This document shows positions 1 to 64,000 of a stretch of 64,000 bases of DNA, one piece after another. The position numbers and the translations under genes are program-made. Location of the stretch: assembly GCA_016788705.1 (NCBI GenBank), contig JAEUSQ010000018.1:1-64000 (forward strand). The letters are read 5' to 3'. The notes under the pieces are model-generated. The model saw only the letters and a list, made by a program, of their open reading frames with translations, was not told where the DNA came from and made no database searches. The DNA comes from Bacteroidetes Order II. bacterium (GTDB lineage: Bacteria; Bacteroidota; Rhodothermia; Rhodothermales; UBA2364). The stretch's first letter is position 1. Every line of letters starts with the position of its first letter.

Positions 1-486
1 GCTGTCCTGGCCAATCGTCTGGGTGGCGAAGGCGGTGCGTGCTTTCAGGAGTTCGGTTTGGGCTTCTCGGAGACTTAAACGAAGCTCGCGGTCGTCTAAC
101 TGAAATAAAACATGCCCTGCTGCCACAAAACGACCTTCTTCAATGTTGCGGGTAATAATCAAACCACTCATTTCGGCACTTATTTCCGCTTGTTTCCAGG
201 CCGCCAAGTGTCCGGTAGCCTCAACTCGAATGGGGAATGCCATTGGAAGCACATTCACCGCTTCGATTTTGGCGGTTGCACCCGGACGTTGCACCGCATT
301 GTCTCGGCCTTCTTCTCCTGCTCCCATTAATTTGGGATAAAAGGCATAAGCCAGGATGCCGCCAATGGCCATAAAAAGCACAATACCAGCCCAATGATGC
401 GCACGAATTTTTTGGCTTCTGCGTGGCTGCTTGGTGGGAGAATCCAATGTTGGGGGAGGAGAATCTGGGACGGTTTCCTGAGACAT
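1..486 (-). CDS. RND efflux periplasmic adaptor (HlyD/MFP family), 5' part only
   Basis: The reading frame opens with ATG at 486 and stays open for 162 codons to the window edge, so the C-terminal part is missing here. The protein has a short Pro-rich cytoplasmic start, one membrane anchor at about residues 31-48 (IVLFMAIGGILAYAFYP), then the first beta-strands of an adaptor: a segment reading VEATGHLAAWKQAEISAEMS, followed by GLIITRNIEEGRFVAAGQHV and LFQLDDRELRLSL, which matches the lipoyl half-motif and start of the alpha-hairpin in MFP adaptors. Family knowledge: such proteins bridge an inner-membrane RND pump and an outer-membrane channel. Pump and channel genes would be expected to the left of position 1. 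A palindrome lies 50 bp upstream. Function class is confident; substrate unknown. Confidence 0.85.
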   Translation of the reverse strand, partial: MSQETVPDSPPPTLDSPTKQPRRSQKIRAHHWAGIVLFMAIGGILAYAFYPKLMGAGEEGRDNAVQRPGATAKIEAVNVLPMAFPIRVEATGHLAAWKQAEISAEMSGLIITRNIEEGRFVAAGHVLFQLDDRELRLSLREAQTELLKARTAFATQTIGQDS

Positions 487-535
487 TCGTATAATATTAG
501 AAGTAGAAGAATTTGTAACCCACACCCTGCTTACC

Positions 536-557
536 CATAGAATCCCTTTATTCTATG
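536..557. promoter_or_regulatory. 8-bp perfect inverted repeat upstream of the efflux adaptor
   Basis: CATAGAAT (536-543) and ATTCTATG (550-557) are exact reverse complements separated by 6 bp, about 50 bp upstream of the adaptor start at 486. There is no T-run, so it is not an obvious terminator. Size and position fit an operator for a dimeric repressor such as those controlling efflux genes, but no regulator gene is visible nearby. Inference only. Confidence 0.35.
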
Positions 558-816
558 CTGAATGGGGGGACATATGTTCTAAGAGATTAATATACAGTCT
601 TTTACATAAATTTTGTATCACTTAATGATAAAATTAAGACCTGATTATTGAAAGATAACCGATAACCTTTGCCTACTTGATGTTAAAGCCAATGATTTTA
701 TACAATTATGCTTGGTAATGACATGTAGCATAACATTGTTGTTTAATTGATGTTGCAGCAAATCAACTGTTTATTGAAGTACTTTATCCGATGGCTGGGT
801 AACCCCCAAATGGGAT

Positions 817-1446
817 TTACTTCTTGGTTATTTTTTTAAATCATACATATCCAGCCCCATCGGTAGTATGGGTGTTGCATTGCTTACATTGTGTAATATC
901 TTCTTCGGATAGAACGAAAGTATGAAAAATATGTCATCTGAATCTTTACTTGTGAACCAGTCATGATCGTCTGTTAAAACATATTTTAAATTGTTTTTAT
1001 ATTGATTATAGATGTTAATTATGATCTTTTTATCTAATTTTTTCCATATGTTAAAAAATGAAAATTCAGAGTAAGAGCGCTATTTTTTATTGAATAAAGG
1101 AGACCTAAGTTTAATCGTGTTGAGTTTATTGTCTTCTTGACTATAAACGTAAAACCTATTAAAATAATTGAGAGTAGTCAAAATGTCTTCTTCGATAGTC
1201 TCAGTGGGTGTCTCAATTGAAAAACTATTCCAAATGGGTAGCGGATTTTTTATTTTAAAGCAAGATTTTTTTGTTCCAAGGGAATTGCTTTTATGTATAT
1301 ATGCTTCCTTTAAAGCTTGTTCTTTAAAATGAAAATTCCACGATTATCAAATGCTAAATCCATTTTAGGTGCTTTTAATAAGATATTTATTTTAATAATA
1401 CATTCTCCAGTATTTGAAAATCAATAGATTGGACTAAACTATATGT
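817..1446 (-). pseudogene. Decayed gene of unknown function (frameshifts and an in-frame stop)
   Basis: Reading the minus strand from about 1440 gives SLVQSIDFQILEN, then after a frame change TGECIIKINILLKAPKMD and LAFDNRGIFIL, then after a second frame change near 1330 a long frame with HFKEQALKEAYIHKSNS, PLPIWNSFSIETPTET and ILTTLNYFNRFYVYSQED. This is interrupted by an in-frame TAG near 1082-1084 and resumes in the same frame with SYSEFSFFNIWKKLDKK, VLTDDHDWFTSKDSDDIFF and ILSFYPKKILHNVSNATPI to a TAA at 817. Continuous protein-like sequence spread over shifted frames is the signature of a dead gene. The region is visibly AT-richer than its neighbours, suggesting acquired DNA. I do not recognise the family. 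Confidence 0.6.
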
Positions 1447-1620
1447 TAGTCAAATTAATTAAGTCTTAAAATAATTTAAAATCTTAAAAAATAAATCAAA
1501 ATAACACATTGTTCTATCCATGTAAATCTTAGTAGGTATAAAATTGATTGGAACTCATAAAGACGTGGTTTCAGAAAATTTCCTCCGATCGTGTTTTTAA
1601 ACAAGTTAGGTATTTGATGT

Positions 1621-1833
1621 TTAAATTCTTAATAAATTGTCTTTTTTTGCTTTCCATCTGAAATAAAAGTGGCTAACACATAGTCCATCTTTATCTACAA
1701 GAATTACCTGCTCTGAAAGAGAATCTACTATCAATATGACGTCATTCGTATTCACATTTAAGATCCTTGATCTTAACAAGTTCAAACTAAGCAGACCATT
1801 TAATAATAAGTAGGTTCTTTTGGATAGTTTATG
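1621..1833 (-). pseudogene. C-terminal remnant, possibly of a 6-bladed beta-propeller protein
   Basis: A minus-strand frame with no start codon runs from about 1833 to a TAA at 1621 and reads LSKRTYLLLNGLLSLNLLRS, then RILNVNTNDVILIVDSL, SEQVILVDKDGLCVSHFYF and RWKAKKDNLLRI. The pattern of hydrophobic strands with VDSLSEQVILVDKDG resembles a propeller blade of the 6-bladed beta-propeller proteins common in Bacteroidota, but this is a weak resemblance. The upstream part is missing. It may belong to the same decayed island as the remnant at 817-1446. Confidence 0.4.
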
Positions 1834-1983
1834 TTATGGATGTCGAATCAAGTTGGGTATGACGGGCTTTTAAGTGCCGAGTACGTCATGCTCGCGAAAA
1901 CGGGAATCCATTTTGTAAAATACTTAACATAAACTAATTGGCACAGCCTACTTAACGCTCGGAGGTATGAATAAAAGATAAAA

Positions 1984-2017
1984 CCCAAACCGCTCCGAAG
2001 ATACAGAACGGTTTGGG
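1984..2017 (-). terminator. Rho-independent terminator after the HmuY gene
   Basis: CCCAAACCG (1984-1992) pairs with CGGTTTGGG (2009-2017). On the minus strand the stem is followed by TTTTATCTTTTATT. It lies 32 bp beyond the stop of the leftward HmuY gene. Confidence 0.7.
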
Positions 2018-2048
2018 GAGTTCGTTGGAAAAATGGCCGCGAGGCCGC

Positions 2049-2690
2049 TTATTTTGCAGCAGGGAACGTTGCCGACCCATCGCCTTGATACACATATCGG
2101 AAAGTATAGTGCCGAGCAGTGTCTTTTAGGGCATCCGGTGCAATGGGTGCCCCCTTATAATAACTCAGAATTTGGAGTTTTACATATTTTCCATCTGTCG
2201 TTTTGAATAGAAGAAGTTTGCCTGGAATGGGGGACGCCAGTTGGGTTGCACCATTATAGTTAAACCATCCATTGCCAGAGCCTACTGGAATGGCAAAAGG
2301 GCGGGTTGTATTGGCTTTGTCGTCCTTATAATATCCGGTTGTGGGGGCAGTCGTGAGTTCGTCGAAAGACCCGGTTAGGACTTGTGCCTGCGTATTGCCC
2401 GGCCCACTGCTCCCGCTATTCACAATGATGGTGGTGGCGCGGAAGCCTACGTCCCATTTAGTGGTGGCAGAATCGGTATTGGCAATTATTTTGTTGTCTT
2501 TGAAGCTGAAAAACGTAAACCTTCCCGTTGTTTTGGGTTGCGAGGTAGAGCCTGTAAGCACGGCAGGGTCTGCCGGAAGGTCTTTCACATCCGAACTGAC
2601 CACTTTTTTGTCGTCGTTAGAAGTTAGGTCGCACGCACCAATGGAGAGCGCCAAGAAGGCCGTAATAAGGCGTTTGTTCAATAAAAACAT
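2049..2690 (-). CDS. HmuY family haem-binding lipoprotein
   Basis: The product is about 213 aa. An upstream in-frame ATG at 2762 would overlap the receptor gene; the ATG at 2690 is preferred because it places a lipoprotein signal at the start (KRLITAFLALSIGAC, lipid-bearing Cys20). The mature part has the HmuY pattern: TGRFTFFSFKDNKII near the start, TKWDVGFRATTIIVNSG in the middle, and GKLLLFKTTDGKYVKLQILS with YTFRYVYQG near the C-terminus. Family knowledge: HmuY-type lipoproteins sit on the cell surface and capture haem for a TonB-dependent receptor. The receptor gene lies immediately upstream (28-bp gap), so the two form one leftward operon closed by the terminator at 1984-2017. The exact ligand cannot be read from the sequence. 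Confidence 0.85.
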   Translation of the reverse strand: MFLLNKRLITAFLALSIGACDLTSNDDKKVVSSDVKDLPADPAVLTGSTSQPKTTGRFTFFSFKDNKIIANTDSATTKWDVGFRATTIIVNSGSSGPGNTQAQVLTGSFDELTTAPTTGYYKDDKANTTRPFAIPVGSGNGWFNYNGATQLASPIPGKLLLFKTTDGKYVKLQILSYYKGAPIAPDALKDTARHYTFRYVYQGDGSATFPAAK

Positions 2691-2718
2691 AGTTTTATGG
2701 TTTTGTGTTTTTGAGGGT

Positions 2719-4842
2719 TTAGAGAGAAAGTTCAAAGCCTGCATACCAAATACGACCCGCAAGATGGGGCATTTGGAGGTGTTGGTAATTCGTCACATTC
2801 TGGATACCTGCACGAGCGTTGGCTTTTGGGTGGATGTTTTTTTGGAGGTTGAGATGGAGCAGAAGGTGCGCCGGAATGAATTCTTCTGCAATGTCTGCCA
2901 CCAAGTTTCCATTGAGGTCTTGAAGGGCGTAACGCCCTTGTAGTTGTATCCGCGTTTGCACCCGAAAATCCCAGCGATCCGTGAGCAAGTGGTCTTCAAA
3001 AGAGATCAAGCGAGAAAATGCCGCTTGGGCTTGGTGGCGGGAGCGGTTAAAAAGCCCGGCATATTCCCGTCGAGACATGCGCTTGGGGAAGCCATTCCTC
3101 GTGGTATAAAGTTCTCCACTCTTTATCTGACGGAGGACTTTATGGTCTGCGGTGTCCAAAAATTGATAACTTAGGTCTAATTGCCCCTCCCAAATCCTGA
3201 ATTGGGTTTCTATTTCTGCACCTTGGGTATAAATTTGTGATAGGTTTCCATAGGTAAACACTTGTTGGCCATTTTTCTTAATTGCAACGGCACGGGTTTC
3301 GATTAGGTTTTTTACCTCGTTACGGAAAAGGTTGGCCTTAACAATCAGCGATTTGTGGGGCAAAAAGTCGGCTCCAAAATTAAAAGCCCAAGCAGTTTCC
3401 GGTGCTAATTGCTCGGCCTGTTGCAAGTTGGTGGTGATGGTCAAAAGTTGACCTTGTGCAGCCAAATTGTCAAGACCGGCTCGGATTCCCGTAGCGCCGA
3501 AGACATTATACCCCACAACCGGATTGTTATAATCCATATAAAGTTGTTGGAAGGTAGGGGATTTAAAGCCACTCCCCACCGATGTACGAATTCGCCATTG
3601 GGCACTTGGTTTGTAAAGTCCTGATATTTTTGGGGTTATGCGGAAACCATATGCTTGAAAATGGTCTGCACGTAGGCTACCTGTTAGATCAAATTTGCTT
3701 CCTACATAATCGTTTTGGAGATATAAAAACGCATTATTTCGGGACTGGCTTTCACCGGAGACACGATCGGCTTGTACCCTCTCTTTGGAATACCCCGTAC
3801 CAAGAATGAAAAAATGATTCTTTCGCCATAACCAATCGTACTGTGCTTCTACTTTTAGTAATGTTTGATTGTATTGGGTTTGGTTGATGGAGCCTTCTAC
3901 GATCGGAACTACACGCAAGAGGGTTCCAAAGGATGCGTTATAGAAGCGGTAGGTAAACTTCTGTGTTCCTTTCCAGTTTTTTTCGCCGTGGATTCCTGCC
4001 GTCCATTCCGTCCGAGCGCCTTCTTGCTGATATAAGATTGCTCCCGATTGGCTGTAGAGATTGGTTAGATTTTTTTGTGTTTGATTCCCAAAGCGGAATT
4101 TTGCGGCAGTTTTATGGTTGTTGTGTTGGTGTCGCAGTTCCGCGCCTCCAGAAAGGTCTCGGAAGGGCGGAACGGTTGGATCTATGCCGTCCGAGTCGGT
4201 TAGTTCATACCCACTGCTTCGGTATAGGGTAGCCTCGGCTTTGCTGCTCCATTTCCCCTTCTGCCAGTTGGCCCGGAGGTGCGAAGACAAGGTGCGATTG
4301 GTTTCAAATTGGTTAGAAACATGTAGCCGAGTGCCAGCATCCGTCGAGCGCGTAACGATATTAATAACGCCTGCCAGTGCTTCGCTTCCGTATAAAGAAG
4401 AGGCCGCCCCTCGGATGATTTCCACCCGTTCAATTTGGTCCACCGAGATTCTGGAAAGGTCTAAAGTCCCAGCTTCACGCCCAATCATCGGCTCGCCGTC
4501 TATCATAATAAGGGTATAGGCCGGGTCTAATCCTTGAACCTGTACACCTGCTCCGTGGTTGTACTGAACACGAAGGTTGGGAATGCCCGCCAAAATATCT
4601 GAAAGCCGGTTTCGGCCTAAACGCCCCAAATCTTCTTTTGTAATAACCGTTATGGGAATGCTTTGTTGAGACAAACCCTTTGTGGTTTTGGTGGAGGTGA
4701 TTTCGATTTCTCCAAGAAAGGTGGTTTGGGTGGAATCTTTGAGACCTTGAGCCAAAATAGCGGAACCCCAAAGGAAGGCTGTTATTAGACTAACAACCAT
4801 AAAGCCAACACTCTGATAGGAATAAATATTTTTTAAAAGCAT
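2719..4842 (-). CDS. TonB-dependent outer-membrane receptor (HmuR-like, haem/iron uptake)
   Basis: 707 aa, a typical receptor length. An N-terminal membrane signal (VSLITAFLWGSAILAQG) is followed by a plug domain at about residues 55-165 with ITVITKEDLGRLGRNRLSDI, the DGEPMIGREAG loop, and the diagnostic RVEIIRGAASSLYGSEALAG and VINIVTRS. The rest is a beta-barrel ending in an aromatic strand (WYAGFELSL). Family knowledge: the protein imports iron complexes or haem across the outer membrane with TonB energy. The downstream HmuY lipoprotein gene supports haem as the substrate. No STN domain is present, so it does not itself signal to a FecR-type regulator, unlike the receptor at 43969-46815. 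The upstream region is AT-rich and probably carries the promoter. Confidence 0.92.
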   Translation of the reverse strand: MLLKNIYSYQSVGFMVVSLITAFLWGSAILAQGLKDSTQTTFLGEIEITSTKTTKGLSQQSIPITVITKEDLGRLGRNRLSDILAGIPNLRVQYNHGAGVQVQGLDPAYTLIMIDGEPMIGREAGTLDLSRISVDQIERVEIIRGAASSLYGSEALAGVINIVTRSTDAGTRLHVSNQFETNRTLSSHLRANWQKGKWSSKAEATLYRSSGYELTDSDGIDPTVPPFRDLSGGAELRHQHNNHKTAAKFRFGNQTQKNLTNLYSQSGAILYQQEGARTEWTAGIHGEKNWKGTQKFTYRFYNASFGTLLRVVPIVEGSINQTQYNQTLLKVEAQYDWLWRKNHFFILGTGYSKERVQADRVSGESQSRNNAFLYLQNDYVGSKFDLTGSLRADHFQAYGFRITPKISGLYKPSAQWRIRTSVGSGFKSPTFQQLYMDYNNPVVGYNVFGATGIRAGLDNLAAQGQLLTITTNLQQAEQLAPETAWAFNFGADFLPHKSLIVKANLFRNEVKNLIETRAVAIKKNGQQVFTYGNLSQIYTQGAEIETQFRIWEGQLDLSYQFLDTADHKVLRQIKSGELYTTRNGFPKRMSRREYAGLFNRSRHQAQAAFSRLISFEDHLLTDRWDFRVQTRIQLQGRYALQDLNGNLVADIAEEFIPAHLLLHLNLQKNIHPKANARAGIQNVTNYQHLQMPHLAGRIWYAGFELSL

Positions 4843-5062
4843 ATAAATACATAGTATAATAAGATGATTAGCATGTAATAAAAATATTAAACTGCAAAAA
4901 TAGAATAAAGAAATAAATTTGAATTGATATAATAAAATAACAATTGAAATAAATCGTAAAACTTGTAAAAAGGTGTTAAACAGATATATACTTCAAAAAG
5001 TCATGAAGATAGGTCTTTATAGGATTGTTTTCCATAAAGCACCTGCATTCGGGTACAAAAAA
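4843..5062. other. AT-rich non-coding spacer, probable promoter region of the receptor gene
   Basis: No protein-like frame is visible on either strand. The stretch next to 4843 is strongly AT-rich, with several TATAAT/TAAATA-like runs on the minus strand. The right part, up to 5226, contains only the two terminators of the S9 peptidase gene. No Fur-box-like palindrome could be identified with confidence. Confidence 0.4.
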
Positions 5063-5087
5063 AGCCTCCCAATGGTTATCGGAGGCT
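5063..5087 (-). terminator. Rho-independent terminator (second of a tandem pair)
   Basis: AGCCTCC (5063-5069) pairs with GGAGGCT (5081-5087). On the minus strand it is followed by a run of seven or more T. It lies downstream of the leftward S9 peptidase gene and behind another hairpin at 5125-5149. Confidence 0.8.
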
Positions 5088-5124
5088 CAAGTGTGCGCTG
5101 CTAGTAGCATTGAATTAACGAAAA

Positions 5125-5149
5125 ACGCCGGAGTTTATGGCCCCGGCGT
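5125..5149 (-). terminator. Rho-independent terminator (first of a tandem pair)
   Basis: ACGCCGG (5125-5131) pairs with CCGGCGT (5143-5149). The minus-strand continuation is TTTTTCG. It is the first stop signal after the S9 peptidase gene, which ends at 5227. Confidence 0.75.
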
Positions 5150-5226
5150 AGAATGTTGTGGCTGAATAAGTCCCCTATAAGAAACGTTGACCATCTTTCA
5201 TTACAAGAGATTTGGAAAGGCTATTT

Positions 5227-7644
5227 TTATTGGGTTCCGGTTCGTTTAGGTGCATTTTTGACATATTTATCTAACCATTGGACGGTTTCCCAAAGCAAAT
5301 GGAGGTTAGATTCGCGTGCTGCGTAGCCATGCGATTCATGGGGCAAGACCACATATCGTGCTGTCCCTCCGTGACCTTTGATGGCATTATACAGTCGTTC
5401 GCTTTGAATGGGAAAGGTTCCAGGGTTGTTGTCTGCCTCACCATGAACCAATAAAATAGGTGTTTTTATTTTGTGGGCGAACATGAAGGGTGACATCTTG
5501 GAATAGACTTCTGGCGCCTGCCAGATGGTTCGTTCCTCGTTTTGGAAGCCAAAAGGCGTAAGGGTTCGGTTATATGCCCCGCTTCGTGCAACACCCGCCC
5601 GAAATAGATCTGAATGCGCCAGTAAATTGGCCGTCATAAAAGCGCCATAAGAGTGTCCTCCGACAGCCACGCGGTCGGGATCAATGACGCCACGGCGGAC
5701 GCCTTCGTCTATAGCTGCTTTTGCGCTTGCTACCAATTGTTCAACAAAGGTGTCGTTGGGTTCTTCTTTGCCAACGCCAACGATGGGCATGGAAGCATTG
5801 TCTAAAACAGCATAGCCCGCCAAAACCAGCATCAGCGCCGATCCGGCAGAAATACGGGTGAAGGTATATGGGGAACCGCTAACCTGTCCTGCGGCAGCGG
5901 CATCTTTAAATTCGGCAGGATAGGCCCAAATAAAAGTGGGCAAAGGCCCGTTTTCTTTTTTATAGCCCTTCGGCAGGTATAAAATGGCGTTCAGATCTAC
6001 GCCATCTGCGCGTTTATAGCGGATAATTTCTTTGCTAATGCCTTGCAATTGTGGGTATGGGTCAGGAAATTGCGTCATTTGTTTCACTTTGTCGGTTCCG
6101 AGCGTCCGCATGAAATAATTGGGTACTTCGGTTTGAGATTCACGGCGGGTCATGAGCGATTGACCGTCTGGGAGCAGGGCAACAACGGATTCGTAATAAG
6201 GTGCCTGAGCACGCCAAAGTTCGGTAGATTTTCCATCCTCGATGTGCATCTTATTCAGAAACGGACGATTTCCGTCGGGTGTAGCCCCTATTCCTTGCAT
6301 GTAAAGCGATTTTCCGTCTTCGGTTGTGCGCAAAACCATCCGGTCAAACTGATTTCGCTTCATTAAGGGGCTTCCTGGATTGTTATAGCGGTCTTCGGTA
6401 TTTAGATCAAGCAATTTTCGAAGTGTACTCATGGGCTTGGAGGAATCCATTACAAACGTTCGACGGCTTCTGGTTTGCGTCCAAGTATCCGAGATGAGGG
6501 CAAGGTTTTTGTCTCCCCATATGATGCCCGCAAAGCGTTGTTCGGTTCTGGCAATAGGCAATTTTTCCCCAGAGAATGGTGCCGACAGGGTATAGACTTG
6601 GTCACGGAAAGGGACCTTATTTTTTGGATCGCCGCCATCTAAGGCTTCTACCCAAAACAGGGTTGCGGCAACATCGGGTCGCCAGTTTGCACCACGAACA
6701 CCTGTTGTAGTGGCATTAAAGCCAATCGGTACAGTGTCTTGTAAAGGTAACTCGGCCAAGACATAGACCATCTTGGCTTTTTTGTCCCACACTTCCAATT
6801 TTCGGGGAAAAGCACCAACCGTTACCAAATAGGAATAAGGGCGACGGATGGTGGAAACCAGAAAATAATTTCCATCGGGGGATGTCGAAATATTGTCATA
6901 AATAGCCGCTGGGCCAAAATTTTGTGTTGCTCCGCCCCAAGAAACCATGACGGGTTGCGATGTGAAGTAGTGGTCAAATAGGGCTTCGTCGTGTTCGTTC
7001 CGAAGTAAGTCCTGAAATGTACGGGCTGGGGCAGAACGTCCCAAATTTTCCTGTACAACGGGGCCTTTGGGGGCGGGATCGGCGATTGGGGCGGCCTTTC
7101 GATCGGTGGGGATCGTAAAACAGAGCAATCTGGCATTGTCTTGCCATGAACAGGCATTGTTTAAGGTCGTGTTCATCTTTCTGGCAGAAAGGCGAAAGGC
7201 TTTGCCCGATTTTACTTCGGTGCCCCAAATTTCAATACGGTCTTTAAACGTGACCGTAAAAGCAACCCGTTTGCCATCAGGCGACCACATCGGAGGCCCC
7301 ATCCTGCCTTCTGGAGGAAGCCCCATTACCTTGACTTCTTTTTGATCCGAAAGGCTCCGAAATGACATCGCCGTAATAAACCCACCTCGGCTCGCGCCAT
7401 TGGTCGCTGGTTTGATCCGGAGTCCGGCCAATCGGAGTTCTGGCTCTGCCAGTTCTGCAATGGGCGGCATGTCCGACGTTTCCAAAATCGCCATGGTGGC
7501 GTAATCGGGGCTAAGTGAGACGGATGGCGTATTGGGCGCATCGGCGACGGCCTTCAGGTCTGGCGGAGGAAGCTGATAAGTGTTTTGGGCGAATAAAGGC
7601 AAGTCAAAGACCACCAACACCAACAGGGCGAAAGTTTTTTTCAT
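5227..7644 (-). CDS. S9 family serine peptidase (prolyl oligopeptidase type), exported
   Basis: 805 aa with a Sec signal at the start (FALLVLVVFDLPLFAQ). The N-terminal half has beta-propeller-type repeats (MWSPDGKRVAFTVTFKDRIE, TSPDGNYFLVSTIRRPYSY). The C-terminal catalytic domain has the alpha/beta-hydrolase triad: Ser665 in GGHSYGAF, Asp738 in HGEADNNPGT and His772 in HESHGYA. Family knowledge: such enzymes cleave short peptides, either as prolyl oligopeptidases or as glutamyl endopeptidases of the S9D group; the sequence alone does not decide which. Expected location is the periplasm. The gene stands alone, is transcribed leftward, and is followed by two tandem terminators. The nearest gene on the right is divergent, starting at 7756. 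Confidence 0.92.
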   Translation of the reverse strand: MKKTFALLVLVVFDLPLFAQNTYQLPPPDLKAVADAPNTPSVSLSPDYATMAILETSDMPPIAELAEPELRLAGLRIKPATNGASRGGFITAMSFRSLSDQKEVKVMGLPPEGRMGPPMWSPDGKRVAFTVTFKDRIEIWGTEVKSGKAFRLSARKMNTTLNNACSWQDNARLLCFTIPTDRKAAPIADPAPKGPVVQENLGRSAPARTFQDLLRNEHDEALFDHYFTSQPVMVSWGGATQNFGPAAIYDNISTSPDGNYFLVSTIRRPYSYLVTVGAFPRKLEVWDKKAKMVYVLAELPLQDTVPIGFNATTTGVRGANWRPDVAATLFWVEALDGGDPKNKVPFRDQVYTLSAPFSGEKLPIARTEQRFAGIIWGDKNLALISDTWTQTRSRRTFVMDSSKPMSTLRKLLDLNTEDRYNNPGSPLMKRNQFDRMVLRTTEDGKSLYMQGIGATPDGNRPFLNKMHIEDGKSTELWRAQAPYYESVVALLPDGQSLMTRRESQTEVPNYFMRTLGTDKVKQMTQFPDPYPQLQGISKEIIRYKRADGVDLNAILYLPKGYKKENGPLPTFIWAYPAEFKDAAAAGQVSGSPYTFTRISAGSALMLVLAGYAVLDNASMPIVGVGKEEPNDTFVEQLVASAKAAIDEGVRRGVIDPDRVAVGGHSYGAFMTANLLAHSDLFRAGVARSGAYNRTLTPFGFQNEERTIWQAPEVYSKMSPFMFAHKIKTPILLVHGEADNNPGTFPIQSERLYNAIKGHGGTARYVVLPHESHGYAARESNLHLLWETVQWLDKYVKNAPKRTGTQ

Positions 7645-7755
7645 AGGGTTTTGGGTAAATGGTAAAAAGTGAATGTCTATCAGGATTGTACTTCCAAAGT
7701 TACATCAAAAAATGCGTTTGGTTTATTCTGAATGTATATTTAGTGAAACAACCGA

Positions 7756-9105
7756 ATGAAAAATATGAAGTCTTTTCGCTTTCCGAATCCATTGGTTCTA
7801 CTGACCTTGTGTATTTTATTGGCTTCGTTCCTCACCTACTTGGTTCCTGCAGGCCAATTCGACCGCAAAGAAGACCCGTTAACGGGCCGTAATGTGGTGG
7901 TGGCAGGAACCTATAAAGGGGTTGCATCGGCGCCTGTTAATTTGTGGGAAGCCCTGATGGCCATTCCACGCGGCCTACAATCGGCAGGTTCGGTCATTTT
8001 TTTGGTATTTCTTTCGGGTGCGGCATTTGCTGTTGTGGACAAGGCGGGCTCATTTCGATGGGCTGCCGAGGTACTGATGCGTAAATTATCCCACAACTCT
8101 GTTTTGGTGATTCCTGTGATCATGGTATTGTTTGCCTTAGGGGGCATGGTGATCAATATGCAGGAAGAGATTATTCCATTGGTTCCCGTGATGCTTTTGT
8201 TGATGCGTCGGCTGGGCTATCCGCCTATTATTGCAGTTGCTGTGAGCATAGGTGCTGCTGCTATTGGCGCGGCATTTAGCCCCTTCAATCCATTTCAGGT
8301 GATTATTGCGCAAAAACTGGCCGAAGTCCCCTTGTTATCAGGGATGGGGTTTCGGTTGGTCATTGGGGGGATTGCACTTTCCTACTGGATTTGGTGGGTG
8401 ATGCGATATGCGCAAAAGAGGATAGCAACCCCCGAGTACGTAATCCAAGAGCAAGTAGTGGGAGGTGTATGGCGTCATATACTCATTCTGTCGCTGGTGG
8501 TGGCTATGCTGGTGGGGTATGTGGTGGGGATTACGGTGTATAATTGGGAATTTGAACAACTTACGGTGCTGTATTTTCTGTTAGGTGTTGCAGTGGCAAT
8601 CATTGCCCGTCTATCAATGGATGAAGCGGTAAAAAGTTTTATTTGGGGGTTGGAAAGCATGGCCTTTGCAGGGATGATTATTGGATTTGCCAAAGCCATT
8701 TTTGTGGTGCTGGATCAGGGGCAGATCATTGATACCATAGTGAATGGGGTATTTGTACCTGTTGCCCACTTGCCTGTTGCCCTTTCTGCAATGACCATGA
8801 TGGGCATTCAAAGCCTGTTACACTTTGCGGTTCCAAGTGTATCGGGGCAGGCGGTTCTGACCATGCCAGTATTGGTACCTCTCTCGGACCTGCTCGGTCT
8901 TTCGCGTAATATCACCGTTTTGGCGTATCAATATGGTGCAGGACTGGCGGAGTTATTGGTTCCAACAAATGGGGCCTTAATGGCTATTCTGGCAGCCTCC
9001 GGTGTACGGTACGAAGAATGGACACAGTTTTTATGGCCGGCATTGGGTGGATTGGTGGGCATTGGATTATTGGGCATAGGCTTGGGCATTGTTTTTGGAA
9101 TCTGA
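7756..9105 (+). CDS. YfcC/DcuC-type inner-membrane carrier (C4-dicarboxylate or amino-acid transporter family)
   Basis: 449 aa, highly hydrophobic, about 11-12 membrane segments. Family marks include LTYLVPAGQFDRKEDPLTGR near the N-terminus, the glycine-rich FALGGMVINMQEEIIPLVPV and SIGAAAIGAAFSPFNPFQ in the middle, and LLHFAVPSVSGQAVLTMPVL followed by YGAGLAELLVPTNGALMAIL in the second half. These match the YfcC family of the C4-dicarboxylate anaerobic carrier superfamily (PF03606). Substrates are poorly defined; dicarboxylates, arginine/ornithine or peptides have been assigned to relatives, so I leave the substrate open. A second in-frame ATG lies three codons downstream. The next gene, a small membrane protein, follows after 33 bp and is probably co-transcribed. 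Confidence 0.85.
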   Translation: MKNMKSFRFPNPLVLLTLCILLASFLTYLVPAGQFDRKEDPLTGRNVVVAGTYKGVASAPVNLWEALMAIPRGLQSAGSVIFLVFLSGAAFAVVDKAGSFRWAAEVLMRKLSHNSVLVIPVIMVLFALGGMVINMQEEIIPLVPVMLLLMRRLGYPPIIAVAVSIGAAAIGAAFSPFNPFQVIIAQKLAEVPLLSGMGFRLVIGGIALSYWIWWVMRYAQKRIATPEYVIQEQVVGGVWRHILILSLVVAMLVGYVVGITVYNWEFEQLTVLYFLLGVAVAIIARLSMDEAVKSFIWGLESMAFAGMIIGFAKAIFVVLDQGQIIDTIVNGVFVPVAHLPVALSAMTMMGIQSLLHFAVPSVSGQAVLTMPVLVPLSDLLGLSRNITVLAYQYGAGLAELLVPTNGALMAILAASGVRYEEWTQFLWPALGGLVGIGLLGIGLGIVFGI

Positions 9106-9138
9106 TGCAAAAATTCTTTTCTCTTTCTTATTTTTCTT

Positions 9139-9828
9139 ATGGTTATGAATCTTTCACAAACTTTCTATCATTTTGTAGAAACTTTTAAAAAACAATTATT
9201 TATTATATTGATAGGTGCATTGGTCTTGCTGGTCGTAATTGGACTGGTGCGTTTTGGAGAATGGTATTATTACCTTGGGTTGGCTGGAAGTTTTAAACAA
9301 AGTTTAATGGCGCGCACGTCATTGGGGCCAGACTTGGCCGAGGCATTGGCTTGGTTGTATGCGGCTGCTTTCTCGTATTTTGTAATGGGCATTATTCTAT
9401 CTAAACGAGACTTCCGGCGGGGAATTGCGCTTTGGTTGGCTTCTTTCGCCATTTTGCCCGTGATGGCAGCCCTATTCCCCAAGCCGCTCCCCCAATGCTT
9501 GGCACTGAATCCAGCGACCGGAAAAATGACCCAAACCGACTGTCATCCGGGTGGCGTGCATCCTGAATGGCATACGCCGGAATTCCCTGAAGATAAAATC
9601 CTTGTTAAAGTTAAAGCCGATCTTCAAACAGTTTTTTTTACAACAGACAACCAACCGATGCTGGCCTATGTTGAGGAAGAAAATGGGGAATTCACGTTTT
9701 ATAACAAACCAGGCATGACGCCGGATGGGAAAACAGCGGTTTGGGTGTCGAAAAGCGTGGTTACTGCGTGGATAGCCGACCAAAAGCGTGCCCTTGAGCT
9801 TGCTTCACGTAAGCGTAAACGCGGGTAA
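9139..9828 (+). CDS. Hypothetical membrane protein
   Basis: 229 aa, family not recognised. The first half has three likely membrane segments: LFIILIGALVLLVVIGLVRF at about residues 19-38, one around AEALAWLYAAAFSYFVMGII at about 67-87, and IALWLASFAILPVMAALFP at about 94-112. The second half is soluble: a Cys/His segment (PLPQCLALNPATGKMTQTDC, then HPGGVHPEWH) is followed by a compact strand-rich part (VKADLQTVFFTTDNQPMLAY) and a basic tail. Two cysteines about 18 residues apart beside histidines could bind a metal, but this is speculation. It sits 33 bp after the YfcC carrier and probably shares its transcript. It ends 5 bp before the converging purine nucleoside phosphorylase gene. Confidence 0.7.
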   Translation: MVMNLSQTFYHFVETFKKQLFIILIGALVLLVVIGLVRFGEWYYYLGLAGSFKQSLMARTSLGPDLAEALAWLYAAAFSYFVMGIILSKRDFRRGIALWLASFAILPVMAALFPKPLPQCLALNPATGKMTQTDCHPGGVHPEWHTPEFPEDKILVKVKADLQTVFFTTDNQPMLAYVEEENGEFTFYNKPGMTPDGKTAVWVSKSVVTAWIADQKRALELASRKRKRG

Positions 9829-9833
9829 GTGCA

Positions 9834-10670
9834 TTAAAGTTCAGCGACTAAGGCACGCATCAGCGTGGCCAAATTAGGCTCAGCAATTCCGGCTGCCTCC
9901 ACAATCTCTTTCATAGAAACGGGTTGCAAGGCGTCTGGAAGGCATTCATCTGTAATGACAGAAACCGCCAAAAGCCGAAGTCCCATATGAGTTGCTACAA
10001 TTACCTCTGGAACGGTGCTCATCCCGATCGCATCGCCTCCAATTTGACGAAGAAAACGATATTCGGACTTGGTCTCTAAATTCGGTCCGGATACCACGGC
10101 ATAGACCCCTTGCTGTATTGGGATATGATGTTTTAAGGCCAGTTCGAGTGCTTTTCTTCGTAGTTCGGGCGAATAAGGCTCGCTCATATCTGGAAAACGT
10201 GGCCCCCACTCGGCCACATTAGGCCCAACCAAGGGATTAGAAAACATGAGGTTGATGTGGTCGTGGATCAACATCAAGTCCCCACGTTTATAAAGCGGAT
10301 TTAGGCCACCCGCTGCATTAGAAATCAAGAGGTTGCGAATGCCCATTTGGGCCATCACACGCACCGGAAACGTAATTTCTTGTGGCGAATATCCTTCGTA
10401 GAGATGAAATCGGCCTTGTAAAGCCATCATGGGGCGTCCAGCCAATTTTCCAAGATGTAGTTTCCCGGTATGACTTTCTACCGTCGAAACGGGAAAATAC
10501 GGAATTTCGGCATAGTCTAAGATTTTGGCTTCGGTGATTTCATCGGCCAATGCCCCCAAGCCAGTTCCTATGATCAGCGCAGTATCAATTGGCATGGAAA
10601 CATGGTTAAGGAGAAACGCAGCTGTTTCATGGACTTGTTCTTGGTATTTTTTTATGTCTTGAAGGTGCAT
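9834..10670 (-). CDS. punA: Purine nucleoside phosphorylase, trimeric type
   Basis: 278 aa from the ATG at 10670; an in-frame TTG at 10682 would add four residues but is less likely. Motifs: LIIGTGLGALADEI near the N-terminus, the phosphate-binding TVESHTGKLHLGKLAG, the RFHLYEGYSP loop, NLLISNAAGGLNP, and YAVVSGPNLETKSEYRF followed by GGDAIGMSTVPEVIVATH. Family knowledge: it phosphorolyses inosine and guanosine to free base and ribose-1-phosphate for purine salvage in the cytoplasm. Length and motif order are normal. It lies directly downstream of the divIVA-like gene on the same strand, with a hairpin terminator in the 67-bp gap, so it may depend on read-through or on a promoter inside that short gap. 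Confidence 0.93.
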   Translation of the reverse strand: MHLQDIKKYQEQVHETAAFLLNHVSMPIDTALIIGTGLGALADEITEAKILDYAEIPYFPVSTVESHTGKLHLGKLAGRPMMALQGRFHLYEGYSPQEITFPVRVMAQMGIRNLLISNAAGGLNPLYKRGDLMLIHDHINLMFSNPLVGPNVAEWGPRFPDMSEPYSPELRRKALELALKHHIPIQQGVYAVVSGPNLETKSEYRFLRQIGGDAIGMSTVPEVIVATHMGLRLLAVSVITDECLPDALQPVSMKEIVEAAGIAEPNLATLMRALVAEL

Positions 10671-10685
10671 GCTTGTTGCCAAAAG

Positions 10686-10716
10686 AAACGCGCAGAAGTA
10701 AAAACCTTGCGCGTTT
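10686..10716 (-). terminator. Hairpin terminator after the DivIVA-like gene
   Basis: AAACGCGCA (10686-10694) pairs perfectly with TGCGCGTTT (10708-10716). On the minus strand the stem is followed by CTTTTGG, giving a short U-tract. It lies between the DivIVA-like gene and punA and may be a partial terminator. Confidence 0.55.
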
Positions 10717-10737
10717 GGGGTGAGAATAGAGAAACAC

Positions 10738-12267
10738 TTATTGTAATTCGTCTAATATCCGCTGGATTTTTTCGGCCTCGGTCAATGAAGCCGTAAGGAG
10801 TTCACGCGGGATTCCGGCGGGATGCATCTGGATGAATTCAGGATGAAGATTTGCTGTTATAGGAGGTAGAGGAGCAGATTCAACTTCGGGCTGGGGTTGA
10901 ATCTTGGGCATTGCAGGGGCAAGCGGATGTGGGTCGGCCCTATATTCTACCCGCACAACTGGTATAGGGTCCTGTTGTACAGGGGTATTGCGAGAGAAAC
11001 TCACCAGGTCCGAAACCGATGCTTTTGTACGCACTTCGGGCTGTGCCCTCGTCTCAAGAGCTTCCAAAATCCGCTCTTGCGTATTGACTAACATAGGTTC
11101 TGGTGACGACCCGTTTTTTTCTGGATCCGAATTGGCCTCCCAAACCTCGGCCACCACTTGCTTTTCTCCAGAAGAAAGGGTAATGACTTCAGTAATCGGT
11201 AGGATATCTTCGGTTGAGGAAGGAAGTTCGGAGGTTTCCGTCGGCATGATGGAAGGTACATGCTCTTGCGGCGTCAAATTAGCAACTTCTTCTGTAGGCT
11301 CCAGCCTAAAAATAGGGGCAAGCTTGTGGGGTTCCTCCAAATAATTGGGTAGTGGTGGAGGCGCTTGTGTGGGAGAAAGGAGCGCATCAAAATCAAAAGT
11401 AGGTTCTTCTTCCGGTTCAGGCATAGGCTCCAATAACTTCCGAAGTTCCTCGTCAATCGCTTTCTGGCGGTTTTCGAGTGCAGCAAGAATTTCTTCCTGC
11501 GAGTCATTAGGAGCAGGCGGTACATGACCTTCATGATCCATTTGGGAAGAATCCGCCTCCTCAAACACAAGGGCCTTTATTTCTGGCGCGGAATCGGGTG
11601 GCGAGGCTGGTAGATCTATGGGCAAACTGGGAATAGGATGGTCCACAGATGTGTTGAGGACATATTCTGGCAAGTCTGCATTCAATAAAGTTTGCGACTC
11701 ATCAGGCTGTGGTGGCCCTATGGGTGGTGGTGGGGGGACATTTAATAACCCGTCGTTACTAGTCAGAAAATTAAAGTAGTCTTTTTCAATGCGTCCGATC
11801 AACTCGGTTTCTGCCTGAAGAAAGCCTTTTAGCCGAATCGTTAGTTCATTGCGCCGTTCGTTTAATTGTGCAACTTCTTGACGTGCTTTTGCCTTGAGTA
11901 CCTCGGCTTCATGTACAATTTTTTGGGCCTGCAAACTGGCTTCTTCGATGGTGCGTGCGCCGCGAGACTCTGCATCCCGAATAATCAGTGCCGCTTTTTG
12001 CTCGGCATTTTGTTGGGTTTTACGGGCATTTTCCCGAGCGGTCTCCAAGGCTTCCTGAAGGGCTTCTTCAACTTTTTGATAATGTTCCAGATCACCCTTC
12101 AACCGCTGGATTTGTTCATAGGCCCCCCGAAGTTTTTCGTTATAAATATCCACCTCTTTGGCGAGGGTCTCTAAATATTCGTGGATCTCGCGTGGGGGAT
12201 ACGCGCCAAAAGCCAACATGCGTTTGGAAAATTCCTGACGGCGGATGTCAATTGAGGAAAGTGCCAT
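10738..12267 (-). CDS. DivIVA domain protein with long acidic Pro-rich tail
   Basis: 509 aa. Residues 1-50 (SIDIRRQEFSKRMLAFGAYP, then PREIHEYLETLAKEVDIYNE) fit the N-terminal DivIVA membrane-targeting region. A charged coiled coil follows to about residue 160, rich in Ala/Glu/Gln heptads (ALQEALETARENARKTQQNA). The remaining 350 residues are low-complexity, acidic and Pro-rich. A short C-terminal helix (LLTASLTEAEKIQRILDELQ) may be an interaction site. Family knowledge: DivIVA proteins bind curved membrane and organise cell division or polar growth. The gene lies 36 bp downstream of yggS; linkage of yggS-type and divIVA-type genes is also seen in Gram-positive division clusters, which supports the call. 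DivIVA-like proteins with tails this long are unusual. Confidence 0.8.
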   Translation of the reverse strand: MALSSIDIRRQEFSKRMLAFGAYPPREIHEYLETLAKEVDIYNEKLRGAYEQIQRLKGDLEHYQKVEEALQEALETARENARKTQQNAEQKAALIIRDAESRGARTIEEASLQAQKIVHEAEVLKAKARQEVAQLNERRNELTIRLKGFLQAETELIGRIEKDYFNFLTSNDGLLNVPPPPPIGPPQPDESQTLLNADLPEYVLNTSVDHPIPSLPIDLPASPPDSAPEIKALVFEEADSSQMDHEGHVPPAPNDSQEEILAALENRQKAIDEELRKLLEPMPEPEEEPTFDFDALLSPTQAPPPLPNYLEEPHKLAPIFRLEPTEEVANLTPQEHVPSIMPTETSELPSSTEDILPITEVITLSSGEKQVVAEVWEANSDPEKNGSSPEPMLVNTQERILEALETRAQPEVRTKASVSDLVSFSRNTPVQQDPIPVVRVEYRADPHPLAPAMPKIQPQPEVESAPLPPITANLHPEFIQMHPAGIPRELLTASLTEAEKIQRILDELQ

Positions 12268-12303
12268 AGGTATATGAGTAGAAAACCTTAAAAGGAATTT
12301 GGT

Positions 12304-13038
12304 TTAGGGTGAATAATTCCGTGTACCAAAAAGAGCACTTCCCACCCGAATATGGGTTGCTCCTTCTTGAATGGCCACTGCAAAATCGTCGCTCATCCCC
12401 ATCGAAAGTTTGGCATTGGTTGGCAATACCTTTTGTGCGATGGCTTCGTCGCGTAAGGTTCGTAACAGGCGAAACTCCGGACGGACAGATTCTGGATCCT
12501 CTGTGGGATGCGCTATCCCCATTAACCCAACGATCTGAAGATGATCAAATGCGGCGCAATGGGATAAAAACTCAGGCAACGCTTTCGGAGATAATCCCGA
12601 TTTACTGTCTTCCTGCGATATATTAACTTGTACCAAACACGGTAAGGTGCGGTTTTGGGCGGAACAAAGACGGTTTAGTGTTTCGGCAAGGCGAAGGTCA
12701 TCCAATGCGTGAAAAAAATCGGCATAACGAACAACTTCTTTGGCTTTGTTGCGTTGAAGCGATCCGATAAAGTGCCATTCTATGTTACCCCCATTTGTTT
12801 TTCCAGGGATTGCAGTAGCCTTCTCGCGTATTTCCTGGGCCTTGTTTTCTCCGAACACGCTTAGTCCTACGGATATTGCCTCCCTAACCAAGTCCACCGG
12901 ATGGGTTTTTGAGACGCCAATCAGGGTAATTTCGGCAGGATTTCGGCCAGCAGCCAGACACACCGCTTCGATCTGTAATTTAAGCGCTTGAAGCCGTGAA
13001 TTCAAAGACGAAACTTCGCTATGATAGATAGTTTCCAC
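12304..13038 (-). CDS. Pyridoxal phosphate homeostasis protein (YggS/PLPBP family)
   Basis: 244 aa starting at a GTG (13036-13038); no better ATG precedes the conserved part. The PLP-binding lysine is Lys44 in LIGVSKTHP. Other family marks are SVFGENKAQEIREKA, the signature NIEWHFIGSLQRNKAKEVV, CLVQVNISQEDSKSGLSP and LSMGMSDDFAVAIQEGATHI with RVGSALFGTRNY at the end. Family knowledge: this cytoplasmic alanine-racemase-fold protein binds PLP without known catalysis and balances PLP and amino-acid pools. It is first in a leftward group with the DivIVA-like gene. A 99-bp AT-rich gap separates it from the divergent RmlC-like gene and should hold promoters for both directions. Confidence 0.92.
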   Translation of the reverse strand: METIYHSEVSSLNSRLQALKLQIEAVCLAAGRNPAEITLIGVSKTHPVDLVREAISVGLSVFGENKAQEIREKATAIPGKTNGGNIEWHFIGSLQRNKAKEVVRYADFFHALDDLRLAETLNRLCSAQNRTLPCLVQVNISQEDSKSGLSPKALPEFLSHCAAFDHLQIVGLMGIAHPTEDPESVRPEFRLLRTLRDEAIAQKVLPTNAKLSMGMSDDFAVAIQEGATHIRVGSALFGTRNYSP

Positions 13039-13137
13039 AGATTATTTTCAGGTTTGCGCCAAAATTACAAAATTGTCGAACATTTTACACCCGACACCAA
13101 GTTATTCCCAATATTTTAGCCACAATATAGCCAAAAA

Positions 13138-13620
13138 ATGACGCACTTAAACAATTGGTCAACTGGTGTGATACCAGATTGTACCTGCACGCCACTCCGT
13201 AAGTTTAATGATCCACGTGGTTGGCTCGCCGAAATTTTTCGGGAGGATGAGTTGGAGAAGGCATTGTGGCCAGCAATGGCCTATCTTTCCCTGACCGAGC
13301 CAGGTATTGCACGCGGGCCTCATGCACATGAGGATCAGACAGATCTGTTTGTCTTTTTTGATGGACTGTTCGAGGTACATCTCTGGGATAACCGTTTGGG
13401 GGTGGCCTCGTTTGGGATCCACCAAGTTTTGTTGTTGGGCGAGGAGCAATCCGCTACTCTTTTGGTTCCGCCGGGGGTGGTACATGGTTATCGGAATGTT
13501 TCTGAAAAAGCCGCACTAATCCTTAATTGCCCAAACCGTCTGTATGCAGGAAAAAATAAAAAGGAGCCGGTGGACGAAATCCGGCACGAAGACGATCTAA
13601 ATACACCTTTTATTATATAA
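13138..13620 (+). CDS. dTDP-4-dehydrorhamnose 3,5-epimerase-like cupin
   Basis: 160 aa single cupin domain. RmlC-like features: DPRGWLAEIFREDELEKAL near the N-terminus, RGPHAHEDQTDLFVFFDGLF with HLWDNR in the core, and LLVPPGVVHGYRNVSEKAAL near the end. The first His pair replaces the classical RGLH..Q pattern of RmlC with RGPHAHEDQTD, and the protein is shorter than RmlC (about 180 aa). It may therefore act on a nucleotide sugar other than dTDP-4-keto-6-deoxyglucose, or be a related ketoisomerase. No other rhamnose genes are adjacent. It is followed after 3 bp by the HAD phosphatase gene and then the alpha/beta hydrolase, forming a tight three-gene rightward operon. Confidence 0.7.
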   Translation: MTHLNNWSTGVIPDCTCTPLRKFNDPRGWLAEIFREDELEKALWPAMAYLSLTEPGIARGPHAHEDQTDLFVFFDGLFEVHLWDNRLGVASFGIHQVLLLGEEQSATLLVPPGVVHGYRNVSEKAALILNCPNRLYAGKNKKEPVDEIRHEDDLNTPFII

Positions 13621-13623
13621 ATC

Positions 13624-14310
13624 ATGCAAAAACTCTTGTTTTTTGATATTGATGGAACCATCATGCTCACACATGGGGCCGGAAGAAGGGTGGTGGAAGA
13701 AGCGCTCTCGGAAGCGTTTGGAAAGTCCATCGTTACGAAAGGCATTCCCTTTGGTGGAAAAACCGACCCCCAGATTTTAACAGAGGTGTTGGTGTTGCAT
13801 GGTATTGAACCTTCGGAAGAAAATATATCTATAGCTGGTGAAAAGTATATGGATGGACTAAAGGTGGCGATGCCAATGGTCTCTTGCGAGGTCTTACCAG
13901 GTATTCCAGAGTTACTCGCTTCTTTAGACGAACGCAATGATGTGGAACTCGCCCTACTGACCGGAAATTTTGAACCAATGGCCTATTTGAAATTGCAAAA
14001 AGCTGGGGTGGAGCATTATTTCCATTATGGAGCGTTTGGTAGTGATCATGCAGACCGGAACGCGCTTCCGGAAATTGGCATCCAACGGGCAGAGATGATT
14101 ACGGGCCAATCTTTCCAAACCCAACACATACACATCATTGGGGATACACCTAAAGACATAGAATGTGCCCGCATCGCTGGATGGCGAGTGGTCGCTGTTG
14201 CCACCGGAAACTACTCCCGCGATGAACTGGCCACCCATCAACCTGATTTATTGTTGGAGAATCTGAGAGACCATTCGCCCTTTTGGCGATATTTAGACAA
14301 GGCAGCATGA
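13624..14310 (+). CDS. HAD superfamily hydrolase (phosphoglycolate phosphatase-like)
   Basis: 228 aa with the four HAD motifs: DIDGT with nucleophile Asp8 and general acid Asp10, LLTGNFEPM (motif II Thr) near residue 117, a Lys in YLKLQKAG, and HIIGDTPKDIECARIAGW (motif IV). A helical cap is inserted between motifs I and II (residues about 15-90), as in subfamily IA. Family knowledge: these enzymes remove phosphate from small metabolites; the substrate cannot be read. It starts 3 bp after the cupin gene and its stop overlaps the next start by 4 bp (ATGA at 14307), so translation of the two is coupled. Confidence 0.88.
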   Translation: MQKLLFFDIDGTIMLTHGAGRRVVEEALSEAFGKSIVTKGIPFGGKTDPQILTEVLVLHGIEPSEENISIAGEKYMDGLKVAMPMVSCEVLPGIPELLASLDERNDVELALLTGNFEPMAYLKLQKAGVEHYFHYGAFGSDHADRNALPEIGIQRAEMITGQSFQTQHIHIIGDTPKDIECARIAGWRVVAVATGNYSRDELATHQPDLLLENLRDHSPFWRYLDKAA

Positions 14311-15089
14311 AGCGCGGTTACCTCTCGTTATTGGGATATGAACATTCCTACTATTGGACTGGTTTTCCTGAACATTCCGATGCAGTTGTGGCCTTACATG
14401 GATATGGTAATTCAGGACGATCGTTCCGGTATTTGGTTCCCGATTTGAATGCGCAAAATATCGCATTGTTCGCACCCGATTTGCTGGGTTTTGGGCAGTC
14501 AGCAAAGCCTGAAGGTGGGTATAGTTTAGTACAATATGCCCGATTAACAGTTGCTTTTGTAGATCAGATGCATCTCAAGACACCTTGGCTGATGGGTCAT
14601 TCTTTTGGGGGCATTGTGGCATTGGCTACGGCGATCATGTTTCCGAAAGTCTTTAAGGGAATAATTCTGGTAAGTCCTGGCGGGTTTCATCCCCTAACCC
14701 GTTTCCAGGTCTTGGCCGATCGGCGCTGGGCGTACAAATTGATGCGTAGCCAACTCTTCAAAAATGCACTCCATGCTTCGCCATTGGGCACAGTGTTTGA
14801 TCAGGATGCGACCTATCAAACCTTGCTCAAAATGTATGGGAGCCATCAGTACTTAGACTTGGACAAGACCGGAATGCGGAAAAAAATTGCAAACTTACCT
14901 TTGCCAATCTTGTTGTGTTGGGGCACCGAAGACAAAATTTTACCCCGCTTTGTATGGAAGAGAGCACAAAAACAAGTCCCACAAGCACGTTTTGTTTTAA
15001 TCCCCAAAGCCGGACATGCACTAATGAAAGATCAGCCAAAAGAATTAGTGCATCATATATCATCGTTTATTGCCGAAAATAATTTATAA
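14307..15089 (+). CDS. Alpha/beta hydrolase
   Basis: 260 aa from the ATG at 14307, which overlaps the preceding stop by 4 bp. An upstream in-frame TTG is unlikely to be used. Oxyanion motif LHGYGNSG at about residues 30-37, APDLLGFGQSAKP after it, nucleophile Ser99 in MGHSFGG, catalytic Asp probably in CWGTEDKILPR, and His in KAGHALMKDQP near the C-terminus. Family knowledge: esterase, lipase or C-C hydrolase; the substrate is not predictable. No signal peptide, so cytoplasmic. It is the last gene of a cupin-HAD-hydrolase operon; a 176-bp gap follows before xylulokinase. Confidence 0.85.
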   Translation: MKRGYLSLLGYEHSYYWTGFPEHSDAVVALHGYGNSGRSFRYLVPDLNAQNIALFAPDLLGFGQSAKPEGGYSLVQYARLTVAFVDQMHLKTPWLMGHSFGGIVALATAIMFPKVFKGIILVSPGGFHPLTRFQVLADRRWAYKLMRSQLFKNALHASPLGTVFDQDATYQTLLKMYGSHQYLDLDKTGMRKKIANLPLPILLCWGTEDKILPRFVWKRAQKQVPQARFVLIPKAGHALMKDQPKELVHHISSFIAENNL

Positions 15090-15265
15090 AATAGGGGAGG
15101 TCGAAAAAAACATTACCGCCCCACATGTACCCAGCCAACACGCGTAAAAGTCGTTTTCGGATACAGCAAGGGATACATGTTAAAAAAATGCTTTTTAACG
15201 CTTGCATTCTTACAAAATTTATCCTTATTTGCCAACTTTATTTGCCGACCTTAACCCCATTACTT

Positions 15266-16756
15266 GTGTATATACTTGGCATAGACCTTGGAACCTCCTC
15301 CATTAAAGCCAGTATTGTGGACGCCCAAACGGGACAATCTGTGGCATCAGCAGTGGCCCCACAGGAAGAAATGGCCATACGGTCTCCTCATCCGGGCTGG
15401 GCTGAACAAAATCCATCCACATGGTGGCAGGAAACCATAAAATCCATTTCCCTTCTGGATCCTAATGCGCGAAAAAGAGTAGCGGCAATTGGTATCAGCT
15501 ATCAGATGCACGGTTTGGTCATGGTAAACAAAAAGGGCGACCCTATACGTCCCTCCATCATTTGGTGTGATAGCCGTGCCGCCGAGACAGGAGAAACGGC
15601 TACAAAAGGATTGGGAGAGGCGTTTTGTTTTAGGCGATTTTTGAATCAACCCGGAAATTTTACGGCTGCAAAACTCAAATGGGTACAAGAAAATGAACCA
15701 GAGAACTATGCGCAACTCTATAAAATATTATTGCCGGGTGATTATCTTGCTTATCAACTTACGGGTGAACTAACCACGACCACTCTGGGGCTTTCAGAGG
15801 GCATTTTGTGGGATTTTCATAATCGTTTTCCCGCCTATGCCCTCATGGACTATTGGCATTTTGATCCATCATTTTTACCAGAAATTGTCCCGACTTTTGG
15901 AGATCAGGGAGTCATACGTGCTGAAGTAGCCGAGGTTTTGGGACTGCCATACGATATCCCCGTCACGTATCGCGCAGGTGACCAGCCGAATAATGCATTT
16001 TCTCTTGGGGTTTTACATCCCGGACAAGTGGCAGCAACCGCAGGGACCTCAGGCGTGGTATATGGCATAAGTGAGCATGATGCTTATGACCCAAAAGGAC
16101 GTGTAAATACCTTTATCCATGTTAACAACGAGCATAAGCAGGTTCGAAATGGGGTTTTATTGTGTGTTAATGGCACAGGTCGGTTAAACGCTTGGATACG
16201 CCAACACCTTACAAACAACTTATCTTATGCCGAAATAAACACCATGGCTGCTTCTGTTCCGGTCGGCTCAAACGGCTTGGTTTGTCTGCCTTTTGGGAAT
16301 GGGGCTGAACGCATTTTTCAAAACCGGACAATGGGCGCGTGCTTTTTTGGATTAGACCTAAACCGCCATACAATGGCAACCCTTTTCCGCGCCGCCCAAG
16401 AAGGCATTGTCTTTGCCCTCCAATATGGCATGGAAACCTTGAGAGAAATGGGGCTTTCGGTACAGAATATCCGGGCAGGAAATGCTAATTTATTTCTAAG
16501 CCCGCTTTTCCGACATGCTTTTGTACAAACCACCGGATCGGTTCTTGCGGTTTTAGATACAGATGGTGCTCAGGGAGCAGCACGAGCAGCGGGTATTGGC
16601 TTGGGCGTGTATGCTTCGCCGGATGAAGCCGCAATGGCAGGGCTACGGATCGTGCATGAAAACCACCCAGATCCACAAGAGGCTTCAACTTATGCCCATG
16701 CGTATGAACAATGGAAAATCGCTCTTGACCAGCAACTCACCCAATTAAATACCTAA
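15266..16756 (+). CDS. xylB: Xylulokinase
   Basis: FGGY-family sugar kinase. The frame is open from an ATG at 15125, but that adds about 47 poorly conserved hydrophobic residues. Starting at the GTG of 15266 gives about 496 aa, the usual length, and begins with [19 protein letters not shown], the normal N-terminus of the family. Other marks: [51 protein letters not shown], catalytic Asp in [17 protein letters not shown], and the ATP-binding [12 protein letters not shown]. It phosphorylates D-xylulose to xylulose-5-phosphate for the pentose phosphate pathway. It is followed after 4 bp by xylose isomerase, the preceding step of the same pathway, so the two are co-transcribed. The true start is the main uncertainty. 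Confidence 0.93.
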
Positions 16757-16760
16757 ATTT

Positions 16761-18071
16761 ATGGCAACCTATTTTCCTATAATTAGCCCGATTCCATTTG
16801 AAGGACGGGCATCTGATAACCCTTTGGCCTTTAAATGGTATGACGCATCCCGAATGGTTGCGGGAAAATCGCTCGAAGACCACTTACGTTTTGCCGTGTG
16901 CTACTGGCATACTTTCGGCGGAACAGGGGGAGATCCGTTTGGCCCAGGGACGAGGAGGTATGAGTGGGATCGGGCCGGAAATCCAATAGACCGGGCCTAC
17001 CATAAGATGGATGCGGCATTTGAGTTTATGGAAAAACTGGGTGTACCGTATTATTGTTTTCATGATGTTGATTTGGTGGAAGCGGATGATTCGCTTGCGG
17101 TTTATGAAAAAAACCTTGAAAAATTGGTGGCGTATGCAAAACAAAAACAAAAAGATACGGGAATTAAATTGTTGTGGGGAACGGCAAATGTTTTTTCCCA
17201 TCCGCGATATATGAATGGCGCTGCTACTAACCCCGAGTTTCATGTTGTGGCGTTTGCAGCGGCCCAAATTAAGAATGCAATAGATGCGACCATTGCCTTA
17301 GAGGGGGAAAACTATGTGTTTTGGGGTGGGCGCGAAGGTTATATGACCTTGTTAAATACCGATATGAAGCGTGAAACCGACCACTTGGCCATGATGCTAA
17401 CAATGGCGCGAGATTATGCACGAAAAGAAGGTTTTACAGGTACATTTTTAATTGAACCTAAGCCGTGTGAACCCACTAAGCACCAGTATGACTTCGACGC
17501 GGCAACCGTAATTGGGTTTTTACGCGAACATGGTTTGGACCAAGACTTCAAGTTGAACATTGAGGTCAATCATGCCACCTTGGCTGGTCACACCTTCCAA
17601 CACGAATTACAAGTGGCGGCGAATGCAAACATGATGGGAAGCATGGATGCTAATCGGGGCGATTACCAAAATGGATGGGATACCGACCAATTCCCCATGA
17701 ATCTTCAAGAATTGACCGAAGCCATGCTGGTTATTCGAGAAGCAGGGGGCTTTACTTCGGGCGGGATCAATTTTGATGCCAAATTACGTCGAAATTCTAC
17801 GGATGTCGAAGACCTTTTTATTGCTCATATCGCTGGAATGGATACATTTGCGCGTGCGCTCTTGACCGCCGAACACCTCCTGACCCAATCTCCATACCGA
17901 AATATGCGAAAAGAACGATATGCCTCCTTTGATGCCGGAATGGGGCGCGATTTTGAAAATGGACATTTGGTCTTGGAAGACTTGCATCGTTTTGCTCTTG
18001 ATGCTGGAGAACCTGCTTTGATCAGTGGGAAACAGGAACGCTATGAACAACTGTTGAATGAATATCTATAA
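16761..18071 (+). CDS. xylA: Xylose isomerase (class II)
   Basis: 436 aa, the class II length. Diagnostic segments: [34 protein letters not shown] carrying the catalytic His, [40 protein letters not shown] with metal-binding Glu, [18 protein letters not shown], and [18 protein letters not shown]. The enzyme converts D-xylose to D-xylulose using two divalent metal ions in the cytoplasm. It lies 4 bp after xylB and 9 bp before the amidinotransferase-fold gene. No xylose transporter, xylan-degrading enzyme or XylR-type regulator is seen nearby, so sugar uptake is presumably encoded elsewhere. Confidence 0.97.
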
Positions 18072-18080
18072 ATAGTTGTT

Positions 18081-18974
18081 ATGAATGTATTTACCCAAAT
18101 AAGTGAGTGGAAATCAACGCTTTCGGAAGTGCCGGCCATGCCATTGGCCGATCGCCTGTTGATGGTAAATCCCACATTTTTTGATGTGGCTTATGTGATC
18201 AATCCGCACATGGAAGGGCAAATCGGAAACGTGAATCGCAAAAAAGCACTCAACGAATGGCAAAAAATCGTGGATTTGTATGCGTCTTTAGGGCTTTCGA
18301 TGGAGATTCTCAAGGGCGAACAAGGACTTCCAGATATGGTTTTTTGTGCCAATCAAACCCTTCCTTTTATTGGTACAAATGGGGAGAAGGGTGTTTTCTG
18401 TGCCCAGATGCATGCACCCGAACGAAAACCCGAAGTGGCTTTTTTTCAGGCTTACTTTGCGGAAAAAGGGTATAAAGTTAAGGCTTTGCCAGATGCTGCT
18501 GATTCCGACTTCGAGGGGATGGGGGATGCTTTGTGGCATCCGGGGAGGCGTCTTTTGTGGGGTGGATATGGTTTCAGAACTGGATTAGAGGTCTATGAAG
18601 GGCTGGCACGAGCATTAGAAGTTCCGGTACTTGCACTCGAATTGCGTGATCCGGAATTTTACCACTTAGATACTTGCATGTGCCTATTAGATGATTCGTC
18701 TGTGTTGGTGTACCCTGGTGCTTTTCAGCCACAAGGATTGGCCCTGATCCACGAAGTCTTCTCGAATGTTATTGAAGCTCCCGAAGACGAAGCCCGACGG
18801 TTGTTTGCCGTTAATGCCTTTTGTCCGGATCAACGACATGTCCTGATCCAAAATGGATGCTCCGAAACGGCAAGACGTCTTCAATGGGCAGGCTTTACCG
18901 TAATCCCATGCGAAACAGGGGAGTTTATAAAAGCGGGTGGGTCTGTATTCTGCATGAAACTCCATTATTGGTAA
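18081..18974 (+). CDS. Amidinotransferase-fold hydrolase (DDAH/arginine deiminase-like)
   Basis: 297 aa. Features of the pentein fold: LLMVNPTFFDVAYVINPHME at the N-terminus, PDMVFCANQTLPF, DSDFEGMGDALWHPGRRLLW with an acidic substrate-binding pair, a catalytic His at about residue 195 in EFYHLDTCMCLL, and the terminal nucleophile Cys291 in GGSVFCMKL. The Cys/His/acid set is complete, so the enzyme should be active on a guanidino or ureido compound such as an arginine derivative. Within the family, dimethylarginine dimethylaminohydrolase and N-omega-hydrolases are closest in layout. It starts 9 bp after xylA and probably shares its transcript, without an evident metabolic link. Confidence 0.82.
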   Translation: MNVFTQISEWKSTLSEVPAMPLADRLLMVNPTFFDVAYVINPHMEGQIGNVNRKKALNEWQKIVDLYASLGLSMEILKGEQGLPDMVFCANQTLPFIGTNGEKGVFCAQMHAPERKPEVAFFQAYFAEKGYKVKALPDAADSDFEGMGDALWHPGRRLLWGGYGFRTGLEVYEGLARALEVPVLALELRDPEFYHLDTCMCLLDDSSVLVYPGAFQPQGLALIHEVFSNVIEAPEDEARRLFAVNAFCPDQRHVLIQNGCSETARRLQWAGFTVIPCETGEFIKAGGSVFCMKLHYW

Positions 18975-19592
18975 ACAAGTTGATATTGTGGTGAACCAAG
19001 TATCGAACATGGTTCAAGAGGATCTACTTGATAAATTGGGCTTCGTTTTTGGTTTTGAATCAGGTAAATAAACAACGTAAGGGAAAAGTTCGTGCACTAC
19101 AGTAATAAATGCAAACAGGGTAGTCTATCCAAAGACTGGCTTATGAGGACTGTATAAAATGGAAAATTGCTCTTTAGACAAGAATCGGGACACAGAATGA
19201 TCTTGGAATTCAGATGACTTTTCCGTAACTTAACAAAAAATAAGAACGGCACCGAAGCAAAACTGGAGGAGGTACTGTTGTTTTGCATCCGATACCGTTC
19301 TTCAAACCACCAAACACCAAAAGGTACATCTACCAAGCCGTACCTTATAGAAAAAGGTAACAAGTCCGGAAAAAATATTTTTTTCGCCTTTCCGTTTGCT
19401 TTTTACGTTCTTTAGGGTTAAATACGCAACGCTTCCGCTTTCAAGACTTCTGGAGCCTCTGGATATGGGTTTTACACAAAATGAAACAGTCCAAGGCGTT
19501 TGTTGCACGGTTCGTGTCTGTCTGCGGAGGGTATCTGGCTTTCTAAGAATTTGCATTCGCATCCATAGACCATAAAACCTATCACCGCAGTT
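18975..19592. other. 618-bp non-coding region upstream of the T6SS-like operon
   Basis: No convincing gene on either strand. Minus-strand frames at 19097-19363 and 19302-19733 lack family resemblance, and the latter runs into the sheath gene. The region contains a long imperfect hairpin (19242-19302, listed separately). The promoter of the twelve-gene operon starting at 19593 should lie here, but no clear TTTG/TAnnTTTG pair was found close to the start. Confidence 0.45.
19242..19302 (-). terminator. Long two-part hairpin, terminator-like on the minus strand
   Basis: AAGAACGG (19242-19249) pairs with CCGTTCTT (19295-19302), and inside it GCAAAAC (19257-19263) pairs with GTTTTGC (19280-19286), separated by a small internal loop. 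On the minus strand the outer stem is followed by ATTTTTTG, the form of a Rho-independent terminator. However, no convincing minus-strand gene lies upstream, so it may instead be a structured leader or regulatory element of the T6SS-like operon. Confidence 0.5.
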
Positions 19593-21473
19593 ATGGAAAA
19601 CACATCTCCGATTCAGGAATTTCGTGTCAAAATGGGATTCTCCTCGACTCAAGGCGAGGAACCGCACGAAATGACTGCTTCTACGCCTTTTCGTTTGTTT
19701 CTGGCTTCTGACTTGACGCCTCATCTCATGCATGATGCCATATGGGACGGGGTAACCCGTTTGGTAAAGGTGGATAAATATACTTTTGCTGAATTGATGA
19801 TGTCTTGGAGGCCCACCATATCGCTCGAAGTTCCTAATTATTTAGACGCTTCACCCAAAACCCTGTCGCTGACATTAACTTTTGACCATATTCAAGGGTT
19901 TCAGCCAGATCGGTTGGTGGAGCAGTTGCCCTTGGTGAAGCGCTTTTTAGGTCTTAGGGATGCCTTCCTTATGGTCAAGCGAGATCAATTATCTCATCAA
20001 GCCTTTGCCGGAACAATTCAAACGCTGGGCTTTGGTCGTGAGGAAGCATTGCATTGGTCCGATCGAATCCGTTCGGTTCCCGACGAAAATGCCTTGCCTT
20101 CAACGCCGAATTCTGGTGGAGGTTTGGATAACTTGCTCAACTTGGTGGACTTAGGTGGTACGGTTACACCGCAAAAACCCGCTGGTGGAGATCCAATGGA
20201 TGCCCTTATTCGTGCATTAGCCGGTCAAAAAGCAGCTTCACCACCTAAACGTCCGATAGAAAAGGGGAAAAGTGCCTTGCAAGTAGCCCTTGAAGAGGTA
20301 GAAGGTAAGATTGCGCAACAACTGGATGTTGTGATTCATCATACAGCATATCAACAACTGGAATCGTCATGGCGCGGCTTGAAATTGTTGGTAGATCGTC
20401 TGGATTTCCGGAAAAATATCCGTTTAGAAGTGCTGTCGGTCAATAAGGAACAATTGAATACGGCATTGTATCATCAAGTCTTAATGCCTGCCTATCAGAC
20501 ACCTCCAGCAGTTCCTTTTGCAGCCTTGTTATTGGATTATACGTTTGGAGACGTGGCCATAGACCTGGATCGTCTTTCAGACATTGCAGAAACGGCTGCG
20601 AGTCTTCAAATTCCGGTAGTTGCTTCGGCGGCCACAAGACTTTGGACTGAACGTGATGCCTATGGACATCCAAGAATTCCGACCATTTTACAGCATCTAC
20701 AAAAGCCGGAATTTATGGGATGGCCCTTGTTGCGTGAACAACCTTCCTCTGGATGGATAGCGCTGGCGTTGCCACATGTGCTACTGAGAAGCCCTTATCG
20801 CTCTATGCAATTGATCGGTGGGCTGTCTTATGATGAAAAAACCCCTTCGGATGGCAGTGGACATTTGTGGGGGCGTGCGTCTTTGCCTGTTGGGGTGGGA
20901 ATGGCCCAAGGCTATATAAAGTATGCTTGGGGAACCGGATTTGTTGGGACTGGAAGCGCAGGTGAGCAACAGGATTACCCCATCCGAAAAGCCGACACCA
21001 ATAGCTCACCACTCTCCATGTGGCTAGATACGCATAAACAAGCTGAAATGACCGATGCCGGATTTACGGTTCTGGCTTCTCGGCCCAATTCGGATCGGGT
21101 GTATGTGGCTGGGGCACAAGTTTTTCAGAAAGTGGCGAATTATGTAGATCCTGATTCACGTGCGGAGGCACAACTTCATGCTTCCTTGGCCTGTAAGATG
21201 GTAACGGGTAAAATAACACAAGCCATTCTATTCGCCCAAAGTGGACTAAAATCTGGCTTGTCGTCTGAACAAATTCATGTCCAACTGGTGAGGCAACTCG
21301 AAAAGGTCTTATCCGAAGGCGGTCATGTGATTGCAGAAAACACAATAAAAGTAGAGGTAGGCGATAGTCCGCGTGTGACTGACCACTATGGAATTGGGAT
21401 TTGGATCAATTCCCCTGCCTCCATTTTGGGGGAGGAAGTGCGTATTGCACTCGGATTTGAGGTTCCAAAATAA
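19593..21473 (+). CDS. T6SS-like contractile sheath protein, TssB-TssC fusion
   Basis: 626 aa, longer than TssC (about 490) by roughly a TssB. The N-terminal part matches TssB/VipA: PFRLFLASDLTP, VTRLVKVDKYTFAELMMSW at about residues 54-72, TISLEVPN, then FDHIQGFQPDRLVEQLPLVK and FLGLRDAF at about 97-126. A Gly/Pro-rich linker (about 150-225) leads to a TssC/VipB part: LQVALEEVEGKIAQQLDVVI, HHTAYQQLESSWRGLKLLVD, IRLEVLSVNKEQL, and a C-terminal strand region IGIWINSPASILGEEVRIAL. Family knowledge: TssB and TssC normally are separate proteins that co-assemble as the contractile sheath around the Hcp tube. Here both lie in one chain, inferred from motif order. It is the first gene of the operon; a 100-bp gap precedes the next gene. 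Confidence 0.82.
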   Translation: MENTSPIQEFRVKMGFSSTQGEEPHEMTASTPFRLFLASDLTPHLMHDAIWDGVTRLVKVDKYTFAELMMSWRPTISLEVPNYLDASPKTLSLTLTFDHIQGFQPDRLVEQLPLVKRFLGLRDAFLMVKRDQLSHQAFAGTIQTLGFGREEALHWSDRIRSVPDENALPSTPNSGGGLDNLLNLVDLGGTVTPQKPAGGDPMDALIRALAGQKAASPPKRPIEKGKSALQVALEEVEGKIAQQLDVVIHHTAYQQLESSWRGLKLLVDRLDFRKNIRLEVLSVNKEQLNTALYHQVLMPAYQTPPAVPFAALLLDYTFGDVAIDLDRLSDIAETAASLQIPVVASAATRLWTERDAYGHPRIPTILQHLQKPEFMGWPLLREQPSSGWIALALPHVLLRSPYRSMQLIGGLSYDEKTPSDGSGHLWGRASLPVGVGMAQGYIKYAWGTGFVGTGSAGEQQDYPIRKADTNSSPLSMWLDTHKQAEMTDAGFTVLASRPNSDRVYVAGAQVFQKVANYVDPDSRAEAQLHASLACKMVTGKITQAILFAQSGLKSGLSSEQIHVQLVRQLEKVLSEGGHVIAENTIKVEVGDSPRVTDHYGIGIWINSPASILGEEVRIALGFEVPK

Positions 21474-21573
21474 GTAGGATAGTTTCTGTTTAATATGGTT
21501 TTGTCTTCTTGATAGCCACAGACAGGTGCTGAGCGATCATTAACCCACACACTAAACGTTATCTATTCCGCGC

Positions 21574-24500
21574 ATGCAAACAAACATTCGCGTTTCAATC
21601 CTGAAAGGGCCAATATCTGGTGATAAGGATGCCTTTCAATTTAGTCAGACCTTCAACATAGGTCGGGATGCCACGTGTCAAATCCATCTTCCCAGCCCTT
21701 TGGTGAGTCGCACACATGCAGATGTGTCGTTTGAAAATGGGCAATGGGTCTTGTATGACCGTAATAGTACGAACGGTATTTGGGTAAACGGTGCCCGTAT
21801 TGCTCGTGTTGTATTGGACACTACAAAGGAGGTGGAATTTGGTCGAAATGGTCCGTTATTGAGATTTGAGGTTGAGTCATTGGTCCGTTCTGTGGCAGAA
21901 ACGCCTATAACAACCCCAGAAGCAGGCTTGGCAACTTCCTTTTGGCAATCGTTGGGTGAGATCTCAGGAACAGCGCCCAGTTTTACAGAATCGCCCGTTC
22001 CTCAAACACCACCAGAAACGGTAGCCTCCGCTTTGGAATCTGGTTTTTTTGCTGCGTTATCAGGGGAGGTCACGCCGGATACGTCTTCTGCCAAGGTTAT
22101 GGGAGAAACATCCCCCCTTTCGGAAAAACCCTCCGTCGAGTCGGGCTTATTTACATCTGCAGACCCTTCAAACGAATCACTTTTTGCCAGCCGTCCTGAT
22201 GGGCCTGCTTTTGAAGACCTGAAAAATGTTCCCCACTTTGAGGAACCACCCACTAACGTCAGTGCTAAATCTGGATTGGAGTCGGGTTTTTTTCGTTCAT
22301 TATCGGAAATGGCTCCTGAGGTTCCTGTCACGCCGAGTTCAGCCGTCGGGTCTGATTCTTCTGGTGTAACTGGATTGGAATCGGGTTTTTTCCGTTCATT
22401 ATCGCAAATGGAAGAGGAAAGCCCATCGCTAAGCAGGGAAGCACCTGAACAGCCGGAACCAACATCAGCCGCAGAACCAACAACGGCCCCCTCATTAGGC
22501 ACAGGCTTTTTTGCTGCTTTAGCAGAGGAAGTGCCGCCAGAGGACACGCCACCTACCAGCACCGATTCTATTGTGCCGGCTTTGCCATCAGGCATTTTTC
22601 GGTCATTGTCCGAGTTGCCTCAGTCTGCCCCTGTGCCCACAGAGGACACGCCCGCTACGCCGGATGAAAACGTGGAACTGGGCTTCTCGTCTGGCATTAG
22701 TTCAGCCCTTCAAGACTTAAAAGGGTTATCTGGGAGCGTAGCGCCGGATGCACCTCAAGCCGGATTGAATACTGGTTTTTTTAAAGCGTTAGCGCATGTT
22801 GCAGGCGAGGCTCCGACATCGGCACCGCCGCAACCAGTCTCATGGGATTCGCCTGATAAGGCTGGTTGGGATACTGATGCGCCATCTCCATCCGCTGTAC
22901 CAGTCGTTACACCTTGGTCATCGGCTCCTCCTACGGATAAACCAGATTGGCTTCCTGCACAAACAGATTGGGGTAAAGAGAATACGCCGCCACACGTTGC
23001 GCCCGTTTACGAATGGAGTACTCCGGGGATGCCTGCTTCTCCTCCTGCGCCTACGGATGAACCATCTTCTGACAATCTGTTCAATCAATGGGGAACAGCG
23101 GAGGCGCCACCAGCGGGCGGATTGGAATGGGGGGCACCACCTGTTAAAGCAGGCACAGATTGGGAGATACCACAGCATCCTCAAAGTGCAGGAATGGATT
23201 GGGGTAGTGAACCCCCAGCCCGCGATAAACCAACTGCGGGTGAATGGGAAGCCGCGCAGCCATCGGCTATAGATCCTGGGTTTAGTTGGCAACCTGCGCC
23301 AAATTCTGGCCATAACGATTGGCACCCAACACCAAGTAGTGAAACACCCTTGCCTCCATCTTCGGATGCATGGTCCACGCCATCGGCCTCGGCTCCTGCA
23401 AATAATCCACCAGCCGATTGGGGTAGTGGGTCTAAGTGGGAACCATCCGCCATTGCCCCGTCGTATCAGGAAGCCTCAAAAACGCCCCCTTCTGCGCAAG
23501 GATCTGTTTCGGGCTATATGCGGAAGTTTGAATCTGGTCAAACTGCGGAAATGGGTTCGCGCACGCAGATGATGATGGCAGCATTTACGCGGATGAGTAA
23601 ACGGGATAAGCGTAAATATTACTACATCATTGGTATTGTAGCTGTTGCGTTGGTTATTGCGGCCATTTGGGCTTTTTGGAAGCACAACGAAAGCAGTTCA
23701 TTGGGGGAAGCATTGGATGCGTCGAATGTTGCTTTGACAACGCAGGATTCCTTAAATGTCGTTTTGTTTTATCAAATCAAGGAATTACAACTCAAATTCG
23801 CGAATGATTCCACCCTGAATACGAACAAAAAATTACGAGACGAAACAGCCAGAAAGATTATTGAAATGCAACAGGCCTATTCCGAAAAAATGCGTGCAAG
23901 ACCTCAATATAGGGCTGTGGTGAATTTGGCGAATTCAGGCAATGCAAGTGGAAATGTGGATAAATTGATCTATGACATTACGCGCCTATTTGGTGAAAAC
24001 GAAATGGTAATGCCTGCCGGATATGTTGAAAAAGTGAAACAGTATATCAAATATTGGCAGAGTAGTTCACGGTATGTAAATGCCTTGCGAACAGCGCAAG
24101 AAAATGGGTATGTGGAACCTATTGTAGCCAGTTTCATGAAGCGCGGAGTACCCCCACAGTTTTTTTATTTGGGCATGCAAGAAAGTAATTTTAATACCAA
24201 AATTGTGGGACCTCCCACCCGCTATGGGCATGCAAAAGGGATGTGGCAATTTATTCCAGCAACAGGCACACGGTATGGGTTGAAAATTGGTCCGTTGAAG
24301 GATGTAGGGGTGTATGACCCTGAAGACGAAAGGCACGACCACGTAAAAGCAGGAGAAGCGGCAGCTGGTTATATTGCCGATATTTATAAGACGGATGCAC
24401 AAGCTTCTGGACTGTGTGTTATGGCTTCGTACAACTGGGGAGAAGGAAATGTCATCAAACGAATCAGGGCCATGCCTAATAATCCTCGCGATCGGAATTT

Positions 24501-24765
24501 CTGGAATATGTACACCCAGACTTGGATGCCCGAAGAGACCAAAAATTACGTGTTTTATATTACCGCAGCAGCAGTTATTGGCGAAAACCCTCGCTTGTTT
24601 GGGTTTAATTTCGACAACCCACTGGCAGCGGCCATACAAAAGGTTGGTAGTGGGCAGTACGTAATGCCAGGAGGCGGCAGCCCTGCTTATTCAGATTTAC
24701 CACCCATGACTTTAGCGATGGATAGTGAACGGGAGCAATTGTTTAAATTCCGGACGTTCTGGTGA
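21574..24765 (+). CDS. FHA domain - disordered repeats - TM - lytic transglycosylase chimera
   Basis: 1063 aa with four regions. (1) FHA domain, residues about 25-100: FNIGRDATCQIHLPSPLVSR, then DRNSTNGIWVNGARI, a phosphothreonine reader. (2) Residues about 117-405: about nine copies of a short motif of the form SGFFRSLSE or TGFFAALAE, spaced 28-40 residues. (3) Residues about 420-640: Pro-rich with many acidic-Trp pairs (DWG, EWG, DWE). (4) A membrane segment at about 684-705 (YYIIGIVAVALVIAAIWAFW), then a periplasmic SLT domain with catalytic Glu870 in MQESNFNTKI, GHAKGMWQFIPATGTRYGL and ASYNWGEGNV. Inferred role: couples cytoplasmic phospho-signalling to local opening of peptidoglycan for assembly of the secretion apparatus. 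It lies 36 bp before the phosphatase gene. Confidence 0.88.
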   Translation: MQTNIRVSILKGPISGDKDAFQFSQTFNIGRDATCQIHLPSPLVSRTHADVSFENGQWVLYDRNSTNGIWVNGARIARVVLDTTKEVEFGRNGPLLRFEVESLVRSVAETPITTPEAGLATSFWQSLGEISGTAPSFTESPVPQTPPETVASALESGFFAALSGEVTPDTSSAKVMGETSPLSEKPSVESGLFTSADPSNESLFASRPDGPAFEDLKNVPHFEEPPTNVSAKSGLESGFFRSLSEMAPEVPVTPSSAVGSDSSGVTGLESGFFRSLSQMEEESPSLSREAPEQPEPTSAAEPTTAPSLGTGFFAALAEEVPPEDTPPTSTDSIVPALPSGIFRSLSELPQSAPVPTEDTPATPDENVELGFSSGISSALQDLKGLSGSVAPDAPQAGLNTGFFKALAHVAGEAPTSAPPQPVSWDSPDKAGWDTDAPSPSAVPVVTPWSSAPPTDKPDWLPAQTDWGKENTPPHVAPVYEWSTPGMPASPPAPTDEPSSDNLFNQWGTAEAPPAGGLEWGAPPVKAGTDWEIPQHPQSAGMDWGSEPPARDKPTAGEWEAAQPSAIDPGFSWQPAPNSGHNDWHPTPSSETPLPPSSDAWSTPSASAPANNPPADWGSGSKWEPSAIAPSYQEASKTPPSAQGSVSGYMRKFESGQTAEMGSRTQMMMAAFTRMSKRDKRKYYYIIGIVAVALVIAAIWAFWKHNESSSLGEALDASNVALTTQDSLNVVLFYQIKELQLKFANDSTLNTNKKLRDETARKIIEMQQAYSEKMRARPQYRAVVNLANSGNASGNVDKLIYDITRLFGENEMVMPAGYVEKVKQYIKYWQSSSRYVNALRTAQENGYVEPIVASFMKRGVPPQFFYLGMQESNFNTKIVGPPTRYGHAKGMWQFIPATGTRYGLKIGPLKDVGVYDPEDERHDHVKAGEAAAGYIADIYKTDAQASGLCVMASYNWGEGNVIKRIRAMPNNPRDRNFWNMYTQTWMPEETKNYVFYITAAAVIGENPRLFGFNFDNPLAAAIQKVGSGQYVMPGGGSPAYSDLPPMTLAMDSEREQLFKFRTFW

Positions 24766-24801
24766 GTCGGAAGCCCTATTTCTTCAGTATTCCATAACCA
24801 A

Positions 24802-26427
24802 ATGGCACAAAAACAAATGCCTCACCTGCTACAATTGGGTGAAAAAACCGATGTCGGCCGGGTTCGTACCGAAAACCAAGATGCTTGCGGGCATTTTGTG
24901 GGAATGCCACAGGACGATAAACCCGCAGTCCACCTGTATGTTGTGGCCGATGGTATGGGCGGTCATGCCGATGGCAGGATTGCGAGTAGCACGGCAGTTA
25001 GTACAATTGGCGAGGCTTATTTTTCTCGTCGTGTTGGCTCGGTACTCACTCGTTTAGAACACGCTTTTCAGGAAGCCAACCTCAATATCCACAAACTGTT
25101 GAAAGATTTGCCCGGTGGACAAATCATGGGGACTACTTGTACAGCTTTATTGGTAGAGGGAGATCGGGTTTTTGTTGCGCATGTTGGGGATAGCCGTTTA
25201 TATCGGATTCGTCCGGATAAAGCAGAGCAAATCTCGGAAGACCATACCATGATTTCTGCGATGGTAAAAAAAGGAATTCTGACCCCACAAGAGGCCGAAC
25301 GCCATCCACAAAGATCCATGTTGGAACGCGCTTTGGGGCCAGAGCCGCATGTAGAGGTGGATACCTTCGAGATAGACCGATTACATCTGAATGATGTATA
25401 TGTGCTTTGCAGTGATGGTCTCGGAGATGTGCATTTGCCAGAGATATCCGAAATTGTCCAGGCAATGCCCCCGCAAGAAGCGGCAGAGAAAATGGTGGTT
25501 CTTGCAAACGAACGAGGGGGGTTGGATAACTCGACTGTACAGGTGATTCGGGTGGCGCCATCCGATAAGCCCATTGAATATGTGACCTCAACCGCCTCTT
25601 TTGATGCCCAGCGGCACTACCAAAAGGCACATCCAACCGTTGCAACGGGTGTCTGGAACGCATTAGAACAACCGGAAGTGTGGCGAAACGACCGTGGACA
25701 TGCCGTCTTACCTCCACCGCCAGAAGCCAAAGACCGCCCAAAGTGGCTGATTCCATTGATTTCTGGTTTGGTTATGTTGATTGTGGTTGGGGCCGTTTGG
25801 TTCAACTTAGATTTACTGAACCGCTCTAAATCAGCTTCGGTAGCGTTACAAAATGAGCCTTATAATGAAAACGCTTATTCAAATACAAACCCGGTAACAG
25901 AACCGGAAACACCAAAAGCGGCTTATGGGACCCAAGACAATGTGGCTCCTTTAATATCTGATAATCCTCTGAGTAATGGATCCAAGCCATCAGCACTTCC
26001 GGGAATCACACCGCCAATAACTAGGGATAGCAAACCAGAGGCGGCAAGAATTACAACCAAACCAAAAGAAAATCCCGTTTCGAACAAGCCCGATCCTTTC
26101 AAGCCGGAGACAGAAAAGCCGCAAGAACAAGGAAAAGATGGTGCAAAGTTGGCGAGTGGATTGGCCGATGCGTGGCAAAATCTTCAGGCAGGAAATCACC
26201 AAGCGGCTGTGAGTCGGTTTATTGCGTTAGAATCTGAATTCGGGAAAACCCCTGAATATCGGGAAGAACGAAGCAAAGCGGCAAAAAAATTGATGTCGTT
26301 AGGAGATGGTAAACGGGCAACGCCGGCAACCGCCTTGGATTTGTACCGAAAGTCTCAACAACTCTTGGATAGCGAAACAATCCAAAGCCGAATTACGGAA
26401 ATTCAAAAAATGGAAACCAATAATTAA
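24802..26427 (+). CDS. PP2C-type Ser/Thr phosphatase with membrane anchor (TagG/PppA-like)
   Basis: 541 aa. Phosphatase domain, residues about 10-255: GRVRTENQDACG, VVADGMGGHADG with metal ligand Asp50, GTTCTALLVEGDRVFVAHVG followed by DSRLYRIR, LCSDGLGDV, and GLDNSTVQVIRV. A membrane helix (LIPLISGLVMLIVVGAVWF) lies at about 316-334. Beyond it are a Pro/Asn-rich linker and a helical C-terminal domain (SGLADAWQNLQAGNHQAAVS, ATALDLYRKSQQLLDSETIQ) predicted outside the inner membrane. Family knowledge: in T6SS clusters PppA removes phosphate from threonines of Fha and so switches secretion off. Membrane-anchored versions with an extra helical periplasmic part are less usual. It is followed by the kinase gene after 8 bp. 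Confidence 0.9.
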   Translation: MAQKQMPHLLQLGEKTDVGRVRTENQDACGHFVGMPQDDKPAVHLYVVADGMGGHADGRIASSTAVSTIGEAYFSRRVGSVLTRLEHAFQEANLNIHKLLKDLPGGQIMGTTCTALLVEGDRVFVAHVGDSRLYRIRPDKAEQISEDHTMISAMVKKGILTPQEAERHPQRSMLERALGPEPHVEVDTFEIDRLHLNDVYVLCSDGLGDVHLPEISEIVQAMPPQEAAEKMVVLANERGGLDNSTVQVIRVAPSDKPIEYVTSTASFDAQRHYQKAHPTVATGVWNALEQPEVWRNDRGHAVLPPPPEAKDRPKWLIPLISGLVMLIVVGAVWFNLDLLNRSKSASVALQNEPYNENAYSNTNPVTEPETPKAAYGTQDNVAPLISDNPLSNGSKPSALPGITPPITRDSKPEAARITTKPKENPVSNKPDPFKPETEKPQEQGKDGAKLASGLADAWQNLQAGNHQAAVSRFIALESEFGKTPEYREERSKAAKKLMSLGDGKRATPATALDLYRKSQQLLDSETIQSRITEIQKMETNN

Positions 26428-26435
26428 TCAACATC

Positions 26436-28025
26436 ATGGTAGGTCAGTACATTGATATTTATCGGGTTACGCAAAAACTTGGCCAGGGAGGCATGGGGCA
26501 GGTCTGGAAAGCGATAGACACCCAACTTGATCGGACGGTTGCACTTAAGGTAATGAACGTGCAAGACCCCATGTTTTTGCAACGCTTCCGGGCAGAGGCG
26601 AAAGCCTTGGCCATGTTAGACCATCCCAATATTGTACGTGTTTTTGGAATGCGTGAAACGCCTATTGGCATGGTTATCATTATGGAGTTTGTGGAAGGAA
26701 AAGATTGGTCGGACCTGATTTCCCAGGGCAAGTACAACACGCCAGAAGATGTGGCCAATATTTCCAGTCAGTTACTGAGTGCGTTGGAATATGCCCACTC
26801 GAAAGCCATTATTCACCGGGATATCAAGCCGAGCAATATTATGATCATGGCCGATGGAACGGTTAAAGTGACCGATTTTGGCCTTGCAAAGCTTATTGAT
26901 CCACAAGCAACCATTGCTGGAAATCCTTTGACCCAAGCCGGTCAAGCCGTTGGTAGTTTATACTATATGTCTCCTGAGCAGGTAAAAGGGTTGGATTCGG
27001 TGGATCAGCGCACTGACATCTATTCTACAGGGATTACCATGTACGAGGCTTTGGCTGGACGCCCACCTTTCGAGGATGTAACGGCTACCTCGCCCTATGT
27101 TATCCAGAAAAAGATTGTGGATGGCGATGTTCCCGCTATTACTTCGGCGGCTCCGGGTATTCCGGCCGACCTTGCCAAAGTGATTAATAGGGCCATTCAG
27201 GTACGTCCCGATAGACGGTATTCGAGCGCAGCAGATATGCGTCTTGGATTGCAACAATTGGCAACAGGTAAGCAGTCTTCATCTGTCCCGCCTGCTTCTT
27301 CCAGTAAAAAAACGGTACTTCCACCTAAAAGTGTAACAACCCGCCCAACAAATCCCAATTGGATCATGTTCGGTGGTATCGCAGCGGTGGTGGTTTTGGG
27401 CTTTGTAGCAGTATGGTTTTTTGTCCTAAAGCCACAGCCCAAGCCCGGCCCCCAACCGCAGCAAAACATCACACAAAATGATCCCTTACCAAATTCCAAT
27501 ACAAGCCTACAACCAAGCCAGATAGATAATCCTACCGTGCCCCACGTGAACAATACACCTGCCTCCACGAACAATACAAGTGATACACCTGTTTTGACTA
27601 CGCCACCACCAAAGAACAACACCCCAGCCCGTGATCGGATTCAGCAAGGAGTACAGACCATTCGTGAAAACGTGCAAAACCGAGAACCCATTATTACGCG
27701 GCCAACCCAACCACAAACCAAGCCCAATAATGTCAATAACAATAGCCAAACAACTCCTCCTGTCACCGAAAAACCAAAAGAAGACCCAAAGCCTGAGCCT
27801 CCAGCGGCAGAAGGTTCGTTTATGGTAACAGTAGTGGGCCCGAATGGTGAACCGCTTCCGGCGACCATTTCAACCGATCTGGGTTCTGGTTATGGTGCTC
27901 GCAAGAGGTTTACAGGAAAACCTGGGGTCTATTCGGTTTCGGTAAAAGGCCCTGATGGCACCACCAAAAATACTTCTGTTAAGGTGGTGGCGGGGACGAC
28001 AACCCCTGTAACTGTCCGTTTCTAA
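26436..28025 (+). CDS. Membrane Ser/Thr protein kinase (PpkA-like)
   Basis: 529 aa. Hanks-type kinase at residues about 7-275: glycine loop LGQGGMGQVW, Lys38 in VALKV, catalytic Asp129 in HRDIKPSNIM, Asp147 in TDFGLAKL, and LYYMSPEQVKG with DIYSTGITMYEALAGRPPF. A membrane segment (WIMFGGIAAVVVLGFVAVWF) lies at about 307-327. The outer part is Pro/Asn/Thr-rich and ends in a small beta-sandwich-like domain (GSFMVTVVGPNGEPLPATIS, VYSVSVKGPDGTTKN). Family knowledge: PpkA phosphorylates the FHA protein to trigger T6SS assembly. With the neighbouring phosphatase and two FHA proteins it forms a complete writer/eraser/reader set. The extracytoplasmic domain may sense envelope state. Confidence 0.92.
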   Translation: MVGQYIDIYRVTQKLGQGGMGQVWKAIDTQLDRTVALKVMNVQDPMFLQRFRAEAKALAMLDHPNIVRVFGMRETPIGMVIIMEFVEGKDWSDLISQGKYNTPEDVANISSQLLSALEYAHSKAIIHRDIKPSNIMIMADGTVKVTDFGLAKLIDPQATIAGNPLTQAGQAVGSLYYMSPEQVKGLDSVDQRTDIYSTGITMYEALAGRPPFEDVTATSPYVIQKKIVDGDVPAITSAAPGIPADLAKVINRAIQVRPDRRYSSAADMRLGLQQLATGKQSSSVPPASSSKKTVLPPKSVTTRPTNPNWIMFGGIAAVVVLGFVAVWFFVLKPQPKPGPQPQQNITQNDPLPNSNTSLQPSQIDNPTVPHVNNTPASTNNTSDTPVLTTPPPKNNTPARDRIQQGVQTIRENVQNREPIITRPTQPQTKPNNVNNNSQTTPPVTEKPKEDPKPEPPAAEGSFMVTVVGPNGEPLPATISTDLGSGYGARKRFTGKPGVYSVSVKGPDGTTKNTSVKVVAGTTTPVTVRF

Positions 28026-28053
28026 ACTTTAACCTTTCAATCAAAATCGTATC

Positions 28054-29175
28054 ATGAAACCCTTCTTTTCTCTCACTTCTCTATTGGGGTTGATGACATT
28101 GCTTTTAGCCGCATGTTCCGGTCCTCAAGAAGGAAATCTTACATCGAGCCAACCATCCGTAGTGGCTACCACGGATACCAATGTAGCGCTAAATAAACCC
28201 CAGCCCATACGCCTCATTGATCCACGCGTTCAGGAAGCCATTCGCCAGTTTAATATGGGTGAATATGACGAAGCATTGCCTAAATTGGAACGACTCAGCC
28301 GCGATCGTACCCTAAGCGTCACCGATCGTCGGGCGACTTTAGAAGCCTTGGCTGAATTTGCAGCAGCCTCCGAAGAAAACAACAAAGCCATTCAGTTGGT
28401 TTCTACGTTATTACAAGAGGAACCACCTGCGTATGAGCCCGATCCCGATAAAAAACCTTTAGAATATCTCCGGGCTTATTATATGGCACGTAAAAACAAA
28501 TCGGGTGGATTTGGTGTGGAACGTGCAGACCCAGGTATTAAGACCATTGCGGTCATGGATTTCCATAATGCATCCATCACAACAGATGCGGCCCGCTACG
28601 ATCGTCTGCAAGTAGGGCTGCCGCAATTAATGATGTTCCAGCTTCAACAAAATGTAACCCTAAAAGTCGTTGAACGGGCGCGGTTGGATTGGCTCATGCA
28701 AGAAGCCAAAATACAAAACGACCCCGCCAGTTTTGATGTTTCGCAGGCCGTCCGGGTGGGGAAAATGCTGGGTGCACATTCGGTCGTATTCGGTACATTC
28801 ATTGTCTTAGACAAAAATCGGGTTCGGATTGCCGCTCGTCTGGTGAAAGTGGAAACGTCGGAAATTCTTTTGACCGAAAATATGGAAGGCAAACCTGCAG
28901 ATATAATGGCGCTTTCAGACCAATTGGCACTCCGCTTGGCACGGCGGGTCAATGAAAACCAAGCCATTAAAATGGCAGCTGCCAATCCTACCCATTCGTT
29001 AGATGCCATGCTCGCGTATGCCGAGGGCTTAGAAATATACCATACTCAAGGCCCCGATTTGGCATTGGAGAAATTTAAATTGGCAGTACAATTGGATGGA
29101 CGATTTGAGCAAGCCAAAGAAAAAATTGCCGTCATCGAAACATCGCAACGTATGGCAGCAGCAAATGTAAAATAA
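28054..29175 (+). CDS. CsgG-like lipoprotein with helical repeat N-terminus
   Basis: 373 aa. Lipoprotein signal GLMTLLLAACSGP (Cys near residue 21). An N-terminal helical part (about 50-130) has TPR-like heptads (AIRQFNMGEYDEALPKLERL). The central domain, about residues 160-300, is CsgG-like: GIKTIAVMDFHNASI, YDRLQVGLPQLMMFQLQQN, LKVVERARLDWLMQEAKI, VGKMLGAHSVVFGTFIVLD, RIAARLVKVETSEILLTE. Family knowledge: CsgG itself forms the outer-membrane curli export pore, but many CsgG-fold lipoproteins only regulate or scaffold. The position inside the T6SS-like operon, next to a second CsgG-like gene and an outer-membrane protein gene, suggests a shared envelope assembly. No transmembrane pore hairpins could be assigned with confidence. 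Confidence 0.75.
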   Translation: MKPFFSLTSLLGLMTLLLAACSGPQEGNLTSSQPSVVATTDTNVALNKPQPIRLIDPRVQEAIRQFNMGEYDEALPKLERLSRDRTLSVTDRRATLEALAEFAAASEENNKAIQLVSTLLQEEPPAYEPDPDKKPLEYLRAYYMARKNKSGGFGVERADPGIKTIAVMDFHNASITTDAARYDRLQVGLPQLMMFQLQQNVTLKVVERARLDWLMQEAKIQNDPASFDVSQAVRVGKMLGAHSVVFGTFIVLDKNRVRIAARLVKVETSEILLTENMEGKPADIMALSDQLALRLARRVNENQAIKMAAANPTHSLDAMLAYAEGLEIYHTQGPDLALEKFKLAVQLDGRFEQAKEKIAVIETSQRMAAANVK

Positions 29176-29202
29176 GTTTTCTCCTCTAAATAATGCCTTC
29201 TC

Positions 29203-30510
29203 ATGAGACATGTAAACTGGTTGTTTCTACTTATCTTGGTTTTTTATGCCGGTTGTAGTGGGATGCAACAAACAAAACCGCCCAAAGTCAGACTTCTGGA
29301 ATATGAAAGACTCTTGGTTAAAAATCCGGGTAATCCGGTTATGATGCGGGAATTGGGGATCGCACACTTCGAACTGAATCAATTTGATCAGGCTGAAAGC
29401 TACCTCAAAGATGCCATTGTTCGCTCGCCTGCTGATCCGAAAATTGCGCTTTTTTATGGCTTGGTCTTAGAAGCCACCAACCGGAGAGCCTCTGCATTAG
29501 ATATTTATAAAGGCTATTCGCAATACGACCCTAAAGTCAATTTTACCCGGCTCTTGGAAGGGCGTTACCTGAATTTGACGCGGGCGATTCTTCGGTCGGA
29601 GATAGCAGAATTGGCACGTAAGGAAACTTCGGGCGAACTCACCAATGGTCGTTTAGAACAAAATGCTGTTGCCGTTTTCCCGTTTAATTATTTAGGTAAG
29701 AACAAGCAATACGAGCCTTTGAGCCGTGGAATTGCAGCGTTAATCATTACAGACTTAGGTTCTATTCAGGGGTTGAAGTTACTAGAACGGCTTCAAATTG
29801 GCGTTTTGCAACAAGAAATTGCGAGGGGACAAACTGGTTTTATTGATCCGGAATCTGCTCCACGGGCAGGCCGGATACTGGGGGCGTCCAAAGTGGTTTC
29901 TGGGAATTTCAATGTTTCGGCCAAACAACAAATCACCATTGATGCCGGATATTGGGATGTGTTGAAGGATGAATCGGACTTTAAGACGGAGCCAGGGCCT
30001 CTTTCCGATTTGTTCCGACTCCAAAAAAGCGTGGTGATCAAATTGTTGGAAAGCATGAAGATTCCGATTACAGCGCAGGAGCGTCAAAAAATATTAGGAA
30101 CCGTACCTACCCAAAATCTTCAGGCATTTCTGGCGTATTGCCGGGGTATGGAGGCCGAAGACGCTGGTGATGTACTGGGCGCACTGCGCAATTTTAGACG
30201 GGCAGTGGAATTGGATCCTAAATTCCAAAAAGCACGCGAATTGCTCGATAAAAACATAAACCGACAGGCTGCCGGAAGTAGCTGGAAAGACATTAATATC
30301 TCTTATGACTTCAATGGAGCGGGTAAAAATGGGGGATCAGGATTGGGTACAGATCAGTTGGTAGCCGATCGTTTGCAGGCTGTTGGGACGGAAATGGGGT
30401 CTAACCTCTTCCCAAATCCTGAAAAACGCAATCCGACCGATGAATTTGGCCGCATCTCAGAACAGGCCGATTTGCCGCGCCCACCCAGTTTTCCGCCAAA
30501 AGGCAATTGA
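29203..30510 (+). CDS. Second CsgG-like lipoprotein with TPR repeats
   Basis: 435 aa. Lipoprotein signal FLLILVFYAGCSGM (Cys near residue 19). TPR-like helices at about 28-110 (PVMMRELGIAHFELNQFDQA, then ESYLKDAIVRSPADPKIAL). The CsgG-like domain follows at about 150-300: VAVFPFNYLGKNKQYEPLSR, GIAALIITDLGSIQGLKLLE, RLQIGVLQQEI and RILGASKVVSGNFNVS. Another TPR pair (MEAEDAGDVLGALRNFRRAV) precedes a disordered C-terminal tail. It has the same overall plan as the gene before it but is clearly diverged, so the pair probably arose by old duplication. It starts 27 bp after the first CsgG-like gene and is followed by the outer-membrane protein gene after 18 bp. Confidence 0.75.
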   Translation: MRHVNWLFLLILVFYAGCSGMQQTKPPKVRLLEYERLLVKNPGNPVMMRELGIAHFELNQFDQAESYLKDAIVRSPADPKIALFYGLVLEATNRRASALDIYKGYSQYDPKVNFTRLLEGRYLNLTRAILRSEIAELARKETSGELTNGRLEQNAVAVFPFNYLGKNKQYEPLSRGIAALIITDLGSIQGLKLLERLQIGVLQQEIARGQTGFIDPESAPRAGRILGASKVVSGNFNVSAKQQITIDAGYWDVLKDESDFKTEPGPLSDLFRLQKSVVIKLLESMKIPITAQERQKILGTVPTQNLQAFLAYCRGMEAEDAGDVLGALRNFRRAVELDPKFQKARELLDKNINRQAAGSSWKDINISYDFNGAGKNGGSGLGTDQLVADRLQAVGTEMGSNLFPNPEKRNPTDEFGRISEQADLPRPPSFPPKGN

Positions 30511-30528
30511 TCTAAACCCTGAAATACA

Positions 30529-31707
30529 ATGAAAAAACTGTTTTGGTTATGTGCCGGGGTTTTGATGGCCTGGCCCGTTATGGCCCAACAAACCTCCTCG
30601 TCAACTACAGAGGATCCGCAAAACGTCCGCAACAAGCGGTTCGCTGGAATAATGCCTACCTATCAATCATGGGATGTTGAAGCCGCGTCAGGAGAAGCCT
30701 TCTCGCTCAAACAGGTCTCCAATCAAGTATTGGTATATTATCAGGTGAACAATCAGGTCTTGGTGTCGTTGAGGAATGCCCAAGGGAGATTTGATGCTTC
30801 CTGCGAAGCGTGTTTAAATATGGCTTCCAGCCAAGCCTTTTCTGGAGCAGGTGATACCCAACTTTCACTCTCGTACCGCCTCCCGAATCCTAACCTGATT
30901 TTTAATGCGACGGTTAACTTGCCTACAGGTCGTTCGTCTCTCACTTCCGAAGAATTAGAAACGGTTGGCTTGTTTTCTAATCAGGTATTGGAGTTCAAAA
31001 TGCCCGTACTCGGACAAGGCTCTGCCCTAATGACCAGTATTTCAGGAGCCTTTCCCTTGAGCGAGCAAGCCGTGTTAGGGGGGGGAGTTTCTTATATTGT
31101 AAATAGTGGATTTAAGCCCCTTATGGATATTGAGGCCGAGTATAAGCCAGGGAATGAAATTTCGGCCGATCTCGGATTGAATTTGAAAATGGGGGCAAAT
31201 GGCTCTTTAGGAATGGATGCCATGATTACCCGTTACAACGAAGATTATTTTGTGGAAAAAGCGGTTTTTAAAGCCGGCACAAAAATTAGTACGGTGCTTC
31301 AATACCGCCAGTTGAATCCAACCACGGAATGGTCGGCATTGGTTCGCTACCGCTCGCGAGAAAAAAATGCCATTGCAAGTTTTGTGGGAGAAATCCCTGC
31401 CGAAGAGTCCATAAATTCCAATCCTGCTGTGATGGTTGCGCGTGCAACATATCGGATGAACCTGAATAAGGCGTTTGTTCCTGGTTTCTCGGCAGAACTG
31501 CGGTCTTATGCTGCAACCCCTGCTTGGTTGTCCGGTGCGCTGTTAGCAGGTATCGGATTTGAACCTGAGTTCCGGTTAAACGAAAAAATCCTTATCCCGC
31601 TGCGAGTTCGTTTTGTTTCCGGTACGGTTTCTAATCAGGATTATTATCCCAATACCCGTTCTTTGCGGAATTTGAGTGCCAGTGCCGGGCTTTATTGGTC
31701 TTTCTGA
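30529..31707 (+). CDS. Predicted outer-membrane beta-barrel protein
   Basis: 392 aa. A clear Sec signal (KKLFWLCAGVLMAWPVMAQQ) is followed by alternating amphipathic strands, for example LSLSYRLPNPNLIFNATVNL, SADLGLNLKMGANGSLGMDA and EWSALVRYRSREKNAIASF, and a C-terminal aromatic strand SASAGLYWSF typical for outer-membrane insertion. I recognise no named family; the pattern resembles DUF-type transporter/OMP barrels. In its place between the CsgG-like lipoproteins and the TagH/TssJ genes it may form or stabilise an outer-membrane port for the apparatus, a component absent from canonical T6SS. Function is inference from context. Confidence 0.72.
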   Translation: MKKLFWLCAGVLMAWPVMAQQTSSSTTEDPQNVRNKRFAGIMPTYQSWDVEAASGEAFSLKQVSNQVLVYYQVNNQVLVSLRNAQGRFDASCEACLNMASSQAFSGAGDTQLSLSYRLPNPNLIFNATVNLPTGRSSLTSEELETVGLFSNQVLEFKMPVLGQGSALMTSISGAFPLSEQAVLGGGVSYIVNSGFKPLMDIEAEYKPGNEISADLGLNLKMGANGSLGMDAMITRYNEDYFVEKAVFKAGTKISTVLQYRQLNPTTEWSALVRYRSREKNAIASFVGEIPAEESINSNPAVMVARATYRMNLNKAFVPGFSAELRSYAATPAWLSGALLAGIGFEPEFRLNEKILIPLRVRFVSGTVSNQDYYPNTRSLRNLSASAGLYWSF

Positions 31708-31824
31708 AAAAGAATGCCCTTTATAAGGTTGCGAAGGTCGTACATAAGTGGTACATTCCAAGAATTCTTTTAATAAAGATATTGCCCTTACTCGGTCTTT
31801 AACCTTTGCCGATCTCATCCAGAC

Positions 31825-33075
31825 ATGTTACTCAAAATCATTGTAAGTCACTCTGTTCGGGATGATTTTTCGTCCGACTACCTCTTTGATGAAGGACCCG
31901 TAACCATTGGTCGTCTTCCAGAAAACAAAGTGGTTTTACCGGATCGTGAATTGATTGTGGGGCGACATCATGCTGTTATCTACCTCGAAGAAGCCTTTGC
32001 ATGGATTGTGGACGAGTCCAGTAAGAATTTTACGTTCTTAAATGGAGAAAAACTCGAACACGGAAAGAAGTACCAACTTCGGGACCAAGACCACCTGGAA
32101 ATTGGCAAATACCAATTAAGACTATTGGATCTTACGCCAAAAGATGAACCGGACAGAACTCCTGAAGCCGAAGGGCAAACAGCCGTCCAGCCTGCATATA
32201 ATCCTTTTACAGACTTGGTTCGTGGATTAACCGATGTGCTTCAGCAGATCAAAGCCTCCTATGTACAGGCCGATCCAGGGACACGTTTGATAGATTTGGA
32301 AAATGCATTCCACCGAGGGCTGGGGGCGCTTGCCACCGATGAAATAGCCCTTAAAATGGTGGATGCCATTCGCCCCAAAGCCGAGTCCTCGCCTGTACAG
32401 GTATCCGCTCTTTCGGCAGAGCCAGAAAAGCTACAAGGTGTTGCCCCTTTGGAGGTGCCAGGGTTTGTTCCTTACGCTGGGATTGATGTCCAAAATAAAA
32501 CGGAGTGGGAACGGGCGATTGGAGGAATTTATAGTACTGGGCAGGACGGGTTAATTTTAAAACGCATGGCCGTGGTGGATGATGTGATGTTGCGCATTGT
32601 AGAGAAACTGATTAAAATTCCGGCACATTTTAGGCTGGAGTTTTTGGGCCATTCCTTCATCCCGCATGCTTCTGGTTTTCCGTTCCATACGGCAACGGTC
32701 GAGCAATATAAAGCCTTTTTGTATGATATTCATGTGCCTTACGAGGTCTTGCGTGCACGTTTATCGGCTTTAGAACAGATCGCAGACGCGGTGCTTTACC
32801 ATGAAATTGCCTTGCTCGAAGGCTATAAGCAGGCGGTTCAATCCGGCGTTTTACGAATCTTGGATCAATTAAATCCGGAATACATAAAAAATGTTGCAGA
32901 GAAAGAAGGCCAAGATCTGTACACCGTTGGCATGTTGAGTCACGCAAAGTGGCTAAAATTGGTACAACAGGCGCACTATGAACTGGTTCGGGAGGACAAA
33001 GGAGTGGTTGAGAAAACCATTTTTAGGCCCGGTTTTGTGAAAGCCTATCTGGCCAAAATAGAGTCGGTTAAATAG
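31825..33075 (+). CDS. T6SS-associated FHA domain protein (TagH/Fha-like)
   Basis: 416 aa, cytoplasmic. FHA domain at residues about 20-100: GPVTIGRLPENKVVLPDREL, VGRHHAVIYLEEAFAWIVDE, then KNFTFLNGEKL. After a short linker there is a helical region resembling the C-terminal domain of TagH (NPFTDLVRGLTDVLQQIKAS, LENAFHRGLGALATDEIALK) and a longer helical tail (about 230-410) containing YSTGQDGLILKRMAVVDDVM and LLEGYKQAVQSGVLRILDQL. Family knowledge: TagH-type proteins read threonine phosphorylation made by PpkA and promote assembly of the membrane complex. A second FHA reader exists at 21574-24765. It is separated from the previous gene by 117 bp, so a further promoter is possible, and is followed by tssJ after 39 bp. 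Confidence 0.85.
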   Translation: MLLKIIVSHSVRDDFSSDYLFDEGPVTIGRLPENKVVLPDRELIVGRHHAVIYLEEAFAWIVDESSKNFTFLNGEKLEHGKKYQLRDQDHLEIGKYQLRLLDLTPKDEPDRTPEAEGQTAVQPAYNPFTDLVRGLTDVLQQIKASYVQADPGTRLIDLENAFHRGLGALATDEIALKMVDAIRPKAESSPVQVSALSAEPEKLQGVAPLEVPGFVPYAGIDVQNKTEWERAIGGIYSTGQDGLILKRMAVVDDVMLRIVEKLIKIPAHFRLEFLGHSFIPHASGFPFHTATVEQYKAFLYDIHVPYEVLRARLSALEQIADAVLYHEIALLEGYKQAVQSGVLRILDQLNPEYIKNVAEKEGQDLYTVGMLSHAKWLKLVQQAHYELVREDKGVVEKTIFRPGFVKAYLAKIESVK

Positions 33076-33114
33076 TATTTGGTTTTGTTCTTGCATACTT
33101 TAAGGGAGAGTTAG

Positions 33115-33618
33115 ATGAAACGTTACTTTATGACCCAAACGGTTCTTTTGTTAACCCTCTTGGCGGGGGCTGTTTTATTACCAGGCTGTTCATTGTTTAA
33201 AAAGAAAAAGGCGCCGCAAACGGTTGTTACTGCACCCGTAGAAACAAGACGGTCGGTAGAACTAACCGTTAAAGCCGATGCAACCTTGAATGGCGGAAAC
33301 CGCGTTAGGGTTGTAATCTATCAACTTCAGCGTAAGGAATTGTTCATGGCTTCATCCCGACAGGCATTTTGGCTAAAAAAAGAAACCTTATTGCCAGATA
33401 TTGCGGGAGATCCAAATCAAATTCTTAGCTTTGAAATTGATCCCAATGTGTCAAAAAACCATAAGGTGTTTTTGTACGAAAACACCAAGTATATTGGGGT
33501 TGCGGTTGATTTTTTCCGGCCTGATGGTAACTTATGGCGTACTGTAACCGAAATAAATCCAAATAAAAACAGTATGCTTCAGGTTACTGTCCAAGGAAGT
33601 GCTGTTTCAATTAAGTAA
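33115..33618 (+). CDS. tssJ: T6SS outer-membrane lipoprotein TssJ
   Basis: 167 aa, the family length. Lipobox LLPGC with lipid-bearing Cys25, then a basic stretch. The mature beta-sandwich has the TssJ pattern: VELTVKADATLNGGNRVRVV, IYQLQRKELFMASSRQAFW, LSFEIDPNVSKNHKVFLYEN, KYIGVAVDFFRPDGNLWRTV. Family knowledge: TssJ anchors the TssL-TssM complex to the outer membrane. Its presence, with tssK, tssL and tssM downstream in canonical order, is the strongest evidence that this locus is T6SS-related rather than a phage tail or an extracellular injection system. Confidence 0.92.
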   Translation: MKRYFMTQTVLLLTLLAGAVLLPGCSLFKKKKAPQTVVTAPVETRRSVELTVKADATLNGGNRVRVVIYQLQRKELFMASSRQAFWLKKETLLPDIAGDPNQILSFEIDPNVSKNHKVFLYENTKYIGVAVDFFRPDGNLWRTVTEINPNKNSMLQVTVQGSAVSIK

Positions 33619-33689
33619 ATACCCGAAACCCACGTTTAGACTCCTCATGAAAGGCTGTTCTCGGATGGCCTAAGACCCACACCGATTGT

Positions 33690-35042
33690 ATGGCAAGACC
33701 CCAAAAAGTAGTTTGGTCGGAAGGAATGGCCCTCGACCCACACCACTTCCAACAGTGGGACCGTTTTTCTCAAGCCAATGTTGTCTTTCGTCAGAGAATG
33801 CTACAGCGTCATGCTTGGGGAATTCTGACCTTGATGATTGATGAAGAAGCGCTGTTAAATGGTCAGTTTAGCTTGACTCAGGCCAGTGGCATTATGCCAG
33901 ATGGTCTTGTATTTGATTTACCAGAAACCGACCGCGCACCCGATGCGAGACCCATACAAGGTGCTTTTGACCCTACAAAAGACCGTTTGGCGGTATTTTT
34001 GGCGGTTCCTGCTGAACGGGTAGAGGGGCGAAATACGTTGTTGCCGGATGTCCCCCTTAACCGAACAACGCGGTTTGTGACGACCGAAATTATGGTTCGG
34101 GATGATAACACAGGAATTGAAGATCGTCCCATTCAGGTTGCAAGGGCCAATTTTCAGTTGGTTTTTGAAGGGGAAAGTGTGAATGATCTTAGCACCATCA
34201 AAATTGCTGAGGTCTTACGTACGAGAACTGGAACCTATGAGTTAAACCCTCAATTCATTCCACCATGCCTGTCTTTGGTCTCATCCAAAGCTTTAGAAAG
34301 CATCGCACGCCGCACGATGGAACTCTTGGTGGCAAAGCGTCAGGCTTTAATGGACAAACATGCGGCCTATGGTCGTGGCGAATTGGTGGCGGCAGATGTA
34401 ACGACCATGCTGTTTTTGGAATCCATCAATGGTTCTATTCCCGAAATCAATCACAATTTTTCGGTCATACAAAGCCATCCAGAAGCCTTCTTTCTTACGT
34501 TGCTACGCTTGTCGGGTTATCTGACCACTTATTCCACTGCTTTTTCATACAACGATTTTCCTGCGTATGACCATAGTGACCTCACTGCTTGTTTTCATAC
34601 GCTGTTTAACCAGTTCCGGACCTTGTTGGGGGATGTGGTATTCTCGAAAGAATATGAGCGGATAGACCTGATCCGGAAAGGCGAATCCATTTATCTGGCA
34701 ACCTTCGATGAACGCCATCTACCCGAAAATGTGGAATTGTATTTGGTGGCAACGGGGCAAGTGGCATCCGACCGAATGCGGTCTTCTTTCCCAAATGACA
34801 TCCGGATTGCTTCTCCGGCCATGATCGAACCCGTCTTAAAAGGCTTTGTCCGTGCATTGGAAGTACACTATGTTATGAGCCTCCCAAAGGGATTGCCAGT
34901 ACGGCCCGATGCGTATTATTTCAAACTAACGAAATCGGGACCGTTCTGGGACGACATTCGGGCAAAAAAAGCCTTGGTCCTTTTTGTACCAGCCACGTTA
35001 AAAATGTTGGATTTAGAGCTTATCGCCCTGAATCGTTCTTGA
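33690..35042 (+). CDS. tssK: T6SS baseplate-membrane connector TssK
   Basis: 450 aa, the family length. The N-terminus has the near-invariant TssK signature VVWSEGMALDPHHFQQWDRF. The middle contains ASGIMPDGLVFDLPE and LNRTTRFVTTEIMVRDDN, and the C-terminal receptor-like part has LFNQFRTLLGDVVF and RSSFPNDIRIASPAMIEPVL. Family knowledge: TssK trimers link the baseplate (TssE-F-G) to TssL/TssM. Here the linker is present although no tssE, tssF or tssG gene is visible in the window, so its baseplate partner must be encoded elsewhere or be replaced. It lies 71 bp after tssJ. Confidence 0.93.
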   Translation: MARPQKVVWSEGMALDPHHFQQWDRFSQANVVFRQRMLQRHAWGILTLMIDEEALLNGQFSLTQASGIMPDGLVFDLPETDRAPDARPIQGAFDPTKDRLAVFLAVPAERVEGRNTLLPDVPLNRTTRFVTTEIMVRDDNTGIEDRPIQVARANFQLVFEGESVNDLSTIKIAEVLRTRTGTYELNPQFIPPCLSLVSSKALESIARRTMELLVAKRQALMDKHAAYGRGELVAADVTTMLFLESINGSIPEINHNFSVIQSHPEAFFLTLLRLSGYLTTYSTAFSYNDFPAYDHSDLTACFHTLFNQFRTLLGDVVFSKEYERIDLIRKGESIYLATFDERHLPENVELYLVATGQVASDRMRSSFPNDIRIASPAMIEPVLKGFVRALEVHYVMSLPKGLPVRPDAYYFKLTKSGPFWDDIRAKKALVLFVPATLKMLDLELIALNRS

Positions 35043-35147
35043 TAAATCCGAACATTGTCGGATCTCTATTCATTCACTTTGGGGCGGTGATGGGCAAGTA
35101 CCCAAACCGATCTTCCCATTTATACGTTCATTTCAACGTCGAGAATC

Positions 35148-35813
35148 ATGAGTGCTAAACGTCCGCGCCTTTCTAAGTTCTGCACGGAGTTTTTGATGTT
35201 TGCCTTGCACATCCGTCGAACCCAGAACCCCGGTCATCCCGGAACGCTTCGTGAAAGTGTAAAATTGGCGCTTCAAAAATTAGAAAACACCTGTAAACAA
35301 GCAGGGGTTGGTTTTCAAGATTTTCAACAGGCCAAATTTGCCTTGGTGGCATTTTTGGATGAGTCTGTGAGTATTCCGGCTTGGCCTTATAACGATGCCT
35401 GGAAACGAAACCCGCTTCAATTCGAGTTGTATGGCCGTTACGATGCTGGCGAGCAATTTTTTGAACGAATCGCCTTTCTACGTCAGGATGTTCGGGCCAA
35501 TCTGGAGGCATTGGAAGTGTTTTATCTATGTCTTACGCTTGGATTTCGGGGAAAGTATGAGATTGTGGGGCGCGACCAATTGGCGGCCTTGCAGGATCAG
35601 CTATACCGAGATTTGCAGCCCTTTGTTCAGGGTGCATCGGCACAGTTGGCGCCCAGTGGATATCCCCGTGCCAAGGTAATGGCAGAAGCAAGACGGGAAA
35701 TCCCAGTCTGGGTCATTTTTGCCATTGCTGGTAGTATCATGATTTTGTTTTATATCATCATGAGTTTTCTGATTTCCAGTGCTGCCGCCAATGTGATGTC
35801 GGGAGTTCAATAA
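35148..35813 (+). CDS. tssL: T6SS inner-membrane protein TssL (DotU family)
   Basis: 221 aa. The cytoplasmic hook domain has the DotU features: QAKFALVAFLDESVSIPAWP, WKRNPLQFELYGRYDAGEQF, FERIAFL, VFYLCLTLGFRGKYEIVGRD. A single C-terminal membrane segment (VWVIFAIAGSIMILFYIIM) lies at about residues 185-205. There is no C-terminal peptidoglycan-binding OmpA domain, as in the short TssL form. Family knowledge: TssL and TssM form the inner-membrane platform. The gene is followed by tssM after 35 bp. Confidence 0.93.
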   Translation: MSAKRPRLSKFCTEFLMFALHIRRTQNPGHPGTLRESVKLALQKLENTCKQAGVGFQDFQQAKFALVAFLDESVSIPAWPYNDAWKRNPLQFELYGRYDAGEQFFERIAFLRQDVRANLEALEVFYLCLTLGFRGKYEIVGRDQLAALQDQLYRDLQPFVQGASAQLAPSGYPRAKVMAEARREIPVWVIFAIAGSIMILFYIIMSFLISSAAANVMSGVQ

Positions 35814-35848
35814 CTGCCTTAAGCAAACCACTAAGCATTTCTAAAGTC

Positions 35849-38800
35849 ATGCTCAACGCACTTAAAAACGAATTCTTTATTGGTGGTGCCACCTACATCA
35901 TCTTTGCAGCCGGGGTTTTTTATCTCGGAAGCCTATTTGAAATTGACATGACCATGCGAATCTTGATTTCGCTGGTTATCTTGTTGCTGGTGGCAATAGT
36001 GATGATGTACCGAAAAATGAAAGCCAATCGGGATGCCGCCAAATTGGAAGCAGGCATGAAAGCCCAAGCCGATGCTGCACTCTTCGGTCAGGTATCTGAT
36101 AAGCGATTAGAAATCGAGGAGTTACAGAAAAAGTTTGTGGCTGCCATCGAAACCCTTAAACAATCAAAATTGGGCAAAGGCGGGAAAGGCAATCAGGCGC
36201 TTTATTCACTCCCTTGGTACATGCTCATCGGGCCGCCCGCTGCTGGAAAAACCACCCTGATCCAGCAATCGGGGCTTCAGTTTCCTCTCGAATCCAGTAG
36301 GGTTCGTGGGGTTGGCGGAACAAGAGATTGCGATTGGTTCTTTTCTACCTCGGCCATATTCTTAGACACTGCCGGGCGATATACTACCGAGCAATCGGAC
36401 GAGCCAGAATGGTTGGGTTTTTTGGATCTACTCAAAAAATATCGCAAAAAAAAGCCATTAAATGGGGTTATTGTGTCCTTGGCAGTTACAGACCTAATGG
36501 GCCGAACCGAAGAAGTTGAACAACATGCAGCGACTATTCGCCGCCGTTTGGATGAATTGATCAGCCGTCTTGGGGTACATTTTCCGGTCTATTTGGTCTT
36601 TACCAAAAGCGATTTGGTGGAAGGATGTGTGGAGTTTTTTAGTGATCTCAATGCCCGTGAAGTAGAGCAGATTTGGGGGCATACCTTGGATGAAACGGAG
36701 CAAGCGAGCAAAGAACCAGGTCAGATTTTCAGGTCCACCTATAACCGGATGCTGAAAACATTAGAAGATTTACGGTTAAATCGCTTAAATACCAACTTGA
36801 AACGCGAAGATCGTCGGAAAGTGTATAGCTTCCCAGACGAAATGACCGGCTTAAAAGATCCTATCACGGCGTTTGTTAATCGCTTGTTTCAGTATAATCC
36901 GTTCAATGAAAATCCAATATTTAGGGGCTATTATTTTACAAGTGGAACCCAAGAAGGGACTCCGATTGATCGGGTGATGCAGGCATTGGCCAATCAGTAT
37001 AGTTTGCCACAAACAGGTGGTGAAATGCCGATTCAGCGGGAGACCAAAAGTTACTTTATCAAAGACATTTTTAACCATGTCATCATTCCGGATCAACGGA
37101 TGGCCGTGCATACAAAGGCCGAGAAGAAATTACAGAACAAACTCCAGATAGGCGCCATTGCATTGTCCGTACTCACCATGCTGTTGTTTTTCTGGGGAGT
37201 GGGTTGTGGTTATTCCAAGTCAAGTCAGACGTTGGCCAGCTTGGACGATGCGATACTTAAAGCGAAATCGGTTGCATGGTCGGGGCCTGAAAAAACAATT
37301 CCCAATTTGCAGATATTAGACAACCTTCGGCTCCGTATCCTTGAAGCTGAAGAAGAAAGTTTTTTTTGGACAATGGGAATGACTCGTGGGGAAAGTGTAG
37401 CAGAACAAGCACGTTTGCTATTCTTTCGTAAATTCCGGCCCTTGGTTGAGCAACAATTTTACCGAAATATGGAATCTGGGTTGCGCGAATATGTGGCTTC
37501 CGGCCAAGACCCCATTGGAAAGATGGAAGAACAGTTGGGAGCCTATATCTTAATGGGGCCAGACGTGAACTTTGCCCAAGGAGCTGAACCTCCAACCAAA
37601 GCCGAAGGGGTTAAGCATTTGCAGGTGTTTTTGTCTTATGCGGCAGACCTCCAGTTCAATAACCCTTCGGGAACGATGCGGCTCTCCAAAGAAATTCAGA
37701 CGATGGTGAAAGAGCAGGTCAAGCTTTTTGGCGAAGTGGTACGACAAAATGAACCGCTACGGTTCCGTACAGACCAAATACTCATCCGGCAGTCAAGAGA
37801 ATTGCTTCGTAAGAACCTTTCGGCAAAATCAATTTATCATAGCATTAAACGGCAGATCATTAACCAAAGGCCCCGATTAGGAAGTATTGGCTTGCCAGAA
37901 TTATTGGGCCCCATTTCTTCTGGTTACATGTTTGGAAGTGTCCGGGTCAACGGCTTTTTCACTCGCTCTGCATGGGATACCTTGGTGGTCCGCGAATTTA
38001 GAAAGCGAAGCGAAAACCCTGTAGCAGGTAATTGGATTATCGGTCCGCTTTCCAAAGCCCAGCTACCAAGTAACCTAACCAATCCGGTAGAATATTTACG
38101 CTCCTTGGTTCGGTTCTATTTTGAGGATTATGCCCGAACTTGGGTTACGTTTGTTCAAGGGGTTACCTACGACCGCTCTGGCGTCTCTGGCAGCAATCCG
38201 CTTTCGGTGGCTTTGCGTCTGAACCAACTTTCCGCAGCGGGTTCATCGCCCTTCCAAGCCCTTGTGGACTCGGTGTCTTCACAAAATCGTTTGTCTTTCA
38301 AACAAGAAAAAGGCGGCAATATTGTGACGAATACCTGGGACAGCATTATGGGCAACGAGCGTTCCGATATTCAGATGGACCAATCGGGATTGGATGTGGG
38401 GCAATCTATCAAGGCCATTCATGCGCTGGCGACCTTGCCACCTCCGGGAGGGAAAGGAACCAATGGTGGGCTTAAAACGCTTTTGGATGCCTATTTTGCC
38501 GTGAGCAAAGAAGTAGAAAGAATGGCAAGTGGTCAACAAGCCCCCATGGCAGAACAGTCTATTAATAGTGCGAAAGATGTTGCAGAACGGCTATCCGGGC
38601 TTTTTGACGCAGGAACAGGGGCGAGAATAAAGGCCTTGCTTCAAGCCCCATTAGAGGATATTTCCTCTGGGGTGGTGGTGATCCAACAGGAACAGGTGGC
38701 GCAAACTTTTTCCGCGTCTGTTGGTAGCGAACTGGCTTCTGTGCAGAGAAGATATCCATTTAGTGAAAGCGCCAGTGCAGATTTATCGGCGGATGAATTT

Positions 38801-39370
38801 GGTGACTTGTTTAAGCCTGGTGGAAAATTAGATCAGTTTTTTGACCAAAACAAGGCGATGATAGATAACCCTAATAGTGGTGCTAAAGGGGCAGAATTAA
38901 AAGCTTTTCGAGACAGGGTGCGGGAAGTGCAGAAAAGTTTCTTTGCAGGTGGGAGTTTGTCTGCCCAATTCGACATGGTTCCGGATCGTCCAGAGCCCTC
39001 TAATGTTGTGGCCGAGGTTGATCTGAAAATGGATGCCACTTTGCACAATAATCGTACATCGGAAGGATTTTCTTTTGAGTCCCCCAAACGGATTGTCTGG
39101 CCCAGTGATGGGGGCGAAGCGTATATCGAAATACGAGATGTAAATGGAAATAGCGCTCGTGTTGCAGCACCAAGGGGGGCCTTTGCGATGTTCCGCTTGC
39201 TTGAAAAAGGCTCGTTAAAAGCCCTATCTTCGGATGAATTTGTAGTGGAATGGAGTATCAAACTCGGTGGTAAATCTGTCCGCTTGCGCTATACCATTCA
39301 AGCGGCTGGGCTGAAAAATCCCATTGCGGGTCTTAATTTGTTGCATGATATGAAAATGCCTGAACTCTAA
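35849..39370 (+). CDS. tssM: T6SS inner-membrane channel protein TssM (IcmF family)
   Basis: 1173 aa. Two membrane segments at the N-terminus (TYIIFAAGVFYLGSLFEI and ILISLVILLLVAIVMMY), an NTPase-like cytoplasmic domain with Walker A GPPAAGKT at 128-135, FLDTAGRYTTEQSDEP, and the VYLVFTKSDLVEG segment, then a third membrane helix near residues 430-448. The large periplasmic part ends in the C2-like IcmF domain (RIVWPSDGGEAYIEIRDVNG, FAMFRLLEKGSLKALSSDEF). Family knowledge: TssM spans the inner membrane and reaches TssJ at the outer membrane. Intact Walker A residues suggest nucleotide binding is retained. It is the last gene of the operon; a strong terminator follows 20 bp later. Confidence 0.95.
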   Translation: MLNALKNEFFIGGATYIIFAAGVFYLGSLFEIDMTMRILISLVILLLVAIVMMYRKMKANRDAAKLEAGMKAQADAALFGQVSDKRLEIEELQKKFVAAIETLKQSKLGKGGKGNQALYSLPWYMLIGPPAAGKTTLIQQSGLQFPLESSRVRGVGGTRDCDWFFSTSAIFLDTAGRYTTEQSDEPEWLGFLDLLKKYRKKKPLNGVIVSLAVTDLMGRTEEVEQHAATIRRRLDELISRLGVHFPVYLVFTKSDLVEGCVEFFSDLNAREVEQIWGHTLDETEQASKEPGQIFRSTYNRMLKTLEDLRLNRLNTNLKREDRRKVYSFPDEMTGLKDPITAFVNRLFQYNPFNENPIFRGYYFTSGTQEGTPIDRVMQALANQYSLPQTGGEMPIQRETKSYFIKDIFNHVIIPDQRMAVHTKAEKKLQNKLQIGAIALSVLTMLLFFWGVGCGYSKSSQTLASLDDAILKAKSVAWSGPEKTIPNLQILDNLRLRILEAEEESFFWTMGMTRGESVAEQARLLFFRKFRPLVEQQFYRNMESGLREYVASGQDPIGKMEEQLGAYILMGPDVNFAQGAEPPTKAEGVKHLQVFLSYAADLQFNNPSGTMRLSKEIQTMVKEQVKLFGEVVRQNEPLRFRTDQILIRQSRELLRKNLSAKSIYHSIKRQIINQRPRLGSIGLPELLGPISSGYMFGSVRVNGFFTRSAWDTLVVREFRKRSENPVAGNWIIGPLSKAQLPSNLTNPVEYLRSLVRFYFEDYARTWVTFVQGVTYDRSGVSGSNPLSVALRLNQLSAAGSSPFQALVDSVSSQNRLSFKQEKGGNIVTNTWDSIMGNERSDIQMDQSGLDVGQSIKAIHALATLPPPGGKGTNGGLKTLLDAYFAVSKEVERMASGQQAPMAEQSINSAKDVAERLSGLFDAGTGARIKALLQAPLEDISSGVVVIQQEQVAQTFSASVGSELASVQRRYPFSESASADLSADEFGDLFKPGGKLDQFFDQNKAMIDNPNSGAKGAELKAFRDRVREVQKSFFAGGSLSAQFDMVPDRPEPSNVVAEVDLKMDATLHNNRTSEGFSFESPKRIVWPSDGGEAYIEIRDVNGNSARVAAPRGAFAMFRLLEKGSLKALSSDEFVVEWSIKLGGKSVRLRYTIQAAGLKNPIAGLNLLHDMKMPEL

Positions 39371-39390
39371 CCTGAGTTGCTAAAATGCGG

Positions 39391-39422
39391 AAGGCGCTCT
39401 TCTCGCATGGGCGCCTTTTTTT
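39391..39422 (+). terminator. Rho-independent terminator of the T6SS-like operon
   Basis: AAGGCGC (39391-39397) pairs with GCGCCTT (39411-39417), followed by a run of T to 39422. It lies 20 bp after the tssM stop. Confidence 0.9.
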
Positions 39423-39460
39423 ATGATTAAACGTTAAAACGCCTCACAAATCAATCTGTA

Positions 39461-39492
39461 TTTGTTATTTTTTGCCATTGGTCGTATCTTAT
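39461..39492 (+). promoter_or_regulatory. Possible Bacteroidota-type promoter of ileS
   Basis: TTTG at 39461-39464 and TATCTTAT at 39485-39492 are 20 bp apart, close to the TTTG-N19-TAnnTTTG consensus of Bacteroidota housekeeping sigma factors. The ileS ATG lies 49 bp further on. The -7 element matches the consensus only partly. Confidence 0.35.
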
Positions 39493-39541
39493 CTGTCTGT
39501 ATAAAACTGTATTAACCCCTTTGAGTGGAAGTGTTAAGACG

Positions 39542-42500
39542 ATGAATAAGCGATTTCCAGAAGCAAAACAAGTTGATTTTCCTGCATTAGAACAGCAAAT
39601 ACTGGATTGGTGGAAAGCCGAACGAATTTTTGAGCGTAGTATTGAAGAAAGAAGTGAAGATAGGCCTTTTACGTTCTATGAAGGCCCACCCACGGCAAAT
39701 GGAAAACCGGGCATCCACCATGTGATGGCCCGAACCATTAAGGATACGTTTTGTCGGTACCAATCGTTAAAAGGAAAGCGGGTAAATCGAAAAGCAGGAT
39801 GGGATACCCATGGATTGCCTGTTGAAATTGAGGTAGAAAAACGATTGGGCATTGAAGGGAGGCATAAAGTGGAGGAGTTTGGAATTGAAGCGTATAACAA
39901 AGCCTGTAAAAACAGCGTTTTAGAATATACAGGGCTTTGGCACCAGCTGACGGAAAGAATGGGGTACTGGGTGGATATGAATGACCCGTACATCACCTAC
40001 GAGACTGCCTATATTGAATCCGTTTGGTGGCTACTTAAGCAAATTTATGACAAGGGACTCCTCTTTAAAGGGTATAAAATTCAATGGTATAGCCCTGGTT
40101 CCAATACCGTACTCAGCTCTCATGAAGTGAGTTTGGGGTATAAAGAAGTACAAGATCCTGCGGTATTTGTTCGTTTTCCGTTAGACGGTGAAGAAAATAC
40201 CTCTTTTTTGGCTTGGACTACAACTCCTTGGACCTTGATTTCTAATACGGCCCTTGCTGTCCACCAAAACATAGATTATGTAAAAATTCGACACGTTTTA
40301 GCAAGTGGCGAGATGGAATATTTAATCCTTGCTAAAAATCGTTTATCGGTGATTAAAGATGATTATGAGATAGTTTCAGAACACAAAGGTGCTGAATTTT
40401 TGGGTCTTAGCTATGAACCCCCGTTTGATTATTTTGTGGCTGAAGTAGGGAAAGAGGCTGCTTGGCGAGTAATTCATGCCGATTTTATCACCGATACGGA
40501 TGGAACTGGTGTGGCTCACGAGGCTCCTGCCTTTGGAGCGGACGATTATAATGCGGTGGTTCTGAAAGAAAAAATGCCCCTATTTAATCCGGTTAAGCCC
40601 GATGGCACGTTTGAAGATCGTATTACACTGGTCGCAGGGATGCACTTTAAAGAGGCCGACAAAGTGATTTCTCGGAAGTTGAAAGAGCAAGGGAATTTAT
40701 TCCGCTTGGAAACCTACCTCCACAACTACCCCCATGATTGGCGAAAAGGAACCCCATTAATGCAATATCCGATGGAGTCGTGGTTTATCCGCACTTCATC
40801 CATCAAAGATCGGTTAGTGGCACTGAATAAAACCATTAACTGGCAACCTGAGACCATTGGTACGGGGCGTTTTGGACAATGGTTAGAGAACAACGTGGAC
40901 TGGGCTTTATCCAGAAGCCGTTATTGGGGGACACCTTTGCCCATCTGGGTTGCTGAAAATGATCCGGAGTACGTAGAGATGATCGGCTCGGTGGCAGAAT
41001 TGAGAAAAAAATGCGGGACGGCGGTTCCTGAGAAGTTTGAGGAAGTGGACCTTCATCGGCCATATGTTGATCAGTACACTTGGGATGCACCAGCACATAT
41101 TGGTGGAAAAATGAAACGTATTCCAGATCTGATTGATGTTTGGTTTGATTCGGGTGCGATGCCTTTTGCACAATGGCATTATCCATTCGAGAACAAAGAA
41201 AAGTTTGAAGCCAGTTTTCCTGCCGACTTTATAGCCGAGGGCGTAGATCAAACACGTGGATGGTTCTATTCGCTTCATGCCATTGCAGCTTTAGTCATGG
41301 ATGATGTTGCCTATAAAAATGTGGTCTCTAATGGATTATTACTGGATGAAAAAGGCGAGAAAATGTCTAAATCTAAGGGAAATGTTGTAGATCCATTTAA
41401 AGCATTGGCAGAACATGGGGCTGATCCGGTACGTTGGTACATGATGTCTAATTCCCAGCCTTGGGAGGACTTGAAGTTTTCTTTTCCTGCATTGGAAATC
41501 ACCAAACGTAAATTTTTCTTAACATTGGCCAATACCTATTCTTTTTTTGAGACCTACGCCAATGTAGATGGATTTGCGTTCGAGGAAGATCGGGTACCAG
41601 TACAGGCGCGTGCCGAATTGGATCGCTGGATATTGAGTCGCCTTAATACCACGTTGATGGAAGTGGACGTGGCATTTGCAGCATACCATCCTACTCGTGC
41701 TGCGCGGGCAATAGAACAATTTGTGGACGAACTATCCAATTGGTATATCCGGCGGAGTCGGCGGCGTTTCTGGAAGAGTGAACAAGACAGTGACAAACTG
41801 GCGGCTTTCCAAACCGTATATGAGTGCTTGGAATCCATTTCCATCATGATGTCGCCCATTGCACCATTTTATTCCGATTGGCTTTTTAAGGCATTAAACG
41901 ATACTTCTGGAAAACGCAATACCGATTCTGTACATTTGGCTCACTTCCCGGTTGTAGAAAAAACGGCTTTAGATCCCGATTTGGAGCATCGGATGGGGCT
42001 TGCACGGACTCTTTCGTCGGTGGTTTTGTCGCTTAGAAATCAGGTACAAATTAATGTTCGACAGCCGCTGGAGAAAATGCTCGTGGTTTTGAATCGTCAT
42101 GTGGACCGCAATTCGGTCGAACAAGTAAAGGGCATCATTTTAGATGAAGTAAATCTTAAGTCGTTAGACTTCATTACCTCGTCAAGTGATGTGGTTAAAA
42201 AGTCTATAAAGCCAAACTTTCGCGTACTTGGTAAAAAAGTGGGCGGTTTGATGAAGGTGGTCCAAGCACAAATTCTAAAAATGACGGCCACAGAAATAGA
42301 AACCTTTGAGCGTGAGGGCACATATAACCTTACCCTACCCGATGGTTCTGTCGTTGGGTTAATAGCAGAAGATGTGGATGTTTTGAGCGAAGGGGTGGCG
42401 GGTTGGCTGGTTGGTTCTGAAGGTTTGGCTACGGTTGCTCTGGATACCAATATTTCTCCAGCCTTGCGTGCAGAAGGACTGAGTCGTGAATTGGTCAATC

Positions 42501-42724
42501 GTATTCAAAACCTACGAAAGTCTGCCAATTTAGACGTGACAGATCGGATTCAGATTGGACTGTGGGCCTCTGACGATTTCCTTGCGGCCATAGAGCCTTA
42601 TAAAACTTGGGTCATGGGCGAGACCCTTGCAACGGGCTTTTCGCCAGATGAAATTCGGTACTCTGTGCTCGAAACGTTTGAGATTGGGAATGAGCACATT
42701 CGGGTAGCCCTTACAAAACTTTAA
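39542..42724 (+). CDS. ileS: Isoleucyl-tRNA synthetase
   Basis: 1060 aa from the ATG at 39542; an in-frame TTG upstream (39521) would add seven residues and is unlikely. Class I signature EGPPTANGKPGIHHVMA (HIGH-type) at about residues 47-63 and KMSKSKGN near residue 607. The large editing insertion is present (LAWTTTPWTLISNTALAVHQ, DTDGTGVAHEAPAFGADDYN). The C-terminal part is of the long, eukaryote-like/bacterial type 2 form with anticodon-binding domain (WYIRRSRRRFWKSEQDSD) and no terminal zinc finger cysteines that I can see. Such type 2 enzymes are typically less sensitive to mupirocin; for this protein that is only inference. It charges tRNA-Ile with proofreading. Followed by the DksA-like gene after 37 bp and then lspA. 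Confidence 0.97.
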   Translation: MNKRFPEAKQVDFPALEQQILDWWKAERIFERSIEERSEDRPFTFYEGPPTANGKPGIHHVMARTIKDTFCRYQSLKGKRVNRKAGWDTHGLPVEIEVEKRLGIEGRHKVEEFGIEAYNKACKNSVLEYTGLWHQLTERMGYWVDMNDPYITYETAYIESVWWLLKQIYDKGLLFKGYKIQWYSPGSNTVLSSHEVSLGYKEVQDPAVFVRFPLDGEENTSFLAWTTTPWTLISNTALAVHQNIDYVKIRHVLASGEMEYLILAKNRLSVIKDDYEIVSEHKGAEFLGLSYEPPFDYFVAEVGKEAAWRVIHADFITDTDGTGVAHEAPAFGADDYNAVVLKEKMPLFNPVKPDGTFEDRITLVAGMHFKEADKVISRKLKEQGNLFRLETYLHNYPHDWRKGTPLMQYPMESWFIRTSSIKDRLVALNKTINWQPETIGTGRFGQWLENNVDWALSRSRYWGTPLPIWVAENDPEYVEMIGSVAELRKKCGTAVPEKFEEVDLHRPYVDQYTWDAPAHIGGKMKRIPDLIDVWFDSGAMPFAQWHYPFENKEKFEASFPADFIAEGVDQTRGWFYSLHAIAALVMDDVAYKNVVSNGLLLDEKGEKMSKSKGNVVDPFKALAEHGADPVRWYMMSNSQPWEDLKFSFPALEITKRKFFLTLANTYSFFETYANVDGFAFEEDRVPVQARAELDRWILSRLNTTLMEVDVAFAAYHPTRAARAIEQFVDELSNWYIRRSRRRFWKSEQDSDKLAAFQTVYECLESISIMMSPIAPFYSDWLFKALNDTSGKRNTDSVHLAHFPVVEKTALDPDLEHRMGLARTLSSVVLSLRNQVQINVRQPLEKMLVVLNRHVDRNSVEQVKGIILDEVNLKSLDFITSSSDVVKKSIKPNFRVLGKKVGGLMKVVQAQILKMTATEIETFEREGTYNLTLPDGSVVGLIAEDVDVLSEGVAGWLVGSEGLATVALDTNISPALRAEGLSRELVNRIQNLRKSANLDVTDRIQIGLWASDDFLAAIEPYKTWVMGETLATGFSPDEIRYSVLETFEIGNEHIRVALTKL

Positions 42725-42761
42725 TGTTCACCACCTACCTCTATCCATTAACCTAAAAATA

Positions 42762-43184
42762 ATGTCTGAAATCAATCAATCACCAAAAGAAGAGGCCGAT
42801 GCCCCCAAAAAGCGGGTGACGCCTTTTAATGATGAAGAGTTGGAATATTTCCGCCAACTGATTCTTAAAAAACGTGCCGAAGCTCAGGAAGAAGTGGACA
42901 TTATGAGGAAGTTGATCGAGGATCAGAAAGAAAAGGCAGAAGACGATACCGCTTATAGCTATCACATGGCAGATGCGGGAACGGATGCGATGGAGCGCGA
43001 AAAATTATACCTTATGATTGCGCGTCAGCAAAAATTTATGGGGTATTTAGAGCGGGCATTGGAACGGATCACCAACAAAACCTACGGTATCTGCAAGGTA
43101 ACGGGCTTGCCTATTCCTAAAGGCCGTCTAGAGGCGGTTCCACATACCGAGATTTCGATTGAGGCTAAAAATCAACAAAAATAA
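42762..43184 (+). CDS. DksA/TraR family regulator lacking the zinc cysteines
   Basis: 140 aa. Coiled-coil of the DksA type (FNDEELEYFRQLILKKRAEA, DIMRKLIEDQKEKAEDDTAY), the acidic tip region SYHMADAGTDAMEREKLYLM, and a C-terminal globular end YGICKVTGLPIPKGRLEAVP followed by HTEISIEAKNQQ. Of the four zinc-binding cysteines of the DksA finger only one (in YGIC) remains; this cysteine-poor form is common in Bacteroidota. Family knowledge: DksA-like proteins enter the secondary channel of RNA polymerase and tune transcription with ppGpp. It lies between ileS and lspA, an arrangement that is widely conserved in the phylum. Confidence 0.85.
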   Translation: MSEINQSPKEEADAPKKRVTPFNDEELEYFRQLILKKRAEAQEEVDIMRKLIEDQKEKAEDDTAYSYHMADAGTDAMEREKLYLMIARQQKFMGYLERALERITNKTYGICKVTGLPIPKGRLEAVPHTEISIEAKNQQK

Positions 43185-43219
43185 GTGACTAAGAGGGTTA
43201 TGCCCTCGTGGAAGATATT

Positions 43220-43900
43220 ATGCGTGTACTTTGGGTAACCCTCATTATCATTGTCACCGACCAATTGACCAAACTCTTGATCAAGGGTTCCGAACTGTTT
43301 GGGATCAAGGGGATGCCCCTGGGTGAGTCGGTGCCGGTTTTAGGCCAATGGTTTAGGCTGACATTTACCGAAAATCCAGGAATGGCTTTTGGAATAGAAG
43401 TGGATTCCAAACTGTTTCTTACACTTTTTGCACTGGCGGCGACAGTCCTTATCCTTGTTTATCTTCTGCGTATGAAGCATGGACATTGGGGATATCGCCT
43501 TAGTTTGGCCTCGATTTTAGGCGGTGCGATCGGCAATCTCATTGACCGAACTTTTTATGGTGTATGGTATGGTTATGGCACATTGTTCCATGGAAATGTA
43601 GTGGATTTTATCCATTTTGATGTGTGGCGTGGCATTGTACCAGATTGGGTTCCTTTAATTGGTGGCCAGTGGATGGCCTTGTTACCCGTCTGGAATGTGG
43701 CGGATATGGCGATTGTGGTTGGGGTTGTGGCTATTTTGTTGTTTCAAGGACGTTTCCACCGCTATGAAGTGGCACGACAATTGGCCGAAAAATCTCCCAA
43801 TGCTGATCCAGAACCAGATACCATTGCTGGAAAAGATACAGTACCAGGGATTGAACCGATAGGGAAGACCCAAGAATTGCCTAAGTCTGACGCAGGCTGA
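43220..43900 (+). CDS. lspA: Lipoprotein signal peptidase (signal peptidase II)
   Basis: 226 aa from the ATG at 43220, which has GGAAG about 6 bp upstream; an in-frame GTG at 43208 is an alternative. Conserved motifs: LWVTLIIIVTDQLTKLLIKG at the N-terminus, FRLTFTENPGMAFGI, the catalytic region SILGGAIGNLIDRTFYGVW with VVDFIHFDVW, and the second catalytic Asp in WNVADMAIVVG. Four membrane segments are visible. An insertion between membrane helix 3 and the VVDF motif and a longer Pro/Glu-rich C-terminal tail (about 40 residues) make it larger than the usual 160-170 aa. It cleaves prolipoprotein signals, needed for the several lipoproteins seen in this window. A terminator follows at 43929. Confidence 0.93.
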   Translation: MRVLWVTLIIIVTDQLTKLLIKGSELFGIKGMPLGESVPVLGQWFRLTFTENPGMAFGIEVDSKLFLTLFALAATVLILVYLLRMKHGHWGYRLSLASILGGAIGNLIDRTFYGVWYGYGTLFHGNVVDFIHFDVWRGIVPDWVPLIGGQWMALLPVWNVADMAIVVGVVAILLFQGRFHRYEVARQLAEKSPNADPEPDTIAGKDTVPGIEPIGKTQELPKSDAG

Positions 43901-43928
43901 ATATCATTCATTGTAAATGATGATACGG

Positions 43929-43960
43929 AACCCGCTGCTTTTATTAAGGCGGGTTTTTTT
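43929..43960 (+). terminator. Rho-independent terminator after lspA
   Basis: AACCCGC (43929-43935) pairs with GCGGGTT (43949-43955), followed by T to 43960. It ends the ileS-dksA-like-lspA operon and separates it from the converging TonB receptor gene, which ends at 43969. Confidence 0.88.
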
Positions 43961-43968
43961 ATGCTCTT

Positions 43969-46815
43969 CTACCAAAGCATTCGGACAGAAAAAGAAGGCA
44001 TGATGGGAATCAAATAACGGGGTTTTTGATCATATTTATCGGCAAGTGGGCTGTAAATTAGTTGCCAATCCATGATGTTTTCCCGATTGGTAACATTCAA
44101 AACATCAAACCGAAATTGGAAATTGGCAGGCTTGGTAAGCAAGTACGCAAGGCCGATATCAAGTTGGGAAAACAAGGGCAATTGGTCTTTTCCAGGGGAC
44201 TGGAAGTCTATGCCATGTTTCTCTAAGAGCGGATTTAAGAAAGAAAGGTCGTCGTAATAAATTCTGCGATATCCCCAAGTACGCCCCCATTCACCCTGCC
44301 AACGCAGGAGCAGGGTGAGATCAGGTCGTAGCTGCCAGACGAGTCGTGCATCCGTTCGGTGTGGGGTACTCCAAGGGGCTGGTTGGTAAGTTTGGTTGAA
44401 GCGGTTTGGAAAGAGGTATCGCGTTTTCGTCCAGTCATAACGAAAGGTAAGATGCCAAGGTTGCCGTTGGTAAGTTCCTAAGATGCCCGCTCCGGTTGCT
44501 TTCCCTTTGCCCCAGGAGAGTAACTCAAACGATTGATCGCTGTTGAGAATGGGGCGGTCGTGTAATAAATCAGACAAGACGCGCCAGTTTGGCAAGGCAA
44601 CATTGGAAAGTTCTTTATGATAGACATCCATGCGGATTGTCCAGAAGTGATTGGCTTCAAATAATAGTTCTGAGGCGAAATGAAGTGCACCGGGAATTCG
44701 GAGTCCGGCTGCGCCATTTGGAAAATCGCCAACTTCCGGTTCCTTCATATACACGGTCGCTGCGGGAGAATCTACGGGAATCCATACCCGAAGACTGGGC
44801 AAAAAGCTATTGGTGCTATAGGTACTTAGGTCAAACTGGCTCACAAACTGCCGATACTGGCCAATGGCTACCCGTGTAACGAGTTTTTTTCCAAAAGTAA
44901 TTTGTGGTTGCCAATAAACCGCCAAGCGCGGTTCGGGGAAAAAAGCGGCTTCACGCATGAAAAAAGTCCCCCTTAACCCTCCTTCTATCACAAAGTCTTG
45001 CCGAAACCGGAAGTGCTGTTCCATAGACCCGTGCCAACGATTAGAACTTCCATTGTAGCGAAATGGAAGGTTTTGATACCGAAGGTTGCTTTGGTTTTGG
45101 GTATAACCTAACCGGAAAGACGATCTGAATTTTGGTTCCGGAAACCATTCAAAAACAGTTTCAGCCGTTTTTTCGCTTACTTTGTTACCATCCGAAACCG
45201 ACATATTGAAGCGATTTAATGTATTTATATCGTCGGCTTTAAGGGCATCAGAAAAGTTAGAAAGACCATTGACAGGAGCACTATATTGATGGTCAAGATC
45301 GTATTGGCTTAGTTTTAGTTGAAGTGAAAATAAAGACTTTGCAGAAAGAATAGATTGGAATTTAAACTGTGCAGCGAGGGTATGCCAGTCATAAGACTCG
45401 CCTGCGTCAAGTGTACGATTGGCCGATACCACGCCAGTATTCGATACAATGTCTGCTTGTTCTATAAAGGCATCTTTGTGGCCAGATACCGCTTGCTTCC
45501 CTCTATAAACAGAAGTCCGTATCGAATTTGATCCACGCCATTGTACTCGTAGAGCGGTGTGAAAGTCGGAAAAATACACCTTTGGTTTAACAGTGGAAGT
45601 GGCGTTAGCAACATTTAAAGCATCGAAATTCGGAATGAAAGTAGAAACGGATGGGGTTTGGAGTTGAGAAAGCAGGGATGAAGAAGCCACCAATGGATCA
45701 CTTGCCGACCACTCCTGTAACAGATGGGTGATGGTTTTAGGTTGGACCAAGGGCGAAAGCGCAGTGCGTGCAGCAGCCATGACCGTCCAACTTTTGTTCT
45801 GGAGTATTTTTCCATGAACGTATCGCACATGAGCGGCAAGTGGCTCTATGTGGGTGGTTAATTCCCTCCCTTCTTTGGTAGGAAGTAAATGGTCGTATTG
45901 AACCACGCCCGCAAGGGTGCTTCCGGCTGCAACGCCAAATCCTGCCTTCTGTATAGTGACCTGTCCTATAGCATAAGGACTAAATGGCCCGATCACTTGG
46001 GCAAGTGGGGGTGGGGTATAAACGGGCGTGTCGTCTAAGAGAACTTGATGATCGCCCGAATCTCCTCCCTGTAGGTGCAGTGCAGAGGTAAAGGCATCTT
46101 TTCGGACACCTTGTAGGGTGGCAGTTGCTTCCCAAGCCTGGCCTGCCTGAGAGACAGGAATGCGATTAAATACTTCTTCAAATGTTTTGTTTGCGCCCAA
46201 CTGTGCTGTAGGCAAAATCCCCTGTATGCCCTCGATAATCACAGGCAAAAGTGGCGTCGGGATTGGACGTAACACAATTCTTTCCGGTCTTTGTGTATCG
46301 GTAGGTACGCTGATTTTCTGGCGATGTGCTTTATATCCAACATATGTAATCAATAAATTGTATTCGCCGGGCAATAGTTTGGGGATTGAAAACAGACCAT
46401 CCCGATTGGTTTGAACGCCTACGCCAGCATCAGCGAGTAAAACGGAAGCAAAAGGCAGAGGAGAGCCTGAATCCGCGTCCTCTACTTGTCCATAAAAAGC
46501 GCCGTAAGTGATTTCGGCTTTTGCTGATCGGGAAAGCACATAGGTTCCTGAAGATAAGCGGTAGAAGTCCAGTCCTGTTTCCTTTATAACACACTGCAGC
46601 AGTTGCTCCGGCAATGCATCGCGGATCAAACAGAATGCCCTTTTTGAAGTAACCAAGTCAGGATCGTAGGCTAATTCCAGTTTGGTAAGATTGACCAATC
46701 TTTGCAAGGCCACATTTAATGGTTCGTCTTGTGCAACAAACGTGAAACGGGCATTTTGTGCAGACAAGATTACGGGCAAAACGCAAAAGATGATCAAAAT
46801 GAACCTTTGGAGCAT
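43969..46815 (-). CDS. TonB-dependent transducer with STN and carboxypeptidase-like domains
   Basis: 948 aa. A signal peptide (FILIIFCVLPVILSAQ) is followed by an STN signalling domain at about residues 25-95 (VAQDEPLNVALQRLVNLTKL, LIRDALPEQLLQCVI), a carboxypeptidase-regulatory-like domain at about 107-185 (GAFYGQVEDADSGSPLPFAS, VLLADAGVGVQTNRDGLFS), a plug (SALHLQGGDSGDHQVLLDDT) and a barrel ending in FSVRMLW. Family knowledge: the STN domain contacts a FecR-type anti-sigma factor in the periplasm, so substrate binding outside switches on the matching sigma factor. The FecR-like and sigma genes lie immediately upstream on the same strand (20-bp gap), forming a complete signalling unit. Substrate unknown. 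There is no SusD partner next to it. Confidence 0.9.
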   Translation of the reverse strand: MLQRFILIIFCVLPVILSAQNARFTFVAQDEPLNVALQRLVNLTKLELAYDPDLVTSKRAFCLIRDALPEQLLQCVIKETGLDFYRLSSGTYVLSRSAKAEITYGAFYGQVEDADSGSPLPFASVLLADAGVGVQTNRDGLFSIPKLLPGEYNLLITYVGYKAHRQKISVPTDTQRPERIVLRPIPTPLLPVIIEGIQGILPTAQLGANKTFEEVFNRIPVSQAGQAWEATATLQGVRKDAFTSALHLQGGDSGDHQVLLDDTPVYTPPPLAQVIGPFSPYAIGQVTIQKAGFGVAAGSTLAGVVQYDHLLPTKEGRELTTHIEPLAAHVRYVHGKILQNKSWTVMAAARTALSPLVQPKTITHLLQEWSASDPLVASSSLLSQLQTPSVSTFIPNFDALNVANATSTVKPKVYFSDFHTALRVQWRGSNSIRTSVYRGKQAVSGHKDAFIEQADIVSNTGVVSANRTLDAGESYDWHTLAAQFKFQSILSAKSLFSLQLKLSQYDLDHQYSAPVNGLSNFSDALKADDINTLNRFNMSVSDGNKVSEKTAETVFEWFPEPKFRSSFRLGYTQNQSNLRYQNLPFRYNGSSNRWHGSMEQHFRFRQDFVIEGGLRGTFFMREAAFFPEPRLAVYWQPQITFGKKLVTRVAIGQYRQFVSQFDLSTYSTNSFLPSLRVWIPVDSPAATVYMKEPEVGDFPNGAAGLRIPGALHFASELLFEANHFWTIRMDVYHKELSNVALPNWRVLSDLLHDRPILNSDQSFELLSWGKGKATGAGILGTYQRQPWHLTFRYDWTKTRYLFPNRFNQTYQPAPWSTPHRTDARLVWQLRPDLTLLLRWQGEWGRTWGYRRIYYDDLSFLNPLLEKHGIDFQSPGKDQLPLFSQLDIGLAYLLTKPANFQFRFDVLNVTNRENIMDWQLIYSPLADKYDQKPRYLIPIMPSFSVRMLW

Positions 46816-46835
46816 TGTACTTAGGGACGTTGTGC

Positions 46836-47783
46836 TTATTCTAAAATCAGTTCATAACCGTCTTTGGTGGGGCGATACCGGAGACCAGCAGAATTACAGA
46901 GGTCGTTTAAGACAGACTCCACGTCTTCTCTTCTTCCTAAGAGAAGGGTGTGCCGTCTTTTTTGAATGGTTGGTGGAACATGAATTGGTACATTAAATCT
47001 ACGGCTGAGTTCATTCGTAATATGCCCAATGGGCTCGTCGGTAAATGCCAAGCGGTATGTTTGCCAAGCGAGTGCTTCGGCACTGGCCTTTTTTCGAGGG
47101 GTATCTGGTTTATTGGTAGTCACTTGCGAGGATTCACCTGGCGCCAAGACTACTTCATTCGATCCGCTATGGTCTGAAAACGCCACTTTACCCTCTTCCA
47201 AAAAAACAGATGTTGCTGGTTCTGCGTCATCTGATCGGGCACGGACGTTGAATTTGGTCCCCATGACCTTGATTTGCGCATTGAAGGTCTTGACAATAAA
47301 GGGTTTTTTAGACTTCGCAACCGAGAAAAAGCCTTCTCCATTTAGCTGTACGGTACGGTTTTTCTCGTCGAAGTCTGCGGCTATTTCCAAAACAGAACCA
47401 CTGTTTAGAGACACCGCAGACCCGTCGGGCAATTGAATATTTTTTTGTTCGGCGTTTTGCGCCAATACGTGGGTGGGTTCGGAAATAGAGGTTGGTTGTT
47501 GCCAAAAAATAGCGATGCCAATCCATAAGGCAATCGTTGCAGCGATTCCATAAGGCCAATACTGCCGAATAGGATGAATCCGAACAGTTTTTGGTGCGAT
47601 TTGGGATTCAACTTCATTCCAAACCGCCTCCATTCGGCGTGGGTCGGGATTGGGAAAGGGGTGGGTGGCTTGTGCGGAAAGCTCCCAAAGAGCAGAAAGG
47701 TCTCTTGCCACAGGAGCCGATTGCTTCCTTATCCATTGGTGTATCATGTCTTTTTCTGGCTCGTGTGTATCATGTGGTATCAT
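46836..47783 (-). CDS. FecR family anti-sigma factor
   Basis: 315 aa. The N-terminal cytoplasmic sigma-binding part is about 65 residues, followed by one membrane segment (YGIAATIALWIGIAIFWQ) at about 73-90. The periplasmic FecR domain spans about 105-215 (NIQLPDGSAVSLNSGSVLEI, VQLNGEGFFSVAKSKKPFIV, TFNAQIKVMGTKFNVRAR, SVFLEEGKVAFSD). A C-terminal DUF4974-type domain (FTDEPIGHITNELSRRFNVP) matches the secretin/STN-interacting end typical of Bacteroidota FecR proteins. Its ATG overlaps the sigma-factor stop (ATGA at 47780-47783), so the two are translationally coupled and made in balanced amounts. Confidence 0.92.
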   Translation of the reverse strand: MIPHDTHEPEKDMIHQWIRKQSAPVARDLSALWELSAQATHPFPNPDPRRMEAVWNEVESQIAPKTVRIHPIRQYWPYGIAATIALWIGIAIFWQQPTSISEPTHVLAQNAEQKNIQLPDGSAVSLNSGSVLEIAADFDEKNRTVQLNGEGFFSVAKSKKPFIVKTFNAQIKVMGTKFNVRARSDDAEPATSVFLEEGKVAFSDHSGSNEVVLAPGESSQVTTNKPDTPRKKASAEALAWQTYRLAFTDEPIGHITNELSRRFNVPIHVPPTIQKRRHTLLLGRREDVESVLNDLCNSAGLRYRPTKDGYELILE

Positions 47784-48340
47784 AAAGCAGGGCCTCCAAT
47801 TATCGTAAGCACTTTTTGACGTAGTTCGGTGAGTGCAAACCCCAAGTGGTTATTAACCGTTCGAGGGGATATATTTAAGATGGTCGCAATTTCTTCGTGG
47901 CTCAGGCCATCGTACCGGCTTAACATAAAGACCTCGCGCCGCCTTTCGGGTAATTCGGCAATCCAGCCAGATAACTTTTCTTGTATCGCCGAAGTATCTA
48001 TGCGCTCCATGATGCCCTGTTCGGTCTCCCCGATAGGCTCTGGCACCGATTCCCAGTCGGTCATCTTCTTTTGGTGATCCCGAATGTGGTTCAGCGCCCG
48101 GTTTCGGGTCATTTGATAAAGCAGGGCTTTCAGAGAGCGGCCCTCATCCAAAGTGTCCCGCATTTCCCAAAGTTTGGTAAACACTTCTTGTACCACATCG
48201 TATGCGGCCTCGCTGTCCCGAATAAGCAACACGGTATAGCGGTATAAGGGGGTGTAGAACGCCTCGAACAAGGCCCTGAAAGCCTTTCGATCAGAATTTC
48301 GGATGCTCCGGCTCCATACCTGGATGGTTTCTGGCGACAT
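47780..48340 (-). CDS. ECF sigma factor (FecI-like, Bacteroidota type)
   Basis: About 186 aa from the ATG at 48340; an upstream in-frame ATG at 48391 would add 17 atypical residues. Region 2 has FRALFEAFYTPLYRYTVLLI and AAYDVVQEVFTKLWEM; region 4 has LPERRREVFMLSRYDGLSHE followed by EIATILNISPRTVNNHLGFA, a helix-turn-helix. Family knowledge: an extracytoplasmic-function sigma factor held inactive by its cognate FecR-like protein and released on a signal from the STN receptor. It is first in the leftward sigma, FecR and receptor operon, which it probably autoregulates. About 150 bp separate it from the next gene upstream. Confidence 0.92.
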   Translation of the reverse strand: MSPETIQVWSRSIRNSDRKAFRALFEAFYTPLYRYTVLLIRDSEAAYDVVQEVFTKLWEMRDTLDEGRSLKALLYQMTRNRALNHIRDHQKKMTDWESVPEPIGETEQGIMERIDTSAIQEKLSGWIAELPERRREVFMLSRYDGLSHEEIATILNISPRTVNNHLGFALTELRQKVLTIIGGPAL

Positions 48341-48439
48341 GTTCTTGTTTGGCGTTTGGCGTATTACACCGTTGAAGTAGGTTGTGACCAATGGCCTGTT
48401 TGCGGTATAAGTTCAAAATGAAGGATAGAAAACTAAAAA

Positions 48440-48472
48440 ACGCATTACCGTAAGGTCAAAACGGCAATGCGT
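48440..48472 (-). terminator. Terminator after the DUF1080 gene
   Basis: ACGCATTACCGT (48440-48451) pairs with ACGGCAATGCGT (48461-48472) with one G-T wobble position. On the minus strand it is followed by TTTTTTAG. It lies 20 bp after the stop of the leftward DUF1080 gene. A T-run is lacking on the plus strand. Confidence 0.82.
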
Positions 48473-48491
48473 AAAAAAGTCGCGTCAGGGC

Positions 48492-49229
48492 CTAAAGCGG
48501 GCGAACCCAGATATTGCGAAAACTCATCGGATTGCCGTGATCTTGCAGGCGGAGGGGGGCTTCTCCATGTGCTTTAATGAGGGGCGGGCCAATATACTCG
48601 GTGGTTCCTTGGATCTCGGTATGGTTTTGGACCACTACGCCATTGTGAATAACGGTCACATAAGGCGGAGTCGCCATGGAGCCATTTGCCCGAAACGTTG
48701 GAGCCGTATAAATAATATCATAGGTCTGCCACTCGCCCATTGGATTCATTGCATTAACCAATGGCGGCGTTTGTTTATAGATACTACCTGCTTGACCATT
48801 GGCATAAGTTCTGTTTTCATAAGAGTTTAAGATTTGTACTTCGTAGCGGTCTTGCAAGAAAATACCGCTGTTCCCACGTCCTTGCCCTTTTAGGTTGGGA
48901 GACTCTACGGGTGTCCGCCATTCCATGTGCAACTGAAAACTCCCGAAAGAAGCCTTCGTCCAGATGTCGCCAGAACCACCTTTAACTGTCAGAATGCCCT
49001 CTTTGAGTTCCCATTTGGGCGGATTTCCGTTTTTGTCTCGGAAGCCATCAAGGGACGTGCCGTCGAAGATGATCACGGCATCCGAGGGCGGCTTGGTGCC
49101 ATTTCCGGGTTTCACCACCCGTGGTTCTGGCTCCCATTGCTCCGTCTGCTCCGGCTTGGTGAGGTCCGTTTGGGCTTGGAGGGCATAGGGAAATAAAACG
49201 AGGCCAAAAGCCAACAATACGCTTTTCAT
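48492..49229 (-). CDS. Secreted DUF1080 (3-keto-disaccharide hydrolase-like) protein
   Basis: About 245 aa from the ATG at 49229, chosen because it places a signal peptide (KSVLLAFGLVLFPYALQAQ) at the start. An ATG at 49292 would add 21 unlikely residues. A single DUF1080 jelly-roll domain: AVIIFDGTSLDGFRDKNGNP, WELKEGILTVKGGSGDIWTK, FQLHMEWRTPVESPNLKGQG, RGNSGIFLQDRYEVQILNSY, AGSIYKQTPPLVNAMNPMGE, and LRLQDHGNPMSFRNIWVRPL at the end. Family knowledge: these periplasmic or surface domains bind or cleave carbohydrates, and some act on 3-keto-glucosides. It stands alone, transcribed leftward, divergent from the MurF-like gene. Confidence 0.88.
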   Translation of the reverse strand: MKSVLLAFGLVLFPYALQAQTDLTKPEQTEQWEPEPRVVKPGNGTKPPSDAVIIFDGTSLDGFRDKNGNPPKWELKEGILTVKGGSGDIWTKASFGSFQLHMEWRTPVESPNLKGQGRGNSGIFLQDRYEVQILNSYENRTYANGQAGSIYKQTPPLVNAMNPMGEWQTYDIIYTAPTFRANGSMATPPYVTVIHNGVVVQNHTEIQGTTEYIGPPLIKAHGEAPLRLQDHGNPMSFRNIWVRPL

Positions 49230-49316
49230 TGTAGTTGGGGTTAGGTTTGGTAGTAGAGAACAGAAAGTACGACCATGGCGACAGGAAATCAATGAATTGG
49301 GAAACGAAAGAAGCCA

Positions 49317-49346
49317 TTGAAACCCGTCTTCATGGGCTTATATTGC
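49317..49346 (+). promoter_or_regulatory. Possible promoter of the MurF-like gene
   Basis: TTGA at 49317-49320 and TATATTGC at 49339-49346 are 18 bp apart, resembling the Bacteroidota TTTG/TAnnTTTG promoter. Transcription would start near 49353, downstream of the ATG at 49292 and upstream of the ATG at 49379, which favours 49379 as the translation start. Tentative. Confidence 0.35.
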
Positions 49347-49378
49347 GAGGTTGCTTATCAAGTGAAACAAAACATACG

Positions 49379-50683
49379 ATGAATTACCCAAAGTATTCAA
49401 AAGACACCCGAACGATTATGCCGGGTGATTGGTACGTGGCCATTCGGGGCGAGGTCTTTGATGGCCATAAATTTATTCCGGATGCCATAGCCAAAGGCGC
49501 AACGGGGATTATTACCGAAGAGGCGTTTCAAACCGACTTGGCCCATGTAACGGTGGTGCAAGTAGAAAATGCAATAGACCATCTGGTGGAACTGGCGCAG
49601 GAAAGAATCCAACAGTTGAAGCCCAAAACCATCGGTATTACCGGGTCGGTGGGGAAAACCAGTACACGCACGGCGGTGGCGCATGTGGTCTCGGCGGCTT
49701 TCGCCGTGGTGGTTCCTCAAGGGAATTTGAATACACCACTCGGACTTGCCCTTACGATTTTAAATGGTCTTACACAGGAAAATAGTGTGATGGTCTTGGA
49801 GATGGGCGCTCGATTTGTGGGGGATATTGCTGAACTCACGGCGGCGTTTCGTCCCGACATCAGCTTTGTAACGACGGTTCAAGGGGTCCATTTAGAGACT
49901 TTTGGTAGTATAGAGAACATTGCACACGAGAAGGGGATGATTGTGGAGGCGCTCAATTCAGATGGAATCGCGTGCCTGAACTTTGATGATCCGCGTGTTC
50001 GCGAGATGGCCGCACGTTGCAAGGGGCGCGTGTTGTTTTATTCGGCACACGAAGAAGTGGTAGATGTGCCCGCCTCGCTTATTCCTAAACCGTATCCTTT
50101 GCTGGGTGGACATGCCATATATACCATACTGGCTGCTTATGCCGCTGGCGTGGCGCTGGGAATGGATCGCAAACGCATTTTGCAGCAGATTGCCACCCTG
50201 AAAACCGAGAAAGGTCGTCTTTCCAAGTTACCTGCACGCAATGGTGGGGTTTTGATAGATGATACCTATAATGCTTCTCCAATTGCCACGCTTAGTGCTT
50301 TGCGGCTACTGGCCGAGATGGACGGAAGGCGTATTGCTTGCCTCGGCGATATGTTGGAACTGGGAGAAGAAGAAGCCGAAGGCCACGAATTGGTGGTTAA
50401 AGAGGCGGTAGCGTCTGCTGAAATTTGTTGCTTGGTTGGGCCGCGTTTTCAATCGTCTATCGCAATGTTGGGATTGGAGGGCGTCCATTGGTTTCCAGAT
50501 TCCAAAGCATTGGCAACCGCCATTTCTCAAGGCCAAGTTTTTAACTTGTCGTCGGCGGATGTGGTCTTGGTGAAAGGCTCACAAGGCCTGCGCATGGAAC
50601 GAGTTGCAGAAGTGGTTCTGGATACTAGTTGCAACCCTGTAGAGGTTTTAGTTCGGCAGGAAGCGGCTTGGAAGTCTAAATAA
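49379..50683 (+). CDS. murF: MurF-like Mur ligase with a shortened central domain
   Basis: About 434 aa from the ATG at 49379; ATGs at 49235 and 49292 are alternatives. N-terminal substrate-binding part: SKDTRTIMPGDWYVAIRGEV, FDGHKFIPDAIAKGATGII. ATP-binding loop GITGSVGKTSTRTAV, then GNLNTPLGLALTILNGL, MVLEMGARFVGDIAEL and VHLETFGSIENIAHEKG. C-terminal domain: LIDDTYNASPIATLSALRLL and IACLGDMLELGEEEAEGHEL. Family knowledge: MurF adds D-Ala-D-Ala to UDP-MurNAc-tripeptide. Compared with the E. coli enzyme from memory, a stretch of roughly 35-45 residues between the FYSA segment and the GGHAIYTI helix is missing from the central domain. The gene also stands outside a mur/fts cluster. It could be a streamlined MurF or a paralogue. 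Confidence 0.78.
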   Translation: MNYPKYSKDTRTIMPGDWYVAIRGEVFDGHKFIPDAIAKGATGIITEEAFQTDLAHVTVVQVENAIDHLVELAQERIQQLKPKTIGITGSVGKTSTRTAVAHVVSAAFAVVVPQGNLNTPLGLALTILNGLTQENSVMVLEMGARFVGDIAELTAAFRPDISFVTTVQGVHLETFGSIENIAHEKGMIVEALNSDGIACLNFDDPRVREMAARCKGRVLFYSAHEEVVDVPASLIPKPYPLLGGHAIYTILAAYAAGVALGMDRKRILQQIATLKTEKGRLSKLPARNGGVLIDDTYNASPIATLSALRLLAEMDGRRIACLGDMLELGEEEAEGHELVVKEAVASAEICCLVGPRFQSSIAMLGLEGVHWFPDSKALATAISQGQVFNLSSADVVLVKGSQGLRMERVAEVVLDTSCNPVEVLVRQEAAWKSK

Positions 50684-50727
50684 GTCTATTAAAAACAAGT
50701 ATCTATTGTTATAAAATAAGTTTACTC

Positions 50728-51435
50728 ATGCACCAAGAATACATTAAATGGCACAGCGCTTCTTTGGGGCGCGACATGGAAATTATCCGGTTTGGCCACG
50801 CCGGAACGCCCTTGCTTGTTTTTCCTTCCAGTATGGGGCGTTACTATGAATGGCGGGATTTTGGCATGATGGATGCGATGGGCACACAAATCGCTAATGG
50901 CCAGAACCAAGTTTTTTGTGTGGACTCGGTGGATCGAGAAAGTTTTTATAACCGAAATACCAACCCTTATGTACGCATAAAACGTCATCAACAATATGAA
51001 CAATATATCCTAAATGAGGTCGTGCCGATGATTAAGTCCACCGCTAAACATGATTTTATTATGGTAAGTGGCGCAAGTTTCGGAGCCTATCATGCGGCAG
51101 ATATGGCATTTAAATTTCCATGGGCATTTGGGAAATTAATTGCACTAAGTGGGGCATTTGATATAAAGATATTTATGGATGGTTTTTATGACGATAATGT
51201 CTATTTTTCCAATCCACCAGACTTTTTGAGCGGAAATTTAGATGGGGATTTATTAAATAAAATCAGAAAATTACACCTCATTTTTGCTTTAGGAGAGCAT
51301 GATCCGTGTCGTGAAGCCAATGAGCGGATGAGCCGGATTTTACATGAAAAGGGAATTGGCCATACATTAGAAGTTTGGGAAGGGTTTGGGCACGATTGGC
51401 CTTGGTGGCACAAGATGATTGTAAAACACCTTTAA
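50728..51435 (+). CDS. Esterase family alpha/beta hydrolase
   Basis: 235 aa. Features of the esterase D/putative-esterase group: LLVFPSSMGRYYEWRDFGMM near the N-terminus, VFCVDSVDRESFYNRNTNPY, nucleophile Ser117 in SGASFGAYHA, an acidic residue in ALGEHDPCRE, and His in GFGHDWPWW near the C-terminus. No signal peptide. Family knowledge: hydrolyses carboxylic esters; substrate unknown. It lies 45 bp after the MurF-like gene and 71 bp before icmF, and may be transcribed with either. Confidence 0.82.
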   Translation: MHQEYIKWHSASLGRDMEIIRFGHAGTPLLVFPSSMGRYYEWRDFGMMDAMGTQIANGQNQVFCVDSVDRESFYNRNTNPYVRIKRHQQYEQYILNEVVPMIKSTAKHDFIMVSGASFGAYHAADMAFKFPWAFGKLIALSGAFDIKIFMDGFYDDNVYFSNPPDFLSGNLDGDLLNKIRKLHLIFALGEHDPCREANERMSRILHEKGIGHTLEVWEGFGHDWPWWHKMIVKHL

Positions 51436-51505
51436 GGTAAATTCCTCCATGAGTGGCTTGGATTGTGCTATCTTGCATTTTTCGGAAGCGCTTTTTTAGA
51501 TTCTT

Positions 51506-54500
51506 ATGAGCCAATTCCCTTTACGATTTGTAACGGCTACGAGCCTCTTTGACGGACACGATGCTGCCATTAATATCATGCGTCGGATTCTTCAGGATCA
51601 TGGCGTGGAGGTGATTCATCTTGGTCATGACCGTTCGGTGGCGGATATTGTACAAACGGCCATTCAAGAAGATGTGAATGCCGTTGCGGTTTCGTCTTAT
51701 CAAGGCGGTCATATGGAGTTTTTTCGGTATATGTATGATGAATTCCAGCGTTTGGGAGCGGGTCATATCCGCATTTTTGGCGGCGGCGGCGGGGTGATTG
51801 TGCCAGACGAAATTGAGGCATTACACCAATATGGCATTGCACGTATATTTTCGCCGGAGGATGGGATGAAGATGGGCTTAGAGGGGATGATTGTGCATAT
51901 GATGGAGGACTGTAGGGTGCAAGGGGGGAAAGTTCAATATAAATCTATAAACGTAGATGAACGATGGGTAAGCCTTGCGAGGAGCCTGAGCAAAATTGAA
52001 CAAGGGGAGAAGGTGGCATCGTCTATTCCAACAATTCCAACGCCTGTTTTGGGCATTACCGGAACGGGGGGAGCGGGGAAATCTACCCTCACAGACGAAT
52101 TGATCAACCGCTTTCTGACCGATTTTGAAGACCGTTCAGTAGCGGTTTTATCGGTAGATCCAACCCAATCGCGAACGGGCGGAGCCTTGCTTGGAGACCG
52201 GATTCGGATGAATATGGCATATGGTGTGCTGGCTGGAAGGGTGTTTATGCGCTCTTTTGCAACGCGAACCGCACATCGGGCTGTCACGGATGCGTTAAAA
52301 GATGCAATAAAAGTTTGTCAATCTGCGGGTTTTCATTTGATTATACTCGAAACAGCAGGAATTGGGCAATCGGATACGGAAATTAAAACGTTTGCCGATC
52401 TTACACTTTATGTAATGACCGCAGAATTTGGCGCCCCTACGCAGTTAGAAAAAATTGGAATGTTAGATGCCGCAGATCTTATTGCCCTTAATAAATTCGA
52501 GAAAAAAGGAGCTGAAGATGCGTTACGTGATATCCGCAAGCAGGTGCAAAGAAACCAAAAAGCATGGGATCGGCCATTGGAAAAAATGCCAGTTTATCCG
52601 ACAATGGCCTCTCATTTTGCAGATCCGGGTGTGACCCAATTGTATTTAGCGATTTTGCAGGAATTGGCAAAAAGAACCGACCCAAAGATGAGGTGGCAAT
52701 CCCAGAAATTTGCGGATTTGGAAAAAGTGGAAGTAAATCCGGGGAAGAACCAGTTGATCCCCCCCAAACGGGTTCGGTATTTAGGTGAAATTGCCGAAAC
52801 CGTCCGAGATTACCATGACTGGGCTGAAACGCAAATTGCTATGGCTCGGAAGTGGGAACATGCACGGGGGGTGGTTGCACAATTGGCGGCATGGTCGCCG
52901 GAAAACGTAGCGCCGTTATTGGAAAAAACAAACGAGATGCAGGCATACTGGTGGGGGAAATTGGATTATGTTTGCCAGCAAATTCTATTGAATTGGGAGC
53001 AAGTGGCCAAGCAATACCGTCAAGAAGAGTCTGTTTATAAAGTGCGGGGGCGTGAAGTACGGACACCACAATTTACTACCTCATTATCTGGACTTAAAAT
53101 TCCGCGTGTGGCATTGCCTCGGATGGAGGATGCGGGAGAACGACTCCGGTTTGCACTTAAAGAAAATATACCCGGCTTTTTTCCTTATACAGCGGGCGTT
53201 TTTCCGTTTAAACGTACCAACGAAGACCCCACCCGCATGTTTGCCGGAGAAGGAGGGCCAGAGCGAACGAACAAACGGTTTCATTTGGTCTCTCAGGGAA
53301 TGCCCGCCAAAAGGCTCTCTACGGCGTTTGACTCGGTGACACTCTATGGCCGAGACCCGCATGAACGGCCAGATATCTATGGCAAGATTGGCAATGCGGG
53401 CGTTTCGATCGCTACCTTAGACGATATGAAAAAACTCTATTCGGGCTTTGACTTGTGCGACCCTGCCACGAGCGTATCCATGACCATCAATGGCCCGGCT
53501 CCGATGATGTTGGCGATGTTTATGAATACGGCAATAGACCAACAAGTGGAAAAAGTACTACACAAATATGGCCAATGGGAGGCTGTAGAAAAATGGAAAA
53601 GGGCACAAAACAGAAGTGCTCATTATGTCCCGTTTGACGCAGATACATTGCCCGAAGGGCACGATGGGAGTGGATTGGGGCTTGTGGGATTCTCGGCTGA
53701 TGAATTGGTGGATGCTGGGTTTCTAACAGCAGACCAATATGCCGATATTAAGGCGCGGACTTTACAAACCGTGCGCGGAACGGTACAGGCCGATATTCTT
53801 AAGGAAGATCAGGCGCAAAATACCTGCATATTTAGCACGGAATTTGGCTTGCGAATGATGGGCGATGTCCAACAATACTTCATAGACCATCAAGTACGCA
53901 ACTATTATTCAGTCTCTATATCGGGCTATCATATTGCTGAAGCAGGGGCAAACCCTATCTCCCAACTTGCTTTTACACTGTCCAACGGATTTACCTTATT
54001 GGAGTATTATCGTTCACGCGGGATGAATGTAGATGATGTGGCACCGAACTTTTCATTCTTTTTTTCCAATGGTTTAGACCCTGAATATACCGTTATTGGA
54101 CGAGTTGCACGACGCATTTGGGCCATTGCTTTACGCAACTTATATGGGGCAAACGAACGAAGCCAAAAACTAAAGTACCACATCCAAACATCGGGCAGAA
54201 GTCTGCACGCACAAGAAATCCAGTTTAACGATATCCGTACCACACTTCAGGCATTATTAGCGATATACGATCATTGTAATTCCCTCCATACCAATGCCTA
54301 CGACGAGGCCATCACCACGCCCACAGAAGAATCGGTACGCCGTGCAATGGCCATTCAACTCATCATCAACCGCGAATTGGGGCTGGCCAAAAACGAGAAT
54401 CCTTTACAAGGCTCCTTTATTGTGGAAGAACTTACGGACTTGGTGGAGGAAGCCGTTTTACAGGAATTTGAACGGATTTCGGATCGAGGGGGCGTGTTGG

Positions 54501-54874
54501 GTGCTATGGAGACGATGTATCAACGTGGTAAGATTCAAGAAGAAAGTTTGTATTATGAGCATCTGAAACATGCGGGAAATCTCCCAATTGTTGGGGTAAA
54601 TACGTTTAAACCTAAAAAAGAAATGCCTCAAGAAGTGATGGTTCCACTCATGAGGTCCACTGATGCCGAGAAACAACAGCAACTTCAAAACCTGCATCAC
54701 TTTCATGACCGAAACCAAGCAAGTGCGGGTCAATCGTTGGCGCAACTCAAGCAGGTAGCCCTTTCTGGTGGAAATGTTTTTGCCGAACTCATGGAAACTG
54801 TCAAGGTGTGTAGTCTTGGACAAATTTCGGATGCCCTTTTTGAAGTAGGGGGGCGTTATCGTAGAAATATGTAA
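51506..54874 (+). CDS. icmF: Fused isobutyryl-CoA mutase IcmF
   Basis: 1122 aa with the IcmF domain order. Residues about 1-130: B12-binding domain with DGHD and lower-ligand His18, [32 protein letters not shown]. Residues about 180-400: MeaI-like P-loop GTPase with Walker [10 protein letters not shown] at 186-194, DRTQSR-like [20 protein letters not shown] and [13 protein letters not shown], and [11 protein letters not shown]. Residues about 540-1122: mutase barrel ([80 protein letters not shown]). Family knowledge: interconverts isobutyryl-CoA and n-butyryl-CoA (also isovaleryl/pivalyl-CoA in some) using adenosylcobalamin, with the G domain as chaperone. It stands alone, without linked acyl-CoA genes. 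Confidence 0.93.
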
Positions 54875-55051
54875 GTTCTGGGATTGGGGGACGGATAGGT
54901 CAAAAAATGGTAACACCAAACACCGTTCTTATCAAACCATTGGCATGGGTTTCTGAACCATTCAGGTAGATTAAGGACTTTTCCTATTGATATTCAAAAC
55001 CTATACCGATAAACTGCAAGGGAAATCATGCTCCACCCTCGTAGTTTTGTC

Positions 55052-57136
55052 ATGAGAAACCTATTTTCTGTTGCGAGCATATCGCTCTTTTCGCTCCTCC
55101 CTATGTTGGCCTCGGCCCAAACGCCCGGTACGTGTGTAACGGGCAAGGCAGAGCAATACTTGGACATCAACAACGTCCGGGCACGGTTACTGAATACTGG
55201 GGGCCTTTTCTGGAATGGCGATCCCAATGTCTATACGGTTCCCAAGGGCGGTAAAGCAAATGCGATTTTTGTCCATAGTTTATGGCTAAGTGGCTATACG
55301 GAAGAAAATGAATTGCGTGTGGCGGCGGCCAAATACGGTACTTGGGAGTTTTGGCCTGGCCCCTTAGACCAACAGGGCAATCCTCCTTCCGATTGTAGCG
55401 CATACGACAGGATGTACAAAATATCCCGAAGTGACCTTGAGGAATACCAAACCACGCGGGTAGCAACGAAGGACTTATCGGAATGGCCTTGGCAATTGGG
55501 TGCTCCTGTTAAGGACGGTGATGGCAACCCGAATAATTACGCCCTTGAAAAAGGAGACCGCCCCGACTTATTGGGCGATCAAATGGTGTGCTGGGTGATG
55601 AATGATGCAGGAAATGTTCATCGTAGCGGATCCAAACCATTAGGTGTAGAAGTCCAGGTGACAGCATATGCCTTCGATACAGAGGGGGATGTGGGGAATA
55701 CAACTTTTTATCGTTATCAGATAAGAAACAAAAGTCCGAACCGTTATAAAGAGTTTTTATTTACTCTTTTTTTAGATGCTGATTTAGGATATTCTGTTGA
55801 TGATTATGTAGGTACAGATACAACCCGTTCTATGGTTTATACATATAATTCAGACGAAAACGATGATTCATATGGTTATGGTTATGGTAAATCACCCCCT
55901 GCTTTGGGGTACGACCTCTTGCAGTTTTCCGGAAGCAAAGAAAAACAGCAAAAACTGGGCTATTCGATGTATTTCTTTGGCGGCGCTCCTCTAACTGGGG
56001 TACCACATCATTTAGCAAGTAGTTATCGTTTATCGCAAACGGCTCGGATGCAAGATGGTAGATTGTTAAGCATGCACGGTGACGGATCTTCCGGTGTCCG
56101 CCCATTTACGCGATTCTTCTTTCCAGGGGATCCCATAACACGACAGGGTTGGTCTGAACTGAATAATAATTTTCGGGGAGGGAGTAGTCTTAATGGCGAC
56201 CGTATTTTTTCCTTAACCACCCACCCCGTTTCGTTTGGCTCCGGTGAAGACCTTACGGCGGATTTGGCCATAATCTGGGCACGTGACAATACAGCACTTA
56301 GTTCTTTAGTGGCTCTTCGGCGGGCATCTGACCTGGTACAGGGCTTTTATGATGCAGGCCACCAACCCACAAAGCCAATATCGGCCCCGATAGTAACCGC
56401 CGCATACCAGAAGGGCAAGTTAGAACTCAATTGGAAAAACGATCCTCATGGAACCAATCCTAACAATGATTACACCGACACCGCGTATGGGTATAAGTTC
56501 GAGGGCTATGTGGTTAGGCAATATGCCCATGCCTCGGATACAAAGGGCACAACGGTGGCCATTTATGATAAGATGAATGGCATTTCAAATATCTATGTCC
56601 CTAAAGTGGGTGAAAGTTTTATCAATGAACTGGTAATCCAAGGTTTAGATACAGGTATAGAAATGCAGCATATAATTCCAAGTGGAATAAGCCCATATCA
56701 AGACTATTATTTTGGAGTACAACCCTATGCGGTGAATTTATCCCATACTCTTTCTCCGCTTTATTGGGGTAAAGAAGGTAGAGTTGTATTTACCCCTATA
56801 GATTTGCCAGAGACAGCAGAGACACCACAAGATGTTTTATCTCGGATCGGCATCTCGCCTAACCCATACAAGGGCGCATCGGCATATGAGACTGCCACCA
56901 ATACCCGTGAAGTGCGTATTACGGGTATCCCCAAAGGCAGTACGATCCGGATTTTTAGTTTAGATGGCCTTCAAGTGAAATATTTCTGGCAATCGGAGGA
57001 AACGGGTTATATCCGTTGGTTCTTGGAGAACGAAAGGAGTCGCCCCATTGCATCAGGCATGTATTTGGTGCATGTTTCTATCCCCGGAGTCGGGGAGCGG
57101 GTACTGAAGTTTGGAGCCGTAATCGGGGATAGGTAA
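55052..57136 (+). CDS. Large secreted protein with type IX-like C-terminal sorting domain
   Basis: 694 aa from the ATG at 55052; an upstream in-frame ATG at 55028 adds eight residues without a signal. A Sec signal (LFSVASISLFSLLPMLASAQ) is followed by a long domain with GGLFWNGDPNVYTVPKGGKA, IFVHSLWLSGYTEENELRVA, AYDRMYKISRSDLEEYQ, DGDGNPNNY and FRYQIRNK-type strands (TFYRYQIRNKSPNRYKEFLF). The C-terminal about 85 residues resemble a Bacteroidota T9SS type A sorting domain: GISPNPYKGASAYETATNTR, EVRITGIPKGSTIRIFSLDG, SGMYLVHVSIPG. I do not recognise the main domain beyond similarity to Rhodothermia/Bacteroidota secreted proteins. Its last 30 bp are repeated imperfectly just downstream, between the gene and the CRISPR array. 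Confidence 0.8.
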   Translation: MRNLFSVASISLFSLLPMLASAQTPGTCVTGKAEQYLDINNVRARLLNTGGLFWNGDPNVYTVPKGGKANAIFVHSLWLSGYTEENELRVAAAKYGTWEFWPGPLDQQGNPPSDCSAYDRMYKISRSDLEEYQTTRVATKDLSEWPWQLGAPVKDGDGNPNNYALEKGDRPDLLGDQMVCWVMNDAGNVHRSGSKPLGVEVQVTAYAFDTEGDVGNTTFYRYQIRNKSPNRYKEFLFTLFLDADLGYSVDDYVGTDTTRSMVYTYNSDENDDSYGYGYGKSPPALGYDLLQFSGSKEKQQKLGYSMYFFGGAPLTGVPHHLASSYRLSQTARMQDGRLLSMHGDGSSGVRPFTRFFFPGDPITRQGWSELNNNFRGGSSLNGDRIFSLTTHPVSFGSGEDLTADLAIIWARDNTALSSLVALRRASDLVQGFYDAGHQPTKPISAPIVTAAYQKGKLELNWKNDPHGTNPNNDYTDTAYGYKFEGYVVRQYAHASDTKGTTVAIYDKMNGISNIYVPKVGESFINELVIQGLDTGIEMQHIIPSGISPYQDYYFGVQPYAVNLSHTLSPLYWGKEGRVVFTPIDLPETAETPQDVLSRIGISPNPYKGASAYETATNTREVRITGIPKGSTIRIFSLDGLQVKYFWQSEETGYIRWFLENERSRPIASGMYLVHVSIPGVGERVLKFGAVIGDR

Positions 57137-57188
57137 TTCCTCAGGACTCGATATACTAGGAGCGGGTACTAAAATTTGGAGCCGTAAT
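57094..57188 (+). repeat. 30-bp direct duplication of the 3' end of the secreted-protein gene
   Basis: The stretch at 57094-57123 (GGAGCGGGTACTGAAGTTTG, then GAGCCGTAAT) recurs at 57159-57188 with two differences, both G to A (TGAAGTTT against TAAAATTT). The first copy includes the last coding codons of the secreted-protein gene; the second lies in the non-coding gap. It may mark an old tandem duplication or a trimmed paralogous gene end. Confidence 0.85.
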
Positions 57189-57378
57189 GCGGTCTCAAGT
57201 GCAATATGGATATTAGATGTAGCTACCCATGAAAACATTGCGGTTCTCTGATAATTTTTAAGATTTAGATTGACATAGAAATAAAATTTTTTTAATGACA
57301 TTATAAACAGCGAAACACACAAAAAATTAGCCGTGAATAGACTTCTCGTTGTGTCATATTCAGGTCAAATTCGTACCC
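57189..57378. other. Flank of the CRISPR array (probable trailer side)
   Basis: AT-rich, with no gene. It contains A/T runs (AAATAAAATTTTTTTAATG) but no degenerate repeat copy next to the first repeat. Since the array is probably transcribed leftward on the minus strand, this is most likely the trailer end rather than the leader. If the array were transcribed rightward this would be the leader. Confidence 0.45.
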
Positions 57379-60300
57379 ATTTCAATACCCGAAGGTGCGA
57401 TTAAAAGACTTAGTAATACAAGAAACACATAAGACCCCCATAATTTCAATACCCGAAGGTGCGATTAAAAGGACTTTACACTTAATGTATAGTTTCAGGG
57501 AGAATGAAATTTCAATACCCGAAGGTGCGATTAAAAGCCGTTCACGCAGTGCCTCTAATTCTGCAACAAGTTCTGATTTCAATACCCGAAGGTGCGATTA
57601 AAAGGCAGCTCGACAAGCAGCCTCTCGGCAGCATCGTGCATTTCAATACCCGAAGGTGCGATTAAAAGCCCATCCGACTGTATAGGGCGCATCCCAACAA
57701 ACACATTTCAATACCCGAAGGTGCGATTAAAAGCGCATAGCTGTTACGAAGTCTATGGCCTCGAAGTCGATTTCAATACCCGAAGGTGCGATTAAAAGAG
57801 TTCACAGGGAAAACAGGCTGGACCACTGTCCCTGATTTCAATACCCGAAGGTGCGATTAAAAGAAAAATCACAGATGCTGACACAAAGACAAATCATGCA
57901 TTTCAATACCCGAAGGTGCGATTAAAAGGAGGCGCTAAAAAGAATGGCGCGACAGGTCGCATAATATTTCAATACCCGAAGGTGCGATTAAAAGACGTAT
58001 CACCCAGACGACTAACATGGGAGACCGTATATTTCAATACCCGAAGGTGCGATTAAAAGTGGATAAGCGATTAGATGCATTGTTCTCTGCGTCGGATTTC
58101 AATACCCGAAGGTGCGATTAAAAGATGGGGTATGTCACAAACAATTTACCATGACTCTGCGATTTCAATACCCGAAGGTGCGATTAAAAGGCAGGCAATA
58201 CCATCTTATTCACCCCAAAAAAAAAAATTCAATACCCGAAGGTGCGATTAAAAGTGGGCGCAAGCGCAAAATCACTGACGACCTAATAGCCGATTTCAAT
58301 ACCCGAAGGTGCGATTAAAAGCCAATTTTTGTAACCCCCCACACATTGTGGATCAATAATTTCAATACCCGAAGGTGCGATTAAAAGCAAGGACCGAGTA
58401 CTTCAAAAATGCGCTCGATGCGATATTTCAATACCCGAAGGTGCGATTAAAAGTATTCAGGAGCGAACAAGCCAGTGTTAAACCTAACATTTCAATACCC
58501 GAAGGTGCGATTAAAAGTATAGACAGCAAGTGCCTCAGTGGCTTCCAGACAAATTTCAATACCCGAAGGTGCGATTAAAAGTAAGGTCGAAATCTCCACT
58601 GGGGAAACCTTCACAGATTTCAATACCCGAAGGTGCGATTAAAAGACCCTGTTCGTGTAGTTTTTGACGAACAATGTCTGTATTTCAATACCCGAAGGTG
58701 CGATTAAAAGTAGCTCGATCGTAAGGGTCTTTCTATTATTGTCGTAGATTTCAATACCCGAAGGTGCGATTAAAAGCTGACGGGCACCTCCCGCGCATTC
58801 TGCCAGACCTGCGATTTCAATACCCGAAGGTGCGATTAAAAGTATGGTTCGTCAACGCACGGATCAGGCTATGGTCGATTTCAATACCCGAAGGTGCGAT
58901 TAAAAGCTCCCTCACCACCCCCATCCTCAAGCACAGGCACCAGATTTCAATACCCGAAGGTGCGATTAAAAGCAACGGATGCGGTAAATAAATTGGACGA
59001 CGCATTTGATTTCAATACCCGAAGGTGCGATTAAAAGTTGTCCTGTAAGCGCCTTACTGATTGCAGCATTGCATATTTCAATACCCGAAGGTGCGATTAA
59101 AAGACCCTGCGCAAAAACGTCGTAGGATTAGCCACACGAATTTCAATACCCGAAGGTGCGATTAAAAGAGGGCGTCCATTGTGAGTCCAAAGGAGGTGGC
59201 AACTATTTCAATACCCGAAGGTGCGATTAAAAGTACAAGTGCCACATATCGTCGGGCATGTTCCTCAGATTTCAATACCCGAAGGTGCGATTAAAAGGGA
59301 CGGGTGATTGGCACGCTGGTAACAGGTCCCATTATTTCAATACCCGAAGGTGCGATTAAAAGTGCATGCTCCGCGCCAGAAAGCTCTATGAAAATGCGAT
59401 TTCAATACCCGAAGGTGCGATTAAAAGATCTATTCTTACACATGTGTCTTAGTAGATGCTAAAATTTCAATACCCGAAGGTGCGATTAAAAGAGTGCCCA
59501 TCCTGGGTCAGGTGGGCGGACTCAATCATTTCAATACCCGAAGGTGCGATTAAAAGATAATATAGCATCCCCTGCACGCTGGTTGCGAGCAAATTTCAAT
59601 ACCCGAAGGTGCGATTAAAAGGCAATAGTGCGCAGGGGCACGCTGGGATCATTGCCCATTTCAATACCCGAAGGTGCGATTAAAAGTGCGGGGCGCAAGG
59701 AGCGCCGCGTGACGGTCACTAATTTCAATACCCGAAGGTGCGATTAAAAGTTTCGGACAGGATTTTGTTTTGGGTTGCCAGCTCTTATTTCAATACCCGA
59801 AGGTGCGATTAAAAGTACGCCCTGAATGTTGTGTATCACTGTGGAATGATTCATTTCAATACCCGAAGGTGCGATTAAAAGAGGGTGGCTATCTTGTTTA
59901 ATTGGGGTGCAATTGTACATTTCAATACCCGAAGGTGCGATTAAAAGTGTACTGGCCCGTGGTGCTTGAGATGTGTAGTGTTCATTTCAATACCCGAAGG
60001 TGCGATTAAAAGTTGGAATATAGAACAGAAGCACCCACTTTTATACGGATTTCAATACCCGAAGGTGCGATTAAAAGCAGACCAAGCGGCCACCCCATCT
60101 AATTCCAAGTGTCATTTCAATACCCGAAGGTGCGATTAAAAGTCAGCACCCGAAAGGGTAACAACCTGCGCAACACTCATTTCAATACCCGAAGGTGCGA
60201 TTAAAAGTTGGCGGCAGTAAATATTGGCATGGCGTTATTTGGCTATTTCAATACCCGAAGGTGCGATTAAAAGTTTGTAAGCCCCCACAATTCGCCTCAC

Positions 60301-63300
60301 GGTACAATCATTTCAATACCCGAAGGTGCGATTAAAAGCAGGCGTAGCATCACAACACGCCGCCACACAGGCAGATTTCAATACCCGAAGGTGCGATTAA
60401 AAGCGCCAAGGCGACTTTGTACAGCATCTCGCCTTGGCGATTTCAATACCCGAAGGTGCGATTAAAAGTAGGCTCTAAACAAGGCGCTTTCGTAGTGTTT
60501 TTTTTATTTCAATACCCGAAGGTGCGATTAAAAGGATGGATGTAGCGCTGTATTTTTTGTGATTCTTCATATTTCAATACCCGAAGGTGCGATTAAAAGA
60601 CAAATCATGCAGGTGCGAGCGAGCCTTGAGGCCTGATTTCAATACCCGAAGGTGCGATTAAAAGGCCGCAAACGGAAGCGGCAGAAAATTAGCAACAAAA
60701 TTTCAATACCCGAAGGTGCGATTAAAAGACGGCTCGACATCGCTGCCAGGATTTCCGGGAAATAATTTCAATACCCGAAGGTGCGATTAAAAGAAGAAGG
60801 TCGCCTGCACCCAGTCTATAGCCGCCCTGATTTCAATACCCGAAGGTGCGATTAAAAGTGCGTCCGTCACAGGCTCCAGCGTATGATCAGTCGATTTCAA
60901 TACCCGAAGGTGCGATTAAAAGCGCCCTCTAAAAGTGTTTTTAACAATTAGTAAATGATTTCAATACCCGAAGGTGCGATTAAAAGACTATGAGCGAACA
61001 AATAAACCATCCAAAGCATTAATTTCAATACCCGAAGGTGCGATTAAAAGTATTCGGGTAGCCTATATATTGGCGCTGTAGATGAAATTTCAATACCCGA
61101 AGGTGCGATTAAAAGCCGCAACTTTTAACCCAGTCCCAACAGCAATCCCGGATTTCAATACCCGAAGGTGCGATTAAAAGCTCAACCCCAACCGTAGCCG
61201 CGAAGGTCTCAAGCACTATTTCAATACCCGAAGGTGCGATTAAAAGTCATTTTCTGGATAATAGTGAACATCGTTGTTGGGATTTCAATACCCGAAGGTG
61301 CGATTAAAAGTGTGGCGATGCTGATTTGGCTTGGGAAGAATCGCCCATTTCAATACCCGAAGGTGCGATTAAAAGCTGAAGGAGTCTATCTGCTTCATGC
61401 CGGACAACTCAATTTCAATACCCGAAGGTGCGATTAAAAGCTGTATCACCCCATCTTGTTCCTCCTCCAAAATCTTATTTCAATACCCGAAGGTGCGATT
61501 AAAAGCGGAGAACCAGCCGTTTTATCTATTGCCCAACCTTCATTTCAATACCCGAAGGTGCGATTAAAAGCATGTAAAACTCTAACCCATTTTGGGGCGA
61601 CCGTTCATTTCAATACCCGAAGGTGCGATTAAAAGCCTGACCGCAAATTAAATAATTAGTGCTACACCTATATTTCAATACCCGAAGGTGCGATTAAAAG
61701 CTGGGTGAAAGTGCGTATTCTATTTTTATTCCAACATTTCAATACCCGAAGGTGCGATTAAAAGAAGCAAGGTTTTACCGCCGCCGCAAAACCCGTCTTT
61801 AATTTCAATACCCGAAGGTGCGATTAAAAGCGGAATAACTCACACTCTCAGACCTCAACCCCGTCGATTTCAATACCCGAAGGTGCGATTAAAAGTACCA
61901 GTTTATACGCTCCACGTGGGGCGGCTTTGGATTTCAATACCCGAAGGTGCGATTAAAAGCCCATTTTGTTTATAATCGTCTTTCCGATAACCCTGATTTC
62001 AATACCCGAAGGTGCGATTAAAAGAATTTTTAGCTTTTACGATAAGTATTATGAACAGGTATTTCAATACCCGAAGGTGCGATTAAAAGTTTCACGCCAA
62101 AATCACAGATACCGTGAAACTTCTATTTCAATACCCGAAGGTGCGATTAAAAGAAAGGTAACCAATAGTATGTCCTTGCTCGCGATTGCATTTCAATACC
62201 CGAAGGTGCGATTAAAAGCGTTGATGCGCTTACGACGCTCTTCGAGGCGACGGGATTTCAATACCCGAAGGTGCGATTAAAAGAAGGGGGATTCTTCATA
62301 GGAGTACAGTTCCAGCCTCATTTCAATACCCGAAGGTGCGATTAAAAGCTTGCGTGAATGCCGCAACCATCTCCGCCAAATTTTCATTTCAATACCCGAA
62401 GGTGCGATTAAAAGGTCAGTTTCTCTACCACCTGCCGAGAGACTGCATCGATTTCAATACCCGAAGGTGCGATTAAAAGTGGCGGGCTTGGTGACTGGGT
62501 TCGGGTCAGGCTTCATTTCAATACCCGAAGGTGCGATTAAAAGATGTACGTGATGCTCAATTTTCACGTAATGCCCTTCATTTCAATACCCGAAGGTGCG
62601 ATTAAAAGGATTAGTAATTTTATCCAGCTGACGAGAAAGAGCGATTTCAATACCCGAAGGTGCGATTAAAAGACATTAACAGAAATTAGCGAAGACCAAA
62701 AAGCGAAAATTTCAATACCCGAAGGTGCGATTAAAAGTAACACCCGCAAACACTGCTAGTGCCGAGGTTTTTAATTTCAATACCCGAAGGTGCGATTAAA
62801 AGAAGCGCTGACCAAAACACCTACGAAAGCGGTGATTTATTTCAATACCCGAAGGTGCGATTAAAAGTTCTGAATGACCTGCCATGTATTTGGCGCGAGC
62901 AAATTTCAATACCCGAAGGTGCGATTAAAAGAGGCGGGATGTTGAATCTCGCGCAATAGTGGATGAATTTCAATACCCGAAGGTGCGATTAAAAGCCCAC
63001 GGGCGCTCTGGCGCTGCAAGGTGGCGCGATTATTTCAATACCCGAAGGTGCGATTAAAAGGGTGTTTTTAGTCACTTTTTAGGCTCCGAAAAGGTATTTC
63101 AATACCCGAAGGTGCGATTAAAAGAAATTTTAGCCGAAAAGTCTTCACAGAATAAGCCTATTTCAATACCCGAAGGTGCGATTAAAAGGCGCCTTGGCGG
63201 CACCATGGATGCGCATACGCTCTTATTTCAATACCCGAAGGTGCGATTAAAAGTATGATAGACCTTTCTTGTGATTATCCGTCAGGTTATTTCAATACCC

Positions 63301-64000
63301 GAAGGTGCGATTAAAAGTTAGAAGGTACTACAAAATAGTATGTACCTACCTTTTATTTCAATACCCGAAGGTGCGATTAAAAGTCGTTGAGATATTCAAT
63401 GCTTTTAATGGGGATTCTATATTTCAATACCCGAAGGTGCGATTAAAAGGACGGAATAACTCACACTCTCAGACCTCAACCCCGCCGATTTCAATACCCG
63501 AAGGTGCGATTAAAAGTCACAAACGAACCCCCAGGCTGGACCACCGTCCCTGATTTCAATACCCGAAGGTGCGATTAAAAGTACGATATTGTTTTAAGCA
63601 ATTTTGGGGATGACTCATTTCAATACCCGAAGGTGCGATTAAAAGCGCGAAACCTGACGTGAGCGCTGTTCCATGTCTCGGATTTCAATACCCGAAGGTG
63701 CGATTAAAAGAAAACACCACCCTGCATCTCTAAATCCCCATTCCCTATTTCAATACCCGGAGGTGCGATTAAAAGATTCCCTGCTTATCCCTCTTGACAT
63801 GGGCAACATAAAATTTCAATACCCGAAGGTGCGATTAAAAGACAGCAGCGTTATTCGCCTCTATGCTCTGATTCTGAATTTCAATACCCGAAGGTGCGAT
63901 TAAAAGAAACAGGCCGCAGCAAAGGCTAAGGAGGAGCCAGTACATTTCAATACCCGAAGGTGCGATTAAAAGCCCGAGACTGGCACGGTTCCGTCTGTCC
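57379..64000 (-). CRISPR. Large CRISPR array, 102 repeats in window, continuing beyond the right edge
   Basis: A 29-bp repeat (ATTTCAATACCCGAAGG then TGCGATTAAAAG on the plus strand) begins at 57379 and recurs every 64-67 bp up to 63944-63972. I counted 102 repeats, 101 complete spacers of 35-38 bp and a final spacer cut by the window end. Nearly all repeats are identical. Exceptions are the copy at 58226 (AATTC instead of ATTTC) and the one at 63747 (CCCGGAGG instead of CCCGAAGG). On the minus strand the repeat ends in ATTGAAAT, resembling the ATTGAAA(C/G) crRNA handle of type I-B/III-type repeats, so transcription is inferred leftward with the leader off the right edge. No cas gene lies in the window. 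ORFs across the array are artefacts. Confidence 0.98.

What the first reader, a model, noticed from the sequence alone, without database searches (positions are those of the whole stretch)
19593..39370. T6SS-like locus with TssJKLM but no tube, spike, baseplate or ClpV genes
Twelve same-strand genes encode a TssBC-type sheath, TssJ, TssK, TssL, TssM, phospho-signalling proteins and envelope proteins. Hcp, VgrG, PAAR, ClpV, TssA, TssE, TssF and TssG are all missing between 18.9 and 39.5 kb. Described Bacteroidota T6SS (subtype iii) lacks TssJLM, so a TssJLM-containing system in a Bacteroidota-like genome is unusual. Either the missing parts lie elsewhere or this is a reduced or repurposed machine.
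Basis: partly seen in the sequence, partly recalled or inferred. Interest (0 to 1): 0.78.

Follow-up and report, generated by a model that had tools for sequence, protein, structure and literature searches.

The report
Complete T6SS with single-chain sheath paralogue
The apparent 'half' secretion machine is one half of an ordinary complete type VI secretion system whose other genes lie on another contig, but its sheath-like gene is a fused TssB-TssC protein that exists beside the normal sheath genes, recurs in several phyla, and seems not to have been described.

Summary
In detail: twelve + strand genes at 19593-39370 encode a TssB/TssC-type protein, FHA, kinase and phosphatase proteins, envelope proteins and TssJ-K-L-M, with no tube, spike, TssA/E/F/G or ClpV. 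The 'reduced or repurposed machine' reading is refuted. The same genome carries TagF-TssA-TssB-TssC-Hcp-TssE-F-G-ClpV-VgrG-PAAR on contig C12, and in many relatives of the order Rhodothermales both halves form one locus. TssM and TssK group with other TssJLM-bearing (T6SS-i-like) systems, in a distinct clade shared with three further genomes of the same GTDB phylum. So this is a complete T6SS-i-like machine, split in this genus. The oddity is the 'sheath' gene. It is a single-chain fusion of a diverged TssB and a diverged TssC, present in addition to canonical tssB and tssC. It is under purifying selection, is conserved in 18 or more Rhodothermales genomes, and keeps a copy of TssC's ClpV-recognition-like helix in its linker. 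Fused paralogues form two deep families, also in Acidobacteriota, Myxococcota and Pseudomonadota. Most likely it is a specialised minor sheath subunit tied to the FHA/kinase module. That role is inferred, not shown. I found no earlier description in the open-access library.

The parts
19593..21470 (+). Single-chain TssB-TssC fusion paralogue, 626 aa: TssB-like ~30-160; linker ~165-225 with the ClpV-recognition-like helix LDNLLNLVD at ~178-186; TssC-like ~225-626
   Evidence: VipA 4.1e-14, VipB 6.4e-49; 18 homologues; helix motif; model and fold
21574..24765 (+). FHA - long low-complexity linker - TM (684-702) - SLT lytic transglycosylase
   Evidence: same FHA-TM-SLT layout downstream of the fusion in nine relatives
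24802..26427 (+). PP2C-type phosphatase with TM (PppA-like)
26436..28025 (+). Ser/Thr protein kinase with TM (PpkA-like)
28054..29175 (+). CsgG/LpoB-like protein, putative lipoprotein
29203..30510 (+). TPR protein, putative envelope lipoprotein
   Evidence: N-terminal sequence
30529..31707 (+). Putative outer-membrane beta-barrel protein with signal peptide-like N-terminus
   Evidence: weak PF13557; N-terminal sequence
31825..33075 (+). TagH-like FHA protein
   Evidence: TIGR03354 4.7e-21, below its cut-off
33115..33618 (+). TssJ lipoprotein
   Evidence: TIGR03352, over cut-off
33690..35042 (+). TssK
   Evidence: 3e-105; tree
35148..35813 (+). TssL (DotU)
   Evidence: 4.2e-52
35849..39370 (+). 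TssM (IcmF)
   Evidence: 2.8e-81; tree

Best explanation
SHOWN: the locus is the membrane-complex, TssK and phospho-signalling half of one complete TssJLM-bearing T6SS. Its tube, sheath, baseplate, ClpV and spike genes (TagF-TssA-B-C-Hcp-E-F-G-ClpV-VgrG-PAAR) are at a second place in the genome, contig C12. The split is real, not an assembly break: both halves lie inside contigs, and in the sister species G002 too. SHOWN: the sheath-like gene of the window is an additional single-chain TssB-TssC paralogue, not the main sheath. INFERRED, most likely mechanism: the canonical TssB/TssC pair builds the bulk of the contractile sheath. The fusion folds as one complete sheath protomer, as phage and eCIS sheath proteins do, and is built in as a specialised minor subunit, probably at an end or a regulated position. 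Its linker carries a TssC-type helix that may recruit ClpV. It works with the adjacent FHA/kinase/phosphatase module, which may control assembly, and with the FHA-TM-SLT protein, which would open peptidoglycan for the membrane complex.
For: Complete set on C12; only two sheath loci in the genome and one TssM. Whole system in one locus in many relatives, with the order TagH-J-K-L-M-TagF-A-B-C-Hcp-E-F-G-ClpV-VgrG-PAAR-(RHS-pentapeptide-DUF2169)-fusion-FHA/SLT-PP2C-STK-CsgG-TPR. TssK and TssM trees; TssC tree. Fusion: conserved in 18 or more Rhodothermales genomes; dN/dS about 0.11 between G000 and G001; monophyletic 98* with branching broadly like that of canonical TssC. Linker motif aligned in all 18, matching the TssC N-terminal helix better than shuffles (p<0.05) in 16 of 18; that helix binds ClpV in E. 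coli and Vibrio (PMC5048182). AF2 model pLDDT 85.9, pTM 0.84: TssC half Z about 30 to solved TssC; whole model 29-614 Z about 16-21 to single-chain sheath proteins. Fused paralogues beside normal sheath genes in Acidobacteriota, Myxococcota and Pseudomonadota, in two deep families.
Against: No experiment shows the fusion in a sheath or bound to ClpV. The AF2 alignment contained canonical TssB and TssC rows, so the model is not independent of that fold; a shallow fusion-only alignment gave pLDDT 52. Pfam's C-terminal TssC domain (PF18945) is not detected in the fusion, and a stretch of about 13 residues (FEDSPELIQS) that the compared TssC sequences have is missing. It evolves much faster than TssC (34-38% against 64-70% identity to relatives), which also fits a regulator released from lattice constraints. 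In two genomes of genus g13 (G047, G101) and in some Acidobacteriota it lies away from the T6SS core.
Confidence: 0.55

Rival explanations
1. The fusion is a soluble regulator or adaptor (ClpV recruiter or decoy, effector-loading or kinase-pathway partner) that uses a sheath fold but is never built into the sheath.
For: Conserved ClpV-helix-like linker; genes beside DUF2169 or EagR/DcrB adaptors and FHA/kinases; family B fusions end before the C-terminal part of TssC; a Rhodobacteraceae protein carries many DLDDVLAGL repeats between a TssB domain and the fusion.
Against: The Rhodothermales fusion keeps TssB N-terminal and TssC C-terminal strands in sequence and model and folds like a whole single-chain protomer; a TssB domain fused to it in one Rhodobacteraceae genome hints at contact with the sheath.
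Confidence: 0.3
2. The fusion is the main or only sheath of a second, independent contractile machine that uses the window's TssJLM.
For: The window holds no other sheath gene; the fold is a complete single-chain sheath protomer.
Against: The genome has one TssM locus and one canonical sheath locus. The full tube, baseplate and ClpV set sits with canonical tssBC, and relatives hold all of it in one locus with both sheath types.
Confidence: 0.05
3. One reading: a reduced or repurposed T6SS without tube, spike, baseplate and ClpV (new subtype).
For: Those genes are absent between 18.9 and 39.5 kb.
Against: All of them are on contig C12 and in the same locus in relatives.
Confidence: 0.02
4. The fusion is a decaying duplicate (pseudogene in the making).
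For: Fast divergence relative to TssC.
Against: dN/dS about 0.06-0.11 (the lower value is near synonymous saturation), intact in 18 or more genomes, and deep families across phyla.
Confidence: 0.03

Closest known systems
T6SS subtype i (canonical TssJLM systems of Pseudomonadota and others)
   Same: TssJ, L, M membrane complex, TssK, TssA, separate TssB/TssC, Hcp, TssE/F/G, ClpV, VgrG, PAAR, TagF and TagH with kinase/phosphatase control
   Different: Own clade of Rhodothermales and other genomes of the phylum; split in two loci in this genus; extra fused TssB-TssC gene; FHA-TM-SLT protein
T6SS subtype iii of Bacteroidota (TssNQOPR membrane complex, PMC10781749)
   Same: Occurs in the same wide GTDB phylum
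   Different: Here the membrane complex is TssJLM
TssB/TssC (VipA/VipB) heterodimeric sheath
   Same: Both domains, same order, sheath fold, ClpV-recognition-like helix
   Different: One polypeptide; present in addition to the normal pair; below NCBIfam cut-offs; PF18945 not detected; faster evolution
Single-chain sheath proteins of phages, pyocins, AFP/PVC
   Same: One chain covering the whole protomer; structural Z about 16-21 over residues 29-614
   Different: Sequence is clearly of TssB/TssC descent
Second TssC copies in Rhizobiales T6SS (e.g. Mesorhizobium locus L062)
   Same: A second sheath-type gene beside the first
   Different: Not fused to a TssB; elsewhere in the tree

Membership tests
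T6SS-i-like system | TssJ, TssL and TssM membrane complex with TssK | tested here: met
T6SS-i-like system | Hcp, VgrG, PAAR, TssA, TssB, TssC, TssE, TssF, TssG and ClpV encoded in the genome | tested here: met
   contig C12
T6SS-i-like system | TssK, TssM and TssC branch with other TssJLM systems | tested here: met
   no typed T6SS-ii or -iii rows were in the trees, so the formal subtype is not proven
T6SS-iii | TssNQOPR membrane complex in place of TssJLM | tested here: not met
   TssJLM present; presence of TssNQOPR itself was not searched
Reduced T6SS-like machine | Genome lacks tube, spike, baseplate and ClpV genes | tested here: not met
TssB/TssC sheath proteins (the fusion) | Homology to both VipA and VipB families | tested here: met
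TssB/TssC sheath proteins (the fusion) | Two separate polypeptides reaching NCBIfam equivalog cut-offs | tested here: not met
   53.6 against 97.25 and 180.4 against 271.5 bits; one ORF
TssB/TssC sheath proteins (the fusion) | C-terminal TssC domain (PF18945) with handshake strands | tested here: inconclusive
   no Pfam match; strands present in alignment and model
TssB/TssC sheath proteins (the fusion) | ClpV-recognition helix | tested here: inconclusive
   sequence resemblance in the linker; binding not testable here
TssB/TssC sheath proteins (the fusion) | Assembles in a contractile sheath | not testable with these tools
   needs biochemistry or cryo-EM

The most novel reading that the evidence does not exclude
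T6SSs of several phyla carry a previously unrecognised accessory component: a single-chain TssB-TssC paralogue, in two ancient families. It is built into the sheath as a dedicated minor subunit (terminal ring or ClpV/phospho-regulated element), so that T6SS sheaths in these lineages are hetero-polymers of two sheath types.
Probability: 0.35. Interest if true: 0.75.

Novelty: new variant of a known kind. Interest (0 to 1): 0.5.

Why it matters
The locus itself shows that TssJLM-type T6SSs are established in Rhodothermales and in a few other genomes of the GTDB phylum Bacteroidota, as a lineage of their own, which matters for ideas on how T6SS-i and T6SS-iii membrane complexes arose. The fused sheath paralogue matters more. 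It sits beside the normal sheath genes in many genomes across phyla, has been kept by selection, and may explain how sheath ends, length or ClpV recycling are controlled, questions that could be tested directly in cultured Roseithermus or myxobacteria.

Tried and rejected
A wide fusion alignment (A1) had no stretch conserved enough for a collection scan; a closer set (A2) worked. Most non-Rhodothermales hits of that scan that span both domains are ordinary adjacent tssB and tssC genes, so matches were accepted as fusions only as single ORFs without stops. A structure from five fusion sequences was poor and was repeated with canonical TssB/TssC rows. Fusion restricted to Rhodothermales: first believed, then rejected after Holophagae, Rhodobacterales, Contendobacter, Myxococcota and Acidobacteriota cases appeared. 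Assembly break as cause of the split: rejected, both halves lie inside contigs in G000 and G002. Literature searches for fused or paralogous TssB/TssC found no description, nor one of T6SS in Rhodothermales; only open-access papers were searched. PADLOC kinase hits (PD-T4-6) reflect the kinase domain only.

Full report
Observation. The twelve + strand ORFs at 19593-39370 are present as described, and family searches confirm TssJ, TssK, TssL, TssM, a TagH-like FHA protein, PP2C, a Ser/Thr kinase, an FHA-SLT protein, CsgG/TPR/outer-membrane-like envelope proteins and a protein with both VipA and VipB domains. Hcp, VgrG, PAAR, ClpV, TssA, TssE, TssF and TssG are absent from the locus.

Where the missing genes are. 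A search of the genome with the sheath-like protein found a second sheath locus on contig C12. Reading 31.7 kb there and scanning its genes gave TagF, TssA, TssB, TssC (with PF18945), Hcp, TssE, TssF, TssG, ClpV, VgrG and PAAR, plus a PG-binding protein, HEAT and DcrB (EagR-type) proteins and an LCAT-like lipase. The genome is 99.9% complete in 66 contigs; C12 is 66.7 kb, C18 is 228 kb, and both halves lie inside their contigs. In relatives the whole set lies in one locus, e.g. G012: TagH-J-K-L-M-TagF-A-B-C-E-F-G-ClpV-VgrG-PAAR-...-fusion-FHA/SLT-PP2C-STK-CsgG-TPR; G010, G097 and Roseithermus G008 are similar. The machine is therefore complete, and only this genus (G000; G002 shown) has it split in this way; in G047 and G101 only the fusion gene stands apart from the core.

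Organism and subtype. Close relatives are 'Bacteroidetes bacterium UBA2364' (unclassified Bacteroidota Order II) and Roseithermus sacchariphilus (Rhodothermota; Rhodothermales). The published statement that Bacteroidota carry only T6SS-iii and no T6SS-i-like membrane complex rests on 1253 complete NCBI Bacteroidota genomes with Rhodothermus and Salinibacter as outgroup (PMC10781749). TssM occurs in 24 of 114 genomes of the order. Three genomes of other families in the same GTDB phylum (G235, G427, G353; names not given) have TagH-TssJ-K-L-M-TagF-A-B-C-Hcp-E-F-G-ClpV in one run. In quick trees, TssK and TssM of Rhodothermales and these three form one clade (99*) among TssJLM systems of Pseudomonadota, Myxococcota and others; canonical TssC of Rhodothermales is one clade. 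This is not a recent transfer, and not a machine outside the TssJLM kind. Typed T6SS-ii and -iii rows were not in the trees.

The fused sheath paralogue. The window's 'sheath' is one ORF: a TssB-like part, a linker, and a TssC-like part. It is distinct from the canonical tssB and tssC on C12 and scores below NCBIfam's cut-offs. Eighteen Rhodothermales homologues, the window's included, align over their length. Of the 24 genomes of the order with sheath hits, 18 hold the fusion as one ORF, and one more (G020) has it in two pieces at contig ends. The rest are G046 (partial match), G064 and G081 (another T6SS type) and the fragmented G095 and G099. It diverges faster than TssC (34-38% against 64-70% identity) but under purifying selection (dN/dS 0.11 with G001; TssC 0.011, TssM 0.025).

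The linker is low-complexity except for an LDxLLxMVD helix at the same aligned place in all 18. [quoted passage not shown] A profile from canonical TssC scores these linkers above shuffles at p<0.05 in 16 of 18, and the best hit is this helix in all but one of those. In E. coli and Vibrio that TssC helix is the ClpV-binding element (PMC5048182). A linker match is not proof of binding.

Structure. A model with 47 aligned rows has mean pLDDT 85.9 and pTM 0.84. Its TssC half matches solved TssC chains at Z about 27-30, and residues 29-614 as a whole match single-chain sheath proteins of phages, pyocin, AFP and PVC at Z about 16-21. So the fusion looks like a complete protomer in one chain. The alignment included canonical rows, so this shows compatibility with the fold, not independent proof.

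Wider distribution. Single-ORF TssB-TssC fusions also occur in a Holophagae MAG, Contendobacter, Stagnihabitans and a Rhodobacteraceae MAG. By my reading of the match tables they occur in about 11 of 30 sheath-positive Myxococcota genomes and about 17 of 32 Acidobacteriota genomes (inspected in part). A tree of the TssC core gives two groups. Family A (27 rows, 100*) holds all Rhodothermales fusions plus Myxococcota and Acidobacteriota ones. Family B (12 rows, 99*) holds fusions of Rhodobacterales, Contendobacter, Acidobacteriota and Myxococcota that end before TssC's C-terminal part; it groups with one of the canonical TssC clades. One further Myxococcales protein (770 aa) falls among canonical TssC rows instead. 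Branches are long and the method was quick, so deeper order is unsure. In a Rhodobacteraceae MAG a TssB domain, many DLDDVLAGL repeats and the fusion form one 1291-aa ORF. Genes next to fusions are often FHA proteins or kinases, or DUF2169/EagR adaptors, but in some Acidobacteriota the fusion stands alone among housekeeping genes.

Mechanism. Shown: completeness, split, conservation, selection, fold compatibility, motif. Inferred: the fusion is a minor, specialised sheath subunit, perhaps at an end, perhaps ClpV- and phospho-regulated. A soluble ClpV or kinase-pathway adaptor is the main rival (0.3). No description of such fusions was found in the open-access literature; subscription papers were not searchable.

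Verdict. The finding as written (a machine without tube, spike and motor) is explained away; the system is a complete T6SS. What remains of interest is the recurrent single-chain sheath paralogue: new variant of a known kind, interest 0.5.

Noticed in passing
window 57379-64000: Long CRISPR array: 102 copies of ATTTCAATACCCGAAGGTGCGATTAAAAG (100 exact), mean spacing 65 bp, running to the window's end; cas genes were not looked for outside the window.
   Followed up: partly
window 21574-24765: FHA - ~590-aa low-complexity linker with repeated [ES]GFFxxLS-type motifs - TM - SLT lytic transglycosylase; nine relatives have FHA-TM-SLT at 533-625 aa. A cytoplasmic phosphothreonine reader joined to a periplasmic peptidoglycan cutter.
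   Followed up: partly
L243:14726-18598 (- strand, Rhodobacteraceae MAG): One 1291-aa ORF with a TssB domain over its NCBIfam cut-off, about a dozen DLDDVLAGL-type repeats, then a TssB'-TssC' fusion.
   Followed up: partly
L203, L204, L205 (G235, G427, G353): Complete T6SS-i-like loci with TssJLM in non-Rhodothermales genomes of the same GTDB phylum; organism names not available here.
   Followed up: partly
L207, L216 (G081, G064): Another T6SS type in two genomes of the order, with TssK and TssM in a different clade (1368-aa TssM-like protein) and no fusion.
   Followed up: no
L206, L210, L213-L215 (G407, G306, G268, G289, G364): Other genomes of the GTDB phylum with separate tssB/tssC but no PF06761 match; some hold diverged TssM-like proteins.
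   Followed up: no
L031:1715-7746 (contig C12): Likely T6SS cargo and adaptor genes after PAAR: PG-binding, HEAT, DcrB/EagR-type and LCAT-like lipase proteins.
   Followed up: no
window 55028-57136: 702-aa ORF beside the CRISPR array with no Pfam (E<=0.001) or PADLOC match.
   Followed up: no
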